Positions 1 through 42,111 of a stretch of 42,111 nt of DNA are shown here, piece after piece. The translations under genes and the position numbers were made by a program. This DNA is from a virus. The DNA lies in IMG/VR virus record IMGVR_UViG_3300017763_000044, positions 1-42,111 of that record, one strand, 5' to 3'. Each line of letters begins with the position of its first letter. Position 1 is the stretch's first letter. A model generated the notes under the pieces. The model saw only the letters and a list, made by a program, of their open reading frames with translations. It was not told the DNA's origin and made no database searches.

Positions 1-1289
1 ATAGTGTTACCAACTATATCCTGTACTACACCGCTTTCACCTAGTGCAATTTGTACTTCATTTCCTACCTCAAAATTGAACTCTTCTTCCGTGGAATTTT
101 TTTGCAAATCCTCCAAAAGGTTTTGTTGCTTTACTTGTGTTAAATCTTCTGCAACAGGTGTGCTATCATCAAAGTTATCAATAGGTTTCTTGGGACCTTT
201 TAGTGCCCCGATCGCAGTAAATTGTACACCGCCAACCGCACCAAGGACGCCTGCATCAAATAGCCTGTCAATCTCTTGCCCTGACAACTCAAGCTCCATG
301 CCTTTGCCGTATTTTTCAGCGGCAACATTAATGAACTCCTGCATGGCTTCCGTGCCACCCTCAACAAATAAGCCTTCGGGTAGTCCGAGTAAAAGTCTCT
401 TAAGATAGTCTTCTGCAACTTCTCCAGTTGCGCCCGTAAGCTTTCCGAGTAATGTCGCGGCTCCTGCAAAATCAAGTCCGCCTGAAACTGCACCAAATCC
501 TATTGCTATGCTTCTCGCTTTGCTAGGATCAATATAGTCGGGGTCACTTTCTTTGAGTTTAGTGTTGGAGTACAACTCACTGTAGATTTCCCCCATTCCT
601 AGTCCGAGCGAGGATACTCCCGTGGATGCCATTGATCCCGTAACTGCACCCTGCCTTGCTCTTTGTTTAACCATCTCTTTGAGCAATGCCTCGGCTGAAT
701 CACTTGCGCTACCTTCCACTCGTGATGAAATAGTTTTACGCAATGCATCCTTAGCTTTTTTCTTAGCTACTGCGTATCCGATGCCTCCACCCGCACCAAA
801 TGCCGCGGCTGATTCCACAACTGATGGTAATGCTTCACCGAATCCACCCGCTAAGAATCTCGCGACTTCCGCAGGATTGCTCCATCTAACATCACTAGCC
901 CGATCAATAGTAGGTCTATCTTGCGATGCCTCCTCGGAAAGCCCGGCGGCTTTTCCCATCAAGAAATCCTCCGCACCTTCCAAGCCTACACTGCCAGCTC
1001 CAAGTCCCAATGCTCCAACACCAGTAGATGCAAGCCCATAAGCACTACTTCTTACCCCTGAAGTAAATTCGTCAATATAGCTCTGTTCGGGGTCAGGTCT
1101 GTTTTTGAGGTCTAAGTATTCGTTATGAAAATCTGAACCAAAATTTTGGGCTATTTCATTTCCTGAGAACCCTTGACCCTCGTAATGTTGCCCAAGGAAA
1201 TTAGTTAACTGCTCGTCCGTATATTGATTCGGATCGAATCCGTCTCGTAAAAGCTGTTGCTTGTATAATTCTACCCTAGTGCTTGCCAT
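1..1289 (-). CDS. Giant internal virion / polyvalent-type protein, N-terminal 429 residues (runs off left edge)
   Basis: An uninterrupted minus-strand frame begins at ATG 1289 and is still open at base 1, so only the N-terminal 429 residues are visible. The start directly abuts the TAA of the gene upstream (1290-1292), which indicates translational coupling. The N-terminus is polar and rich in Asn, Gln and Tyr. It is followed by Gly/Ala-rich, partly hydrophobic stretches (about residues 85-110, 150-190, 235-275) and a Glu-rich stretch resembling the segments of large phage polyvalent or ejection proteins. Being last in the structural arm, after the other internal-protein candidates, fits a T7 gp16-like ejection protein. 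I see no lytic transglycosylase motif in this part; one could lie beyond the edge. The function is inferred from position and composition only. Confidence 0.75.
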   Translation of the reverse strand, partial: MASTRVELYKQQLLRDGFDPNQYTDEQLTNFLGQHYEGQGFSGNEIAQNFGSDFHNEYLDLKNRPDPEQSYIDEFTSGVRSSAYGLASTGVGALGLGAGSVGLEGAEDFLMGKAAGLSEEASQDRPTIDRASDVRWSNPAEVARFLAGGFGEALPSVVESAAAFGAGGGIGYAVAKKKAKDALRKTISSRVEGSASDSAEALLKEMVKQRARQGAVTGSMASTGVSSLGLGMGEIYSELYSNTKLKESDPDYIDPSKARSIAIGFGAVSGGLDFAGAATLLGKLTGATGEVAEDYLKRLLLGLPEGLFVEGGTEAMQEFINVAAEKYGKGMELELSGQEIDRLFDAGVLGAVGGVQFTAIGALKGPKKPIDNFDDSTPVAEDLTQVKQQNLLEDLQKNSTEEEFNFEVGNEVQIALGESGVVQDIVGNT

Positions 1290-1730
1290 TTAAAAGTCCA
1301 TTGAGTTTTGCAGTATTGCTGGATCAGGAGTTAATGTACTACTTGGATTGCCTTCTGACAACGCATTAACTAATTCTGATCCCCCAAAGTACCCCAATGC
1401 CCCACCAACGCCTTTAGAAACTAGTGTTGCCGCAGGATGTGGAAGCACGGGTGCAACTGAAGCACCAAACTTTGCTCCCAACATACCCCCGCCTGCTTCA
1501 GCTAATACGTCCCCTCTGGTTTTATAATCTCCACCAGTTTCAACATTAATTCTATTTTTCTGCGCTTCGACAATTTCTGCGACTACAGCATCCTGTTCGC
1601 TTTTGCTGAGCGCAAAAAACTCTGGGCTCATCTTAAACTCACCATGCCCACTAATCTTAATAGTTGTGGGTTTTGGCTTAGGGTTCAGGTTTGTAATATC
1701 CTGCCCGTAATATAATCCGGCACCCGCCAT
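1290..1730 (-). CDS. Small virion-associated protein (146 aa), unknown
   Basis: A 146-residue protein without a recognised family. The N-terminal half is polar and includes a short helical region (about residues 37-60). The C-terminal half (about 75-125) is Gly/Ala-rich and weakly hydrophobic, with an LGAKFGASVAP...GGALGYFGG pattern that could lie in or across a membrane. It sits between the 501-residue protein (1 nt upstream) and the giant left-edge protein (0 nt downstream), so all three are probably co-translated. In T7-like phages this slot holds internal core or ejection proteins, some of them membrane-active, and that is the best guess. It is not a holin by any motif I can see. Confidence 0.7.
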   Translation of the reverse strand: MAGAGLYYGQDITNLNPKPKPTTIKISGHGEFKMSPEFFALSKSEQDAVVAEIVEAQKNRINVETGGDYKTRGDVLAEAGGGMLGAKFGASVAPVLPHPAATLVSKGVGGALGYFGGSELVNALSEGNPSSTLTPDPAILQNSMDF

Positions 1731-1731
1731 C

Positions 1732-3237
1732 TTATTGAACTACTTCCCAAGATACGGCACCAGCTGTGCCTGTATTGGATGGCTCGTTGTATGCGTTAAC
1801 TAATTCGTCGGTTGCTTCCAATGCCGCTTTATCGTCGGCATTTTTTAGTGCGTTGAGAAGTTCATATCCCAAGGTTGCGACTCCACCAACTTTTAAGAAC
1901 TTTGCGATTCGTCCCGAAAACTTTCCTTTTAGCTGATTTGGTATTCTAGAGATTATGCCCCTTCTAGTGTCCATGACATACTTTTCCATATCCTTTGGTT
2001 TCATCTTAAGTATATCTGCCTCCGCAGGAACCGCAGAACCACTAAATTTTGCTAATTTCTTGAAGTTGTCTACCACCCGCTTGTTACGCGCAACTAGTGT
2101 CTCGCCCTTCCTGTTCATTTTAGAAAGGTCTTGTTTAACATCTTGGAATTTGCCCTTAATTGCAGGATCGGATTTTGTGGTGGCAATATCTGCCGCGACA
2201 CCAGTGGCAAGTACACCTGCAGTAGTCCGAGGGTTCTCGCTTATAAGATTTGCCCCTGCGGTGAGTGCGTTACTTCCGGCATCAACCGCCGCGCCAACCA
2301 AAGATCCAGCACCTAGGGAATTTCCTGTATCCGCAGTTGGTGGTGGCACTACTGCTCCCATGTCTTCAGGAACGGGAAGACCTCCCATGTTGGGAGCTGG
2401 AAGGGATTCAGCAGTTAGGTTGTTTATGGTCATTGGAGATACTCCTGTCTTGGTCATGAAGCCCAATGCAGTTTGGTAATTTCCATTTATTTGCTTTGCC
2501 CGTTCTGAGGTTTCTGCCTTTGCCAACTGTTGAGCCTTCTCTACCATTACAGTGTATTGCTCGGTATTGGACTCTAGTGCTTGTCGGGCATATTGTAAAT
2601 AGACGGGATTAAACTGCCCATCAGCACCCATCTTTTTTAACGGCTCTGCGGGTTGTTGTCCATTAAGAGACTGTTTATAGAGCTCCTGCACAATACTGTC
2701 ATCCGTGTTCATCGCCGCATTATTGTAAAGCTTCTCAAATGACTGCTGGTAGAAATCTGATTGTCCATTTTGCAGAAACCACCTTGTGTGACGACCTATT
2801 GATTCACCCAATGCTTCTCGCGTGCCATCGAATCTTTTGTCAGCAAGTGCATTCAGGCTTTGTTGATTTTTAATTAATTGCTCTGCATTTGCTTTTCTGT
2901 CATCCAACTGGCGTTGTCGTGTTCTTTCCTCCAACAACTTAGCCGCCTTAGCTTGAGCGTCACGCTTTAGCTGGTTTTCTTGCATTATAGCCTGCCTCCC
3001 GCGCTCTGCGTTAATTGCATTAAAATCCCTAGCCTGTTTCCGATCTGCGTAAAAGTTTGGGTCTTGGGACACCATAGTGGGACCCCTCGCATCCATCCGC
3101 TGTCCTGTGTTCGGAATATTTAACTGCTGTCTTTGCAGAGATAGTTGTGGGCTTGTTGCGCCAAATGACTGAATACCACCTGCCCTATTTTGATTTGCGG
3201 CGCGTGCTTGCGCCATTGCTTGTAATGGATTTATCAT
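1732..3237 (-). CDS. Internal virion / ejection protein candidate (501 aa)
   Basis: A 501-residue protein, unrecognised as a family. Residues 1-65 are Gln/Asn-rich. Residues 66-135 are a charged, Arg/Lys/Gln-rich helix likely to form a coiled coil. A helical, Gln-rich middle follows, then a Pro/Gly linker (about 275-300). The C-terminal half has small-residue hydrophobic stretches (about 305-350 and 445-465) around basic helices. This mix of coiled coil and membrane-compatible segments, placed between a 1097-residue repeat protein (6 nt upstream) and the distal virion genes, resembles T7 gp14/gp15-type ejection proteins. The assignment is by position and composition, not by homology. Confidence 0.75.
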   Translation of the reverse strand: MINPLQAMAQARAANQNRAGGIQSFGATSPQLSLQRQQLNIPNTGQRMDARGPTMVSQDPNFYADRKQARDFNAINAERGRQAIMQENQLKRDAQAKAAKLLEERTRQRQLDDRKANAEQLIKNQQSLNALADKRFDGTREALGESIGRHTRWFLQNGQSDFYQQSFEKLYNNAAMNTDDSIVQELYKQSLNGQQPAEPLKKMGADGQFNPVYLQYARQALESNTEQYTVMVEKAQQLAKAETSERAKQINGNYQTALGFMTKTGVSPMTINNLTAESLPAPNMGGLPVPEDMGAVVPPPTADTGNSLGAGSLVGAAVDAGSNALTAGANLISENPRTTAGVLATGVAADIATTKSDPAIKGKFQDVKQDLSKMNRKGETLVARNKRVVDNFKKLAKFSGSAVPAEADILKMKPKDMEKYVMDTRRGIISRIPNQLKGKFSGRIAKFLKVGGVATLGYELLNALKNADDKAALEATDELVNAYNEPSNTGTAGAVSWEVVQ

Positions 3238-3243
3238 TTTATT

Positions 3244-6200
3244 TTACCCAAAAAGAGTTGGTAGATCATTTTCGAATATTTGCCTTGCGCCTCCTACTAT
3301 TGCTGGCGCATTACGAAATGCATTATTCCAGCTAAATCCACCGCCACCACCGTATCCGGGATTATATGGGTTTGGGTTATAGCTAGAAACTGGTGAAGGA
3401 AGAAGTCCTGTAGATGAATAAGGTGATACATTTCTAATTAATCCACCGAGAGGATCAAGTGCAGCATCAGCATAAAATCCTGGCAATCTTGCTCGTTGTG
3501 CACCAAGTCCATCGATAAGACTTGTATTCCCAAGGCGCATGTTTCGCAGGGAGTCGTATAGTCCTCTTCGGTCATCAAGTAATGCTTGATCAATACCTAA
3601 GTTACTACCCTCTGCTCCAAGCATTTGGTCACCATAGCTTAACGCACGTAATCTGTTTTGCAGATCAGCTTGTGATCCATACACATTTGCGAGACCAGGG
3701 TTAATGTCCGAAAGTCTTTGGTATCGGTTATTCCCAATATCACCCCTTGCAAATTCTTTATCAGAATAAATTCTCCCTAAATCAGCATACCTATTTCTCT
3801 CTATGTCACCCGCCCCAAATAGTTTATCGGATCCTATTCTGCCACGATCAAAGTATCTATCCCTTGATATGTCACCAAGATTAAAGGTTTTATCGGAACT
3901 TAGCTGACCCCTATTGAATAACCTATCCATGCCAATCCGACCTAAATCCAAAGCTCTATCCCCCGCAAGGTCACCTTGCGTAAATAAGTTCCTAGAATCC
4001 ACATCTCCTCTTCTGAGCATACCTTCGGAGTCAACCTGCCCTCTTTCAAATAATCCTTGTGACTCAACATCACCAAGCCTAAGTTGACCCTGTGAGTCTG
4101 CTTGCCCTCTTTGCAAAAGTCCCTGTGATAACGCCTGACCACCTTCTAGTGCACCAGCTAAGTCAGCTCCGCCTCGCTCTAAAATACCTTCAGACCTTGC
4201 TCGTCCGCTTTGTAGTCCTCCCTGCAAATTAGAGTCACCTAATCTTAGCATACCCTCGGATCCGATCCTTCCGCCTTCAAATTGCTTGCCTGAAAGTATG
4301 TCCCCCATTTGTGCGAGCCTGTCTCCCCTTAAGTTGGCTAGCTCTCTGAATCTACTAGCGTCAAGCTCACTACCTCCTCTCAAGGTGTCTGCTAGTGCCG
4401 CTGTCTGAGACTGACCGAGATTTGCTCCAATCATTCTGCTTGCCATATCGGTTCCCGTGCCTCGAGTGATTCCGGTTTGGTTGAGTGCTCTTCTTTGAGC
4501 GGCGGCTTCTTGTGTTGCGTTTGCTCTTTCAGCGGCGGCTTGCGCTAAACCACCCTCAAGTCTTCCTGCTCGTAAAGCATCGTAACTTTGATCCGTAAGT
4601 GCCTCGCGCTCGTCAAAACCTCTGCCCGAGTAATCGGCTAAAGTATCGTATCCTACTCCACTAGAACCGCCCAGCGTATCATAAGCTCCTGAAATAGAAC
4701 GACCCGCATCACCGTAACTACTGTCGATGGAGTCGCCAAGAGATCCATATCCTTTTGTGATTGAGTCACCAAACCCCCCGTATCCTCTATTTATTGAATC
4801 ACCCAGTGCACCGAAGCCACTGCTAATAGAGTCGCCCAATGTGCCATACCCTTGGGAAACGCCTGACCCTAGTCTTCCGAAGCCTTTTGTAACACTATCA
4901 CCAAGGGTTCCGTATCCTCTATCTACAGAATCACCAAGAGCACCAAACCCTCTTTTGGAGAAATCAGATCTCTGGCCATATGAGTCTTTCGTTGAGTCAT
5001 AAAGTGTTCCAAATCCAAGATCAGTGTCACCAAGCAACTGGTCGTAACCTCTTCCCGTGTAATCGGCAAAGTCCCTAAAACCTTTGTCTCTATTATCACC
5101 TAAATAGTCAAACCCTCGGTCGCTGAAGTCCCTTGCGTTATCGTAACTCCTACCCGAATAATCTGCAAGATTGTCAAAGCCCCGTCCGGAATATTTTTCC
5201 AACTCATCATAACCTTGGTCAGCTAAACCTGCTTGAGTATAAATCGAGTCCCTTAGAGCATTCGCATTACGATCTCCAGCTGCTAAAACATTGTCAGCCA
5301 ATCCCTGATTGGACTGTGCCGTTCTAGTGTTCAGCCCTTTCTGCTGATTTGCCAACTCCCTAAATTGGTCCTGAAATCCTGTATAGGTATCCTCCACACT
5401 ACCTTCGCCCGACCCAAATATTTTTTCCGCTTCTGTGATGCCTTGGTCAGACATTTTAAGCAGTCGCTCCATGATGGGATCGAAGTCGCCCATTCTCTCC
5501 TCGGGCGTACCAATGTAATTATTTATATTGGTTCCTGTATCATTGATTCCGTCAATTATAGAGTCACCTGCACCACGCAAGTAATCGGGAAACGGATCTA
5601 CATATTCCCCGCCAACCGAAAAACCTTCGAGATAATCAGGGTCACCTGGTCTAGCTAAATATTGTTGCATTTTAGCTGTATCAGATGGGTCAATTATCCC
5701 TCCTTTGCCTCTGCTTATCAAAGAACTAGTTAAGGCTCTTTGGTTTGCCAAATCCATATCGCTTGATCCCGATGATGCAGATGCACCACCTCCATCTTGC
5801 GCACCTCCTGCAGTGCCTCCTGTTGCTCCCTCTGTTGTTCCCCCTGCGGTATCCCCTGTGGCACCTCCCGTAACACCTTCGTTAGTGTTACCATCAGGCA
5901 CGCCTTCACCGCCTGTATTTCCTCCTGGGTCAGTGTAATAGGTTTTTACTGTCCCGTCAGGAAGTGTGTACTCAAATGTGCCTTTTCCTTCTCCTAGCGC
6001 AGCCTGTCTTTTGGCGTCAAAGTCTACCCTTATGTCTTCGCGCATTTGGGCAATGTCTTCTCTTTGCTTTTGCCTACCACTTGTGTCCCCAGAGTTGTTT
6101 TCGATCGTTTTATCAAGTGCTGTGACCGCCAAGCCAGCGGCTGGATTTACTAAACCGACTGCTGTACTTAATGCATCATCTATAGTCGCATCACTTATTC

Positions 6201-6537
6201 CAAATGTTTTGGATGAGTCAATTCCAAGTATGTCGTCTGTTACTTTAAGTGCGGCACCACCAAGCAACGTCTTTTTCTTCATCCCAAGAAACTTGTTGTC
6301 GTCTATGCCTAATACGTCATCAACAATTTTCTTTTTTATCCACTTAAATAAGCCATAAGATTGCACTGACTCCATTTGTTCGTCTGCCGAGGGTATAATG
6401 GTGTCCCCCGACCCACCAAGTTTTTTCAGTATCTCGGCTTCTAGTGGATTAATGTATGCAATACTCTCTTTTCCAAATGGACCATCGACAGGTGCATTTT
6501 TGTTAAGTACTTCGGCTGCTTTTTGTAATTGGTTCAT
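3244..6537 (-). CDS. Large virion protein with two arrays of exact 11-residue repeats (1097 aa)
   Basis: A 1097-residue protein. Residues 1-150 contain a basic stretch and short hydrophobic helices; 200-260 are a Gly/Thr/Ala-rich linker. Residues 442-661 are twenty consecutive 11-residue units of the type G-[YF]-[DG]-x-L-x-[DS]-S-x-x-x, with no insertion or deletion. After a Gln/Ala-rich helix (about 663-715), residues 734-942 form a second array of about nineteen 11-residue units, G-[DRQ]-[IVL]-x-S-x-x-L-F-x-R. The C-terminus (1035-1097) is Pro/Tyr/Gly-rich. The start overlaps the upstream 1281-residue gene by 4 nt. Location among the last structural genes suggests an ejection or tail-tip protein. 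The codons differ from unit to unit, so the repeats are old and under selection. No family is recognised. Confidence 0.85.
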   Translation of the reverse strand: MNQLQKAAEVLNKNAPVDGPFGKESIAYINPLEAEILKKLGGSGDTIIPSADEQMESVQSYGLFKWIKKKIVDDVLGIDDNKFLGMKKKTLLGGAALKVTDDILGIDSSKTFGISDATIDDALSTAVGLVNPAAGLAVTALDKTIENNSGDTSGRQKQREDIAQMREDIRVDFDAKRQAALGEGKGTFEYTLPDGTVKTYYTDPGGNTGGEGVPDGNTNEGVTGGATGDTAGGTTEGATGGTAGGAQDGGGASASSGSSDMDLANQRALTSSLISRGKGGIIDPSDTAKMQQYLARPGDPDYLEGFSVGGEYVDPFPDYLRGAGDSIIDGINDTGTNINNYIGTPEERMGDFDPIMERLLKMSDQGITEAEKIFGSGEGSVEDTYTGFQDQFRELANQQKGLNTRTAQSNQGLADNVLAAGDRNANALRDSIYTQAGLADQGYDELEKYSGRGFDNLADYSGRSYDNARDFSDRGFDYLGDNRDKGFRDFADYTGRGYDQLLGDTDLGFGTLYDSTKDSYGQRSDFSKRGFGALGDSVDRGYGTLGDSVTKGFGRLGSGVSQGYGTLGDSISSGFGALGDSINRGYGGFGDSITKGYGSLGDSIDSSYGDAGRSISGAYDTLGGSSGVGYDTLADYSGRGFDEREALTDQSYDALRAGRLEGGLAQAAAERANATQEAAAQRRALNQTGITRGTGTDMASRMIGANLGQSQTAALADTLRGGSELDASRFRELANLRGDRLAQMGDILSGKQFEGGRIGSEGMLRLGDSNLQGGLQSGRARSEGILERGGADLAGALEGGQALSQGLLQRGQADSQGQLRLGDVESQGLFERGQVDSEGMLRRGDVDSRNLFTQGDLAGDRALDLGRIGMDRLFNRGQLSSDKTFNLGDISRDRYFDRGRIGSDKLFGAGDIERNRYADLGRIYSDKEFARGDIGNNRYQRLSDINPGLANVYGSQADLQNRLRALSYGDQMLGAEGSNLGIDQALLDDRRGLYDSLRNMRLGNTSLIDGLGAQRARLPGFYADAALDPLGGLIRNVSPYSSTGLLPSPVSSYNPNPYNPGYGGGGGFSWNNAFRNAPAIVGGARQIFENDLPTLFG

Positions 6538-9500
6538 GCTATTCTGTATAGTCTAATTGTTTCATATGCACTTGGATCATCATACAACGCACTACCTGGA
6601 TTTGCGTGTTGCACGCTTTTAAGCTTACGACCTTCTATGTAGTTTGTAAACCCTGGAGGCACTCGACCTGTTCTCATGTAATTGTTTTGCACATCAAGTG
6701 AGTTTAAATTGTAGGTATGGGTTGAACCACTACTGCCACCCCAAAAAGAATCGCTCCATCCAAATAAACCCCCGCTTCCTGGAGTATTGTGAACAATGCT
6801 TCGGTTATCAGCAACTGGATCAATATCAAAAAGTGCACCTACCCCACCAGCATTTATGTTAAAACCATTCGCAAAATTTTCAGCAAAGTTTGGGCTAAAT
6901 AAATAGTCATGAATATTGCTATTTGCCGAACCCACTAACACTGATGTTTGAGTGTATCCGTGCCATAAGCTGGGTAACCACAGAAAAGGTCCTCGGTTTT
7001 GTGCTCTTGTGGCATCCTCTGCAGTCATTGAATAGCCTGATGCGTCTAATCCAAATCCAAATGTATAATTTTCCAATTTATTCGATATTGTAGTGCGACC
7101 ATCAAACCATACCCAAGGAACCTGCGAGTAAGCTACGCCGACATTGTATGAACCGGCAGAAGAACTGCTTGTATTTGGATTACCATCAGTCCCGTCGTTT
7201 TTGTAAACAAACTTTTCGTTTGGTGTTGAATCTGAGTTAACGTATAGATCAGTCCTGAACTTGCAACCCGGTGAACCAACGCTTCTATACCCTCCGTATA
7301 ACCCTGGCACTTGTTTTAGATGCCGACCGTTCCAAGTTGGGCGCAGGGCTATTACGCACCACTGGCCGTACAGCTCGATATTTTGCTGAAATGCCCAATA
7401 GGTGCATCCTGGCGTAAAAGCGCGTGCATGGAAAAACTCAGAATTATTGGTAAATCTTTCTGCGGGAGTATAAAATTTGCCTAGTAGTTTAGTGCCATAA
7501 TCAGACTCCCATCCAAGCCTTTCTGTCCTTTCGTTTGCATGGTAATCTGTGCTACTTATAGTGGCTGAGGGAAATCCTATCTGACCTTCGTTAAATGGCA
7601 GTAAATGCATAGCATCATAATCAGTATATAACGTCAGTTCGCCCGTAGACTGACTTTCGTTACCAACTACATTTTCCGTTACATACGGCACATAGGATCG
7701 ATTGCTATATACATTATATGCTTCGGTTGGTATATCAGCATATGATGTTTTTGCTTCCGACCTGCAAGATACTACACTCGTCCCTAGATCGCTATTTATT
7801 GATGTATTGTCGGAGCGTATTTTGAACCGAGGCATTTGCTGTAGCACCTCTATTCCCCTTGCATGAATGTTTTCAGTAAATAAATCTTGAGATATAGCAG
7901 TCGATAAGGTTCTTGTATCAGATTGTATGCTATACTCAGTCGCACTTCTGCCTGTGTCATCTATTGTAAATTGCTCTTGTTCATGAACCACTGTTGTGCC
8001 ATCAAGAATCCGGATGCTAATTTTACATCTACCCGGAAACCTTGAAAGTTCACTAGGGTAAAATACGAATGGACCGCTCTGGTTTGAGATAGTGTTAGTG
8101 ACTGTCTGAGGGGCTTGTACAGGTGCTTGCCCTGGATCGCTTGCAGTCCTTGTGAGCACCCATGTCTCACCTAATACTCCACTTGGCGTTTTGGGGATGG
8201 ATCCCGTGTGAGGGCTTTTATTGCTATCCCTTGATTGATAAGGGGCTGATTGTGGAACCCAAGTTAATGTACCGCCGACCGGAATTTCCTCTTTAACCGC
8301 AACCTCTCCATATACGGATACATTTTCACCACCATTCACGCCAGGATTTACAGTTAAACTGAAAGATAAGTATCCGTTCCTGTGCGCATATACTGTAGGG
8401 TACAGAGTGTGACTATAAGTACCTAGTCTTCCCCAGCCTCCCGTTATCAGAGAAGAACTAGCTGTATCAAGGCCAAAATGCGTTGCGCCTAATATAGAAA
8501 CAGCTTCTGATGCATTATAAAACCGTACTGGTGACATATTACTCGATTCGACACCATCCCTAGTCAAAGTCCATTGTGTTCCCCTTGGGTCAAATGGCGT
8601 GTATATATCTTGCCCAATATCTCTCTTTGCAGACTCAGCCCATCTGTTTGCCGTTGCATCAGGATACGTCCCTTTTGGGTAATCCAAGAAATCGTAAACT
8701 ATTTCTAATTCGTAACCTTTGTTAAAATATGTTGTATTTTCGGGAATTGTGATTTTCCATCCATTGCCCTGCGTTGCACTACCAGCAGTCCCAGCCCAAT
8801 AATGGTAAAGTGTTAAATCTTGATCACCTGTAAATTCGGCACTTGCTAAAGATCCCGTATATGAGGTGGTAGTAACACTTGTCCATCGTGGACGATTTAA
8901 AGTTTCGTATTTTCCGCAATTTAAAATCTCATGGTGATCGAGCCAATGGTTTGCAGAATACACAAAATCACCAGATGCATCTTTTCTCCTTACGGCTGTC
9001 CCCACTTTTACCGACTCTAAATTAATTGTGTCGGTCCCATTTGCATCTGGCTGATCAATTCCAGCTACCTTCCAATCTAATATACGTTTACCGTTATATG
9101 TGTCATTATTACTAGTAAAAGTGACTTTGGTTGCTTCTATGTTTAGTTTTTCACCTGATAAAAGAACCGCACCTGTGTATCTCCTGTTGTAGAAACGGCT
9201 AGTAATAGGTTGGTATATTTCCCACCAATCATAAGAACTGTTATTCGACGGAGGATCTAACACACCGTTTCTATCAGCAAGTTTATGTATTTTGAAATAA
9301 GAAGGAAAGTCTTGTATGCCTTCCATATTCACTGTTGAGGGAAAAGTTGGATCTAGCAATACCCAATCACCTACTTGAGGTGGGTAATAATTATAGTCAC
9401 TAGTATTAAAAATTCTTTCTACCTGCCTTTCGTGTATTATGTTTTCTAAACCTCCTGTGCCACTATTAAGCTCCTCTACTTTTTCGGGAGTAAAATAGGT

Positions 9501-10379
9501 AAAGTCAGTAATGGGAAGCCGAGCTTCAAATATAGCATATTCTGACTCCTGCATACCTGTGGCATCAGTAATCAACTCAGATAGCGTTTTAGTTCCATCA
9601 GCACCATCCAGTAAGTTATAACCCGTAGACCCTGGTAGGGAATTTCCGTTGGGCGCAACAGGTAGGTAGGCTTGTCTCCTAGTTTCTTCTGTTGCGTTTT
9701 GTATTTGTGAGTTACCGTTCTTTTCGCTTATTCCTGCATTCCACTGGACAGGATTTCCCCCCTGAAAGTCTACCCTATTAGTGTACTCGTTCATTGGCGT
9801 GTTAAGCCATTCATTTACGCTGTAATCAAATCTCAGGTAGGACTCGCGGTAATATCTTTTTTGGAAATATACTGTTTGTAGGTCCCCAATGACCGTAAGA
9901 TCACCAACTTTTTCGTTAACAAGGCTAACAACAGTTGCCGGATCCGATGATGATTTCTTAAAATTATACCAATCGTCTGCGTGGTATGTCAGCTCCATTG
10001 GAAATATGGAATCTACATTAAGTAACTCACCTATCTGTCCTCTTGTAAAATAATTGCTTGAGCCATTGCCGTCCATGCCGTTAGGCAAACTTGCTGTAGC
10101 GTTCTTTTGTGCCTCAGTGAGTTCTTCTACCTGTGAGTTCCAGGCAGGATTATACACATAGGGTAAAGTGTTAAATAATACAAAGTCGTCGGTTTCAGCA
10201 GATTCCAGGCTCGCATTTTCTGTAAGCCATTGGGTGAAATTACTGCGGTAACCATCATCAAAAGTTGGTGTTGTTATCTTTTCCCATATTAAGACATTAT
10301 TAAGGAAGAGCTTTTCAACATCATTACCTTCGTACAATACGGTCTCTAGCGTATCTAAATCTATCTCATCGCTTGGCAT
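6534..10379 (-). CDS. Large tail / receptor-binding protein (1281 aa)
   Basis: A 1281-residue, Tyr/Trp/Asn/Ser-rich, beta-structured protein and the largest complete product here. The N-terminal approx. 35 residues (ending near LFLNNVLIWEK) resemble the short beta motif found at the start of many phage tail or adhesin proteins. Around residues 335-400 is a VGDWVLLDP...WWEIYQP segment similar to modules in two other fibre genes of this window. There is no coiled coil, which fits a globular or beta-helical tailspike or hub more than a thin fibre. The ATG overlaps the TAA of the upstream fibre gene by 1 nt (TAATG), and the stop overlaps the next gene by 4 nt. Receptor binding or glycan processing is an inference; no catalytic motif was identified. 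Confidence 0.8.
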   Translation of the reverse strand: MPSDEIDLDTLETVLYEGNDVEKLFLNNVLIWEKITTPTFDDGYRSNFTQWLTENASLESAETDDFVLFNTLPYVYNPAWNSQVEELTEAQKNATASLPNGMDGNGSSNYFTRGQIGELLNVDSIFPMELTYHADDWYNFKKSSSDPATVVSLVNEKVGDLTVIGDLQTVYFQKRYYRESYLRFDYSVNEWLNTPMNEYTNRVDFQGGNPVQWNAGISEKNGNSQIQNATEETRRQAYLPVAPNGNSLPGSTGYNLLDGADGTKTLSELITDATGMQESEYAIFEARLPITDFTYFTPEKVEELNSGTGGLENIIHERQVERIFNTSDYNYYPPQVGDWVLLDPTFPSTVNMEGIQDFPSYFKIHKLADRNGVLDPPSNNSSYDWWEIYQPITSRFYNRRYTGAVLLSGEKLNIEATKVTFTSNNDTYNGKRILDWKVAGIDQPDANGTDTINLESVKVGTAVRRKDASGDFVYSANHWLDHHEILNCGKYETLNRPRWTSVTTTSYTGSLASAEFTGDQDLTLYHYWAGTAGSATQGNGWKITIPENTTYFNKGYELEIVYDFLDYPKGTYPDATANRWAESAKRDIGQDIYTPFDPRGTQWTLTRDGVESSNMSPVRFYNASEAVSILGATHFGLDTASSSLITGGWGRLGTYSHTLYPTVYAHRNGYLSFSLTVNPGVNGGENVSVYGEVAVKEEIPVGGTLTWVPQSAPYQSRDSNKSPHTGSIPKTPSGVLGETWVLTRTASDPGQAPVQAPQTVTNTISNQSGPFVFYPSELSRFPGRCKISIRILDGTTVVHEQEQFTIDDTGRSATEYSIQSDTRTLSTAISQDLFTENIHARGIEVLQQMPRFKIRSDNTSINSDLGTSVVSCRSEAKTSYADIPTEAYNVYSNRSYVPYVTENVVGNESQSTGELTLYTDYDAMHLLPFNEGQIGFPSATISSTDYHANERTERLGWESDYGTKLLGKFYTPAERFTNNSEFFHARAFTPGCTYWAFQQNIELYGQWCVIALRPTWNGRHLKQVPGLYGGYRSVGSPGCKFRTDLYVNSDSTPNEKFVYKNDGTDGNPNTSSSSAGSYNVGVAYSQVPWVWFDGRTTISNKLENYTFGFGLDASGYSMTAEDATRAQNRGPFLWLPSLWHGYTQTSVLVGSANSNIHDYLFSPNFAENFANGFNINAGGVGALFDIDPVADNRSIVHNTPGSGGLFGWSDSFWGGSSGSTHTYNLNSLDVQNNYMRTGRVPPGFTNYIEGRKLKSVQHANPGSALYDDPSAYETIRLYRIA

Positions 10380-12052
10380 TACGTGGTAATGGTAAGCGTT
10401 TTGAGCGTTGCATCATATGCGAAAGTTGGCACGGTAACCCCACCGTCACCAGTACCTTGCCTACCCAATCTGAGTAGCTGTAAGACGTCGGGACTTTTAC
10501 TTGTTCCACTAGCTACATACTCGGTAGGCGCGGAATTTCCAAATGCAGATATATACGTGTAAACTTTACCGTCTGACTCTATCCATAACCAATAGTTTTG
10601 ACTAATTTGCAAAACGCCTGCGGCAAAAATGTCATTTATACTATTTCTATTGGCTGGCGCGCACACAGGAACTTCCCAATATCCAGGATTGCTTTCCATG
10701 CCTACTCTTGAGTATTTATCCCATACGCCATCAGCGGCAACATTGTATGCGGTGTATCCGAGCTGACTAGCAAGACTTATTGCTCTTTGCACAAGACCAA
10801 CATTCGCGACAACTACTAACACTGCTTGGGTGGTGGCATCGAAATCAGCGTACGTATGCTTTAGGTCATTGTTGTTATTTGCGGTTGTTATTATGTCAAT
10901 ATACGCACCACCCCCAACCCCGCTTCCACCACTACTTCCAGATGAACTAATCGTAATAGGCATCCAATGCCCCAATCCACCATTGTGCGACTGTTTCCAC
11001 ACTAAGGCTTGTCCGTCTGTGGGAACATGGCCTGTGCCTAAAGTCTGTACATCAGAGAGATCATTTATCGAAGTGGGTATCGTTAAGCCACCTGTTGCAG
11101 TGCTAATTGCGGTATCTGTCTGAGAGCTTGTGTAGTAGCCCGATAGGTCAGCACCTCCGCTACTAATTGCGCTGTCTGTTTGTGTTTTTGTGTAATAGTT
11201 TGATAGCGATTGGTGGGATGTTAAATAGGTCCCTGCGTCTTGCTTACCTGAAAGTCCCGTACTTAAGGCTGTTGTCGTGGCGTATGAACCTAATGCTGTG
11301 GTAAGCTCAGTGTCAGTTACATATTCACTCGGTATCGCAGTAATAAATCCAGTTACGCTTGGTATATCAGTCAGTTTGGCATAATCGGTAAGATCGGGAA
11401 TTGCACTCGATAATGCATAATTTCCCAAGGCACTATTTACAAACTGGGTGGTTGCGTATACACTAAGATCGGCGGCGGCAGGTATATCACTCGCAGTTAT
11501 AAAACTCGAAACATCAGGGATCGCGTTAGTGATCGCTTGATTCATTTGGGTTGTTGTAGAATAACTCGCCAAAGATTGATGAGAGGTGAGGTAGTTACCT
11601 GTGTTTTGTTTACCTGCGAGTCCCGTAGTTAAAGCTGATGTTGTAGCGTAGTTTGATAACGATTGATGAGAGGTAAGATAGTTTCCCGTGGGTTGCTTAC
11701 CTGAAAGCCCCGTAGTTAAAGCTGATGTTGTAGCGTAACTACCCAAAGTAGTGGTTAAGGAGGAGGTTGTGACATAGCTACCAATGGTCGTGGATAACGA
11801 ATTTGCGGTTACATAATCCCCAAGCGTAGTGGTAAGCGAGGTTGATGTGACATAAGGCGAAAGGTCGCTTGCTTCTAATTTTAAAGCTACATCATCAACT
11901 AATCCATTGACTGCACCCCTTAGAAGCTCGAAGTTTGTGTCTACTGCATCGTGAGTTAATGGATTACCAGCGTTTTGCGTGCGGAACTTTATCTTTGTCC
12001 CAGTTGTGGTGTAATTATGTGAATCGTCTTGACTGAGCTTTGATTGCGGCAT
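10379..12052 (-). CDS. Trimeric tail fibre with Thr/Ser-rich stalk repeats (557 aa)
   Basis: A 557-residue fibre. Residues 23-60 carry a NPLT...D.NFELLR...N motif also present in the 63-residue protein at 22392-22583, probably a fibre N-terminal module. Residues about 65-300 are irregular repeats of [YV]-[AV]-T-T-x-[SA]-L-T-T-[TG]-L-[GS] alternating with GKQ...YLTSHQSL, typical of a trimeric coiled/beta stalk. Next is a GHVP...GQALVW...HWMPITI segment shared with the 698-residue fibre, then a Gly-rich hinge and a C-terminal domain of about 180 residues. The gene has its own promoter (12058-12086), with -10 only 5 nt from the ATG and no Shine-Dalgarno. It probably leads the distal operon down to the left edge. 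Confidence 0.88.
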   Translation of the reverse strand: MPQSKLSQDDSHNYTTTGTKIKFRTQNAGNPLTHDAVDTNFELLRGAVNGLVDDVALKLEASDLSPYVTSTSLTTTLGDYVTANSLSTTIGSYVTTSSLTTTLGSYATTSALTTGLSGKQPTGNYLTSHQSLSNYATTSALTTGLAGKQNTGNYLTSHQSLASYSTTTQMNQAITNAIPDVSSFITASDIPAAADLSVYATTQFVNSALGNYALSSAIPDLTDYAKLTDIPSVTGFITAIPSEYVTDTELTTALGSYATTTALSTGLSGKQDAGTYLTSHQSLSNYYTKTQTDSAISSGGADLSGYYTSSQTDTAISTATGGLTIPTSINDLSDVQTLGTGHVPTDGQALVWKQSHNGGLGHWMPITISSSGSSGGSGVGGGAYIDIITTANNNNDLKHTYADFDATTQAVLVVVANVGLVQRAISLASQLGYTAYNVAADGVWDKYSRVGMESNPGYWEVPVCAPANRNSINDIFAAGVLQISQNYWLWIESDGKVYTYISAFGNSAPTEYVASGTSKSPDVLQLLRLGRQGTGDGGVTVPTFAYDATLKTLTITT

Positions 12053-12057
12053 GTTAC

Positions 12058-12086
12058 AATGTAGTTAGTGTTACGCTAATCGTCAA
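12058..12086 (-). promoter_or_regulatory. Late promoter A (before 557-aa fibre)
   Basis: On the minus strand: -35 TTGACG (12081-12086), 17-nt spacer, -10 TACATT (12058-12063). The spacer contains GTAACAC (12068-12074), 4 nt from the -10. A second GTAACA lies next to the start codon, 11 nt after the first, as in promoter B. The predicted +1 falls on or next to the ATG at 12052, so the mRNA would be leaderless. Assigned by eye. Confidence 0.6.
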
Positions 12087-12090
12087 CTAC

Positions 12091-12861
12091 TCAAGCGCTC
12101 TCAAGTGTTGTCAGTCTCTCCAATATACCGGCAATAGTCGCGTTTGTTTCTAAATTTGTGATATTGGATCCATCTACAGCAGGTATTTTAGCTGATGCAT
12201 CTAGCTGAAGTACATTACTTGCAGAGGTTCCTACATTTTTGCTAGATGATGTTCCTAGTCCTGAAATAGTATTTTCGTTAACTGCTACCCTTGCGGTTAG
12301 ATTGGTTATTTCTATCTCCACTCCAGTGGGTCCTGTGGATGCAAATCCTGCTTGAAAGTCTGCGAGCGTACCGAGTGAACTGTTATTAGCGATGGTTCCC
12401 AGCTTAATGTCACTTACAGCGAGTGGTGCCAACTCTGCCCCGATCCCTACTTGGAATCTATCGCTTGTTTCATTAAACTCTAGCTTTGCCTCCTCTGCGC
12501 CCTGCTTGCGCTCAAAAACAAAACCTGAGTTGCTTGCTTCTGTCGTGAGTTGATTTGCGCCTTTATTCAGGCGAATGATATTGTCGGCTATATCAAGGTT
12601 ACTTGAGTTTACTGTGGTGGTCGTGCCCTCAACCGAAAGATCACCATGGAGAGTCGTTGTGCCATAAACATTTAATGTTTGGTTTTTTGCTGATGTTCCC
12701 ACGGTCAACCCAACTGCATTCGCTTCTTCGGCGTCAGTTCCAATATCTACACCTTTTTTAAATGTGTTTTTCTCAGTCCATGTATTTACCGCACCTTTAA
12801 GTGTTGTTATTAAGTGTTCGATTCTAGAAAGAACCGCCTGACCTATCTTAAAATCATTCAT
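12091..12861 (-). CDS. Tail fibre protein (256 aa)
   Basis: A 256-residue fibre protein. Residues 1-30 form an amphipathic helix. Residues about 65-105 hold the GDLSVEGTTTTVNS...LDIADNIIRLNKG signature common in phage fibre and baseplate-wedge proteins (beta-prism stalk unit). The rest is Ser/Thr/Asn-rich, with a C-terminal NATIAGILERLTTLES coiled coil. It lies 2 nt downstream of the 783-residue fibre gene and is the last gene of that unit; promoter A follows within 38 nt. It may be a fibre shaft subunit or connector. The fold class is well supported, the exact role is not. Confidence 0.8.
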   Translation of the reverse strand: MNDFKIGQAVLSRIEHLITTLKGAVNTWTEKNTFKKGVDIGTDAEEANAVGLTVGTSAKNQTLNVYGTTTLHGDLSVEGTTTTVNSSNLDIADNIIRLNKGANQLTTEASNSGFVFERKQGAEEAKLEFNETSDRFQVGIGAELAPLAVSDIKLGTIANNSSLGTLADFQAGFASTGPTGVEIEITNLTARVAVNENTISGLGTSSSKNVGTSASNVLQLDASAKIPAVDGSNITNLETNATIAGILERLTTLESA

Positions 12862-12863
12862 GG

Positions 12864-15215
12864 TTATCTTGCTATTGTTGCGTCATTAATTTGTGAACCC
12901 ACTTTTTTAAAAGAAGTATCTAAAAACAAATCGTTGTTTGTGGTGGTGTCTATAGATGTATGAAAAGTGACATAACTTTGCCCTGCATTTATGGCTATTT
13001 CCCACAATTGGTCACGCCCCCCAATCCAATCTATTAGCGTCCCGCCAAGATCGTATATCTGCGCGTTTCCGTTGCTTGTGTTGTATTTGTGCATCCGATA
13101 TATATTACCCTCCGTCATGCCGTTTGTAGTTTGCAGGGCAATAACCAAGGGTCTATCATTTGCAGAAAAAGTATGCAGTGCGAGAGATCCATTATTTGGC
13201 GTAGTCGGCAATTCATAGGTAGAATCTGCATAGTAGAAATCTTGCTTACGCTGGAACTCAATTTTGTTGTCACCCGAGTAATGCCTGATTCTTAACCAAG
13301 TTCCTATTGGGGCGAAGTCTTCTCCTGAATTATAGCCAGTTGTATATATTGTGCCATTCTCTAATATGTTTAAGGTAAATTCGCTTGGTGAAGGAACGCT
13401 GAATCCATCATCAGTGTATGTAACTCCAATTGCTACATGCCCAGTTCCTCCGTATTGAAACTGAAAGTATCCGTCTTGACCTCCGGGTATAGATTCTACT
13501 GATGATGCCCCTGCATTGAATACAGCAGTACCTCCTATCTTTGTAATAGAGTTTCCACTAACTTCCATTTGACCGCCTGCTATTGAGCCTTGCGTAAGTG
13601 ATACGCTTTCAATCTCTCTAGTGCCGTGCATTGTGTGAATCTTTAAGGCTACTAAAACTTTATTACTTGGAACGGTAACAGTTGCAGTGTTCGATACTGC
13701 GTTGTCTAAGATAACAGCCTCCGAGCTGTCATTGTACACAAAAGTGGCTTTAGTCTCACCACTCGTCTGCACGACAGGGCGATTTATTGTAACCGTAAGC
13801 GTGGTGTCCGCGGGAATAGGTAAGGCAAAAGTTTGCTGTATTACCAACTGATTTTTTCCATCAATAGTTCCATTAGCAAGTTTAGATTCATCAATCTCCC
13901 CTGAGATTACACTCCAATTATCTGGTTGTGCTTGCACAAATTCCCAGTCTACGCCTCGCACTCTTCCAAAGTTGCCCCTGTCTTCATGGTCGAGCCAAAA
14001 CCCACTAGTTCCAGTAATCGCAATATGAACCCTATCCCCTGTGCCATTGATGTTATCAATTACATACAATTCATCTAATGAAAGACTTCCTTGGGTTGCT
14101 AAGGATTGGGTTAATATTTGCACTTTCCTGTCCAATGAATTGTCATTGGTGAAGGTAGAAAAGTCGTACATATTTGGAGCAAGTCCGTAATTTAAGGAGA
14201 CTCGCTCTGTTTGGTTTGTTGCTTGAGCTGTGCTTGAGAAAAATATATCTGTTTGAGAGGTTGAACTTTTGGTTGCAGTTGAGTCCGTCTCGTTCTCCGT
14301 GTAAAGAGCTATTGTTTCACTATCTCCAGTACCGTCATCGTAGAGCAATATCTCACCCACATCGTTTGACCCAAATTGCACTGACAGAAAATGTGTGCCA
14401 GCTGTATTATAATAATCAAACGCGAAATTTCCATTAACAACACCTATTTGATCGTAAACATTGTCATTAGGAGTGTATTCGGTTTGCGATGTCCCGTCAT
14501 CCACGGTGATTGACGTTACTTTATAATATCCAAGCGTGTCTAGTGTTTTATTAAAAGTAACGGACACATACGGGGATTGCAGTGACTCCTCCAAGCTGAA
14601 GCTAGAGGCTAGTTCCCAAGTTGTATTTTCCTCGTCAGCCTTGAATGTGCCGGTTCCACTCCAAAGGTAGTTGCCCGCAGTTCCGTTGTTCCCCCCGCCC
14701 GTTATTCCAGTCACTTGAGCAAAATCTCCTGGGCTCAATCCTTTATTTGAATGGTCCGTTAACATTACAAACCGAGTACCTATCGGATAAGTACCTGCAA
14801 CCGAAGTCTCCCTGGACCACCTGTATCCACCACCTGCAGTAATGTTGAGCAATGTTATAAAATCTCCGACTTGCGTAGTTACGCCGCCATTTTCCCAACT
14901 GCTGGTCACACGCCTTACATCACCCGAGTTAATTGTATCATCGTCAAATGAAGCATTTAAAAGCTTTTCACCGCTCACGCCGATTTCGGAAATGTTAGTC
15001 CACGTAACTGGAGATGAGGTAAGGGAGGGTGGAGTTTGCGTTCCGCCGCCACCTTCAAGTAAAGCCATTCTATTGTTCAAAGCAAGTATTGCTCCGGACA
15101 CCTGTTGATCAACTAATTGATTAAGTTCAACTTTAGTTGCAAATAAATTCGCAGTTCCGATACTGTCCCTAACGCTGATCCCCGCATTGTAAAGAATTGA
15201 GTTTGTATCTGGCAT
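12864..15215 (-). CDS. Large tail fibre / adhesin (783 aa)
   Basis: A 783-residue protein with a short N-terminal helical anchor (about 1-55, ending in a coiled coil before GGGG), then a long Thr/Ser/Asn/Gly-rich beta region. Residues about 114-203 contain a VGDFITLL...GDFAQVTGI...WELA pattern that recurs in the 319-residue adhesin (22586-23545). Jelly-roll-like or lectin-like segments fill the rest, with no enzymatic motif seen. Promoter C lies directly upstream, with -10 ending 6 nt before the ATG and no Shine-Dalgarno, so this gene opens its own unit together with the 256-residue gene. Probably a receptor- or glycan-binding fibre. Confidence 0.82.
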   Translation of the reverse strand: MPDTNSILYNAGISVRDSIGTANLFATKVELNQLVDQQVSGAILALNNRMALLEGGGGTQTPPSLTSSPVTWTNISEIGVSGEKLLNASFDDDTINSGDVRRVTSSWENGGVTTQVGDFITLLNITAGGGYRWSRETSVAGTYPIGTRFVMLTDHSNKGLSPGDFAQVTGITGGGNNGTAGNYLWSGTGTFKADEENTTWELASSFSLEESLQSPYVSVTFNKTLDTLGYYKVTSITVDDGTSQTEYTPNDNVYDQIGVVNGNFAFDYYNTAGTHFLSVQFGSNDVGEILLYDDGTGDSETIALYTENETDSTATKSSTSQTDIFFSSTAQATNQTERVSLNYGLAPNMYDFSTFTNDNSLDRKVQILTQSLATQGSLSLDELYVIDNINGTGDRVHIAITGTSGFWLDHEDRGNFGRVRGVDWEFVQAQPDNWSVISGEIDESKLANGTIDGKNQLVIQQTFALPIPADTTLTVTINRPVVQTSGETKATFVYNDSSEAVILDNAVSNTATVTVPSNKVLVALKIHTMHGTREIESVSLTQGSIAGGQMEVSGNSITKIGGTAVFNAGASSVESIPGGQDGYFQFQYGGTGHVAIGVTYTDDGFSVPSPSEFTLNILENGTIYTTGYNSGEDFAPIGTWLRIRHYSGDNKIEFQRKQDFYYADSTYELPTTPNNGSLALHTFSANDRPLVIALQTTNGMTEGNIYRMHKYNTSNGNAQIYDLGGTLIDWIGGRDQLWEIAINAGQSYVTFHTSIDTTTNNDLFLDTSFKKVGSQINDATIAR

Positions 15216-15221
15216 AAGTAA

Positions 15222-15250
15222 ATATAATTATAGTGTTACTAAGAAGGCAA
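15222..15250 (-). promoter_or_regulatory. Late promoter C (before 783-aa fibre)
   Basis: On the minus strand: -35 TTGCCT (15245-15250), 17-nt spacer, -10 TTATAT (15222-15227). GTAACAC lies in the spacer at 15233-15239, 5 nt from the -10. An overlapping alternative -10 is TATAAT at 15227-15232. The predicted +1 coincides with the A of the ATG at 15215. The -35 is inside the end of the upstream gene. Confidence 0.55.
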
Positions 15251-15838
15251 TTTGAAAAGAGCTTGCACGAACCTATTGCTCACCATGGAAATAAAGGTTT
15301 CCGAGCTTGATGGATCATCTACTCCTACACCAACCCACTGATCAAATTCATACCCGCTGTCAGGTGTAGCCGTAATTGTAACATTTGTGTTAATATTGTA
15401 TTTTTCGGTACCTCCCTGTGCTGTGGTTTGCGTTCCTGTTTTTGCGACCGACCCATTAGCTCCCGCAGTAGCAATTAGAGCGCACTGTTCTATGCCGTCA
15501 CTCATGCCCGCCAAGAAGTTTTCATACGCAACTAGTTCTTCTGCTTTTGCTATTGCTGCATTGTATATAATTCCCAAAACAACAGAGTCATATTGCGTCG
15601 GTATAACTGTACCTGCGTGTACCAGGCTTCCGCGCATTTCCGGATTAATTAGCCCCGATCCTGACAAATAGCTTAATTCTGACCACCTACTCCTTCCGTC
15701 GCCAAACTTAATCATCTCTACCGTAGTGTCCCAGCCTGGCTCTGAAGCTAAAAGTATAGGGTCATTAGACTCCCACTCTTCTGTGGAGCCCTGCCTGAAG
15801 GTTAATCTTGCGGTTACAAATCTATTCGGTGCTGGCAT
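15239..15838 (-). CDS. Adhesin with Mtd-N-like head and bacterial-repeat-like C-terminus (199 aa)
   Basis: A 199-residue, two-domain protein. Residues about 8-58 match the N-terminal domain of major-tropism-determinant-type tail proteins: RLTFRQGST..EW, then LLASEPGWDTT, then IKFGDGRSRWSEL. A helical stretch follows (about 85-115). Residues about 121-196 look like the small beta domain of cell-surface bacterial repeats (VTITATPDSGYEFDQWVG, then an aromatic/hydrophobic strand ending in ALF). It lies 12 nt after the repeat fibre gene, and promoter C follows. An accessory adhesin on the fibre apparatus is likely. There is no C-type-lectin variable region, so it is not a DGR target as such. Confidence 0.8.
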   Translation of the reverse strand: MPAPNRFVTARLTFRQGSTEEWESNDPILLASEPGWDTTVEMIKFGDGRSRWSELSYLSGSGLINPEMRGSLVHAGTVIPTQYDSVVLGIIYNAAIAKAEELVAYENFLAGMSDGIEQCALIATAGANGSVAKTGTQTTAQGGTEKYNINTNVTITATPDSGYEFDQWVGVGVDDPSSSETFISMVSNRFVQALFKLPS

Positions 15839-15850
15839 CTGTATAGTTGG

Positions 15851-16369
15851 TTAAATTGAATAAAGGTTACCCCTTAGCGTTGATAATGAAACTTTGGTTG
15901 TATTGAGAGCCTCTGATGTACTTGCAAGGCTTGCACGCGTACTGTTGAGAGCCTCTGATGTACTTGCAAGGCTTGCACGCGTACTGTTGAGAGCCCCTGA
16001 TGTACTTGCAAGGCTTGCACGCGTACTGTTAAGAAGAGTCGATAAACTATTAAATTCTTCTTTGAGTAGGGATATTTCTGCAATCAATGCGTCATTGTTG
16101 GTCTGAGTAATATTTGTAACATTAGAAACTTCTTGCGTGATATTATTCTCTATATCCAATTTTTGCGTAACAATGGTTTCCGATAAGTCCGTTTTAACAT
16201 ACTTTTGCAGTTGGTCATCTAATCTGCCCAAGTTTATCCTAACCTCCTCCCACCACTCACTAAAAGTGGTGTCAAATTTTCTGGTGTCTTCGTCTTTTTT
16301 GGGCAGTGCATCGTTTTCAGGAAACGATGGTTCAACGGTACGCTCAAATGGTCTTACTTTTAATCTCAT
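15851..16369 (-). CDS. Short fibre / coiled-coil protein with tandem 14-residue repeats (172 aa)
   Basis: A 172-residue protein. The N-terminal 60 residues include FDTTFSEWWEEVRINLGRLDDQL, a Trp-rich helix probably for attachment. Residues 60-112 form a coiled coil rich in Asn, Ile and Thr. Residues about 113-156 are three copies of a 14-residue unit (LNSTRASLASTS-[EG]-A) plus a degenerate fourth. The gene overlaps the nozzle gene by 4 nt and has a Shine-Dalgarno-like AGGG just before the ATG. The adjacency suggests a fibre attached to the nozzle tip. The near-identical DNA copies imply recent expansion, so length may vary among relatives. Confidence 0.8.
   Translation of the reverse strand: MRLKVRPFERTVEPSFPENDALPKKDEDTRKFDTTFSEWWEEVRINLGRLDDQLQKYVKTDLSETIVTQKLDIENNITQEVSNVTNITQTNNDALIAEISLLKEEFNSLSTLLNSTRASLASTSGALNSTRASLASTSEALNSTRASLASTSEALNTTKVSLSTLRGNLYSI
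15903..16028. repeat. Three tandem 42-bp repeats inside the 172-aa fibre gene
   Basis: Exact period of 42 bp (15903-15944, 15945-15986, 15987-16028). Copies 1 and 2 are identical; copy 3 differs by one visible substitution (T to C near 15995). The unit is in frame (14 codons), so copy-number change only lengthens or shortens the coiled coil. Confidence 0.95.
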
Positions 16370-19044
16370 CCCTGACCTATAGATTGAGTTGTTGCCCTGG
16401 TGTTAATACCGCTAACTTCGAATGTTCTTCCAACTAACTTAATTGGGTTGTCTAGGACCACTAAGTCGCTTTGAACTGAATAGTAGCTTTCTACCTGTAC
16501 GTTGCTTTCATCTGTCCGGCTTTTTATTTCCGTATATCCTGTGTCTACATAAAATCCGCTGTCTTTTGCGTATTCGGGTAAAACGCTAATTTCGTCCCTC
16601 ATGTAGGGCGCCCTCAAATATAGAGGTATCATGTTTTCATCGCGTAACTCATTTAGTGTTACAAAGTCTTGAGTTATACCGTTTAATGTGCTCATAGTCT
16701 CAACATTTTCAGTGCCCTGTGGTGCTGTTGTTGTACTAATCCTAACCCGTATTGGAGTTACTCCATACTTACTGGACAGTTCTAAAACATAGGATCGCAC
16801 TTCTTTATCAGAAAAACTATTACCAAAATCTATAAGACCACTTCTGATTTTAGATATGTAACCATAACCCAATCTGTTGTATATTCTGTAGGGTTCAGTT
16901 TCTCCGTACAGAGGAGGTCCATAACCATAGCGAACAATTGCTCCTCCGTATTTGGGATCCTCTCTCCACTGCGAACCAATGTACATAGAGGATTCATCTT
17001 CTGCTTGATGGACTCCCATTATGAACCACATTTGCTCAGGGCCAACTCTATTGCTCTTAGGCTTTCTTATCGTAGTGCAGGAAGTAAATGATGCATCTAT
17101 TTGTGAAAGTGTATTATTGATATAATCGTATGCTATCACGCCCCAATCGAGCACGGGTTGACCAACCATATTACCATTCTCATTCGTGGCTATTGGTTGA
17201 TTAAGGTCATCTATTAGTTGCCCTTGCGTGTTCTTTTTATAGCCTAGCGGGCAATTAATAAATATTTCCCTGGTGACTGGATTATCTACAGTGTAAACAT
17301 ACTCGGATAATTCTGGTGGCACCATTTGCCAAAATGGTGGTCCAAGCTCAAAGGTATCTACGGGTTTTGGCTCTACTGAGGAACGATTAATATTATAAAC
17401 TCCCGTGTTGCCCATAAACAAATGCATATTTCCTGAAACCTGTATAATCGTATTTCTGAAGTCTGCGTTTCTTCCGCCCGTATATCTCGGGTCTACGGCA
17501 TAGGGCTGGATTGTGCTATTTGATCGTGTGAGAAAGAAAAACCCTGAATCTCGGTAAACAACCAATTTGTCCGCCAATTCTTTCATCTTTAGAATGCGCG
17601 TACCGTCCTGTACAAACTCTTGGAATGCGGCAGGCTTTCTTATCTGCTCGGCGAACGGCCTGAGCACCATCGGGTAAGTTCCCTCAGGCAGTTCCGTTCC
17701 GCTCGTTGGATCCAAAAGCTTGATGTCATCCTCGTCTTTATCTACAAATCTTAAAGTTTTATTTGCCTCAACTTTGAAGAATATACCACTTGTTGAGATC
17801 ATGCTTATCATTTGCGCCAGCACTTCTGATTCCGTAAACCCTCCGTTTTCTTCCTCTGCATTGCCGGAAAATCTAGTGGGAAATTTAACCCCAAGGGCTT
17901 TTACTGCATCTACCTTTCGCGCAAAATCAAAGTCTTCATTGTCATACTTTATTGCACCAATGGTGTCTAGGAATATCCCTACATGGTCGACGCCTGAGTG
18001 AATGCCATACTTGTACTTCTGGAACATACTACCATCAGTATCTATCGCAAAGTTTTTAGTGTATGTCATCTTGTAGGAACCATCAGCTCCAATCGTAAGC
18101 GTGCCCTCTAAACCTCCTGATTCTGCGATAACTACATTGTTGGCTTCTATGCCTGTATTAAAGAGCTTTGGGTCACCCTCCGAGCTATAAATCATCCTGT
18201 ACTGGTAGCGTTGTATTTGCACATCTCCTTCAGCGTAGAGAGTGGATGCGGTTATTGTTCCGTATGGGTCACTCTCCCCAAACCATTCGTCATACCCAGC
18301 ACTTATCATTGTGAGGTCTCCGCAGAATAACCTGTCTTGGAAGTTTGATATAGTTCCCACGGATACTACACCATTTTCCCGTAAGCCATAAAGTGGATAA
18401 GCTTGATCGTATTCACTTTTGTAAACAATCGGTAAATCGACCCCGTTGTTAATTATTAAATGGTTTTGTATTTCTGCAAATTCCCATCTGTATGCGCCAC
18501 CCTCAAATGGATCCTTTAAGGTTCCGTCGGACTCCTTGGCATCCATGTGATTAGTAAATGTGTAGATCAACTCCCAAATAAAATCATCTGCTTCGTTTTC
18601 AAAATAGTCAGGGTCAAAAGTTAATGTTTCAGGAGCGTCTTGACCGTCTTCGGTTGCATACTCCTCAACGGGGTTTGCGTTCAATAAGTCTGTGCCATAA
18701 TCAATCGCAAATCTTTTGTCGCCCGTGCTTAACCTATATACTTTTGCTCCTGCTATCGCAATGAGAACGGGAGTTCCATCTGTTCCCGTAAACTGATGCA
18801 AACCGCGAATCGGCTCTGCACTATTAAGGGCATCATCTGAGCCTGATGGATTAAATATATCCCAACCTTCCCTTCTGAGTTCTCCATCCACCTCTCTTCT
18901 AAAGTTTATTTTTTCTGTATAATTTGCCGATGAAGTAAGGAAGTTTTTCTCGTCAGATATAGGAACATCATCAGATGCAGACCCAATCAAGGCTCCACCC
19001 TGAGAGGGGTGTATGGTAATATGCTTATACCTTTTCCTCGCCAT
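16366..19044 (-). CDS. Tail nozzle protein (T7 gp12 / tail tubular protein B-like)
   Basis: An 892-residue protein reading from ATG 19044, which overlaps the stop of the upstream fibre gene by 1 nt (TAATG). Alternative starts further upstream would extend into that gene by five codons only. The N-terminus (INFRREVDGELRREGWD...IRGLHQF...LIAIAGAKVYRL) is typical of podovirus nozzle proteins, which begin with a short-strand platform followed by a beta-propeller. Large, aromatic-rich beta segments follow, and residues about 500-700 (GNMHLFMGNTGVYNI) look propeller-like. Length is near the upper end for the family. With the adaptor at 21137-21904 it would form the short tail conduit through which DNA leaves. 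Confidence 0.85.
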   Translation of the reverse strand: MARKRYKHITIHPSQGGALIGSASDDVPISDEKNFLTSSANYTEKINFRREVDGELRREGWDIFNPSGSDDALNSAEPIRGLHQFTGTDGTPVLIAIAGAKVYRLSTGDKRFAIDYGTDLLNANPVEEYATEDGQDAPETLTFDPDYFENEADDFIWELIYTFTNHMDAKESDGTLKDPFEGGAYRWEFAEIQNHLIINNGVDLPIVYKSEYDQAYPLYGLRENGVVSVGTISNFQDRLFCGDLTMISAGYDEWFGESDPYGTITASTLYAEGDVQIQRYQYRMIYSSEGDPKLFNTGIEANNVVIAESGGLEGTLTIGADGSYKMTYTKNFAIDTDGSMFQKYKYGIHSGVDHVGIFLDTIGAIKYDNEDFDFARKVDAVKALGVKFPTRFSGNAEEENGGFTESEVLAQMISMISTSGIFFKVEANKTLRFVDKDEDDIKLLDPTSGTELPEGTYPMVLRPFAEQIRKPAAFQEFVQDGTRILKMKELADKLVVYRDSGFFFLTRSNSTIQPYAVDPRYTGGRNADFRNTIIQVSGNMHLFMGNTGVYNINRSSVEPKPVDTFELGPPFWQMVPPELSEYVYTVDNPVTREIFINCPLGYKKNTQGQLIDDLNQPIATNENGNMVGQPVLDWGVIAYDYINNTLSQIDASFTSCTTIRKPKSNRVGPEQMWFIMGVHQAEDESSMYIGSQWREDPKYGGAIVRYGYGPPLYGETEPYRIYNRLGYGYISKIRSGLIDFGNSFSDKEVRSYVLELSSKYGVTPIRVRISTTTAPQGTENVETMSTLNGITQDFVTLNELRDENMIPLYLRAPYMRDEISVLPEYAKDSGFYVDTGYTEIKSRTDESNVQVESYYSVQSDLVVLDNPIKLVGRTFEVSGINTRATTQSIGQG

Positions 19045-21140
19045 TACTCGTCTATGCAAATAACGAGTACGGCATCAACATGACTGTCCGCTCCTCCATC
19101 GCAATTTACTTTAATAAAACTATCTCCATCTATTAGGGGCGAACTAATCGTAGCTGAAAAGACAGTTCCCGCAGTGGTACCGTCTGGAATTTGTATCTGT
19201 GCAATCATTGTGCCCGTGTCTTTATAAGCAGTGAACCTAAGAAAACCGCTAGTAGAAGCGAGGGTGTCACTTAATACGCATTGCATCTTAGTTACAATAC
19301 CTTCATTTGGAACGGGAATATTTTTGTCTTTGTTAACCGTTGTGTTTGCGAAATCTAAACTTAAAGTTCTAGTTCCTAATACATCTAGTGTCATTGGCAT
19401 CCAGTGACTATGAGCTTGATTCCACGCCAAGACCTGCCCCGTTGAAGGTACATGGCTCATTTGCCCGCTAAATGTCAATTTGAAACTTACCACAAACCCC
19501 GACTCATAAGTACGATCCGTAATCGACCACCCATCATTTAAGGTGTTCATTATATCATCGTCGTCGTATGCCACCACGTCCTTCTTGCCTTCAGCATTTA
19601 AATTTACCTGAAAGACCCTGCTGTGGCCATACGCACTATATGCTCCGTTGCTAGTTACATATTGACCCTTAAAGTCGCCGTATACCCTTGAGCCCGTATC
19701 GTAATCAAATTGCAGGGTTCCCGTGAACTCGGAAGTTGCGGTAATAGGAAAACCTCCAGCAGTTTGAACATCAGTTAGTTCATCTATTGAGCTTGCACCA
19801 AATGATGTGGGCTTTCCGGTAATGTCGCTCCATGCGTGAGTGTGCGTAGAAGGTGCAAAAGTTGAAGGTACATCGGCGAGCGAGTTGTAGCTAGCCACCC
19901 AAGGTAAACTCTTCCATACGGTGCTGTCAGTTTTTACATAAAGATTGCTAGTGTCGTAAGCAATATCACCTATTGCGCCATGCGAGTCCGCGCTTGTGGG
20001 TGAATATTCATATCTAGCCTGGTCAAGGTAAAATTGTATTCTAGTGTTAGTCTCAGATTTAGTGTAAACATCTAGATTGCTGAGGTCTATATTATGCGGA
20101 TTATCAGCGGCAATGTGTCCATTAAGAAGTTCTTGGAAGTTTATGTTTGGAACATTACTTAATCCTACGGTTGCTTTTGTTATTGAATGGGGATTGCCTG
20201 CCGCAATGTGATTCGAGTAGCGCGTGTCCAATAATTCTAGTGCATCTTTTTTTGCTAGTGTGGAGCTAGCCTGTGAAAAGATTTGGTTAACCGAAAGATT
20301 CTCGACATTACTAAGACCAACTTGCTCTTTAGTAACGCCGTGTGGATTTGTTTTTAGATTTGAGTGATCCGTGACAATCAGGTCGGTTTGACTTTGCGTG
20401 TATTTATCTAGATCCGTTATATCCGACTCATTGTGCGTGTGGTTACCTAGTGCATCTTGCGTGCTTGTGAGTGCATTTTCAAAAAGATAAAAATCGGTTA
20501 TTTCGGAGACTGTATGCGTATGCTCGGAGTCAATTTTAGAATCTAAATCTGATTGAGTGGGTAGCGTTGCAATCGTTGCATTAATCGAAGCAATAGACCC
20601 CTGCAAACTAAGCACATCGCCACTCTCGTCACTAATCGTAATAGCGGCAATACTTGACGCTAAATCGGAAGCCACTCCATCCACATACGCAACTGTAGCC
20701 TTTGTATTTAGCGTCGATTGCAATGAAGTTATTTCAGCAATGGAATGAGTGTGAGTAGAGTTAGCAAGGGTTCCTAATTGCGACTGCAAGCTTGCTAGAT
20801 CCCCCTCTAGTGATGTTATATCTGTTCCATAGGTAAGATTTGCAAAAACTTGATCTATGGTCGAAATCCTAGAATCAACTTGTGACTTTGTGTAGTACCC
20901 TGAGGCAAATGAGGTGTCAGCACCCTCAAGGGTTGTGACTCTAGACCCTAAAGATATGATGGAGTCGTTTAAGTTTTTTCCGGCAGTTGCAGTGAGCGCT
21001 TTCTGGGAAGACTCCGTGCTTAGACTATCCGTAAGATCTTCTTCCCCGATTATTACGCTATCTATTAAATCAGCAAAATCTGACTCTCTTGGAGATGATC
21101 CTGTTAAAAAATATGACTTTAATTTTGTTCTTCCGCTCAT
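19044..21140 (-). CDS. Trimeric tail fibre with HxH motifs (698 aa)
   Basis: A 698-residue fibre. Residues 5-40 (LKSYFLTGSSP..SDFADLIDS) are the N-terminal module seen in many phage fibres. Residues 60-260 alternate coiled coil with THTH-type motifs (about 130, 208, 234), which in T4-like needles coordinate metal along the trimer axis. Two NPH-[GS]-[VI]-TK..VGLSNV repeats lie at about 265-282 and 315-332. A THTHAWSDITGKP motif follows near 435, then an SHVP..GQVLAW...HWMP segment also found in the 557-residue fibre, and a C-terminal beta domain. The gene lies between the adaptor (4-nt overlap) and the nozzle, so this is probably a main side fibre. Confidence 0.9.
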   Translation of the reverse strand: MSGRTKLKSYFLTGSSPRESDFADLIDSVIIGEEDLTDSLSTESSQKALTATAGKNLNDSIISLGSRVTTLEGADTSFASGYYTKSQVDSRISTIDQVFANLTYGTDITSLEGDLASLQSQLGTLANSTHTHSIAEITSLQSTLNTKATVAYVDGVASDLASSIAAITISDESGDVLSLQGSIASINATIATLPTQSDLDSKIDSEHTHTVSEITDFYLFENALTSTQDALGNHTHNESDITDLDKYTQSQTDLIVTDHSNLKTNPHGVTKEQVGLSNVENLSVNQIFSQASSTLAKKDALELLDTRYSNHIAAGNPHSITKATVGLSNVPNINFQELLNGHIAADNPHNIDLSNLDVYTKSETNTRIQFYLDQARYEYSPTSADSHGAIGDIAYDTSNLYVKTDSTVWKSLPWVASYNSLADVPSTFAPSTHTHAWSDITGKPTSFGASSIDELTDVQTAGGFPITATSEFTGTLQFDYDTGSRVYGDFKGQYVTSNGAYSAYGHSRVFQVNLNAEGKKDVVAYDDDDIMNTLNDGWSITDRTYESGFVVSFKLTFSGQMSHVPSTGQVLAWNQAHSHWMPMTLDVLGTRTLSLDFANTTVNKDKNIPVPNEGIVTKMQCVLSDTLASTSGFLRFTAYKDTGTMIAQIQIPDGTTAGTVFSATISSPLIDGDSFIKVNCDGGADSHVDAVLVICIDE

Positions 21141-21904
21141 CCTATTACAAATCCTCCGCTACCTACACCACTATTGATAACCTGCTCCACGGAAGAGCTA
21201 TCGTATTCTTTTTCGTTTAGAAATACTTGCGCCCTGTCTTTGGAGTACATTTGGTAATAGGATTGATATTGTGTTAAATCGTTGTCAACTTCGCGTGCTA
21301 AATGCGCCTTAACATAGTCTGCTGAGGCTTTCGCCACCATGTCGTCAAATACAACGGGCGTGGCTTTTTGCTCGGTAGTTGCTTTAAATATTGGTGCGTA
21401 ATGATTTTCTCCTTCATAATATATATAGAGTGCTTCTTCATCTATTAATTTAGGAGCCAACCAAAACTTGTTTTCACCAAAAGCTATTCTGCCTGGAACT
21501 TGCGTGGTTCTTTCAAGGATACCACCATCAATCAAATCAAACCTAGCCTCCCATGGTATAACCCTTGGGTAGTAGTATCTAGATATACTTTGAGAATTAT
21601 CATCGGTTGCGACTCTCCTTATCACTACCTGCTTCACTCGGGTTTTCGCAGATACAAAATCACCCTTATGTACATCTAGGTCTTCCGAGTTTACGGACGA
21701 TAGATCGCTTGGATCGGGCTCGACTAAGCTTGTCGTGGAGTACGTGCGAAATTGATTTTCTCTTAATGCGGGTACATATCTTTGCAGGTCTATGGATGAT
21801 GCGACAATCATTCTGTCTATGTATTCCTGCACACCCCTACCCTTACGATCACTATCCACCAAGAGGTAGGTTCTAACCACATCATTAAATTCTTCCCAAT
21901 TCAT
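21137..21904 (-). CDS. Head-to-tail adaptor / tail tubular protein A-like (255 aa)
   Basis: A 255-residue protein. The N-terminus is helical (WEEFNDVVRTYLL...RGVQEYIDRMIVASSIDLQRYVP), as in gatekeeper or adaptor proteins that bind the portal. A beta-rich middle with FYLAP-like strands and C-terminal helices (DDMVAKASADYVKAHLAREV...YQSYYQMY) follow. Size, helix-beta-helix layout and position in the same transcription unit as the nozzle support a T7 gp11-like adaptor. The gene overlaps the upstream membrane protein by 4 nt and the downstream fibre gene by 4 nt. The identification is by architecture and context; sequence identity with T7 gp11 is not obvious. Confidence 0.7.
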   Translation of the reverse strand: MNWEEFNDVVRTYLLVDSDRKGRGVQEYIDRMIVASSIDLQRYVPALRENQFRTYSTTSLVEPDPSDLSSVNSEDLDVHKGDFVSAKTRVKQVVIRRVATDDNSQSISRYYYPRVIPWEARFDLIDGGILERTTQVPGRIAFGENKFWLAPKLIDEEALYIYYEGENHYAPIFKATTEQKATPVVFDDMVAKASADYVKAHLAREVDNDLTQYQSYYQMYSKDRAQVFLNEKEYDSSSVEQVINSGVGSGGFVIG

Positions 21905-22365
21905 TTTCTACCTCCAGGTGTGTAATAAAATCCAACGACCATTGGGCAGATAATTACCACGAAGTACGTGGATAAATGACCCGTGGTGAGCGATATAGGG
22001 GTTTGCTTAGCTGGAAAAGTGATAAGCCCAAAGAGGAACTCCGTTGAACCTTCTCCACTAGGGTTAGTGAGGGTAACGATTTCGGCTGAGGGGAAGAGGG
22101 TGCAGAGGATGACGACCGCTGAGAGTGTCGAGACAAGGATGAGCGCGAGCAAGCGACGAGTAGCACGAGTGAAAGCACCACCGGGACCGCTATTAAGCTG
22201 TTTTTGAAATTCAAGTGCATATTCATTTCCTCGCGCCTCCCTCGCTAGTTCTAGTTCAAATTTTTGTTGCCGATTGTCTGCTATTGTTCCGAACACGCCC
22301 TTAAGTATCGACCCGAGAGCCGCGGAACCTCCTCCGGTCAAAAACATTGTAAGCAGTTCAAACAT
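21901..22365 (-). CDS. Two-TM holin-like membrane protein (154 aa)
   Basis: A 154-residue membrane protein. Residues 8-28 are a Gly-rich, weakly hydrophobic N-terminal segment. Residues 30-58 form a charged helix with a KFELELAREAR pattern. Residues 71-92 and about 131-148 are hydrophobic enough to span the membrane. This layout is common among small proteins annotated as holins in marine and gene-transfer-agent-like phages, and is compatible with the three-TM phage holin family. Promoter B lies immediately upstream and the adaptor follows with a 4-nt overlap. Its early position in a tail operon is unusual for a lysis gene; an alternative is a membrane-associated virion protein. A second open frame is nested inside it. 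Confidence 0.65.
   Translation of the reverse strand: MFELLTMFLTGGGSAALGSILKGVFGTIADNRQQKFELELAREARGNEYALEFQKQLNSGPGGAFTRATRRLLALILVSTLSAVVILCTLFPSAEIVTLTNPSGEGSTEFLFGLITFPAKQTPISLTTGHLSTYFVVIICPMVVGFYYTPGGRK
21954..22226 (-). CDS. Nested lipoprotein-like frame (possible Rz1-type o-spanin), speculative
   Basis: Ninety codons in another frame entirely inside the holin-like gene. Residues 11-25 are hydrophobic and end in a lipobox-like LVAC, predicting lipidation at Cys26 after a short N-terminal region carrying Lys8. The mature 65 residues are Ser/Pro-rich and basic. Rz1-type outer-membrane spanins are proline-rich lipoproteins often nested out of frame in another lysis gene, so the arrangement is suggestive. 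Against it: the enclosing gene is not a recognisable Rz, and Ser/Arg-rich content can be a by-product of codon bias in the overlapping frame. No Shine-Dalgarno stands out. Confidence 0.2.
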   Translation of the reverse strand: MNMHLNFKNSLIAVPVVLSLVLLVACSRSSLSRHSQRSSSSAPSSPQPKSLPSLTLVEKVQRSSSLGLSLFQLSKPLYRSPRVIYPRTSW

Positions 22366-22373
22366 CCTGTTAC

Positions 22374-22403
22374 AGTATAATAAGTGTTACGCTAGGTGTC
22401 CAA
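22374..22403 (-). promoter_or_regulatory. Late promoter B (before holin-like gene)
   Basis: On the minus strand: -35 TGGACA (22397-22402, 17-nt spacer) or TTGGAC (22398-22403, 18-nt), and -10 TATACT (22374-22379). TAGCGTAACAC sits in the spacer (heptamer 22384-22390, 4 nt from the -10), with a second GTAACA 11 nt later. This matches promoter A nearly base for base over about 30 nt. The -10 ends 8 nt before the ATG at 22365. Confidence 0.6.
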
Positions 22404-22583
22404 CTCATTTATCTTTTGTATTACCTCATTAAGCTTATCCCTGAGCAATTCGATATTGTTATCTTGTTGAGCCCAGGTTAGCGGATCGTCAGCAGTATCT
22501 TTTCTGAGCACGATCTTTTTCTCTGATTCGGGGAGATTATCAATGTATTCATCTCCGCTTGATGTTATTTCTGTAATTGGCAT
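22392..22583 (-). CDS. Small fibre-module protein (63 aa)
   Basis: A 63-residue protein. Residues 30-60 read DDPLTWAQQDNNIELLRDKL then an Asn/Ile/Glu coiled coil. The same PLT...D.N.ELLR...N motif begins the 557-residue fibre, and LTW/LTHA...DxNF is a common element at the base of phage fibres. It may be a free-standing fibre anchor, trimerisation chaperone or assembly cofactor. The gene is 2 nt downstream of the 319-residue adhesin and is the last of the capsid-led unit; the -35 of promoter B overlaps its 3' end. Confidence 0.65.
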   Translation of the reverse strand: MPITEITSSGDEYIDNLPESEKKIVLRKDTADDPLTWAQQDNNIELLRDKLNEVIQKINELDT

Positions 22584-22585
22584 GG

Positions 22586-23545
22586 CTATAGATAGTAGTT
22601 TCGCGTTGTCTGTAAAATTTGATCTCTGCCGATATTGGTTAGATCACCAAGGTGCATGGTAGCTTCGACAAAATACCCTTTGTATTTTCGGCTTGCTGAC
22701 CTTCCTATTGAAATATCTGAAAATGAAGGGGTTGCGTTTGGTATTGTCATGCCTTCCGTGGATGAGGAGGTTATGCTAACTATCCTATTGTTTTGCTTTG
22801 AGATTCCAGAATAGTAACTCATTGGTTGTCCTGCAGAGTTTTCAAGCAATGCCCCAACCGTAGAGTCGAAAGTAAAACGAGCTATTTCCGAAGGCTCAAT
22901 AGTTACCTCTGTGCTCGTCCCCCATATTCCCAGCATTGGCGATATATTACTGCATTTACCCAAGCATGTAATCGTGAAATTTTGACCTATATAAGGTGCT
23001 AAATTCTCTACCTCTAAATACTCGTTGTTGTTAAATTGCGCCCTGTAATAATCAGGAGATACCAACTCCCATGACGTTCCCTCGGAAGTATAGGTGACAC
23101 CGCCATCAGTCTCCCTTATGCCATCCTTGGGCGTGGAGTGATCCATGGCAAAGCCCGACTCCCCAAGGGATACTACAACCCCAACACTTCCGTACCATGG
23201 GTGTGTTGACCTTATAATCCTTACTTTACTACCCACGCTTAATGTCGATCCGAGGGTTAGCTCGGGTTGCAAGGACTGATTTGATTGAACGGCATCTTGG
23301 GTTTCAACGCCTTCTCGTGCCTTTTGGTCGTATATTGTCTCAATATACACTTTTTGGCCTAAGTCTGGCGTGTCAGCTGGATAGTTGCCTGTTGTCCCGT
23401 CAGCTTGCCGAAATTTAAAGTAATTCCCGTTATATCCCGCTCTTAGCTTGCGGTTTAAAGAGTATGCAAATACGGCAGGAAACGCATCGGCGGGCAACCT
23501 ACTTTTGGAGACATCCCCTTGTACTCCAATATGGTGAGCAATCAT
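22586..23545 (-). CDS. Carbohydrate-binding adhesin with arabinofuranosidase-B-like and KOW-like segments (319 aa)
   Basis: Read from ATG 23545, which overlaps the upstream stop by 4 nt (ATGA); a start 13 codons earlier is possible but lies inside the upstream gene. Residues about 20-75 (FAYSLNRKLRAGYNGNYFKF...KVYIETIYDQ) resemble the start of the AbfB/lectin-like module of many phage adhesins (AYSLR.L...Y.G...WYDQSG). Residues about 100-165 (VGSKVRIIRSTHPWYGSVGV...WELV) resemble a KOW/SH3-like beta module also seen in the 783-residue fibre. The C-terminal 130 residues look like a concanavalin/laminin-G-type beta sandwich. It probably binds a surface glycan; no catalytic residues are evident. 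Confidence 0.75.
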   Translation of the reverse strand: MIAHHIGVQGDVSKSRLPADAFPAVFAYSLNRKLRAGYNGNYFKFRQADGTTGNYPADTPDLGQKVYIETIYDQKAREGVETQDAVQSNQSLQPELTLGSTLSVGSKVRIIRSTHPWYGSVGVVVSLGESGFAMDHSTPKDGIRETDGGVTYTSEGTSWELVSPDYYRAQFNNNEYLEVENLAPYIGQNFTITCLGKCSNISPMLGIWGTSTEVTIEPSEIARFTFDSTVGALLENSAGQPMSYYSGISKQNNRIVSITSSSTEGMTIPNATPSFSDISIGRSASRKYKGYFVEATMHLGDLTNIGRDQILQTTRNYYL

Positions 23546-24294
23546 ACGAAGTCCCCAATGCCATACCATGCACTCCCGTCCCAATAAATTGTCGCTGAGG
23601 CAAACTGCTCTCCTAATACAGTACCCCGTGCGTTGGTTAAATTTGCAAACTCCACCGTCTTACCGGTTAAGCAGTTGTTGACTGTGAAGCTTACACCAAG
23701 TTCTGCATTGACTGGTAAGGTAATAGTTATTTTTGCCCCTGCGGGTTTACATTGATACAGATACCCTGTTTCCGTTGCATCATAAGTAAAGTCTGCAGTT
23801 TTTACATCTATGGGTATTTTTACCTTAGCTTTCCCCGATAGGTTTTCCCCCGAGATGTTTGTTGCGGTAATATCTGTGGCTTCAATAGTCTTGACTCCCG
23901 TGGATGAAAAACCCATTCCACCAACCGTCAAAGTTCCTTCTATTGTTACATTCTCATAAAACCGACCATTGTCCGCATAAAGGTCATAATTATGTATAGG
24001 TGACGGTATCCTTAACGTGTTGTACTCGGATATAGATAAATCAATATAAGGTCTTACCCTATCCCCCGATAGCTGACTTTCCCAATATTCTGAAGACGGG
24101 TACACCAAGATGTCTGTGACCCACGGATCAAAACCGTCAGTTGGGTCTCCTCCGCTTATGTTATTTAAGTTGTGATCAGCTCCTAATACCTGAAGAGCAT
24201 AAGCAGATACGTCAGGTGCGGTTGATGCCGAACCCTCTACGAAGCTGATAAACTGCGAACCTCCGAGATTTGATGGCAGTATCTTTTCCGTCAT
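23542..24294 (-). CDS. Short tail fibre protein (250 aa)
   Basis: A 250-residue protein. Residues about 105-135 contain the GRFYENVTIEGTLTVGG-type strand motif of phage fibres. Residues about 170-250 (ITLPVNAELGVSFTVNN...GEQFASATIYWDGSAWYGIGDFV) match the C-terminal beta domain on many fibre and adhesin proteins, often described as glycan-binding tips. It overlaps both neighbours by 4 nt, so the three adhesin genes 25058-22586 are translated as one coupled set. No coiled-coil shaft is apparent, so it may be a tip or collar fibre. Confidence 0.78.
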   Translation of the reverse strand: MTEKILPSNLGGSQFISFVEGSASTAPDVSAYALQVLGADHNLNNISGGDPTDGFDPWVTDILVYPSSEYWESQLSGDRVRPYIDLSISEYNTLRIPSPIHNYDLYADNGRFYENVTIEGTLTVGGMGFSSTGVKTIEATDITATNISGENLSGKAKVKIPIDVKTADFTYDATETGYLYQCKPAGAKITITLPVNAELGVSFTVNNCLTGKTVEFANLTNARGTVLGEQFASATIYWDGSAWYGIGDFV

Positions 24295-25058
24295 GACTCA
24301 TAGAACCCTGAAAGCGAAATGTTGTCCGTGTTGTCCGAATAGTTGAGAACATCACTTCCTAGATTAATAACCTCATATTCCGATATATTATCTACGCATG
24401 GAAAATTAACTGAAGATGACCCATGCAAAATCTCATTCGAGTAGTTCACTTTTTGCTGGTAAACTACACTATCGAAAACTGTCTCATGGCTTGCCTGTAA
24501 TGCAACTAGAGAGTTAACCATATCATTAGTTCCAAAAGTCGCATCTTCGTTTGCCAACAATGTGTTACGCTTACCACCATACTCTACAAACAGGTCGTAC
24601 TTACCTACACTGGGGAAAAGTCTAAATATTACTCTATGTGTTCCTGGAGCTAGACTCATGGAACTTTCATTAAACTCAGGCGCGGTGGTCAACTGTATGC
24701 GATCAACAGTATCAGAAATAAGCACACGTATTGTATAATTAGGCACATCAGGCACATCAAACTTGACCTCTACTTCACTGCCATCGAGCATGATTTGATC
24801 AGTAAGTTTTCGGTGGCACAAGGTTTTAACCTTTGCTCCGTAATTACCATCAAGACCTGGCGCTGCAAATCCAGTAATTATATCACCTGTCCACTCGGGG
24901 TTATCAAGGTCTTCGAAGTCGTCAAGGTTTATAGTGTTATGCCTTGGTCTGATGCCAACAAGCTTACCTGTGTAGTTGTTAATCCTAAAGCTACTAGCCT
25001 TATGATAAGGAATAGTCTGATAATCTTCACCTGTTGTTACTGCAAAAGTTCCGTTCAT
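24291..25058 (-). CDS. Beta-rich structural / adhesin protein (255 aa)
   Basis: A 255-residue, Asp/Asn/Thr/Tyr-rich protein. The central part (about 45-205) has the strand pattern and residues of a jelly-roll or laminin-G-like carbohydrate-binding domain: an early D-D-F-E-D segment, IRVLISDTVDRIQL, APGTHRVIFRLF and YDLFVEYGG. The C-terminal 50 residues are polar. A Shine-Dalgarno (GGAAGGAC, about 6 nt) precedes the ATG, which overlaps the stop of the 52-residue membrane protein (ATGA). No exact family is recognised; membership of the fibre/adhesin set is inferred from its position at the head of three coupled fibre genes. Confidence 0.72.
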   Translation of the reverse strand: MNGTFAVTTGEDYQTIPYHKASSFRINNYTGKLVGIRPRHNTINLDDFEDLDNPEWTGDIITGFAAPGLDGNYGAKVKTLCHRKLTDQIMLDGSEVEVKFDVPDVPNYTIRVLISDTVDRIQLTTAPEFNESSMSLAPGTHRVIFRLFPSVGKYDLFVEYGGKRNTLLANEDATFGTNDMVNSLVALQASHETVFDSVVYQQKVNYSNEILHGSSSVNFPCVDNISEYEVINLGSDVLNYSDNTDNISLSGFYES

Positions 25059-25213
25059 TTCTTGTCCTTCCCTTTGTACTTTAGGTATATACTATATCCC
25101 GCATGCACAGCCGTTAATAATGCGCACAAGCATGCCAACAATAGATGCACACCCTCTAATGTGAAGGTACCTATAGTTCCAATCACAGAGGTAAATACGG
25201 GGCGGTCCATCAT
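25055..25213 (-). CDS. 52-residue one-TM protein, holin candidate
   Basis: A short gene with ATGA overlaps at both ends: its ATG (25211-25213) overlaps the stop of the 123-residue head protein, and its TGA (25055-25057) overlaps the next ATG. Such tight coupling argues strongly that it is translated. Residues 22-44 form one hydrophobic helix rich in Leu, Ala, Cys and aromatics. The N-terminus is short and nearly neutral and the C-terminus is strongly basic (KYKGKDKK). That is the layout of small single-TM phage holins. No endolysin is adjacent, so a membrane anchor for a virion or lysis-control function is also possible. Confidence 0.6.
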   Translation of the reverse strand: MMDRPVFTSVIGTIGTFTLEGVHLLLACLCALLTAVHAGYSIYLKYKGKDKK

Positions 25214-25581
25214 TTGGTTCCCTTTAGAGGATTTTCCACTTTTGCCTTACCCACGGAAACCAAGTCTTTAGCAGGCTTGCCCTTCTTAGACGGGGCCGCC
25301 GACTCCTTTTCCGCATACACCGCATTTGGATTTTTTGAGGGATCCTGTGCCACCACCCCTAGCAGTCTCGATGAAACTGAAGGAAGTCCCAGCTTTTTTT
25401 TTAAACGGTCATACTCACTCACGGGGATCTCACTTACGAGATCCCCGCCGTGTAGCTTTAGCAAAAGTTTAGCATCCTTGTCCTCGTACGCTCCGAATCC
25501 CCGATCCCGAGCGCCGACTCTAGTTACATCAAATTCCGCTCCGTAATCCTTATCAGGATCCTGAAAAAGTAAATACTTCAT
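25210..25581 (-). CDS. Small head-associated protein (123 aa)
   Basis: A 123-residue, charged protein directly downstream of the major capsid gene (21-nt gap). Residues 1-60 are a mixed beta/helical domain (YLLFQDPDKDYGAEFDVTRV...LLLKLHGGDL), and residues 75-123 are a Lys/Ala/Pro/Ser-rich, probably disordered tail. Small proteins here in podovirus genomes are often head decoration or stabilisation factors; that is positional inference only. Its stop overlaps the start of the one-TM protein by 4 nt. Expression would be driven from promoter D together with the capsid gene. Confidence 0.65.
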   Translation of the reverse strand: MKYLLFQDPDKDYGAEFDVTRVGARDRGFGAYEDKDAKLLLKLHGGDLVSEIPVSEYDRLKKKLGLPSVSSRLLGVVAQDPSKNPNAVYAEKESAAPSKKGKPAKDLVSVGKAKVENPLKGTK

Positions 25582-25602
25582 ATTGGTACTTACTCATTAG
25601 GC

Positions 25603-27492
25603 TCAGCTAGGAAGAGTTAATTCATCAGAGAAGTTTTGTATAAGCAAGTGACGAGCAGGTACGTCCATCATGGTTGTCCATGTGGTGGAGCGTAAGCTGT
25701 ACTCGGTGTTCTTGTGAGCCATCCGGCACTTGTATCTTTCTTGAGTCTCAGGATGTGGTTGCTTACGGGTTACTGCGTTAGTACCTGCAATTCCAATCTT
25801 GATGTCCGACCAATCAATAAACCAAAGTGCACGCGCTGCTTTTTGTGCTTTAGCTTGACCAGCTGCATCACCATGAACTGCAGTAGTGGAGCGAGAGCCA
25901 TTAGCATTATAAAGCATTCCTCCGTCTGCAGCACCACCTGAAAAGAACTTTCCGCTCACATTTAACAGATCATCAAAGTAAGGGTCATGGAAAACTGCAA
26001 GCTGACAGCCAACTTCAGGAAGATCATACAATGCATAGTTGAAAAGAATAATTCCGTCATGCTTGATGGTCTGATTCAACTGCATGTTACGATGAAACTC
26101 AAAGCCATACTTGGATTTGTAATAAGCAGCCATTTTCTCGTAAAAGAGATTGTAGGTAAAACGATCGGTCATTACGTCGATAACTCCAACATTCGATCCA
26201 TCTTGCTCCCGGTTTCTCTTGAGGTAGTAAATGTCTGCCATTAAGGAATCAAGAGAAAGAGCGCCTCCACTCATGTCCTTGACGCGGTTTGCATCCTGTA
26301 GAAGAGATTTAATTCCAAGTGCATTGGATTTGTACTCCAAGGTGCAAGAATCATTTTCCGGATCGGTTACTGCAGGCAATTGCATATAAGTCTCAGGAGT
26401 CTGTTTGTTAGATAACGCTTGGTTATACCAGACAGCACGGTTCCATTGATCTGAAGACGCTTTTGCCGCAATCTTGTTTTGCTCAGCCAAGGGCTGGTAG
26501 ACCATGGATTTAAGATAAGGATTAACTTTGCCAGACATTACTTTGGCAAGTGTTTCCTTGTAAGACTCATCAACTTGACGAGACTCACGAGTTGTTTGCA
26601 ACCAGTTGACTAGCAACTTAACACTTAGGTCAGAAGGTTGATTTTTGCACCATGCTTCGAAGTCATTAACATTATTGGCAATCGTTTGAAGAACTCCAGT
26701 GGCAAGCTGGTAATCTGCTTTACCAGAAAATGAAGCCCAGGTTGTAGCGGTATAACCACTAACTTCTTGACCGTTCGAAATTGTTGGTTGAGCAATATCC
26801 TCACCAACTGGACGAACTGTAACAAGTGCTTTAGAGATTGCATTTGTTACGGGTGCGGATCCAAGAATCTTGTACTGTACTTCAACAACCTTATTTGAGG
26901 TATCTACCCCATTAAGGATAAGGAAACCACCAGGAAGGAAATAGCGCTCAATCGAAGTAATTGAACCGGAAGCCCAATCGGAAGCACCCAAGTTGACGGT
27001 AAGTACACGATCTCCGTCTTCTGCGGCTACCGTTTTATAGGCGTCATCTGTTACGGAATCAGCTGCTGACTTTGCGTTAGCTTCAACTGTAAAGTAATTT
27101 GCATTCATTACAGAGCGCTGACGGCGCTGAACGTAAGGTAAAATCATGGATTGCTCAGCAACATTTACCTTATTAATAAGAGGCTTAATGTTAGTGATGC
27201 TACTATTAAGAAGAGAAACTAAACCTCTTTCCTGAACTCCTAGCATTTGTGCTTCAGCAGAACTTGCTATCACGCGAGCCAAATCAATCTCTTTATTAGA
27301 AAGTCCCTCAAACTCTGCAGGAGTAAGGCCTTTAATCGAAGCATTTGTAAGAGTGCACCCTGTAGTGTCATCTACTTTTACAATTCTTGCTACACCAGGA
27401 CTTCTTTCTAAGCCTGATTGTGTAATTGCCACAGGGTTAGTACCCATGTTGGTTGATTGTGCGGGATCCGGAAGAGATGAGTTTGTTGCCAT
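25603..27492 (-). CDS. Major capsid protein (629 aa)
   Basis: A 629-residue protein preceded by portal and scaffold genes, which is the canonical place for the major capsid protein. It is much longer than a minimal HK97-fold subunit (about 300-350), so extra domains or insertions are expected, perhaps around residues 145-260. The N-terminus is Ser/Thr/Asn-rich, followed by helices (FEGLSNKEIDLARVIASSAEAQML) consistent with an N-arm and spine helix. The 3' part has the mixed beta pattern typical of P-domain and A-domain strands. It has a dedicated promoter and an elaborate structured intergenic region upstream, but no obvious Shine-Dalgarno. Identification is by context, length and abundance-type composition. 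Confidence 0.8.
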   Translation of the reverse strand: MATNSSLPDPAQSTNMGTNPVAITQSGLERSPGVARIVKVDDTTGCTLTNASIKGLTPAEFEGLSNKEIDLARVIASSAEAQMLGVQERGLVSLLNSSITNIKPLINKVNVAEQSMILPYVQRRQRSVMNANYFTVEANAKSAADSVTDDAYKTVAAEDGDRVLTVNLGASDWASGSITSIERYFLPGGFLILNGVDTSNKVVEVQYKILGSAPVTNAISKALVTVRPVGEDIAQPTISNGQEVSGYTATTWASFSGKADYQLATGVLQTIANNVNDFEAWCKNQPSDLSVKLLVNWLQTTRESRQVDESYKETLAKVMSGKVNPYLKSMVYQPLAEQNKIAAKASSDQWNRAVWYNQALSNKQTPETYMQLPAVTDPENDSCTLEYKSNALGIKSLLQDANRVKDMSGGALSLDSLMADIYYLKRNREQDGSNVGVIDVMTDRFTYNLFYEKMAAYYKSKYGFEFHRNMQLNQTIKHDGIILFNYALYDLPEVGCQLAVFHDPYFDDLLNVSGKFFSGGAADGGMLYNANGSRSTTAVHGDAAGQAKAQKAARALWFIDWSDIKIGIAGTNAVTRKQPHPETQERYKCRMAHKNTEYSLRSTTWTTMMDVPARHLLIQNFSDELTLPS

Positions 27493-27514
27493 AATATTAT
27501 AGATTAGTTGTTAT

Positions 27515-27543
27515 TGATAAATTCGTGTTACAACTAATAATAG
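27515..27543 (-). promoter_or_regulatory. Late promoter D (before capsid gene), weak -35
   Basis: On the minus strand: GTAACAC (27525-27531) lies 4 nt from a possible -10 TTATCA (27515-27520). The -35 position at 17-nt spacing reads CTATTA (27538-27543), which is poor. A second TATAAT (27496-27501) ends 3 nt before the ATG. The heptamer plus GAATTTAT context is shared with promoter G. A weak -35 would suit activator dependence. Confidence 0.45.
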
Positions 27544-27547
27544 CATG

Positions 27548-27657
27548 AGGGCATGCCCTACTCCGAAATCCGGAAGAAATAGTGCGATATTTCTAATTTA
27601 CCGCACTTAAGCTATATTTTTACAGGTTTCCTAAAACCTGTTTTCGGATACGAAAAC
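27548..27657. other. Cluster of five inverted repeats between scaffold and capsid genes
   Basis: Five inverted repeats fill the gap. They are a 12-bp palindrome AGGGCATGCCCT (27548-27559), TCCG/CGGA (27562-27574), AGTGCG/CGCACT (27581-27607) and two perfect 7-bp-stem hairpins with 4-nt loops, CAGGTTT/AAACCTG (27623-27640) and GTTTTCG/CGAAAAC (27640-27657). The last two share one base, and the final hairpin reaches the scaffold stop codon. On the transcript strand there is no strong U-run, so this is not a textbook terminator. RNA processing or stability, attenuation, or a protein-binding region are options. Confidence 0.75.
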
Positions 27658-29013
27658 CTAATCGATTCCGAGAACATTCAGCATGGCATTAGATTGCCCT
27701 TTTGCCTTGGGCTCAGTAATAGCTCCCTGACGAGGAGTTGTGTTTACCGAAGGGGGGGAAGGTGCTGGGGCAGGTGTCGGAGCGGGTGCTGGAGCGGGTG
27801 CCGGCTGTTCTTGCCTGACATACCCTGACTTTTGTAATATTGCTTGTTGCTGTGCGAGAGATCCGTGCACCTCTTCTTGTACTCTTAATGCCAGTATCTT
27901 AAGAATATCATCGTCACTCCAAGTGTAATACTGTGACCTTTGATTTTCAGGGAGAGCATAATATCTTTCCCTTCGCATAAACATCTTTCCTTCTTGCTCG
28001 GTCTGCCCTGATTGAATGTACCCCTCCTGTTCCACATTAACCCAATCAAGCAACTCCTTGTGTACGGGATTATTCATATCCAAGTCCACGGTATTAAGGA
28101 ATATACCCGTTAAAGTATCCCCGTAAGACAGTAACTTCCGTGTTCCCTTTTCAAGAATGCCGTATTCAAGGGGTCTCTCTTTTGCAAACTCTGCTATCGC
28201 TGCATCGCCACCTTTTTCAAACTTCTCTCTAAATTCTTCAGGGATGATAACCTTTTGGGCCATATTCCTGAATTGTGCCTGAGCTTGCCCGACGACTGGT
28301 TGCATCTTAGCACGATCAAGCTCGCGCTTAATTGCGGCAGTTTTAGGCTCAAGTTCCTGTCTAACCTCGCGCTTAGCTTCTTCTACCCACATCTTTCGCT
28401 CTATCTTCTTGGCTTCCGTTGAGCTTAATTTAGGCCTGTTTCTTTCGATGAAAGTTGCGTACTCTTCATCGGTCGCCGGATTAAAATGCGGGTCATCGTC
28501 TACTTTTTTATCAAGGTATGCTTTTGATTTCGTAAAGTAGTCTTTGAATTTAGTGTCATACCCCTTGTACTGCTCCCCCATGTTTTTTGAGGCGTACTTG
28601 GCAATATCGTACACTTCCCTTTCTTCAGGCATAAGACCTTCGGCAAATTCATCCACCTCCTCTGCTTCCTCTTGAAAGTTAAACGCGGGTTGATTTTTTA
28701 CCGCATCTGGTACATCAGGATCGACGACTTTTCTGAGTTTTTTCTTTTTAGGCTCAGTTTTCTCTGGCGCAGCTGGCTCTACTGATTCCTCTTTCGTCTG
28801 TGCTTGTGGAGGAGTTTCGACCTCTTCAGGTTCCTCCATGTTAATTGCTTCGTCCAGGGTTCTTGGTATTTCCTTAGGCTCCTCTACAACTTCTTCCGTT
28901 TGTTCCTGTCCTTCACCTATTTCAAATAATGTTTTAAATAACGGATTATCCTGAGGTGCCTCCTGTTCGGGGGCGGCTTGAACTTCTTCGTTTTGGACTT
29001 CTTGTTCGCTCAT
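27658..29013 (-). CDS. Scaffold / capsid assembly protein (451 aa)
   Basis: A 451-residue protein between portal and major capsid genes. The first 130 residues are strongly acidic, Glu/Gln/Pro-rich and probably disordered. Residues 125-350 are charged helices with a coiled-coil tendency (YASKNMGEQYKGYDTKFKDY..., KREVRQELEPKTAAIKREL). Residues about 395-425 are an Ala/Pro tract (APAPAPAPTPAP). The final 20 residues form a short basic/hydrophobic end that in scaffolds binds capsid. Composition, length and position all fit a podovirus scaffold. The start overlaps the portal stop by 4 nt. No protease is encoded nearby, so the scaffold is probably released intact. Confidence 0.82.
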   Translation of the reverse strand: MSEQEVQNEEVQAAPEQEAPQDNPLFKTLFEIGEGQEQTEEVVEEPKEIPRTLDEAINMEEPEEVETPPQAQTKEESVEPAAPEKTEPKKKKLRKVVDPDVPDAVKNQPAFNFQEEAEEVDEFAEGLMPEEREVYDIAKYASKNMGEQYKGYDTKFKDYFTKSKAYLDKKVDDDPHFNPATDEEYATFIERNRPKLSSTEAKKIERKMWVEEAKREVRQELEPKTAAIKRELDRAKMQPVVGQAQAQFRNMAQKVIIPEEFREKFEKGGDAAIAEFAKERPLEYGILEKGTRKLLSYGDTLTGIFLNTVDLDMNNPVHKELLDWVNVEQEGYIQSGQTEQEGKMFMRRERYYALPENQRSQYYTWSDDDILKILALRVQEEVHGSLAQQQAILQKSGYVRQEQPAPAPAPAPTPAPAPSPPSVNTTPRQGAITEPKAKGQSNAMLNVLGID

Positions 29014-31289
29014 AACTGTACTTGTTGCTGGGGTGATGTCTGTGCTGATTGTTCGGGTTGAGGCTGAGGTTGACCGCTTGCGCCCGGCGCTACCTCACCC
29101 TGAGAAAGGTTTTGTTGTGGTTGCATTTGTTGCATTATTCCCTGAATGGCTTCTACTACCTGGGGCCACTGTTCTTTGAGTTTTGAGATAAATTGATCAT
29201 TACCAACATTCGCCATCTCTTGCTCTTTATCCATTTCGTCGGTTTCGAGTCTCAGGTCGTGTGCTCCAGATAATCTAAAGATTTCATTAAACATATTAAA
29301 TGTCCTGTCCCTGCCTAATGCCTGAGCCATGTCAGGAACTTGCAGTACTTGCATCACGAGTTGTCCAAGAACTTGCGCGGACTGCGTGTCTCTTGCTCTT
29401 TCCGCGCCATCTCTAGCTCCGAATAAATACTCATATATAAGGTTTTGCGGTTTTCCTATGATGTTTCGACTTGTCAGTCTTTCCTCCCCTGAAGTTTCTA
29501 CCTCAAATCCTGCATCCCTAATTATTTGCTCAGAATACCTGCCTTTTACTGGCACCACGAATTTGTCCGTAGAGCAAGTTACTAGGTGCTCATATAGAAC
29601 TTTTTTCATTGCCGACCTCATGTCATCCACACCTTCCGATATGAAAGAATATATACTGTTTGTCGTGTTGGCTATCTCTGACACCTCGGTGGCAGATATT
29701 TCTCGAGGAGCGGGTTGACCTAGCTCTTGGGGAGATAGAATCAACATCCGCTCCACGAGGTTAAGCAATTGGAGGATTGCTTGTATGGACTGATTTACAC
29801 CAGCAGAAAGTTCTTTTTGCACATCTACTACCTTTATGAAATCTTTTGAATTAATTCCAAGGTCAGCGGCTTTTTGACCCGAGTAGAATAACGCTTTGGG
29901 CTTTGCGTAGAAAGTATCCTCGGCTAACGAGTTTTTAATGTACTCCTTAACATCGTCATCTAAGGCATCTTGGTCTATGGCGAATATCTTAAACATGCTC
30001 ATTTTCATGTGCTCAAGCATTGAACTAAGTATGTTAGTCAACTGATCCTGGTATGGCATGATTTCGTGAGCTACTGATATATTCGCCATGCGATCATCAT
30101 TCTCGTTTATGCCACCATATACCGCTGGAAGTGATGGAAGGTATTCTGCGTACACCACCGTTTGATCTGATGCTACTGTAAACTTGAGCCATACATCGTG
30201 CGGGTAGTCGCCCAAGCCATCTCTTTTAGGATTAACCCTCATGCACATTTGCGTAACAAACATTCCTTTGTCGCTATCTTCCGCAGCATAAAGTCCGGTT
30301 TGTGCGGTGCGGTCATTTCGCATTGAAAAAGTATCACTAACTTTTGGAAATACAATGTCGTCATTAAAGTAATATCCAAAGAAATCACTATGGGCACTAT
30401 ACAAAGAGGATAGACTGTTTGTAACACTAACATCCTCCGTGTTCCATGTAGATGGATTATTGTAAATATCTCCGTACTTCACGATGTCCCAAAATCCAAT
30501 CCAGTCGGGTCCGTGATTGTTATTTATATCGTGCAATGGTTTTGATCCGTCGTACACAACTCTTGTCGGGTGGGGAGTAACAAACTTTACGCCTGATTTT
30601 TCCACTTCGGACTCCATTGCGTCTTCTCCCGTAATGTCATCAGTTGACATTCTCCATTGCACCTCTTCTGTCCAGGATGCGGAGGGAAATGCAACTGAAT
30701 GTCCATACATAAACATTTGCCTGATAATTTGCTCAAACTGATGCCTGTACCCAAACTGATCCACCATCATCTCTACCCTTTGGGAGAGAATATCACCGCG
30801 GAGTTTATCGGCCAATGCAGTGCTTCTTGGCTCGTATTTATAATACGGGTATAGATTGGAAAACCGATGCACTTGCGCGGCTACCCTTCGAGTTACATAA
30901 GACCTGATTAAATTAATTGATACCTCATAAAGGCGTAATGCATTAACGCTCTTTAGTTGCCCTTCGTCATCATACTCGCAAAATTTGTTAGCTACATCTA
31001 AGTCTTCGAGTTTATCATGACAATCCTCAATGGATATTTTCCCTTGTGCATACTGTAATAACGGAATGGTCGATTTATTAATCGGCAATGAGTCCCATGC
31101 CATATCCACACTCATGTAAAGCTTGGCATGACTTATAGAAGACCTTACTCCCTCAAGTATCCTTGACTGAATTAGGTCCTCAAATCGATTGCGAATTTCG
31201 TAGTCAGCCTGATCCTCTTTAGCGGTAAATATTTCGCGAAGGCGCTCCGTGGTGCATCCGTATTTTTTTAATATGTCTAGGTTAACCAT
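29010..31289 (-). CDS. Portal protein (759 aa)
   Basis: A 759-residue protein in the slot between TerL and scaffold. Residues about 125-215 (ALRLYEVSINLIRSYVTRRVAAQVHRF...RVEMMVDQFGYRHQFEQIIRQMFMYGHSVAFPSASW) resemble the N-terminal wing and core of podovirus portals. Further helices follow (VAHEIMPYQDQLTNILSSMLEHMKMSMFKIFAIDQ at about 405-440), a region typical of portal stem and crown. The last 70 residues are Gln/Pro-rich and disordered. Length is in the large-podovirus portal range. The dodecameric ring would be the DNA entry channel, binding TerL on the outside and the adaptor after packaging. No alternative is plausible. Confidence 0.88.
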   Translation of the reverse strand: MVNLDILKKYGCTTERLREIFTAKEDQADYEIRNRFEDLIQSRILEGVRSSISHAKLYMSVDMAWDSLPINKSTIPLLQYAQGKISIEDCHDKLEDLDVANKFCEYDDEGQLKSVNALRLYEVSINLIRSYVTRRVAAQVHRFSNLYPYYKYEPRSTALADKLRGDILSQRVEMMVDQFGYRHQFEQIIRQMFMYGHSVAFPSASWTEEVQWRMSTDDITGEDAMESEVEKSGVKFVTPHPTRVVYDGSKPLHDINNNHGPDWIGFWDIVKYGDIYNNPSTWNTEDVSVTNSLSSLYSAHSDFFGYYFNDDIVFPKVSDTFSMRNDRTAQTGLYAAEDSDKGMFVTQMCMRVNPKRDGLGDYPHDVWLKFTVASDQTVVYAEYLPSLPAVYGGINENDDRMANISVAHEIMPYQDQLTNILSSMLEHMKMSMFKIFAIDQDALDDDVKEYIKNSLAEDTFYAKPKALFYSGQKAADLGINSKDFIKVVDVQKELSAGVNQSIQAILQLLNLVERMLILSPQELGQPAPREISATEVSEIANTTNSIYSFISEGVDDMRSAMKKVLYEHLVTCSTDKFVVPVKGRYSEQIIRDAGFEVETSGEERLTSRNIIGKPQNLIYEYLFGARDGAERARDTQSAQVLGQLVMQVLQVPDMAQALGRDRTFNMFNEIFRLSGAHDLRLETDEMDKEQEMANVGNDQFISKLKEQWPQVVEAIQGIMQQMQPQQNLSQGEVAPGASGQPQPQPEQSAQTSPQQQVQL

Positions 31290-31290
31290 T

Positions 31291-31548
31291 TTAAGTAAAT
31301 TTAAATATGTTTGATATGGTGTCTTTCGTAAATTCGCTCATGTATCTATGTTCAATAATTGACAACAGTAAGCAAAGAGGACCAGGGAAGTGTTTTGGTT
31401 TTAACAAAATCTTTGTAAACTCGGCGTGTGGCATGCACAATAAGCTGGCAAGTTCGCCGTAATTCATGCGAAGAAATCCGCACAATCGATCTACTCTCGC
31501 TTTGTTCCATTTCTTTTTTACACCAATGCGCTCATAGTGAGCATCCAT
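31291..31548 (-). CDS. Small protein with HTH-like region (85 aa), unknown
   Basis: The frame is open from ATG 31650, but the ATG at 31548 is the more conservative start. The longer reading would overlap the acidic gene by 71 nt, and its extra N-terminus is merely the other-frame translation of that gene's acidic tail. From 31548 the protein is helical and contains MNYGELASLLCMPHAEFTKILLKPKHFPG, which looks like a helix-turn-helix core of the XRE/Cro type (about residues 29-57), and it ends in a hydrophobic helix. It could be a regulator carried in the head operon, but the DNA-binding call is tentative. The stop is 1 nt before the portal gene. Confidence 0.5.
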   Translation of the reverse strand: MDAHYERIGVKKKWNKARVDRLCGFLRMNYGELASLLCMPHAEFTKILLKPKHFPGPLCLLLSIIEHRYMSEFTKDTISNIFKFT

Positions 31549-31579
31549 TGTAATTGATGCAGAAGTAGCATACTGTGAA

Positions 31580-31831
31580 TCACCCGGAGCTTTCTTCGCT
31601 CTCGGAATCTTCTTCGCTTGTATCGTCTTCGCTTGTATCTTCTTCCGCATCTCCAGTTATTGTAATTCCCTCTTTATCCTCAAAAGATCCGGTAAATCTA
31701 TTTTCAGACAACTCCTTGACCTGAAAAGAGGCGCTAATCTTAACCACATCCCCAACTGAGACATCATCAAGCATTTCAGCAATATCCGGATATGTTTTAA
31801 GATCTAAGTTTAATATTGATTCCATGTTCAT
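31580..31831 (-). CDS. Small acidic protein (83 aa)
   Basis: An 83-residue protein. Residues 1-60 are a small beta/alpha unit (DLKTYPDIAEMLDDVSVGDVVKISASFQVKELSENRFTGSFEDKEGITITG), which could be an OB- or SH3-like barrel. Residues 61-83 are an almost pure Asp/Glu/Ser tail (EDTSEDDTSEEDSES). DNA-mimic or chaperone-like roles are possible but unproven. It opens the portal-scaffold transcription unit behind promoter E, whose predicted +1 falls on its ATG. ATG 31825 is an alternative start. In head operons, small acidic proteins can be assembly cofactors. No family is recognised. Confidence 0.7.
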   Translation of the reverse strand: MNMESILNLDLKTYPDIAEMLDDVSVGDVVKISASFQVKELSENRFTGSFEDKEGITITGDAEEDTSEDDTSEEDSESEESSG

Positions 31832-31836
31832 TCCGT

Positions 31837-31865
31837 AACTTATGTTTTCGTGTTAACAAAATCAA
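31837..31865 (-). promoter_or_regulatory. Late promoter E (before acidic/portal unit)
   Basis: On the minus strand: -35 TTGATT (31860-31865), 17-nt spacer, -10 TAAGTT (31837-31842). The related heptamer TTAACAC (31850-31856) is in the spacer, here 7 nt from the -10. The -10 ends 5 nt before the ATG at 31831. The -35 overlaps the TerL stop codon region. Confidence 0.5.
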
Positions 31866-33394
31866 GCACCAATATCCATGATTTCAGTTTTAACATCTAC
31901 CTTGCTACTTGTAAAAGATGCGTCTTCCTGGAGAAAGACATAAGACATAGCGTCAAACGGGTGAACATAGACGCTTCTTTTCGGCTTGAAAGAAGCGCTT
32001 GGGTCATAAGTTTTGCCCTGTTTCTCGGAAACTAGATTTTGAAACATTTTAATAATTGCAGTGCATTGTGACGAAACTAGAAACTGATCATTTTGTAATT
32101 TTGCAATAGTCAACCTAACCCGTGCCTCTACTGATCCGTTAAATTTTGGTGCCGATTTCATTCGTATTGGTGGCAACCCAAACGTATCCGCCTTGTCTCT
32201 TGATATTTCCTCGATGTCCCTGACATCGTAAGATCCAGTTTTAGCACGAAATTGATTAAAAGCTGAGTTATCGGAGATATGTATATACTTAAACACATGT
32301 TCACACTTCCTGTTCCAGTAGGACATTTTTCTCATTACTAGGGGCACAAGAGTTGTGTATGGCAACTTTTTGTTTATCGTCACGAGTTCATCAAACACCG
32401 TCCACACAACCCCATCGGAACCTATAAGTGCCTGCATGAAGATAACTGCATTGTTTACTGATCCTGGGTCCCAACCTACGAGCACGGGAAAGTTTTCGTT
32501 TGGCAAAATACCTGTTTTACTATCACCGCGAATGTGCATCCCCTTGTTAAAGTATGGGCCAAATATCGCATCTCCTGCCGGGCGGTCAACCCATTCACCG
32601 CGAACCATCCTGGCTTCTTCAACCGGATCGGTTTTAACCGCTTCCATAATTCTGTCGTAATAACCAGGTGGTAGGTTTTTTTCGTTTTCGCTAATCGGTA
32701 CATGGTAGACAGAGTAATCGTCATTCCATTTTCCTTTCACGTACGGTTCCTCAAAGAACCTTTTATATACCCAATGGCTCGGTCCATCAGGATTGCATGC
32801 GGCTAAATACTGTTGAGGTCCATCAATACCCTGCCTTCTTCCTAACTGCTGAACAACCGCATTGAAATAATCATCTGTGTCTAGGTTGGTGAGCTCGTCC
32901 ACAAACACCAAGCTTGGCTCAAAGCCCTTGATTCGATCCTTGATAAAGGCACCATAGGGAACAGATATCAGAACCACCCTTGAGTGCCCCCCAAACCTAT
33001 TCGCTATATCTATGTATAAATTCTTTTGCGTATCTTGACGCTCGTCCGTATGCGTAAGACCTATTCCCTCAACCCATTCGGGGAGTATTTCTATCTGTAG
33101 CTTATGCCATACGCCACCGAGAGTTGCTTGCGATCTTACACCAACAATTATCAACGCTAGTGCGTTGAAGTTCTCGTAGCAGTGGCGAACTAATTTATGC
33201 CCACCTAGACTAAAGGTTTTACCTGAGCCCCTCTCTCCGTACGCCAATATATAGTTTGATGCATCGTCAAATATTTTTCTTTGAGTAACTGAAAGGCTTG
33301 GGATCCATGGCTTCGCCTCTGCCTCTGCCTGCTCGTCAACTGGAGCAAACTTCTCTAAGAGAATCTTATGATCAATCTTCTGCTTCTTGCTCAA
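31862..33394 (-). CDS. terL: Terminase large subunit (510 aa)
   Basis: A 510-residue packaging motor with both catalytic halves visible. ATPase: Walker A GERGSGKT (53-60), Walker B LVFVDE (162-167, Asp166/Glu167), coupling motif AACNP (198-202). RNase H-fold nuclease: acidic motif GWDPG (Asp309), ISDNSAF (Asp375) and HPFDAMSY (Asp481), which would hold the two metals for cleaving concatemers. It overlaps TerS by 23 nt. The domain order is standard and nothing is truncated. TerL class, and hence the packaging mode, cannot be told from this alone. Confidence 0.95.
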   Translation of the reverse strand: MSKKQKIDHKILLEKFAPVDEQAEAEAKPWIPSLSVTQRKIFDDASNYILAYGERGSGKTFSLGGHKLVRHCYENFNALALIIVGVRSQATLGGVWHKLQIEILPEWVEGIGLTHTDERQDTQKNLYIDIANRFGGHSRVVLISVPYGAFIKDRIKGFEPSLVFVDELTNLDTDDYFNAVVQQLGRRQGIDGPQQYLAACNPDGPSHWVYKRFFEEPYVKGKWNDDYSVYHVPISENEKNLPPGYYDRIMEAVKTDPVEEARMVRGEWVDRPAGDAIFGPYFNKGMHIRGDSKTGILPNENFPVLVGWDPGSVNNAVIFMQALIGSDGVVWTVFDELVTINKKLPYTTLVPLVMRKMSYWNRKCEHVFKYIHISDNSAFNQFRAKTGSYDVRDIEEISRDKADTFGLPPIRMKSAPKFNGSVEARVRLTIAKLQNDQFLVSSQCTAIIKMFQNLVSEKQGKTYDPSASFKPKRSVYVHPFDAMSYVFLQEDASFTSSKVDVKTEIMDIGA

Positions 33395-34046
33395 TTTTCT
33401 TTTTGTCCTTTAGTGCCTGGAATCCGACTTTTCCTTTTGAATCTCTTTTGTCTTTTTCACTTGCGAGCTTGAGTTGAAATTCTAGTCCCTTTAAGAGTCT
33501 GTCATAAAACTTACCCTGCTGTTCGGTAGCTTGCAAGAAAAGCCTAGTCTGCAATATTCTTTCCTCGGGATCCATTTGGTTATCATCTAAAGCAACTTTC
33601 AATGCCTCGGTAACCTCGAATAGGCTCATGTTTTGCCGAATGTTTACCTTTTGTGTAATGCGTAATGCTTCAGCCATTAACAAGCCTACCGAATCATCAA
33701 AGTCTTCAAATATCTTTAGCTTCTGTACATTATCTTTATTTGTTAAAATGCTTTCTAGTTCGTTATTGAAAATATACCGACTGTTCTTGTCTAGAGCATT
33801 AAGCAGTCTTGTTCCTTTCTCATCATCCTCTTCATGTTGACGCTCCATTAACTCAATGGAGTCCGGCTTTTTTTCCTTAATTCCGCTATCAACCCATATT
33901 GCGTATAACTGGGGATCATGGTAAACTCTTTCTCTGATTTTCTTTGCGGTCGTGCCAAAATGCTCCGCGACAATCGCGTAGTCCCCGTCGTGCTCTTTCA
34001 TGGCCGAAGCCAAGACATCTGTCTTAATCTTGTGCGATCTGGGCAT
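33372..34046 (-). CDS. terS: Terminase small subunit (224 aa)
   Basis: A 224-residue protein immediately upstream of TerL (23-nt overlap). Residues 1-55 include a likely helix-turn-helix (ASAMKEHDGDYAIVAEHFGTTAKKIRERVY), the usual TerS DNA-recognition head. The centre is helical, with a long segment (about 135-205, MSLFEVTEALKVALDD...GKFYDRLLKGLEFQLKLASEKD) fit for the oligomeric ring, and a basic/acidic C-terminal tail (GKVGFQALKDKKKIEQEAED). Context and architecture support TerS, which recognises the pac or cos site and regulates TerL. Its binding site has not been located. Confidence 0.85.
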   Translation of the reverse strand: MPRSHKIKTDVLASAMKEHDGDYAIVAEHFGTTAKKIRERVYHDPQLYAIWVDSGIKEKKPDSIELMERQHEEDDEKGTRLLNALDKNSRYIFNNELESILTNKDNVQKLKIFEDFDDSVGLLMAEALRITQKVNIRQNMSLFEVTEALKVALDDNQMDPEERILQTRLFLQATEQQGKFYDRLLKGLEFQLKLASEKDKRDSKGKVGFQALKDKKKIEQEAED

Positions 34047-34413
34047 CTTGAAGGATTTTTATTAAAGGCACAAAAACGCTTGTCCAATGCGGGCTATTCC
34101 TGAGGAACGCATATGTCCCCTTTCGCGTATATGCGGTAAGTCTATTTCTGTCCGTATAATCAAAAGGATCAAAATTGCATCCTACGCAAAACTTTTTAGC
34201 TTCCCCAACCGAAACATTATCCCACGAGATTAGCTTGGAAATTCTTTTTATAGAATCCAGAGATAAACCTGAGCGAAGAGCAACCTCTTGATTGCTTAAC
34301 GCACAATGCATTCTTTCCCCGCTACGCTCTTTTGCGTAGAGTCTTATAAATACTGGAGGATACTTAGCTAGAATGTCCCATGGGGACCTCTTTCCATTTT
34401 TTTGCATAATCAT
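34024..34413 (-). CDS. HTH-containing protein upstream of TerS (129 aa)
   Basis: Read from ATG 34413, chosen because AAGGG lies 6 nt upstream; a GTG two codons earlier is less likely. Residues about 37-62 (MHCALSNQEVALRSGLSLDSIKRISKL) resemble a helix-turn-helix, and the surrounding residues are basic. Two Cys in KKFCVGCNFDPF could bind metal. The C-terminus (about 85-125) contains RKGTYAFLRNSPHWTSVFVPLIKIL. It overlaps TerS by 23 nt. Possible roles are packaging-site recognition, late-gene regulation or HNH-like accessory function; I cannot choose among them. Its stop lies in the TerS start region, so the two are co-translated. Confidence 0.68.
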   Translation of the reverse strand: MIMQKNGKRSPWDILAKYPPVFIRLYAKERSGERMHCALSNQEVALRSGLSLDSIKRISKLISWDNVSVGEAKKFCVGCNFDPFDYTDRNRLTAYTRKGTYAFLRNSPHWTSVFVPLIKILQDAQIAQD

Positions 34414-34585
34414 GTACACCCTTCATATCTTCTGAGTTTTTGGATATATCTCCCAAAACTATCTTTGTTCCGCAGTCTGCTCGGTGTGCCATGATCATCC
34501 AATTATCAAAATACTCCTCCAGTATTGGTCTAACTCTTTCATAAGCATCAAATGCTTCTGATTTAATTGTTTGATTCCCATCCAT
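34364..34585 (-). CDS. First gene of packaging unit (73 aa), unknown
   Basis: Read from ATG 34585. An upstream GTG at 34624 in the same frame is unlikely because it sits next to the -10 of promoter F, at or before the expected transcription start. The 73 residues are helical (KSEAFDAYERVRPILEEYFDNWMIMAHRAD) and then mixed, with no recognised family. There is no clear Shine-Dalgarno. The gene overlaps the next by about 50 nt, which is unusual here but compatible with a real small gene. It might be a packaging or regulatory accessory factor. Confidence 0.5.
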   Translation of the reverse strand: MDGNQTIKSEAFDAYERVRPILEEYFDNWMIMAHRADCGTKIVLGDISKNSEDMKGVHDYAKKWKEVPMGHSS

Positions 34586-34622
34586 GTTTTTAAAACATAA
34601 AACCCATTCATGGATAAGCAAC

Positions 34623-34651
34623 ACTTAATTTCGTGTTAATATGATGTGTGC
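34623..34651 (-). promoter_or_regulatory. Late promoter F (before packaging unit), weak -35
   Basis: On the minus strand: heptamer TTAACAC (34633-34639) lies 4 nt from a -10 TTAAGT (34623-34628). At 17-nt spacing the -35 reads GCACAC (34646-34651), which is poor. The 11-bp tandem array starts only 7 bp upstream of that -35, so activation by an array-bound factor is a natural hypothesis. Confidence 0.45.
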
Positions 34652-34658
34652 CTGTGTG

Positions 34659-34775
34659 CACCTTGGTAACACCTTCGTAACACCTTGGTAGCACCTTCGC
34701 CGATAGCTCGCCGATAGCTCGCCGATAGCTCGCCGATAGCTCGGCGATAGTTGGGCGATTACGAGCGATCACGAG
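34659..34775. repeat. Two abutting 11-bp tandem arrays (iteron-like)
   Basis: Array 1: four units CACCTTSGTAR, exact 11-bp period (34659-34669, 34670-34680, 34681-34691, then CACCTTCG with a changed end at 34692-34702), with GG and CG alternating inside the unit. Array 2: five units of CGATAGCTCGC type at 11-bp period (34701-34755; the last two diverge), then two 10-bp units CGATTACGAG and CGATCACGAG (34756-34775). The end runs into the last codons of the integrase. An 11-bp period puts every unit on nearly the same DNA face. Confidence 0.95.
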
Positions 34776-35739
34776 CGAAGTATTTTTTGGCTATAGCTGG
34801 GGTTACCTCTTTGTTTCTGTAAAATCTTTGGAAAGTGTTGTAGTCTGCGTGTCCCATAGTGTGCATCGTCCACTCCATTCCTTTCACCCAATACCCATAA
34901 GTTGCGAAACTGTGCCTTGCACCATCAGCAGGGTAAGCAAACCCTAATCTTTTACACGCCCTTCTCCTGGATTGGTTAAGTGCAGTGTAAGTGGACATTA
35001 TTTGTCCTTCTCCCTTCTTGGGTATGTATTTCCATATCACTTTGGGTAGATCGTATATTTGTCTGCTATCCCACTTAGCGATCTCTCCAGGTATCTTAAT
35101 ATGGTTGCCCCATTTTATATTCTCATAGCGGAGCCGAGACATTTCTCCCTCCGGTCGTATTCCCGTAAACAGCATTAAAGCCATGGCGGGTTGATGGGCG
35201 GGGTTTATTTCCTTAAGTAGTCCGTAAGCCTGTGCTGGAGTTAGAATGCCAATCTTCTTGGATGGCGTGTCTACATTTAAAATTTTTATAGTCCAGTCTC
35301 TTTCAGGAGCATATTCTTTATGCGAACACCAAGAAAGAAATATTTGCCAAACCGTCTTTGCTGTTTGCCTTGTGCTTTTTGACCAAAGCTTTCCTCTATA
35401 GGTTTTGGATTCAATTAATGCACTTAGCTTCTTTGGTTCTATATCACGAACTTTTTTAAATTCCTTTAAATGTCCTAGTCGGTTTTTTAATTGTTGGGTG
35501 TTCGCCCTCGGGTGTCTCCGTTCGTAATCGGCAATATATTCAGTTATGGCAACCTCCACCGATGTGTCTATTCCGCACGGCTTTTCATGCAAAGCTTGAT
35601 TCATCCAACTAAGTGCATCAAATTGCCCTGCTTCCAACGCGGTGCTGAAATATTTTCTTTTTCTTGCTCCATTGTGAGTGACGGTAAGAACCCACTTTGC
35701 GTCACCCCTAACTTTGGCTTTTGTAATCTTAATTTTCAT
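34759..35739 (-). CDS. int: Tyrosine-family integrase (326 aa)
   Basis: A tyrosine recombinase read from ATG 35739. An in-frame TTG at 35793 would add 18 residues whose codons are the attP arm repeats and is therefore rejected. Residues about 1-50 are a likely arm-binding domain, 55-150 a core-binding SAM-like domain, and 165-326 the catalytic domain. Catalytic residues (numbering from 35739) are Arg195 (GIRPEGE), Arg275 with neighbouring His276 (GARHSFA), His297 (MGHADY) and Tyr307 (FQRFYRN). The usual first His of box II is replaced by Asp. The gene sits next to attP and in the same orientation as the structural arm but with a terminator between it and upstream genes. It catalyses integration at a tRNA-Thr gene. 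Confidence 0.93.
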   Translation of the reverse strand: MKIKITKAKVRGDAKWVLTVTHNGARKRKYFSTALEAGQFDALSWMNQALHEKPCGIDTSVEVAITEYIADYERRHPRANTQQLKNRLGHLKEFKKVRDIEPKKLSALIESKTYRGKLWSKSTRQTAKTVWQIFLSWCSHKEYAPERDWTIKILNVDTPSKKIGILTPAQAYGLLKEINPAHQPAMALMLFTGIRPEGEMSRLRYENIKWGNHIKIPGEIAKWDSRQIYDLPKVIWKYIPKKGEGQIMSTYTALNQSRRRACKRLGFAYPADGARHSFATYGYWVKGMEWTMHTMGHADYNTFQRFYRNKEVTPAIAKKYFARDRS

Positions 35740-35762
35740 CTGTCGGCAAATCTGTCGGCAAA
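35739..35762. repeat. Tandem 12-bp arm-type repeats, left side of attP
   Basis: Two perfect copies of TCTGTCGGCAAA (35739-35750, 35751-35762) abut the integrase ATG. One exact 11-bp copy and one degenerate copy lie on the other side of the core (35960-35980), in the same orientation. Paired, tandem, core-flanking repeats are the layout of integrase arm sites. Confidence 0.8.
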
Positions 35763-35776
35763 ACAGAACGATATTT

Positions 35777-35806
35777 ATGGCAAATAATGGCAAATAGTGT
35801 CAAATT
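35777..35806. repeat. Three tandem 10-bp repeats next to the arm sites
   Basis: ATGGCAAATA (35777-35786), the same (35787-35796), and GTGTCAAATT (35797-35806). They share GGCAAA with the 12-bp repeats nearby. One-turn spacing suggests cooperative binding by integrase, an excisionase or a host bending factor. Confidence 0.65.
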
Positions 35807-35817
35807 AAAATCAATAT

Positions 35818-35846
35818 AAAAAAACACCCCCCATTCCTGAGAGGTG
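35818..35846 (-). terminator. Rho-independent terminator upstream of integrase
   Basis: On the minus strand, CACCTCT pairs with GGGGGTG (35825-35846, with G-T wobbles), followed by seven T (35818-35824). It would stop transcripts from the regulator operon and, after integration, from the tRNA, before they enter the integrase gene. Confidence 0.7.
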
Positions 35847-35853
35847 CTTATTT

Positions 35854-35868
35854 AGCGGGATTCCCGCT
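35854..35868. other. Short perfect hairpin beside attP core
   Basis: AGCGGG/CCCGCT with a 3-nt loop (35854-35868), between the tRNA 3' end and the terminator. Not followed by a T-run in the leftward direction. It may aid termination or tRNA 3' processing in a lysogen. Confidence 0.5.
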
Positions 35869-35877
35869 TAAAAACTA

Positions 35878-35930
<53 letters not shown>

Positions 35931-35952
35931 ACAATCGCCTTATAACTGAGCC

Positions 35953-36276
35953 TTAGGGCTCTGTCGGCAATCTGTTGGCGTCCTCATACTCTTCGTATGT
36001 ATTTTTTGCCCTGACCCCAGGTCGTACATCGATCATGTATCGAAGCCTGCTAATTGTTTCATCCAGCACTGCGGTGTTTGCGTAAAGCATACCGCATGCA
36101 ACTAAGCTCGTTATAAGTGACATTATGCTTAATAAGCATGCAATCAACAATAGGCTGTGACCAGAGCTAACCGCCCTACCGTCGATTCTTATGTTCTTAA
36201 TGTCGCCTTTTTCGACATCCGGTATCTCCAGCGTTACTTGATTGCCATTTTCATATGTTATCTGAGTTGGGGTCAT
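35953..36276 (-). CDS. Single-TM membrane protein (107 aa)
   Basis: A 107-residue protein. Residues 1-38 are polar (beta-like, VTLEIPDVEKGDIKNIRIDG). Residues about 40-67 form one strongly hydrophobic helix (SLLLIACLLSIMSLITSLVACGMLY). Residues 68-107 are charged. It lies 2 nt after the ribbon-helix-helix regulator gene and ends beside attP. Located in the lysogeny region and probably expressed with the regulator, it could be a superinfection-exclusion or other lysogenic conversion protein. That is only positional inference. The 3' end overlaps an arm-type repeat (35960-35980). Confidence 0.7.
   Translation of the reverse strand: MTPTQITYENGNQVTLEIPDVEKGDIKNIRIDGRAVSSGHSLLLIACLLSIMSLITSLVACGMLYANTAVLDETISRLRYMIDVRPGVRAKNTYEEYEDANRLPTEP
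35960..35980. repeat. Arm-type repeat pair, right side of attP
   Basis: TCTGTCGGCAA (35960-35970) followed by the degenerate TCTGTTGGCG (35971-35980). Same orientation as the copies at 35739-35762. It lies within the end of the membrane-protein gene. Confidence 0.7.
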
Positions 36277-36278
36277 TC

Positions 36279-36512
36279 TTACTCTTTCCTTTCTTTCCTT
36301 TCTAGCTCAAGAGCAAACTTATCTACTATCAAGGTTTTGCTTTGAGTGTAGTTGATTTCAGTACATTGGGCGATGTACTCTCTAATTGCGGTTGTAACAA
36401 ATGCAGCCACGGATTTTTGCGTTACTTCTGTTAATTGATGTACCTCCTCGTAAATACTTTTAGGGATTCTGCAGTTTACTGCAACGAGTGTTTCTTTGGC
36501 AGGGTTATTCAT
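36279..36512 (-). CDS. Ribbon-helix-helix transcription regulator (77 aa)
   Basis: A 77-residue Arc/CopG-type protein. A beta strand (TLVAVNCRIP, about 8-17) is followed by helix A (KSIYEEVHQLTEVTQ) and helix B (SVAAFVTTAIREYIAQ), then a helical basic tail. Such proteins dimerise and insert the paired strands into the major groove. It is divergent from the excisionase-like gene at 36640, with a 127-nt shared control region. A directly repeated ATCATAA (10-bp spacing) lies 18 nt before its start, a typical operator for this fold. It may be the lysogeny/early-gene switch regulator; no CI-like repressor is visible. Confidence 0.83.
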   Translation of the reverse strand: MNNPAKETLVAVNCRIPKSIYEEVHQLTEVTQKSVAAFVTTAIREYIAQCTEINYTQSKTLIVDKFALELERKERKE

Positions 36513-36639
36513 TTTTAATATGCTTATTTATCATAACTCATCATAATACACCACTTATGTCAAGTTAATGACAATAACTATTTTTTGTTTGTTTACAACT
36601 TATACTTTCTTTTTATTGCAAATGCACTAAAGTCTTGGA
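36513..36639. promoter_or_regulatory. Divergent control region, RHH regulator / early operon
   Basis: An AT-rich 127-nt gap. It holds ATCATAA direct repeats (36530-36536, 36540-36546), a candidate RHH operator. A possible leftward promoter is TTAACT, 17 nt, TATGAT (36540-36568). A rightward -10 TAAAGT (36628-36633) ends 6 nt before the ATG at 36640, with a weak -35. It is probably the lysis-lysogeny switch. Confidence 0.5.
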
Positions 36640-36885
36640 ATGGCAAAAAGAGAAACAGAAAATTGTATTGTGATAAAGAAAGGGGAAGCTAGTAGATTGC
36701 TAGGCTTCGGGGCTACCGCAGGGTACGCTTACTTGAATTATCTGGAAGAGGAAAAGATAATTTTCCCTGTCCTGTTACCGGGAATAAAAACACCGCGATA
36801 TCGAAAAGAGGAGATTTTAGCTCTTGCCGAAAACAAGGACCCCGAGAAATACGCTGAAGTTAGCACATTTAAAACCAATAACTAA
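36640..36885 (+). CDS. Excisionase / MerR-like HTH protein (81 aa)
   Basis: An 81-residue protein with a winged-helix, excisionase-type pattern: KKGEASRLLGFGATAGYAYLNYLEEEKIIFPVLLPGIKTPRYRKEEILALAEN (about 14-66). The first helix-turn-helix is followed by a hairpin wing and a final helix. Proteins of this kind direct integrase toward excision or activate early genes. It is the first rightward gene, divergent from the RHH regulator. The predicted +1 lies on its ATG, and no Shine-Dalgarno is present. Its stop is 4 nt before the next start, so it is likely co-transcribed with the recombination genes. Confidence 0.75.
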   Translation: MAKRETENCIVIKKGEASRLLGFGATAGYAYLNYLEEEKIIFPVLLPGIKTPRYRKEEILALAENKDPEKYAEVSTFKTNN

Positions 36886-36889
36886 AAAT

Positions 36890-37513
36890 ATGAAAATACG
36901 AGGTAAGGAATACATGGAAGTGAAGGATCGAGTTATGGTCTTTCGCAAAAACCACCCCGAGTGGGCATTAATAACGCAAATCGTGGAAAACAACGAGTCA
37001 ACAGGTTCGGTGGTTTTCAAGGTAATCATCGAGGACGAAAACGGAAGAATCCGAGGAACAGGTCATGCCCATGAGTTTAAGGATGATAAAACCTCAATGG
37101 TTAACAAAACTTCGCATCTAGAGAATTGCGAAACTTCTGCTATTGGTAGGGCTTTGGCTTCTTTAGGAATAGGCATTGAATCTTCTTACGCTACCTATGA
37201 TGAGGTCCTTATCGCAAAGGACAAGGAGACTAGATCGACTGAAGAAAGAAAGATAGTCAAAGAAGGCTCGATCAAGCAATCAAATGCCACACCTGAGGTA
37301 GGTAAAACTGCGGTAAACTTAGGTAAGAATTACGATATGGAGTGGCCAGGAAAAAAGAAACATTCAGGTAAAACAATTAGATGGATTGCCGAGAATGACC
37401 TCGACTACCTAAAGAAGAGCTTGAATGAAAATGCGGAACAACTTGAATCCGTTGGAGTTTTAGATGCGGTAAAATATTTTGTTGGTAAATCGGATTTCCC
37501 TGAGGCAAAATAA
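36890..37513 (+). CDS. Probable ssDNA-annealing / recombination protein (207 aa)
   Basis: Read from ATG 36890, because the preserved N-terminus in this protein type is IKGKEYxEVxxRVxxFR; an upstream start would overlap the preceding gene. The conserved core comprises RVMVFRKNHPEW, SVVFKVIIEDENGRIRGTGHAHE and the family-typical INKTSHxENCETSAIGRALASLGIGI (here VNKTSHLENCETSAIGRAL, about 70-90). The C-terminus (about 125-205) looks like a separate basic region with a W-P-G-K-K motif. I recall this family next to phage exonucleases, consistent with an ERF/Rad52-like role in strand annealing, but the function is not certain. It is followed (1-nt overlap) by the exonuclease. Confidence 0.7.
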   Translation: MKIRGKEYMEVKDRVMVFRKNHPEWALITQIVENNESTGSVVFKVIIEDENGRIRGTGHAHEFKDDKTSMVNKTSHLENCETSAIGRALASLGIGIESSYATYDEVLIAKDKETRSTEERKIVKEGSIKQSNATPEVGKTAVNLGKNYDMEWPGKKKHSGKTIRWIAENDLDYLKKSLNENAEQLESVGVLDAVKYFVGKSDFPEAK

Positions 37514-38211
37514 TGGATCGACCCAAGGAAGTTGATGCAAAACTTTCTGCTTCCAAGATGGAGGCGGCGAGTCGTTGCTCTGCATACTTTCAGGCGAATC
37601 ATAAGTTTGCTTGGAAGGGTGACAGGGATTCCGCTTCGGAAGGTACGATTCGCCACGACCATGAGGAGAATCAAACCCCATTGGATGAGATTGATGATGA
37701 TGAGCGCAGAAAATGCGCTTATCGTTGTCGGGAAGCTTTGAATGAAATTAGGGAAAAGGTTTCAAAGGCAACGGGATGCGAAGGCGAACTTGCTGAGCGT
37801 GAAATAAGACTTTGGTATGGGGGCTCTTGGAGTGGTCAACTAGATTATGTTGAGCGTTTTGGGGTAGACGTACTTGTAGCTGACTACAAGACGCTTCATG
37901 GCTCCCATACCCCTGCCCCGACAAACATTCAGCTATTGGCGCAGGCGGTACTAATGAAGCATAATTACCCCGATACAAATAATGTATACGCATGTCTGAT
38001 TGAGCCTTTCAATGACCCAACCTACACGACGGTCATGTACCCATCAGAATACTTGCTGGAGAAAGCAAAGTGGTTGGAGGAAGTCGTAGAAAATAGCTAC
38101 GCAAAGAATCCCGAGCGAGTGTTCGGGTCAAAACAATGCAAGTGGTGCTCAGCACTTTATGTCTGCCCTGAGGCAAGGTCACACTTGATTTCGTGTTTAA
38201 ATAAAAAATAG
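37513..38211 (+). CDS. RecB/Cas4-type exonuclease (DUF2800-like), 232 aa
   Basis: A 232-residue PD-(D/E)XK nuclease. Motifs: EGTIRHDHEE (His near 51), GQLDYVERFGVDVLVADYKT (about 111-130, the metal-binding D...D-x-K), then QLLAQAVLM (about 143-151). Four Cys likely hold an Fe-S cluster: one in SRCSAY near residue 22, and QCKWCSALYVC near the C-terminus (C-x2-C-x5-C). That is the AddB/Cas4 arrangement. It probably resects DNA ends to feed the annealing protein encoded just upstream. The C-terminal tail expected of DUF2800 proteins is absent from this product and appears in the next gene. The start overlaps the upstream stop by 1 nt (TAATG). Confidence 0.88.
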   Translation: MDRPKEVDAKLSASKMEAASRCSAYFQANHKFAWKGDRDSASEGTIRHDHEENQTPLDEIDDDERRKCAYRCREALNEIREKVSKATGCEGELAEREIRLWYGGSWSGQLDYVERFGVDVLVADYKTLHGSHTPAPTNIQLLAQAVLMKHNYPDTNNVYACLIEPFNDPTYTTVMYPSEYLLEKAKWLEEVVENSYAKNPERVFGSKQCKWCSALYVCPEARSHLISCLNKK

Positions 38212-38219
38212 GAGGATGT

Positions 38220-38606
38220 ATGGATTGGATGAATAAAGAGGAAGACCTCGCGGGGGCAATGGAGTTAGTTCCCATTATGGAGGCTTTCATAAAGCAGGTT
38301 AAAGCGGTAGTTAAAGAAAAGCTACTTGAAAACCCTGAGGCGGTGCCAGGATTTAAGCTAAGAAAAAGCGGGAACATAACTGCTTACGAAGCTTCAAAGG
38401 TGGCGGAGATATTAATGTCAACTAATGTGCTGACTTGGAATGATTTCCTTGGTGCATGTAGGTACTCAGAAAGCCCTATGGTGCAGATTTGGGCAGACAA
38501 GCGAGGGATCAGTAAGGCTGAAGCCCGAAAGGACCTAAAGGAAAGGTTAAACGAATGTGCAAACACTCGACCAAAGTCACCCGCAATAATTAAAGATAAT
38601 GGATGA
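38220..38606 (+). CDS. Exonuclease-associated protein, DUF2800-C-terminus-like (128 aa)
   Basis: A 128-residue protein with a strong Shine-Dalgarno (GGAGG) 4 nt before ATG 38220, so its independent translation is well supported. Residues about 6-66 (EDLAGAMELVPIMEAFIKQVKAV...VPGFKLRKSGNITAYEASKVAEIL) resemble the C-terminal helical region of DUF2800-type phage nucleases, which there reads I-x(10)-KAVE-x(8)-PGYKLVxGRSNRKW. The C-terminus (about 85-125) is basic and helical. It is probably an obligate partner of the preceding nuclease in a two-gene version of the enzyme. Alternatively it has become a DNA-binding accessory. The gap between the two genes is 8 nt. Confidence 0.75.
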   Translation: MDWMNKEEDLAGAMELVPIMEAFIKQVKAVVKEKLLENPEAVPGFKLRKSGNITAYEASKVAEILMSTNVLTWNDFLGACRYSESPMVQIWADKRGISKAEARKDLKERLNECANTRPKSPAIIKDNG

Positions 38607-39150
38607 ATTAAAGGTCAGCATTAAGCTTAAGGGTAAAGCGAAGAACACCATACTTTGGCTATGCGAGGAGCTAGATATGCAACCCGCGGGAGTGGTCAGA
38701 ATGTGTGTTTCAGATAAAATTACAAGTATGCTTGGGTGTCCCCCTAGTGTCACCGTAGGGACACCAAGTACTATCACGGAAGAAGAACCCTCAGTGTCAC
38801 CGGAGGGACACCCACCTCGCGCACGCACACGGGTAACTAAGGATTTATCGTTAGATAAATCTAACTCGTCCAAGGACGCGAGTAGGGATTTTTTCAAATC
38901 ATTTATCGGGAAGATCGAATACAAGAAATTTCCCGAGCGAGTTTCCAAGGAAATAAAAAATCAATGGGAATCAATATTAGAGTCAAAACTGACACCAGCA
39001 GAAATGGCAGAGGCGTACAATCAGTATGTTACCGACTCGAAAGCAAACAACGATAAATTCAGCCACCCCAATTCTTGGATCGCGGGGCACGGTTGGGCAA
39101 ACAAAGAAATGGAGGATAGGGATGAACCACGAGGCAATTATGATTTCTGA
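38599..39150 (+). CDS. Probable helicase loader / replication initiator (183 aa)
   Basis: A 183-residue protein directly before DnaB. Residues 1-46 are a small helical domain (TILWLCEELDMQPAGVVRMCVSDKI), possibly DNA-binding. Residues 47-95 form a Pro/Ser/Thr/Glu linker, encoded by the origin-like repeats. Residues 96-183 are helical and end HPNSWIAGHGWANKEMED, reminiscent of the C-terminal part of phage replisome organisers (...P.SWI...GW). This two-domain layout with repeats in the linker is that of lambda gpO. The gene overlaps the previous one by 8 nt and dnaB by 29 nt. Loader identity is inferred from context. Confidence 0.7.
   Translation: MDELKVSIKLKGKAKNTILWLCEELDMQPAGVVRMCVSDKITSMLGCPPSVTVGTPSTITEEEPSVSPEGHPPRARTRVTKDLSLDKSNSSKDASRDFFKSFIGKIEYKKFPERVSKEIKNQWESILESKLTPAEMAEAYNQYVTDSKANNDKFSHPNSWIAGHGWANKEMEDRDEPRGNYDF
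38735..38861. other. Candidate replication origin inside the loader gene
   Basis: Two 19-bp imperfect palindromes, GTGTCACCGTAGGGACACC (38747-38765) and the same with one substitution (38794-38812), 47 bp apart. A further GGTGTCCC half-site (38735-38742) forms an 8-bp inverted repeat with the first copy. A GC-rich stretch follows, then an AT-rich segment with a perfect 8-bp inverted repeat GATTTATC/GATAAATC around a 4-nt loop (38842-38861). Repeats inside the initiator gene followed by an AT-rich region is the lambda ori layout. Confidence 0.6.
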
Positions 39151-40510
39151 TTACGACGCAGAGCGATCGCTATGCGGATGTCTTCAGTATGACGAGAAGG
39201 TAGGATATATTGTCTTCGCTTACGCTATTGAGCGAGGACTAACAAATGAATTTTTCAGCGAACCTGAGTTTCAGGCTTTTTGGCAAGCTTTGCTTTGCTC
39301 AGAGAAAGAGGGAGAGTTTGGGTTATTTGGAGCCATGGACAGGCTACCAAAAGATTTCACTCAATCCTATCCCTCATTCATGGAGGGTATTTGTCAGGCA
39401 CATGACATTGTGACTGAAGACAGGGGGAAGAAGGCGGTAGATGAAGTAATTAAAAGACACCACTTCCGCAAGCTTACTGCAATCGCGTCAAACCTAATCA
39501 ATGAAGTCAAGGATGCCGAGATACTAGCTGACCCAATTCAGTTGGCTAACGATACCGAGAAGTCTCTGCAGGATATAATTAAACCTACAAGCTCAACCTT
39601 GCAGGATTCAAATAACCTTACTGATTCAACGATTAACTCGATCAAGAGAACACTAACTCAGGGACCAGCAAGAATTGAACCTCACCTTCCTTGGTTGAAG
39701 TGGGGACTGAATGGAGGGTTTAAGGATAATCACCTTGTTGTGGTGGCGGCTCGCCCTTCCGTTGGTAAGACGACAATCGTATTGAACTTCGTTTACAATG
39801 CGGCACTTCAGGGTAAGAAAACACTGTTCTTTTCACTCGAAATGAAATCGGAATCCCTGTGGGAAAAGCTTGGTTTAATTCGATCAGAGAATGACGAGGG
39901 ATTGCCCTATAAAACAAATGACGATGCGAGAAACAAGGAGAACGCTAGAGACCTCATCGAGTACATTGAGCAATGCCGACAACTACCTATCTACATAGAT
40001 GATTTTGCTGGTTCTAGCATGAGCAACATTAGAACCACATCAAGGATTCTTCACCGCAAGGAAGGGCTTGATTGCATTGTTATTGATTACCTTGGTTTGG
40101 TAAAGCCTGATGACCCAAAGGTAAGCCGAGAGCAACAAGTTGCCGAGATTAGTAGATCAGCAAAACAATTAGCCAAGGAGTTAAATATTCCGGTATTCCT
40201 TATTTGCCAACTCAATCGAGCTTCAGTTCAACGAGGATCGGAACCGCAACTCCATGACCTTAGAGAGTCAGGACAAATAGAACAGGACGCTGATGTGGTT
40301 ATCCTGCTCCACAGAGAGTTGCTTGGGGACGACAAAGAGGATGTCAGGGTTATTGTGGCAAAGAACAGATTTGGGGGGTGCGGAAACTCATTAAAGAGAA
40401 TCAAGTTCAAGCCGAAATCTCAAAGATTTATTCAGGTAGAAGACAATAGGCTCAATGAAGGTCATAGAGAAGTTAAAGGTCTCTACAACACAGAGGAGGA
40501 TAGAATATGA
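39122..40510 (+). CDS. dnaB: Replicative DNA helicase, DnaB-type (462 aa)
   Basis: Read from ATG 39122, which has GGAGG 6 nt upstream; the open frame reaches further back but those codons lie in the loader gene. Residues about 7-150 are the helical N-terminal domain (ISDYDAERSLCGCLQYDEK...). The RecA-like C-terminal domain has Walker A RPSVGKT (211-217), catalytic Glu240 (SLEMK), Walker B IVIDYLG (319-325), sensor QLNR (363-366) and the DnaB loop LRESGQIEQDAD (380-391) ahead of an arginine finger. Length and order are standard. It should unwind the fork at the origin next door, loaded by the product just upstream. No primase fusion. Confidence 0.95.
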   Translation: MNHEAIMISDYDAERSLCGCLQYDEKVGYIVFAYAIERGLTNEFFSEPEFQAFWQALLCSEKEGEFGLFGAMDRLPKDFTQSYPSFMEGICQAHDIVTEDRGKKAVDEVIKRHHFRKLTAIASNLINEVKDAEILADPIQLANDTEKSLQDIIKPTSSTLQDSNNLTDSTINSIKRTLTQGPARIEPHLPWLKWGLNGGFKDNHLVVVAARPSVGKTTIVLNFVYNAALQGKKTLFFSLEMKSESLWEKLGLIRSENDEGLPYKTNDDARNKENARDLIEYIEQCRQLPIYIDDFAGSSMSNIRTTSRILHRKEGLDCIVIDYLGLVKPDDPKVSREQQVAEISRSAKQLAKELNIPVFLICQLNRASVQRGSEPQLHDLRESGQIEQDADVVILLHRELLGDDKEDVRVIVAKNRFGGCGNSLKRIKFKPKSQRFIQVEDNRLNEGHREVKGLYNTEEDRI

Positions 40511-40821
40511 TACATGAAAACAGTAGATCGTCGTACGACGATTTAAAGCCCGAGCTAGGTGGCAGGCAGAAGCAGATATACATGACTATGCTTAACCACA
40601 TGCCCGTAGCTACCGACAGGGAGATAAAAGATAAGATGGGGCTGAGTGACATGAACTCAGTAAGACCAAGAATAACCGAACTCATAAAGTCAGGTCACCT
40701 AGAGGAAACCGATAGCACCAAATGTCCAGTAACCAATAAGACGGTCAGGAAAGTTAGGATCGTTAACTGCCCAAGGAATGGACCGATATGGACGATTGGC
40801 GACCAAATGAACCTTTTTTAA
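40507..40821 (+). CDS. Winged-helix DNA-binding protein (104 aa)
   Basis: A 104-residue protein with a winged helix at about residues 18-75 (GRQKQIYMTMLNHMPVATDREIKDKMGLSDMNSVRPRITELIKSGHLEE). A Cys/Lys-rich wing and a C-terminal NGPIWTIGDQMNLF follow. The pattern, helix-HTH-[wing with N-x-T-x-R-x-V], is shared by many small phage proteins that follow helicase genes. ATGA overlap with dnaB suggests co-translation. It may regulate late or replication genes, or bind the origin. It is a reasonable candidate for the factor that recognises the late promoter heptamer, though nothing in the sequence proves this. Confidence 0.75.
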   Translation: MIHENSRSSYDDLKPELGGRQKQIYMTMLNHMPVATDREIKDKMGLSDMNSVRPRITELIKSGHLEETDSTKCPVTNKTVRKVRIVNCPRNGPIWTIGDQMNLF

Positions 40822-40846
40822 CTAACAACAAAAAATCAAATAAAAT
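40818..40846 (+). promoter_or_regulatory. Promoter for ssb
   Basis: TTAACT (40818-40823), 17-nt spacer, TAAAAT (40841-40846) ending 6 nt before ATG 40853. The predicted +1 falls on the ATG. No Shine-Dalgarno is visible in the AT-rich gap. No GTAACAC heptamer is present, so this belongs to a different promoter set. Confidence 0.5.
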
Positions 40847-40852
40847 ACGAAT

Positions 40853-41194
40853 ATGAATGGTAAAATGTTATTCTATGGAAATGTAACGCTCGTGGCAGAT
40901 GCCGAAGAGGTAAAGGTTGGGGATAAAACCCTAGTCAAATTCAGGGGGGCTTGGAATGAAAAGCGTAAAGGTGAAAGCCTGGCGTCTTTTGCAAACTTTG
41001 AGTCCTGGTCAGAGTACAAAAACGAACACATCATGAAGTTCTTCAAGAAAGGCAAGAATGTTCATGTCCGCGGTAGTATGTCGGAAGACACCTACGAAGA
41101 CAAGGATGGCAAAAAGGTTCGCACCTATCGTTATCGCTTGGATGACTTCGATCTCCTCGACAACCGGAAATCCAATGAAGACACCGATTTTTGA
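40853..41194 (+). CDS. ssb: Single-stranded DNA-binding protein (113 aa)
   Basis: A 113-residue OB-fold protein. The strand-loop pattern GNVTLVADAEEVKVGDKTLVKFRGAWNEKRKG, ASFANFESWSEYKNEHIMKFFKKGKNVHVRG and YRYRLDDFDLL matches the SSB core (about 8-98). It ends in an acidic NEDTDF tail comparable to the DDDIPF tip of bacterial SSBs, which recruits partners. It protects single strands at the fork and may bind the exonuclease and annealing proteins. It is transcribed from its own promoter and is convergent with the minus-strand gene whose stop lies 2 nt away. Confidence 0.88.
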   Translation: MNGKMLFYGNVTLVADAEEVKVGDKTLVKFRGAWNEKRKGESLASFANFESWSEYKNEHIMKFFKKGKNVHVRGSMSEDTYEDKDGKKVRTYRYRLDDFDLLDNRKSNEDTDF

Positions 41195-41196
41195 TG

Positions 41197-41433
41197 TCAT
41201 TCGCGGACTTTTTCGTTTCTGCTTTTTTCTACCCAGAGGGGTGCGCACTTTGTGGCGCACTCTTCTGGTGTGGGGTCGTGTTTCTCGGATATACCATGAG
41301 TCGGGGGCCAAGGGCTTGAGGCATTGGAAGAGTGTACGTGGGGTATCGAAGGGTAACCTTCGTCCAAAATCTTCGCAAGAGTCAAATAGTAGTCGAACTC
41401 CTCCTCACCGATAAGATGATTGACACCACTCAT
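41197..41433 (-). CDS. Small unknown protein on the opposite strand (78 aa)
   Basis: Read from ATG 41433, 8 nt after the -10 of promoter G; an ATG four codons earlier (41445) overlaps that -10 and is unlikely. The 78 residues include IGEEEFDYYLTLAKILDEG at the N-terminus, then a His/Pro/Cys-rich part (HVHSSNASSPWPPTHG...PEECATKCAPLW) that could bind metal. The gene is flanked by plus-strand genes on both sides and convergent with ssb. Its promoter has the late heptamer, so it is likely a late gene in an otherwise early arm. The competing plus-strand frame (41175-41411) starts inside ssb, has no promoter and reads as low-complexity basic sequence. Confidence 0.6.
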   Translation of the reverse strand: MSGVNHLIGEEEFDYYLTLAKILDEGYPSIPHVHSSNASSPWPPTHGISEKHDPTPEECATKCAPLWVEKSRNEKVRE

Positions 41434-41441
41434 TGAGTAAC

Positions 41442-41470
41442 ACATAAATTCGTGTGACGGATGTGGGCAA
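41442..41470 (-). promoter_or_regulatory. Late-type promoter G (before 78-aa gene)
   Basis: On the minus strand: -35 TTGCCC (41465-41470), 17-nt spacer, -10 TTATGT (41442-41447). GTCACAC (41452-41458) lies in the spacer, 4 nt from the -10 and followed by GAAT as in promoter D. An inverted GTAACAC (41437-41443, plus strand) faces it. It overlaps the control region of the rightward HNH operon. Confidence 0.55.
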
Positions 41471-41486
41471 TACTTTTTTTGGTAAT

Positions 41487-41492
41487 TATAAT
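41487..41492 (+). promoter_or_regulatory. -10 box of the rightward HNH unit
   Basis: TATAAT at 41487-41492, 20 nt before ATG 41513. The -35 region at 17-18 nt overlaps the -35 of promoter G on the other strand (around 41464-41470), so the two promoters share sequence and may be mutually exclusive. Confidence 0.4.
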
Positions 41493-41512
41493 ATTTTTAG
41501 CCTCTTTGCTTT

Positions 41513-41737
41513 ATGTGGGACCTAGAGACGATAATTCAGATGAACAATGAAGCGCAGGAAGCCTTTGACAAGAAAAACGCCTATGAAGCGCATCAGCGAC
41601 AAGAGGCGCAAAGAGTCCAAGGAATATTCGAGCAGGAGGTTGCGATTTTTGACGGAGCGTCCTATGTGCGAAGTTTGTATGACGGAGCCCTCGACCGACG
41701 TTCACCACAAGGAAAAGAGGGGGAAGAATTATCTTAA
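41513..41737 (+). CDS. Small helical protein overlapping the HNH gene (74 aa), uncertain
   Basis: Seventy-four codons from ATG 41513, 20 nt after a good -10. The first 45 residues (MWDLETIIQMNNEAQEAFDK and a Gln/Glu/Arg-rich helix) look like a real coiled coil. The last 30 are in the other frame of the zinc-finger region of the HNH gene and may simply be open. The two frames overlap for about 190 nt, which is extreme. The gene may be real and short, with the overlap functional, or only the HNH gene is translated. No Shine-Dalgarno. Function unknown. Confidence 0.35.
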   Translation: MWDLETIIQMNNEAQEAFDKKNAYEAHQRQEAQRVQGIFEQEVAIFDGASYVRSLYDGALDRRSPQGKEGEELS

Positions 41738-41828
41738 AATGGATACCTGGTTGTCAACTTGCCGTAGGTGTCACGACCGGATCCACAGGGAGCCAATTTG
41801 GGCTAGAGAGAAAGGATATTTAGCGTGA
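41547..41828 (+). CDS. HNH endonuclease-like protein (93 aa)
   Basis: A 93-residue protein. Residues 1-35 are strongly basic (MKRRKPLTRKTPMKRISDKR), then a compact HNH finger: Cys41, Cys44, His53/His54 (DVHHKEKRG), Cys72 and Cys75 with His76, then His80 (CRRCHDRIHREP). Zinc is probably bound by the two Cys pairs and catalysis involves His54 and His76/80. Small phage HNH proteins are often near packaging or recombination genes and nick DNA; some are NinG-like. Its stop overlaps the next start by 4 nt (GTGA). Confidence 0.82.
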   Translation: MKRRKPLTRKTPMKRISDKRRKESKEYSSRRLRFLTERPMCEVCMTEPSTDVHHKEKRGKNYLKMDTWLSTCRRCHDRIHREPIWAREKGYLA

Positions 41829-42111
41829 GTACAATAGGCACACAAAAAGACGATAAGGAATTAATGAAATCCGCTCTTAAGGAATTTAAGAAACGGGCAA
41901 AAAAGAAGTTTATGGATGGCATTGTAGAACATAACCCTAAAGGCGAAAAGGGAATGTGCATGATGTCCATGAAGGATAGAGTGCGTTGCGCCAAGGAAGA
42001 GGTTATAGACCTTTGGTTCTATCTCCACTCCTTGGAAGACGGAATCAGTAAGACAAGGGATTTTATGTTAGAAAAAGGGTTTGTTACCCCAAACAGCATG
42101 GAAGACTTTCA
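41825..42111 (+). CDS. Unknown protein, open at right edge (>95 aa)
   Basis: Starts at GTG 41825, overlapping the HNH stop by 4 nt (GTGA), and is still open at the last base. The visible 95 residues are helical and charged: a basic N-terminal helix (LMKSALKEFKKRAKKKFMD), then a segment with Met and Cys clusters (GMCMMSMKDRVRCAKEEVIDLWFYLHSLED), then TRDFMLEKGFVTPNS. No family is recognised. The KEEVIDLWFYLHSLE helix is mildly reminiscent of MazG/dUTPase-like nucleotide enzymes, but the evidence is weak. Whether the frame is complete in the full phage needs the sequence beyond the edge. Confidence 0.6.
   Translation, partial: MSTIGTQKDDKELMKSALKEFKKRAKKKFMDGIVEHNPKGEKGMCMMSMKDRVRCAKEEVIDLWFYLHSLEDGISKTRDFMLEKGFVTPNSMEDF

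What the first reader, a model, noticed from the sequence alone, without database searches (positions are those of the whole stretch)
12058..41470. Candidate late regulon: seven minus-strand promoters with a GTAACAC-type heptamer in the spacer
A heptamer, GTAACAC (or GTCACAC, TTAACAC), lies between -10 and -35 at 12058-12086, 15222-15250, 22374-22403, 27515-27543, 31837-31865, 34623-34651 and 41442-41470. In five of the seven it is exactly 4 nt from the -10 (5 nt in C, 7 in E). These sites stand ahead of the first gene of each structural unit: packaging, portal, capsid, holin-like/adaptor, 783-aa fibre, 557-aa fibre. The seventh precedes the lone minus-strand gene at 41.2-41.4 kb. Promoters A and B share almost 30 nt including a second GTAACA 11 nt on. 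A phage regulator, activator or repressor, that reads the heptamer would coordinate the late genes; the winged-helix or RHH protein is a candidate. The heptamer alone is not significant: it also occurs by chance in coding DNA. The placement is the signal.
Basis: partly seen in the sequence, partly recalled or inferred. Interest (0 to 1): 0.75.

Follow-up and report, generated by a model that had tools for sequence, protein, structure and literature searches.

The report
Dispersed paired operators of marine phages
Seven switch-like DNA sites in front of the virus-particle genes of an uncultured marine phage are real: each is a pair of GTNAC boxes exactly 17 base pairs apart, conserved in many relatives, and most likely the docking site of one phage protein that blocks these genes until they are needed.

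Summary
The heptamer is the left half of a 22-bp dyad, GTNAC-N12-GTNAC, present (with up to two mismatches) in all seven sites. A matrix trained only on relatives ranks exactly these seven places, plus one coding place, as the best in the window (score >=16: 0.08 expected per shuffled window). In 33 non-redundant loci, intergenic GTNAC pairs occur 38 times at gap 12 and 0-2 times at every other gap. An assumption-free dyad search finds the same element (10^-22). Inner half-site letters differ by phage clade, symmetrically on both sides. That points to a dimeric, phage-specific DNA-binding protein. At sites A, B, C and in many relatives the element sits on the -10 of a sigma70-type promoter whose start falls at or near the ATG. 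At the capsid gene it lies just downstream of a conserved extended -10. Both positions overlap RNA polymerase, which favours a repressor over an activator. The reader protein is unproven; the ribbon-helix-helix protein at 36279-36512 is the leading candidate. Closest analogues: mycobacteriophage Cluster K extended start-associated sequences, Cluster O dyads, Cluster A stoperators.

The parts
12053..12074 (-). Site A: GTAACACTAACTACATTGTAAC, 0 nt before the ATG of the 557-aa fibre gene (start 12052); -35 TTGACG (12081-12086), -10 TACATT (12058-12063) inside the element
   Evidence: G008 and L027 genes of cluster 15, whose first residues resemble this fibre's, also carry the element
15218..15239 (-). 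Site B: GTAACACTATAATTATATTTAC, 2 nt before the 783-aa fibre gene (start 15215); -35 TTGCCT
   Evidence: no relative of this fibre found
22369..22390 (-). Site C: GTAACACTTATTATACTGTAAC, 3 nt before the 154-aa gene (start 22365); TTGGAC-N18-TATACT
   Evidence: orthologues L118 and L129 have TTGGAC-N18-TATAAT with the -10 at element positions 12-17
27510..27531 (-). Site D: GTAACACGAATTTATCAATAAC, 17 nt before the 629-aa capsid-like gene (start 27492)
   Evidence: 22 of 25 clustered genomes or loci with the gene carry the element
27537..27545 (-). Extended -10 TGC-TATTAT of the capsid-like gene, 5 nt upstream of site D
   Evidence: TGnTA nearly invariant in 13 aligned leaders; TAnnnT kept in further clades
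31835..31856 (-). Site E: TTAACACGAAAACATAAGTTAC, 3 nt before the 83-aa ORF (start 31831) that follows terL; TTGATT-N17-TAAGTT
   Evidence: conserved in most terL relatives
34618..34639 (-). Site F: TTAACACGAAATTAAGTGTTGC, 32 nt before the likely start (34585) of the first gene of the packaging unit
   Evidence: same element with 32-nt spacing in G007 and C46; absent in L003
41437..41458 (-). Site G: GTCACACGAATTTATGTGTTAC, near-perfect dyad, 3 nt before the likely start (41433) of a small minus-strand gene
   Evidence: orthologous gene and element in G007 (5494-5515, 3 nt before its gene)
5870..5891 (.). Eighth high-scoring dyad GTAACACCTTCGTTAGTGTTAC inside the 1097-aa ORF
   Evidence: function unknown
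36279..36512 (-). Ribbon-helix-helix (CopG/Arc-type) protein, candidate reader
   Evidence: below-cutoff RHH_1 matches and helix layout; conserved integrase-side switch locus
36640..36885 (+). MerR/excisionase-like wHTH, divergent from the RHH gene; alternative reader

Best explanation
The seven sites are operators for one dimeric (or twice-dimeric) phage-encoded DNA-binding protein that reads two GTNAC-centred half-sites 17 bp apart. Each operator overlaps a sigma70-type promoter: on the -10 at A, B, C and in many relatives, just downstream of an extended -10 at the capsid gene. Binding would keep RNA polymerase off these promoters, silencing the structural genes and some others, most plausibly in the prophage or early in infection. 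Release of the protein would switch the transcription units on together. Many of the resulting mRNAs would start at or within a few bases of the ATG. Shown: the element, its fixed geometry, conservation, placement and clade-specific symmetric half-sites. Supported statistically: the promoters at the ATG. Inferred: protein binding, repression, timing and the identity of the protein.
For: Gap-12 pairs 38 versus 0-2 at other gaps; 57 segments with at most one mismatch versus a shuffled mean of 6.6. Matrix from relatives recovers exactly the seven sites plus one. De novo dyad search: log10 p -22 in the window's clade, -11.5 in a second clade. Clade-specific inner letters change symmetrically: positions 6/17 are complementary in 39 of 75 versus 21 expected, 8/15 in 42 versus 29. 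In some relatives the E-site is inverted relative to its gene. -35/-10 pairs with a predicted start within -3 to +6 of the ATG in 20 of 48 elements versus 6.4 (max 15) with shuffled upstream DNA; -35-like words at -15 to -10 in 11 of 54 versus 2.1. Perfect TATAAT inside the element in site-C orthologues L118 and L129. TGnTA nearly invariant just upstream of the capsid copy. Integrase present, so probably temperate. Variable operator position with constant overlap of RNA polymerase is the usual repressor pattern (general knowledge).
Against: No regulator is proved. The RHH/HTH divergent region lacks the element, so autoregulation of the best candidate is not seen. Strong copies avoid the replication operon, which a lysogeny repressor would be expected to silence unless it uses another site there. 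TAnnnT words inside the elements are no commoner on the coding strand than on the other (26 versus 31), so the -10 evidence rests on the -35 spacing and the site-C orthologues. No transcription data exist; the host is unknown.
Confidence: 0.6

Rival explanations
1. The element is the binding site of a phage activator that recruits RNA polymerase to late promoters, one of the reader's two options.
For: The genes served are mainly late; -35 words are imperfect at several sites (TTGCCT, TTGGAC); early replication genes mostly lack strong copies.
Against: At the capsid gene the element lies downstream of an extended -10 conserved across clades, where an activator would hardly work; at site C the -10 can be a perfect TATAAT. 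Position relative to the promoter is not fixed.
Confidence: 0.17
2. The element is itself the promoter of a phage-encoded polymerase or sigma factor.
For: Very close, nearly fixed placement before start codons; G002 encodes a small sigma70 region 4 protein.
Against: Symmetric, occurs in either orientation; a separate -35 lies upstream; Pfam found no polymerase domain in the giant protein; the sigma-4 protein was found only in G002.
Confidence: 0.08
3. The element works in mRNA as a hairpin (processing, stability or translation control).
For: Capsid leaders fold strongly one by one (z down to -6).
Against: Other elements do not fold (mean z -0.2) and the central pair 3/20 is hardly complementary beyond chance (32 versus 28.6); no consensus beyond the five-pair core in the capsid alignment.
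Confidence: 0.06
4. Sites for a recombinase, partition or other DNA-structural system.
For: Seven-base arms around an eight-base centre resemble tyrosine-recombinase core sites; two integrase families occur in several genomes.
Against: Central bases differ between copies of one genome, which would block recombination between them; tight link to start codons and promoters.
Confidence: 0.04

Closest known systems
Cluster K mycobacteriophage extended start-associated sequences (ESAS)
   Same: Imperfect inverted repeats just upstream of many start codons, left half closer to consensus, consensus differing by subcluster, function unknown (PMC3203893)
   Different: 17-bp arms with a variable spacer (mostly 4-13 bp) and an adjacent GGGATAGGAGCCC box; here short GTNAC-centred half-sites at a fixed gap of 12, no such box, unrelated phages
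Cluster O mycobacteriophage 17-bp dyads
   Same: Many copies of a palindrome spread over the genome, function unknown; some promoters of these phages predicted leaderless (PMC4351075)
   Different: TGTTCGG-N3-CCGAACA, over 30 copies, not closely linked to start codons
Cluster A (L5) stoperators and Rep repressor
   Same: 20-30 dispersed sites for one repressor in a temperate phage, with clade-specific motifs (PMC6550527)
   Different: 13-bp asymmetric sites oriented with transcription, mostly not at promoters; Rep acts by blocking elongation
Phage P1 C1 and P22 Arc/Mnt operators
   Same: Phage repressor with operators that overlap promoters; Arc and Mnt are RHH proteins (from memory)
   Different: Different sequences and spacing (from memory); not tested here

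Membership tests
sigma70-type promoter | -35 TTGACA-like and -10 TATAAT-like hexamers 16-19 bp apart | tested here: met
   A, B, C and several relatives; site-C orthologues TTGGAC-N18-TATAAT; weak for F
sigma70-type promoter | RNA 5' end at the predicted base | not testable with these tools
   no expression data
Cluster A stoperator system | asymmetric 13-bp site oriented with transcription | tested here: not met
   symmetric dyad, inverted at the E-site of some relatives
Cluster A stoperator system | many dispersed copies with clade-specific motif | tested here: met
Cluster K ESAS | paired 17-bp inverted repeats next to an SAS box | tested here: not met
   consensus has only GTNAC-centred half-sites and no SAS-like box
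RNA hairpin element | conserved base pairing in all copies | tested here: not met
RHH (CopG/Arc) repressor as reader | RHH fold in the candidate protein | tested here: inconclusive
   RHH_1 E 0.025 (window) and 0.00069 (L009), both below the curated cut-off; helix layout fits; Foldseek weak
RHH (CopG/Arc) repressor as reader | binds GTNAC-N12-GTNAC | not testable with these tools
   beta-strand residues differ between clades along with the half-sites, a correlation only
RHH (CopG/Arc) repressor as reader | operator at its own promoter (autoregulation, usual but not obligatory) | tested here: not met
   no GTNAC pair in the RHH/HTH intergenic region of the window or six relatives

The most novel reading that the evidence does not exclude
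One small RHH repressor, whose DNA-reading strand changes together with the inner letters of its half-sites, silences near-leaderless structural promoters genome-wide in a family of uncultured temperate marine phages: an immunity system with paired self-palindromic GTNAC boxes at 17-bp spacing.
Probability: 0.25. Interest if true: 0.68.

Novelty: new variant of a known kind. Interest (0 to 1): 0.52.

Why it matters
It gives a testable regulatory code for a marine phage family without cultured members in the collection searched, marks its transcription units and likely start sites, and adds a lineage far from mycobacteriophages with dispersed start-linked dyads, whose function is an open question there too. 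The clade-specific half-sites predict which phages share immunity.

Tried and rejected
Heptamer alone: also in coding DNA, not informative. Hairpin for all copies: rejected. XRE repressor (PF01381): found only in G019. HTH-like protein of the packaging unit (cluster 8): its presumed helix varies among phages with the same motif. N4-like virion RNA polymerase in the giant 3-4 kaa protein: Pfam found only a polyvalent-protein kinase domain. -10 word by itself: no strand bias. Fibre genes: no relatives for the 783-aa protein and one weak local match for the 557-aa one. Host: no cultured phage relative for the capsid-like protein, only 24-29% identical terminases; the two MAG contigs labelled archaeon come from a bin with several related virus contigs and no bacterial-model rRNA hit, so the label was not used. 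Rfam: no match in the window. One paper search was malformed.

Full report
What was checked. Extending the comparison showed that each heptamer is the left half of a 22-bp element, GTNAC-N12-GTNAC.

Is it more than chance? Three tests say yes. (1) In 270 intergenic stretches ending at gene starts from 33 non-redundant loci (556 kb), exact GTNAC pairs occur 38 times at gap 12 and 0-2 times at any other gap from 4 to 27; 36 segments hold an exact pair against 0.2 in shuffles. (2) A matrix built only from relatives of the window's clade, without the window or its closest relative L003, ranks exactly the seven sites and one coding place (5870-5891) at the top of the window; scores of 16 or more are expected 0.08 times per shuffled window. 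(3) A search over all tetramer pairs with no motif given finds ACAC-N11-TAAC as the best dyad of the window's clade (19 observed, 0.59 expected, log10 p -22) and GTAA-N14-TAAC in a second clade (13 versus 0.8); nothing comparable in four further groups.

The phage. The window is a linear 42-kb virus record with terminase, portal-like protein, integrase, DnaB-type helicase and nuclease genes. The capsid-like protein has no match among 50,697 phage records and the terminase only distant ones; close relatives are environmental contigs. The host is unknown. Most genes lack an evident Shine-Dalgarno sequence.

Anatomy. In 54 non-redundant copies within 12 nt of a start codon, information is concentrated in the two pentamers; the 12 bases between are AT-rich. 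Elements end 0, 2, 3, 17, 3, 32 and 3 nt before the likely starts of A-G. The 32-nt spacing of F recurs in G007 and C46 (positions, with in-frame starts by analogy). Inner letters are clade-specific and symmetric: GTNACAC...GTGTNAC in the window's clade, GTTACTA...TAGTAAC in G002 and relatives, GTAACCTA...TAGGTTAC in G010/G011/G014. Complementarity of positions 6/17 and 8/15 exceeds what column composition gives (39 versus 21; 42 versus 29 of 75), but the central 3/20 hardly does. That is what a two-fold symmetric protein would select, not an RNA stem. At the E-site of L038, L041 and L048 the element is flipped relative to the gene.

Relation to promoters. In 20 of 48 copies a TTG -35 and a -10 with 16-19 bp spacing place the start within -3 to +6 of the ATG, against 6.4 (max 15 in 300) when upstream DNA is shuffled. 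At site C the orthologues L118 and L129 have TTGGAC-N18-TATAAT with the -10 inside the element. The 154-aa gene of site C also occurs in other phages, where the element is missing, so the operator belongs to this phage family and not to the gene. Upstream of the capsid-like gene the layout differs: an extended -10, TGnTAnnnT, lies a few nt 5' of the element and is nearly invariant (further clades), so the element covers the presumed start site. Two different placements, both overlapping RNA polymerase, argue for repression.

Who reads it? In three element-bearing clades, and in G018/G020, the integrase side holds a conserved locus: a membrane-anchored partner, an RHH-type protein, and a divergent MerR/excisionase-like HTH protein. 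The presumed DNA-reading strand of the RHH protein reads AVNCRIP in the window, GISARIP in the CTA clade and IGIRVKP in the CCTA clade, changing with the half-sites. This correlation is confounded by ancestry. The divergent promoter region has no GTNAC pair. Profile support for the RHH fold is below curated cut-offs, the AlphaFold helix layout fits, Foldseek support is weak. The HTH model resembles BldC, MerR-type regulators and phage Xis, with weak E-values.

Which genes? In the window: packaging, the gene between terminase and portal, capsid, the 154-aa gene, two fibres and a small gene near the end. In relatives also integrases, a gene that looks like a DNA methylase by eye, and small auxiliary genes. 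So 'late regulon' is too narrow, although structural genes dominate in the window.

Compared with what is known. Dispersed repressor sites exist in Cluster A mycobacteriophages (PMC6550527), start-linked imperfect inverted repeats in Cluster K (PMC3203893), and dispersed dyads in Cluster O (PMC4351075). The present element shares the dispersal and the clade-specific consensus, but its sequence, fixed 17-bp half-site spacing and overlap with near-leaderless promoters differ. No paper describing it turned up in the five completed literature searches, which cover open-access papers only.

Verdict.

Noticed in passing
window 27493-27545 and capsid leaders of relatives: Besides the operator, most capsid leaders fold into a long hairpin (z down to -6) whose outer arm includes the -10; individual folds only, a consensus was not shown.
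   Followed up: partly
L011:4081-4136: Four GTTAC boxes at an exact 17-bp period before the gene that follows terL, i.e. a doubled operator.
   Followed up: no
window 38178-38199: A weaker dyad (score 12.2, about 1.5 expected by chance) 20 nt before the gene at 38220 in the replication operon.
   Followed up: no
window 34640-34760: Tandem repeats (GGTAACACCTTC..., GCTCGCCGATA...) at the 3' end of the integrase gene; they supply two of the plain GTAACAC hits.
   Followed up: no
G010 and G017, upstream of the integrase: What looks like a tRNA 3' end including CCA (CCAGTTCGATTCTGGGTTTCGCCACCA), a probable attachment core that could reveal the host.
   Followed up: no
L055:5955-6224: An 89-aa protein in G002 with sigma70 region 4 (Pfam E 5e-12) and no other sigma region.
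   Followed up: partly
L107, L108, L109: Giant 2.8-4.1 kaa proteins; in the two scanned the only Pfam domain is a polyvalent-protein kinase in G009's.
   Followed up: partly
window 41197-41445: The small minus-strand gene most likely starts at 41433, 3 nt after site G; the listed ATG at 41445 lies inside the element.
   Followed up: yes
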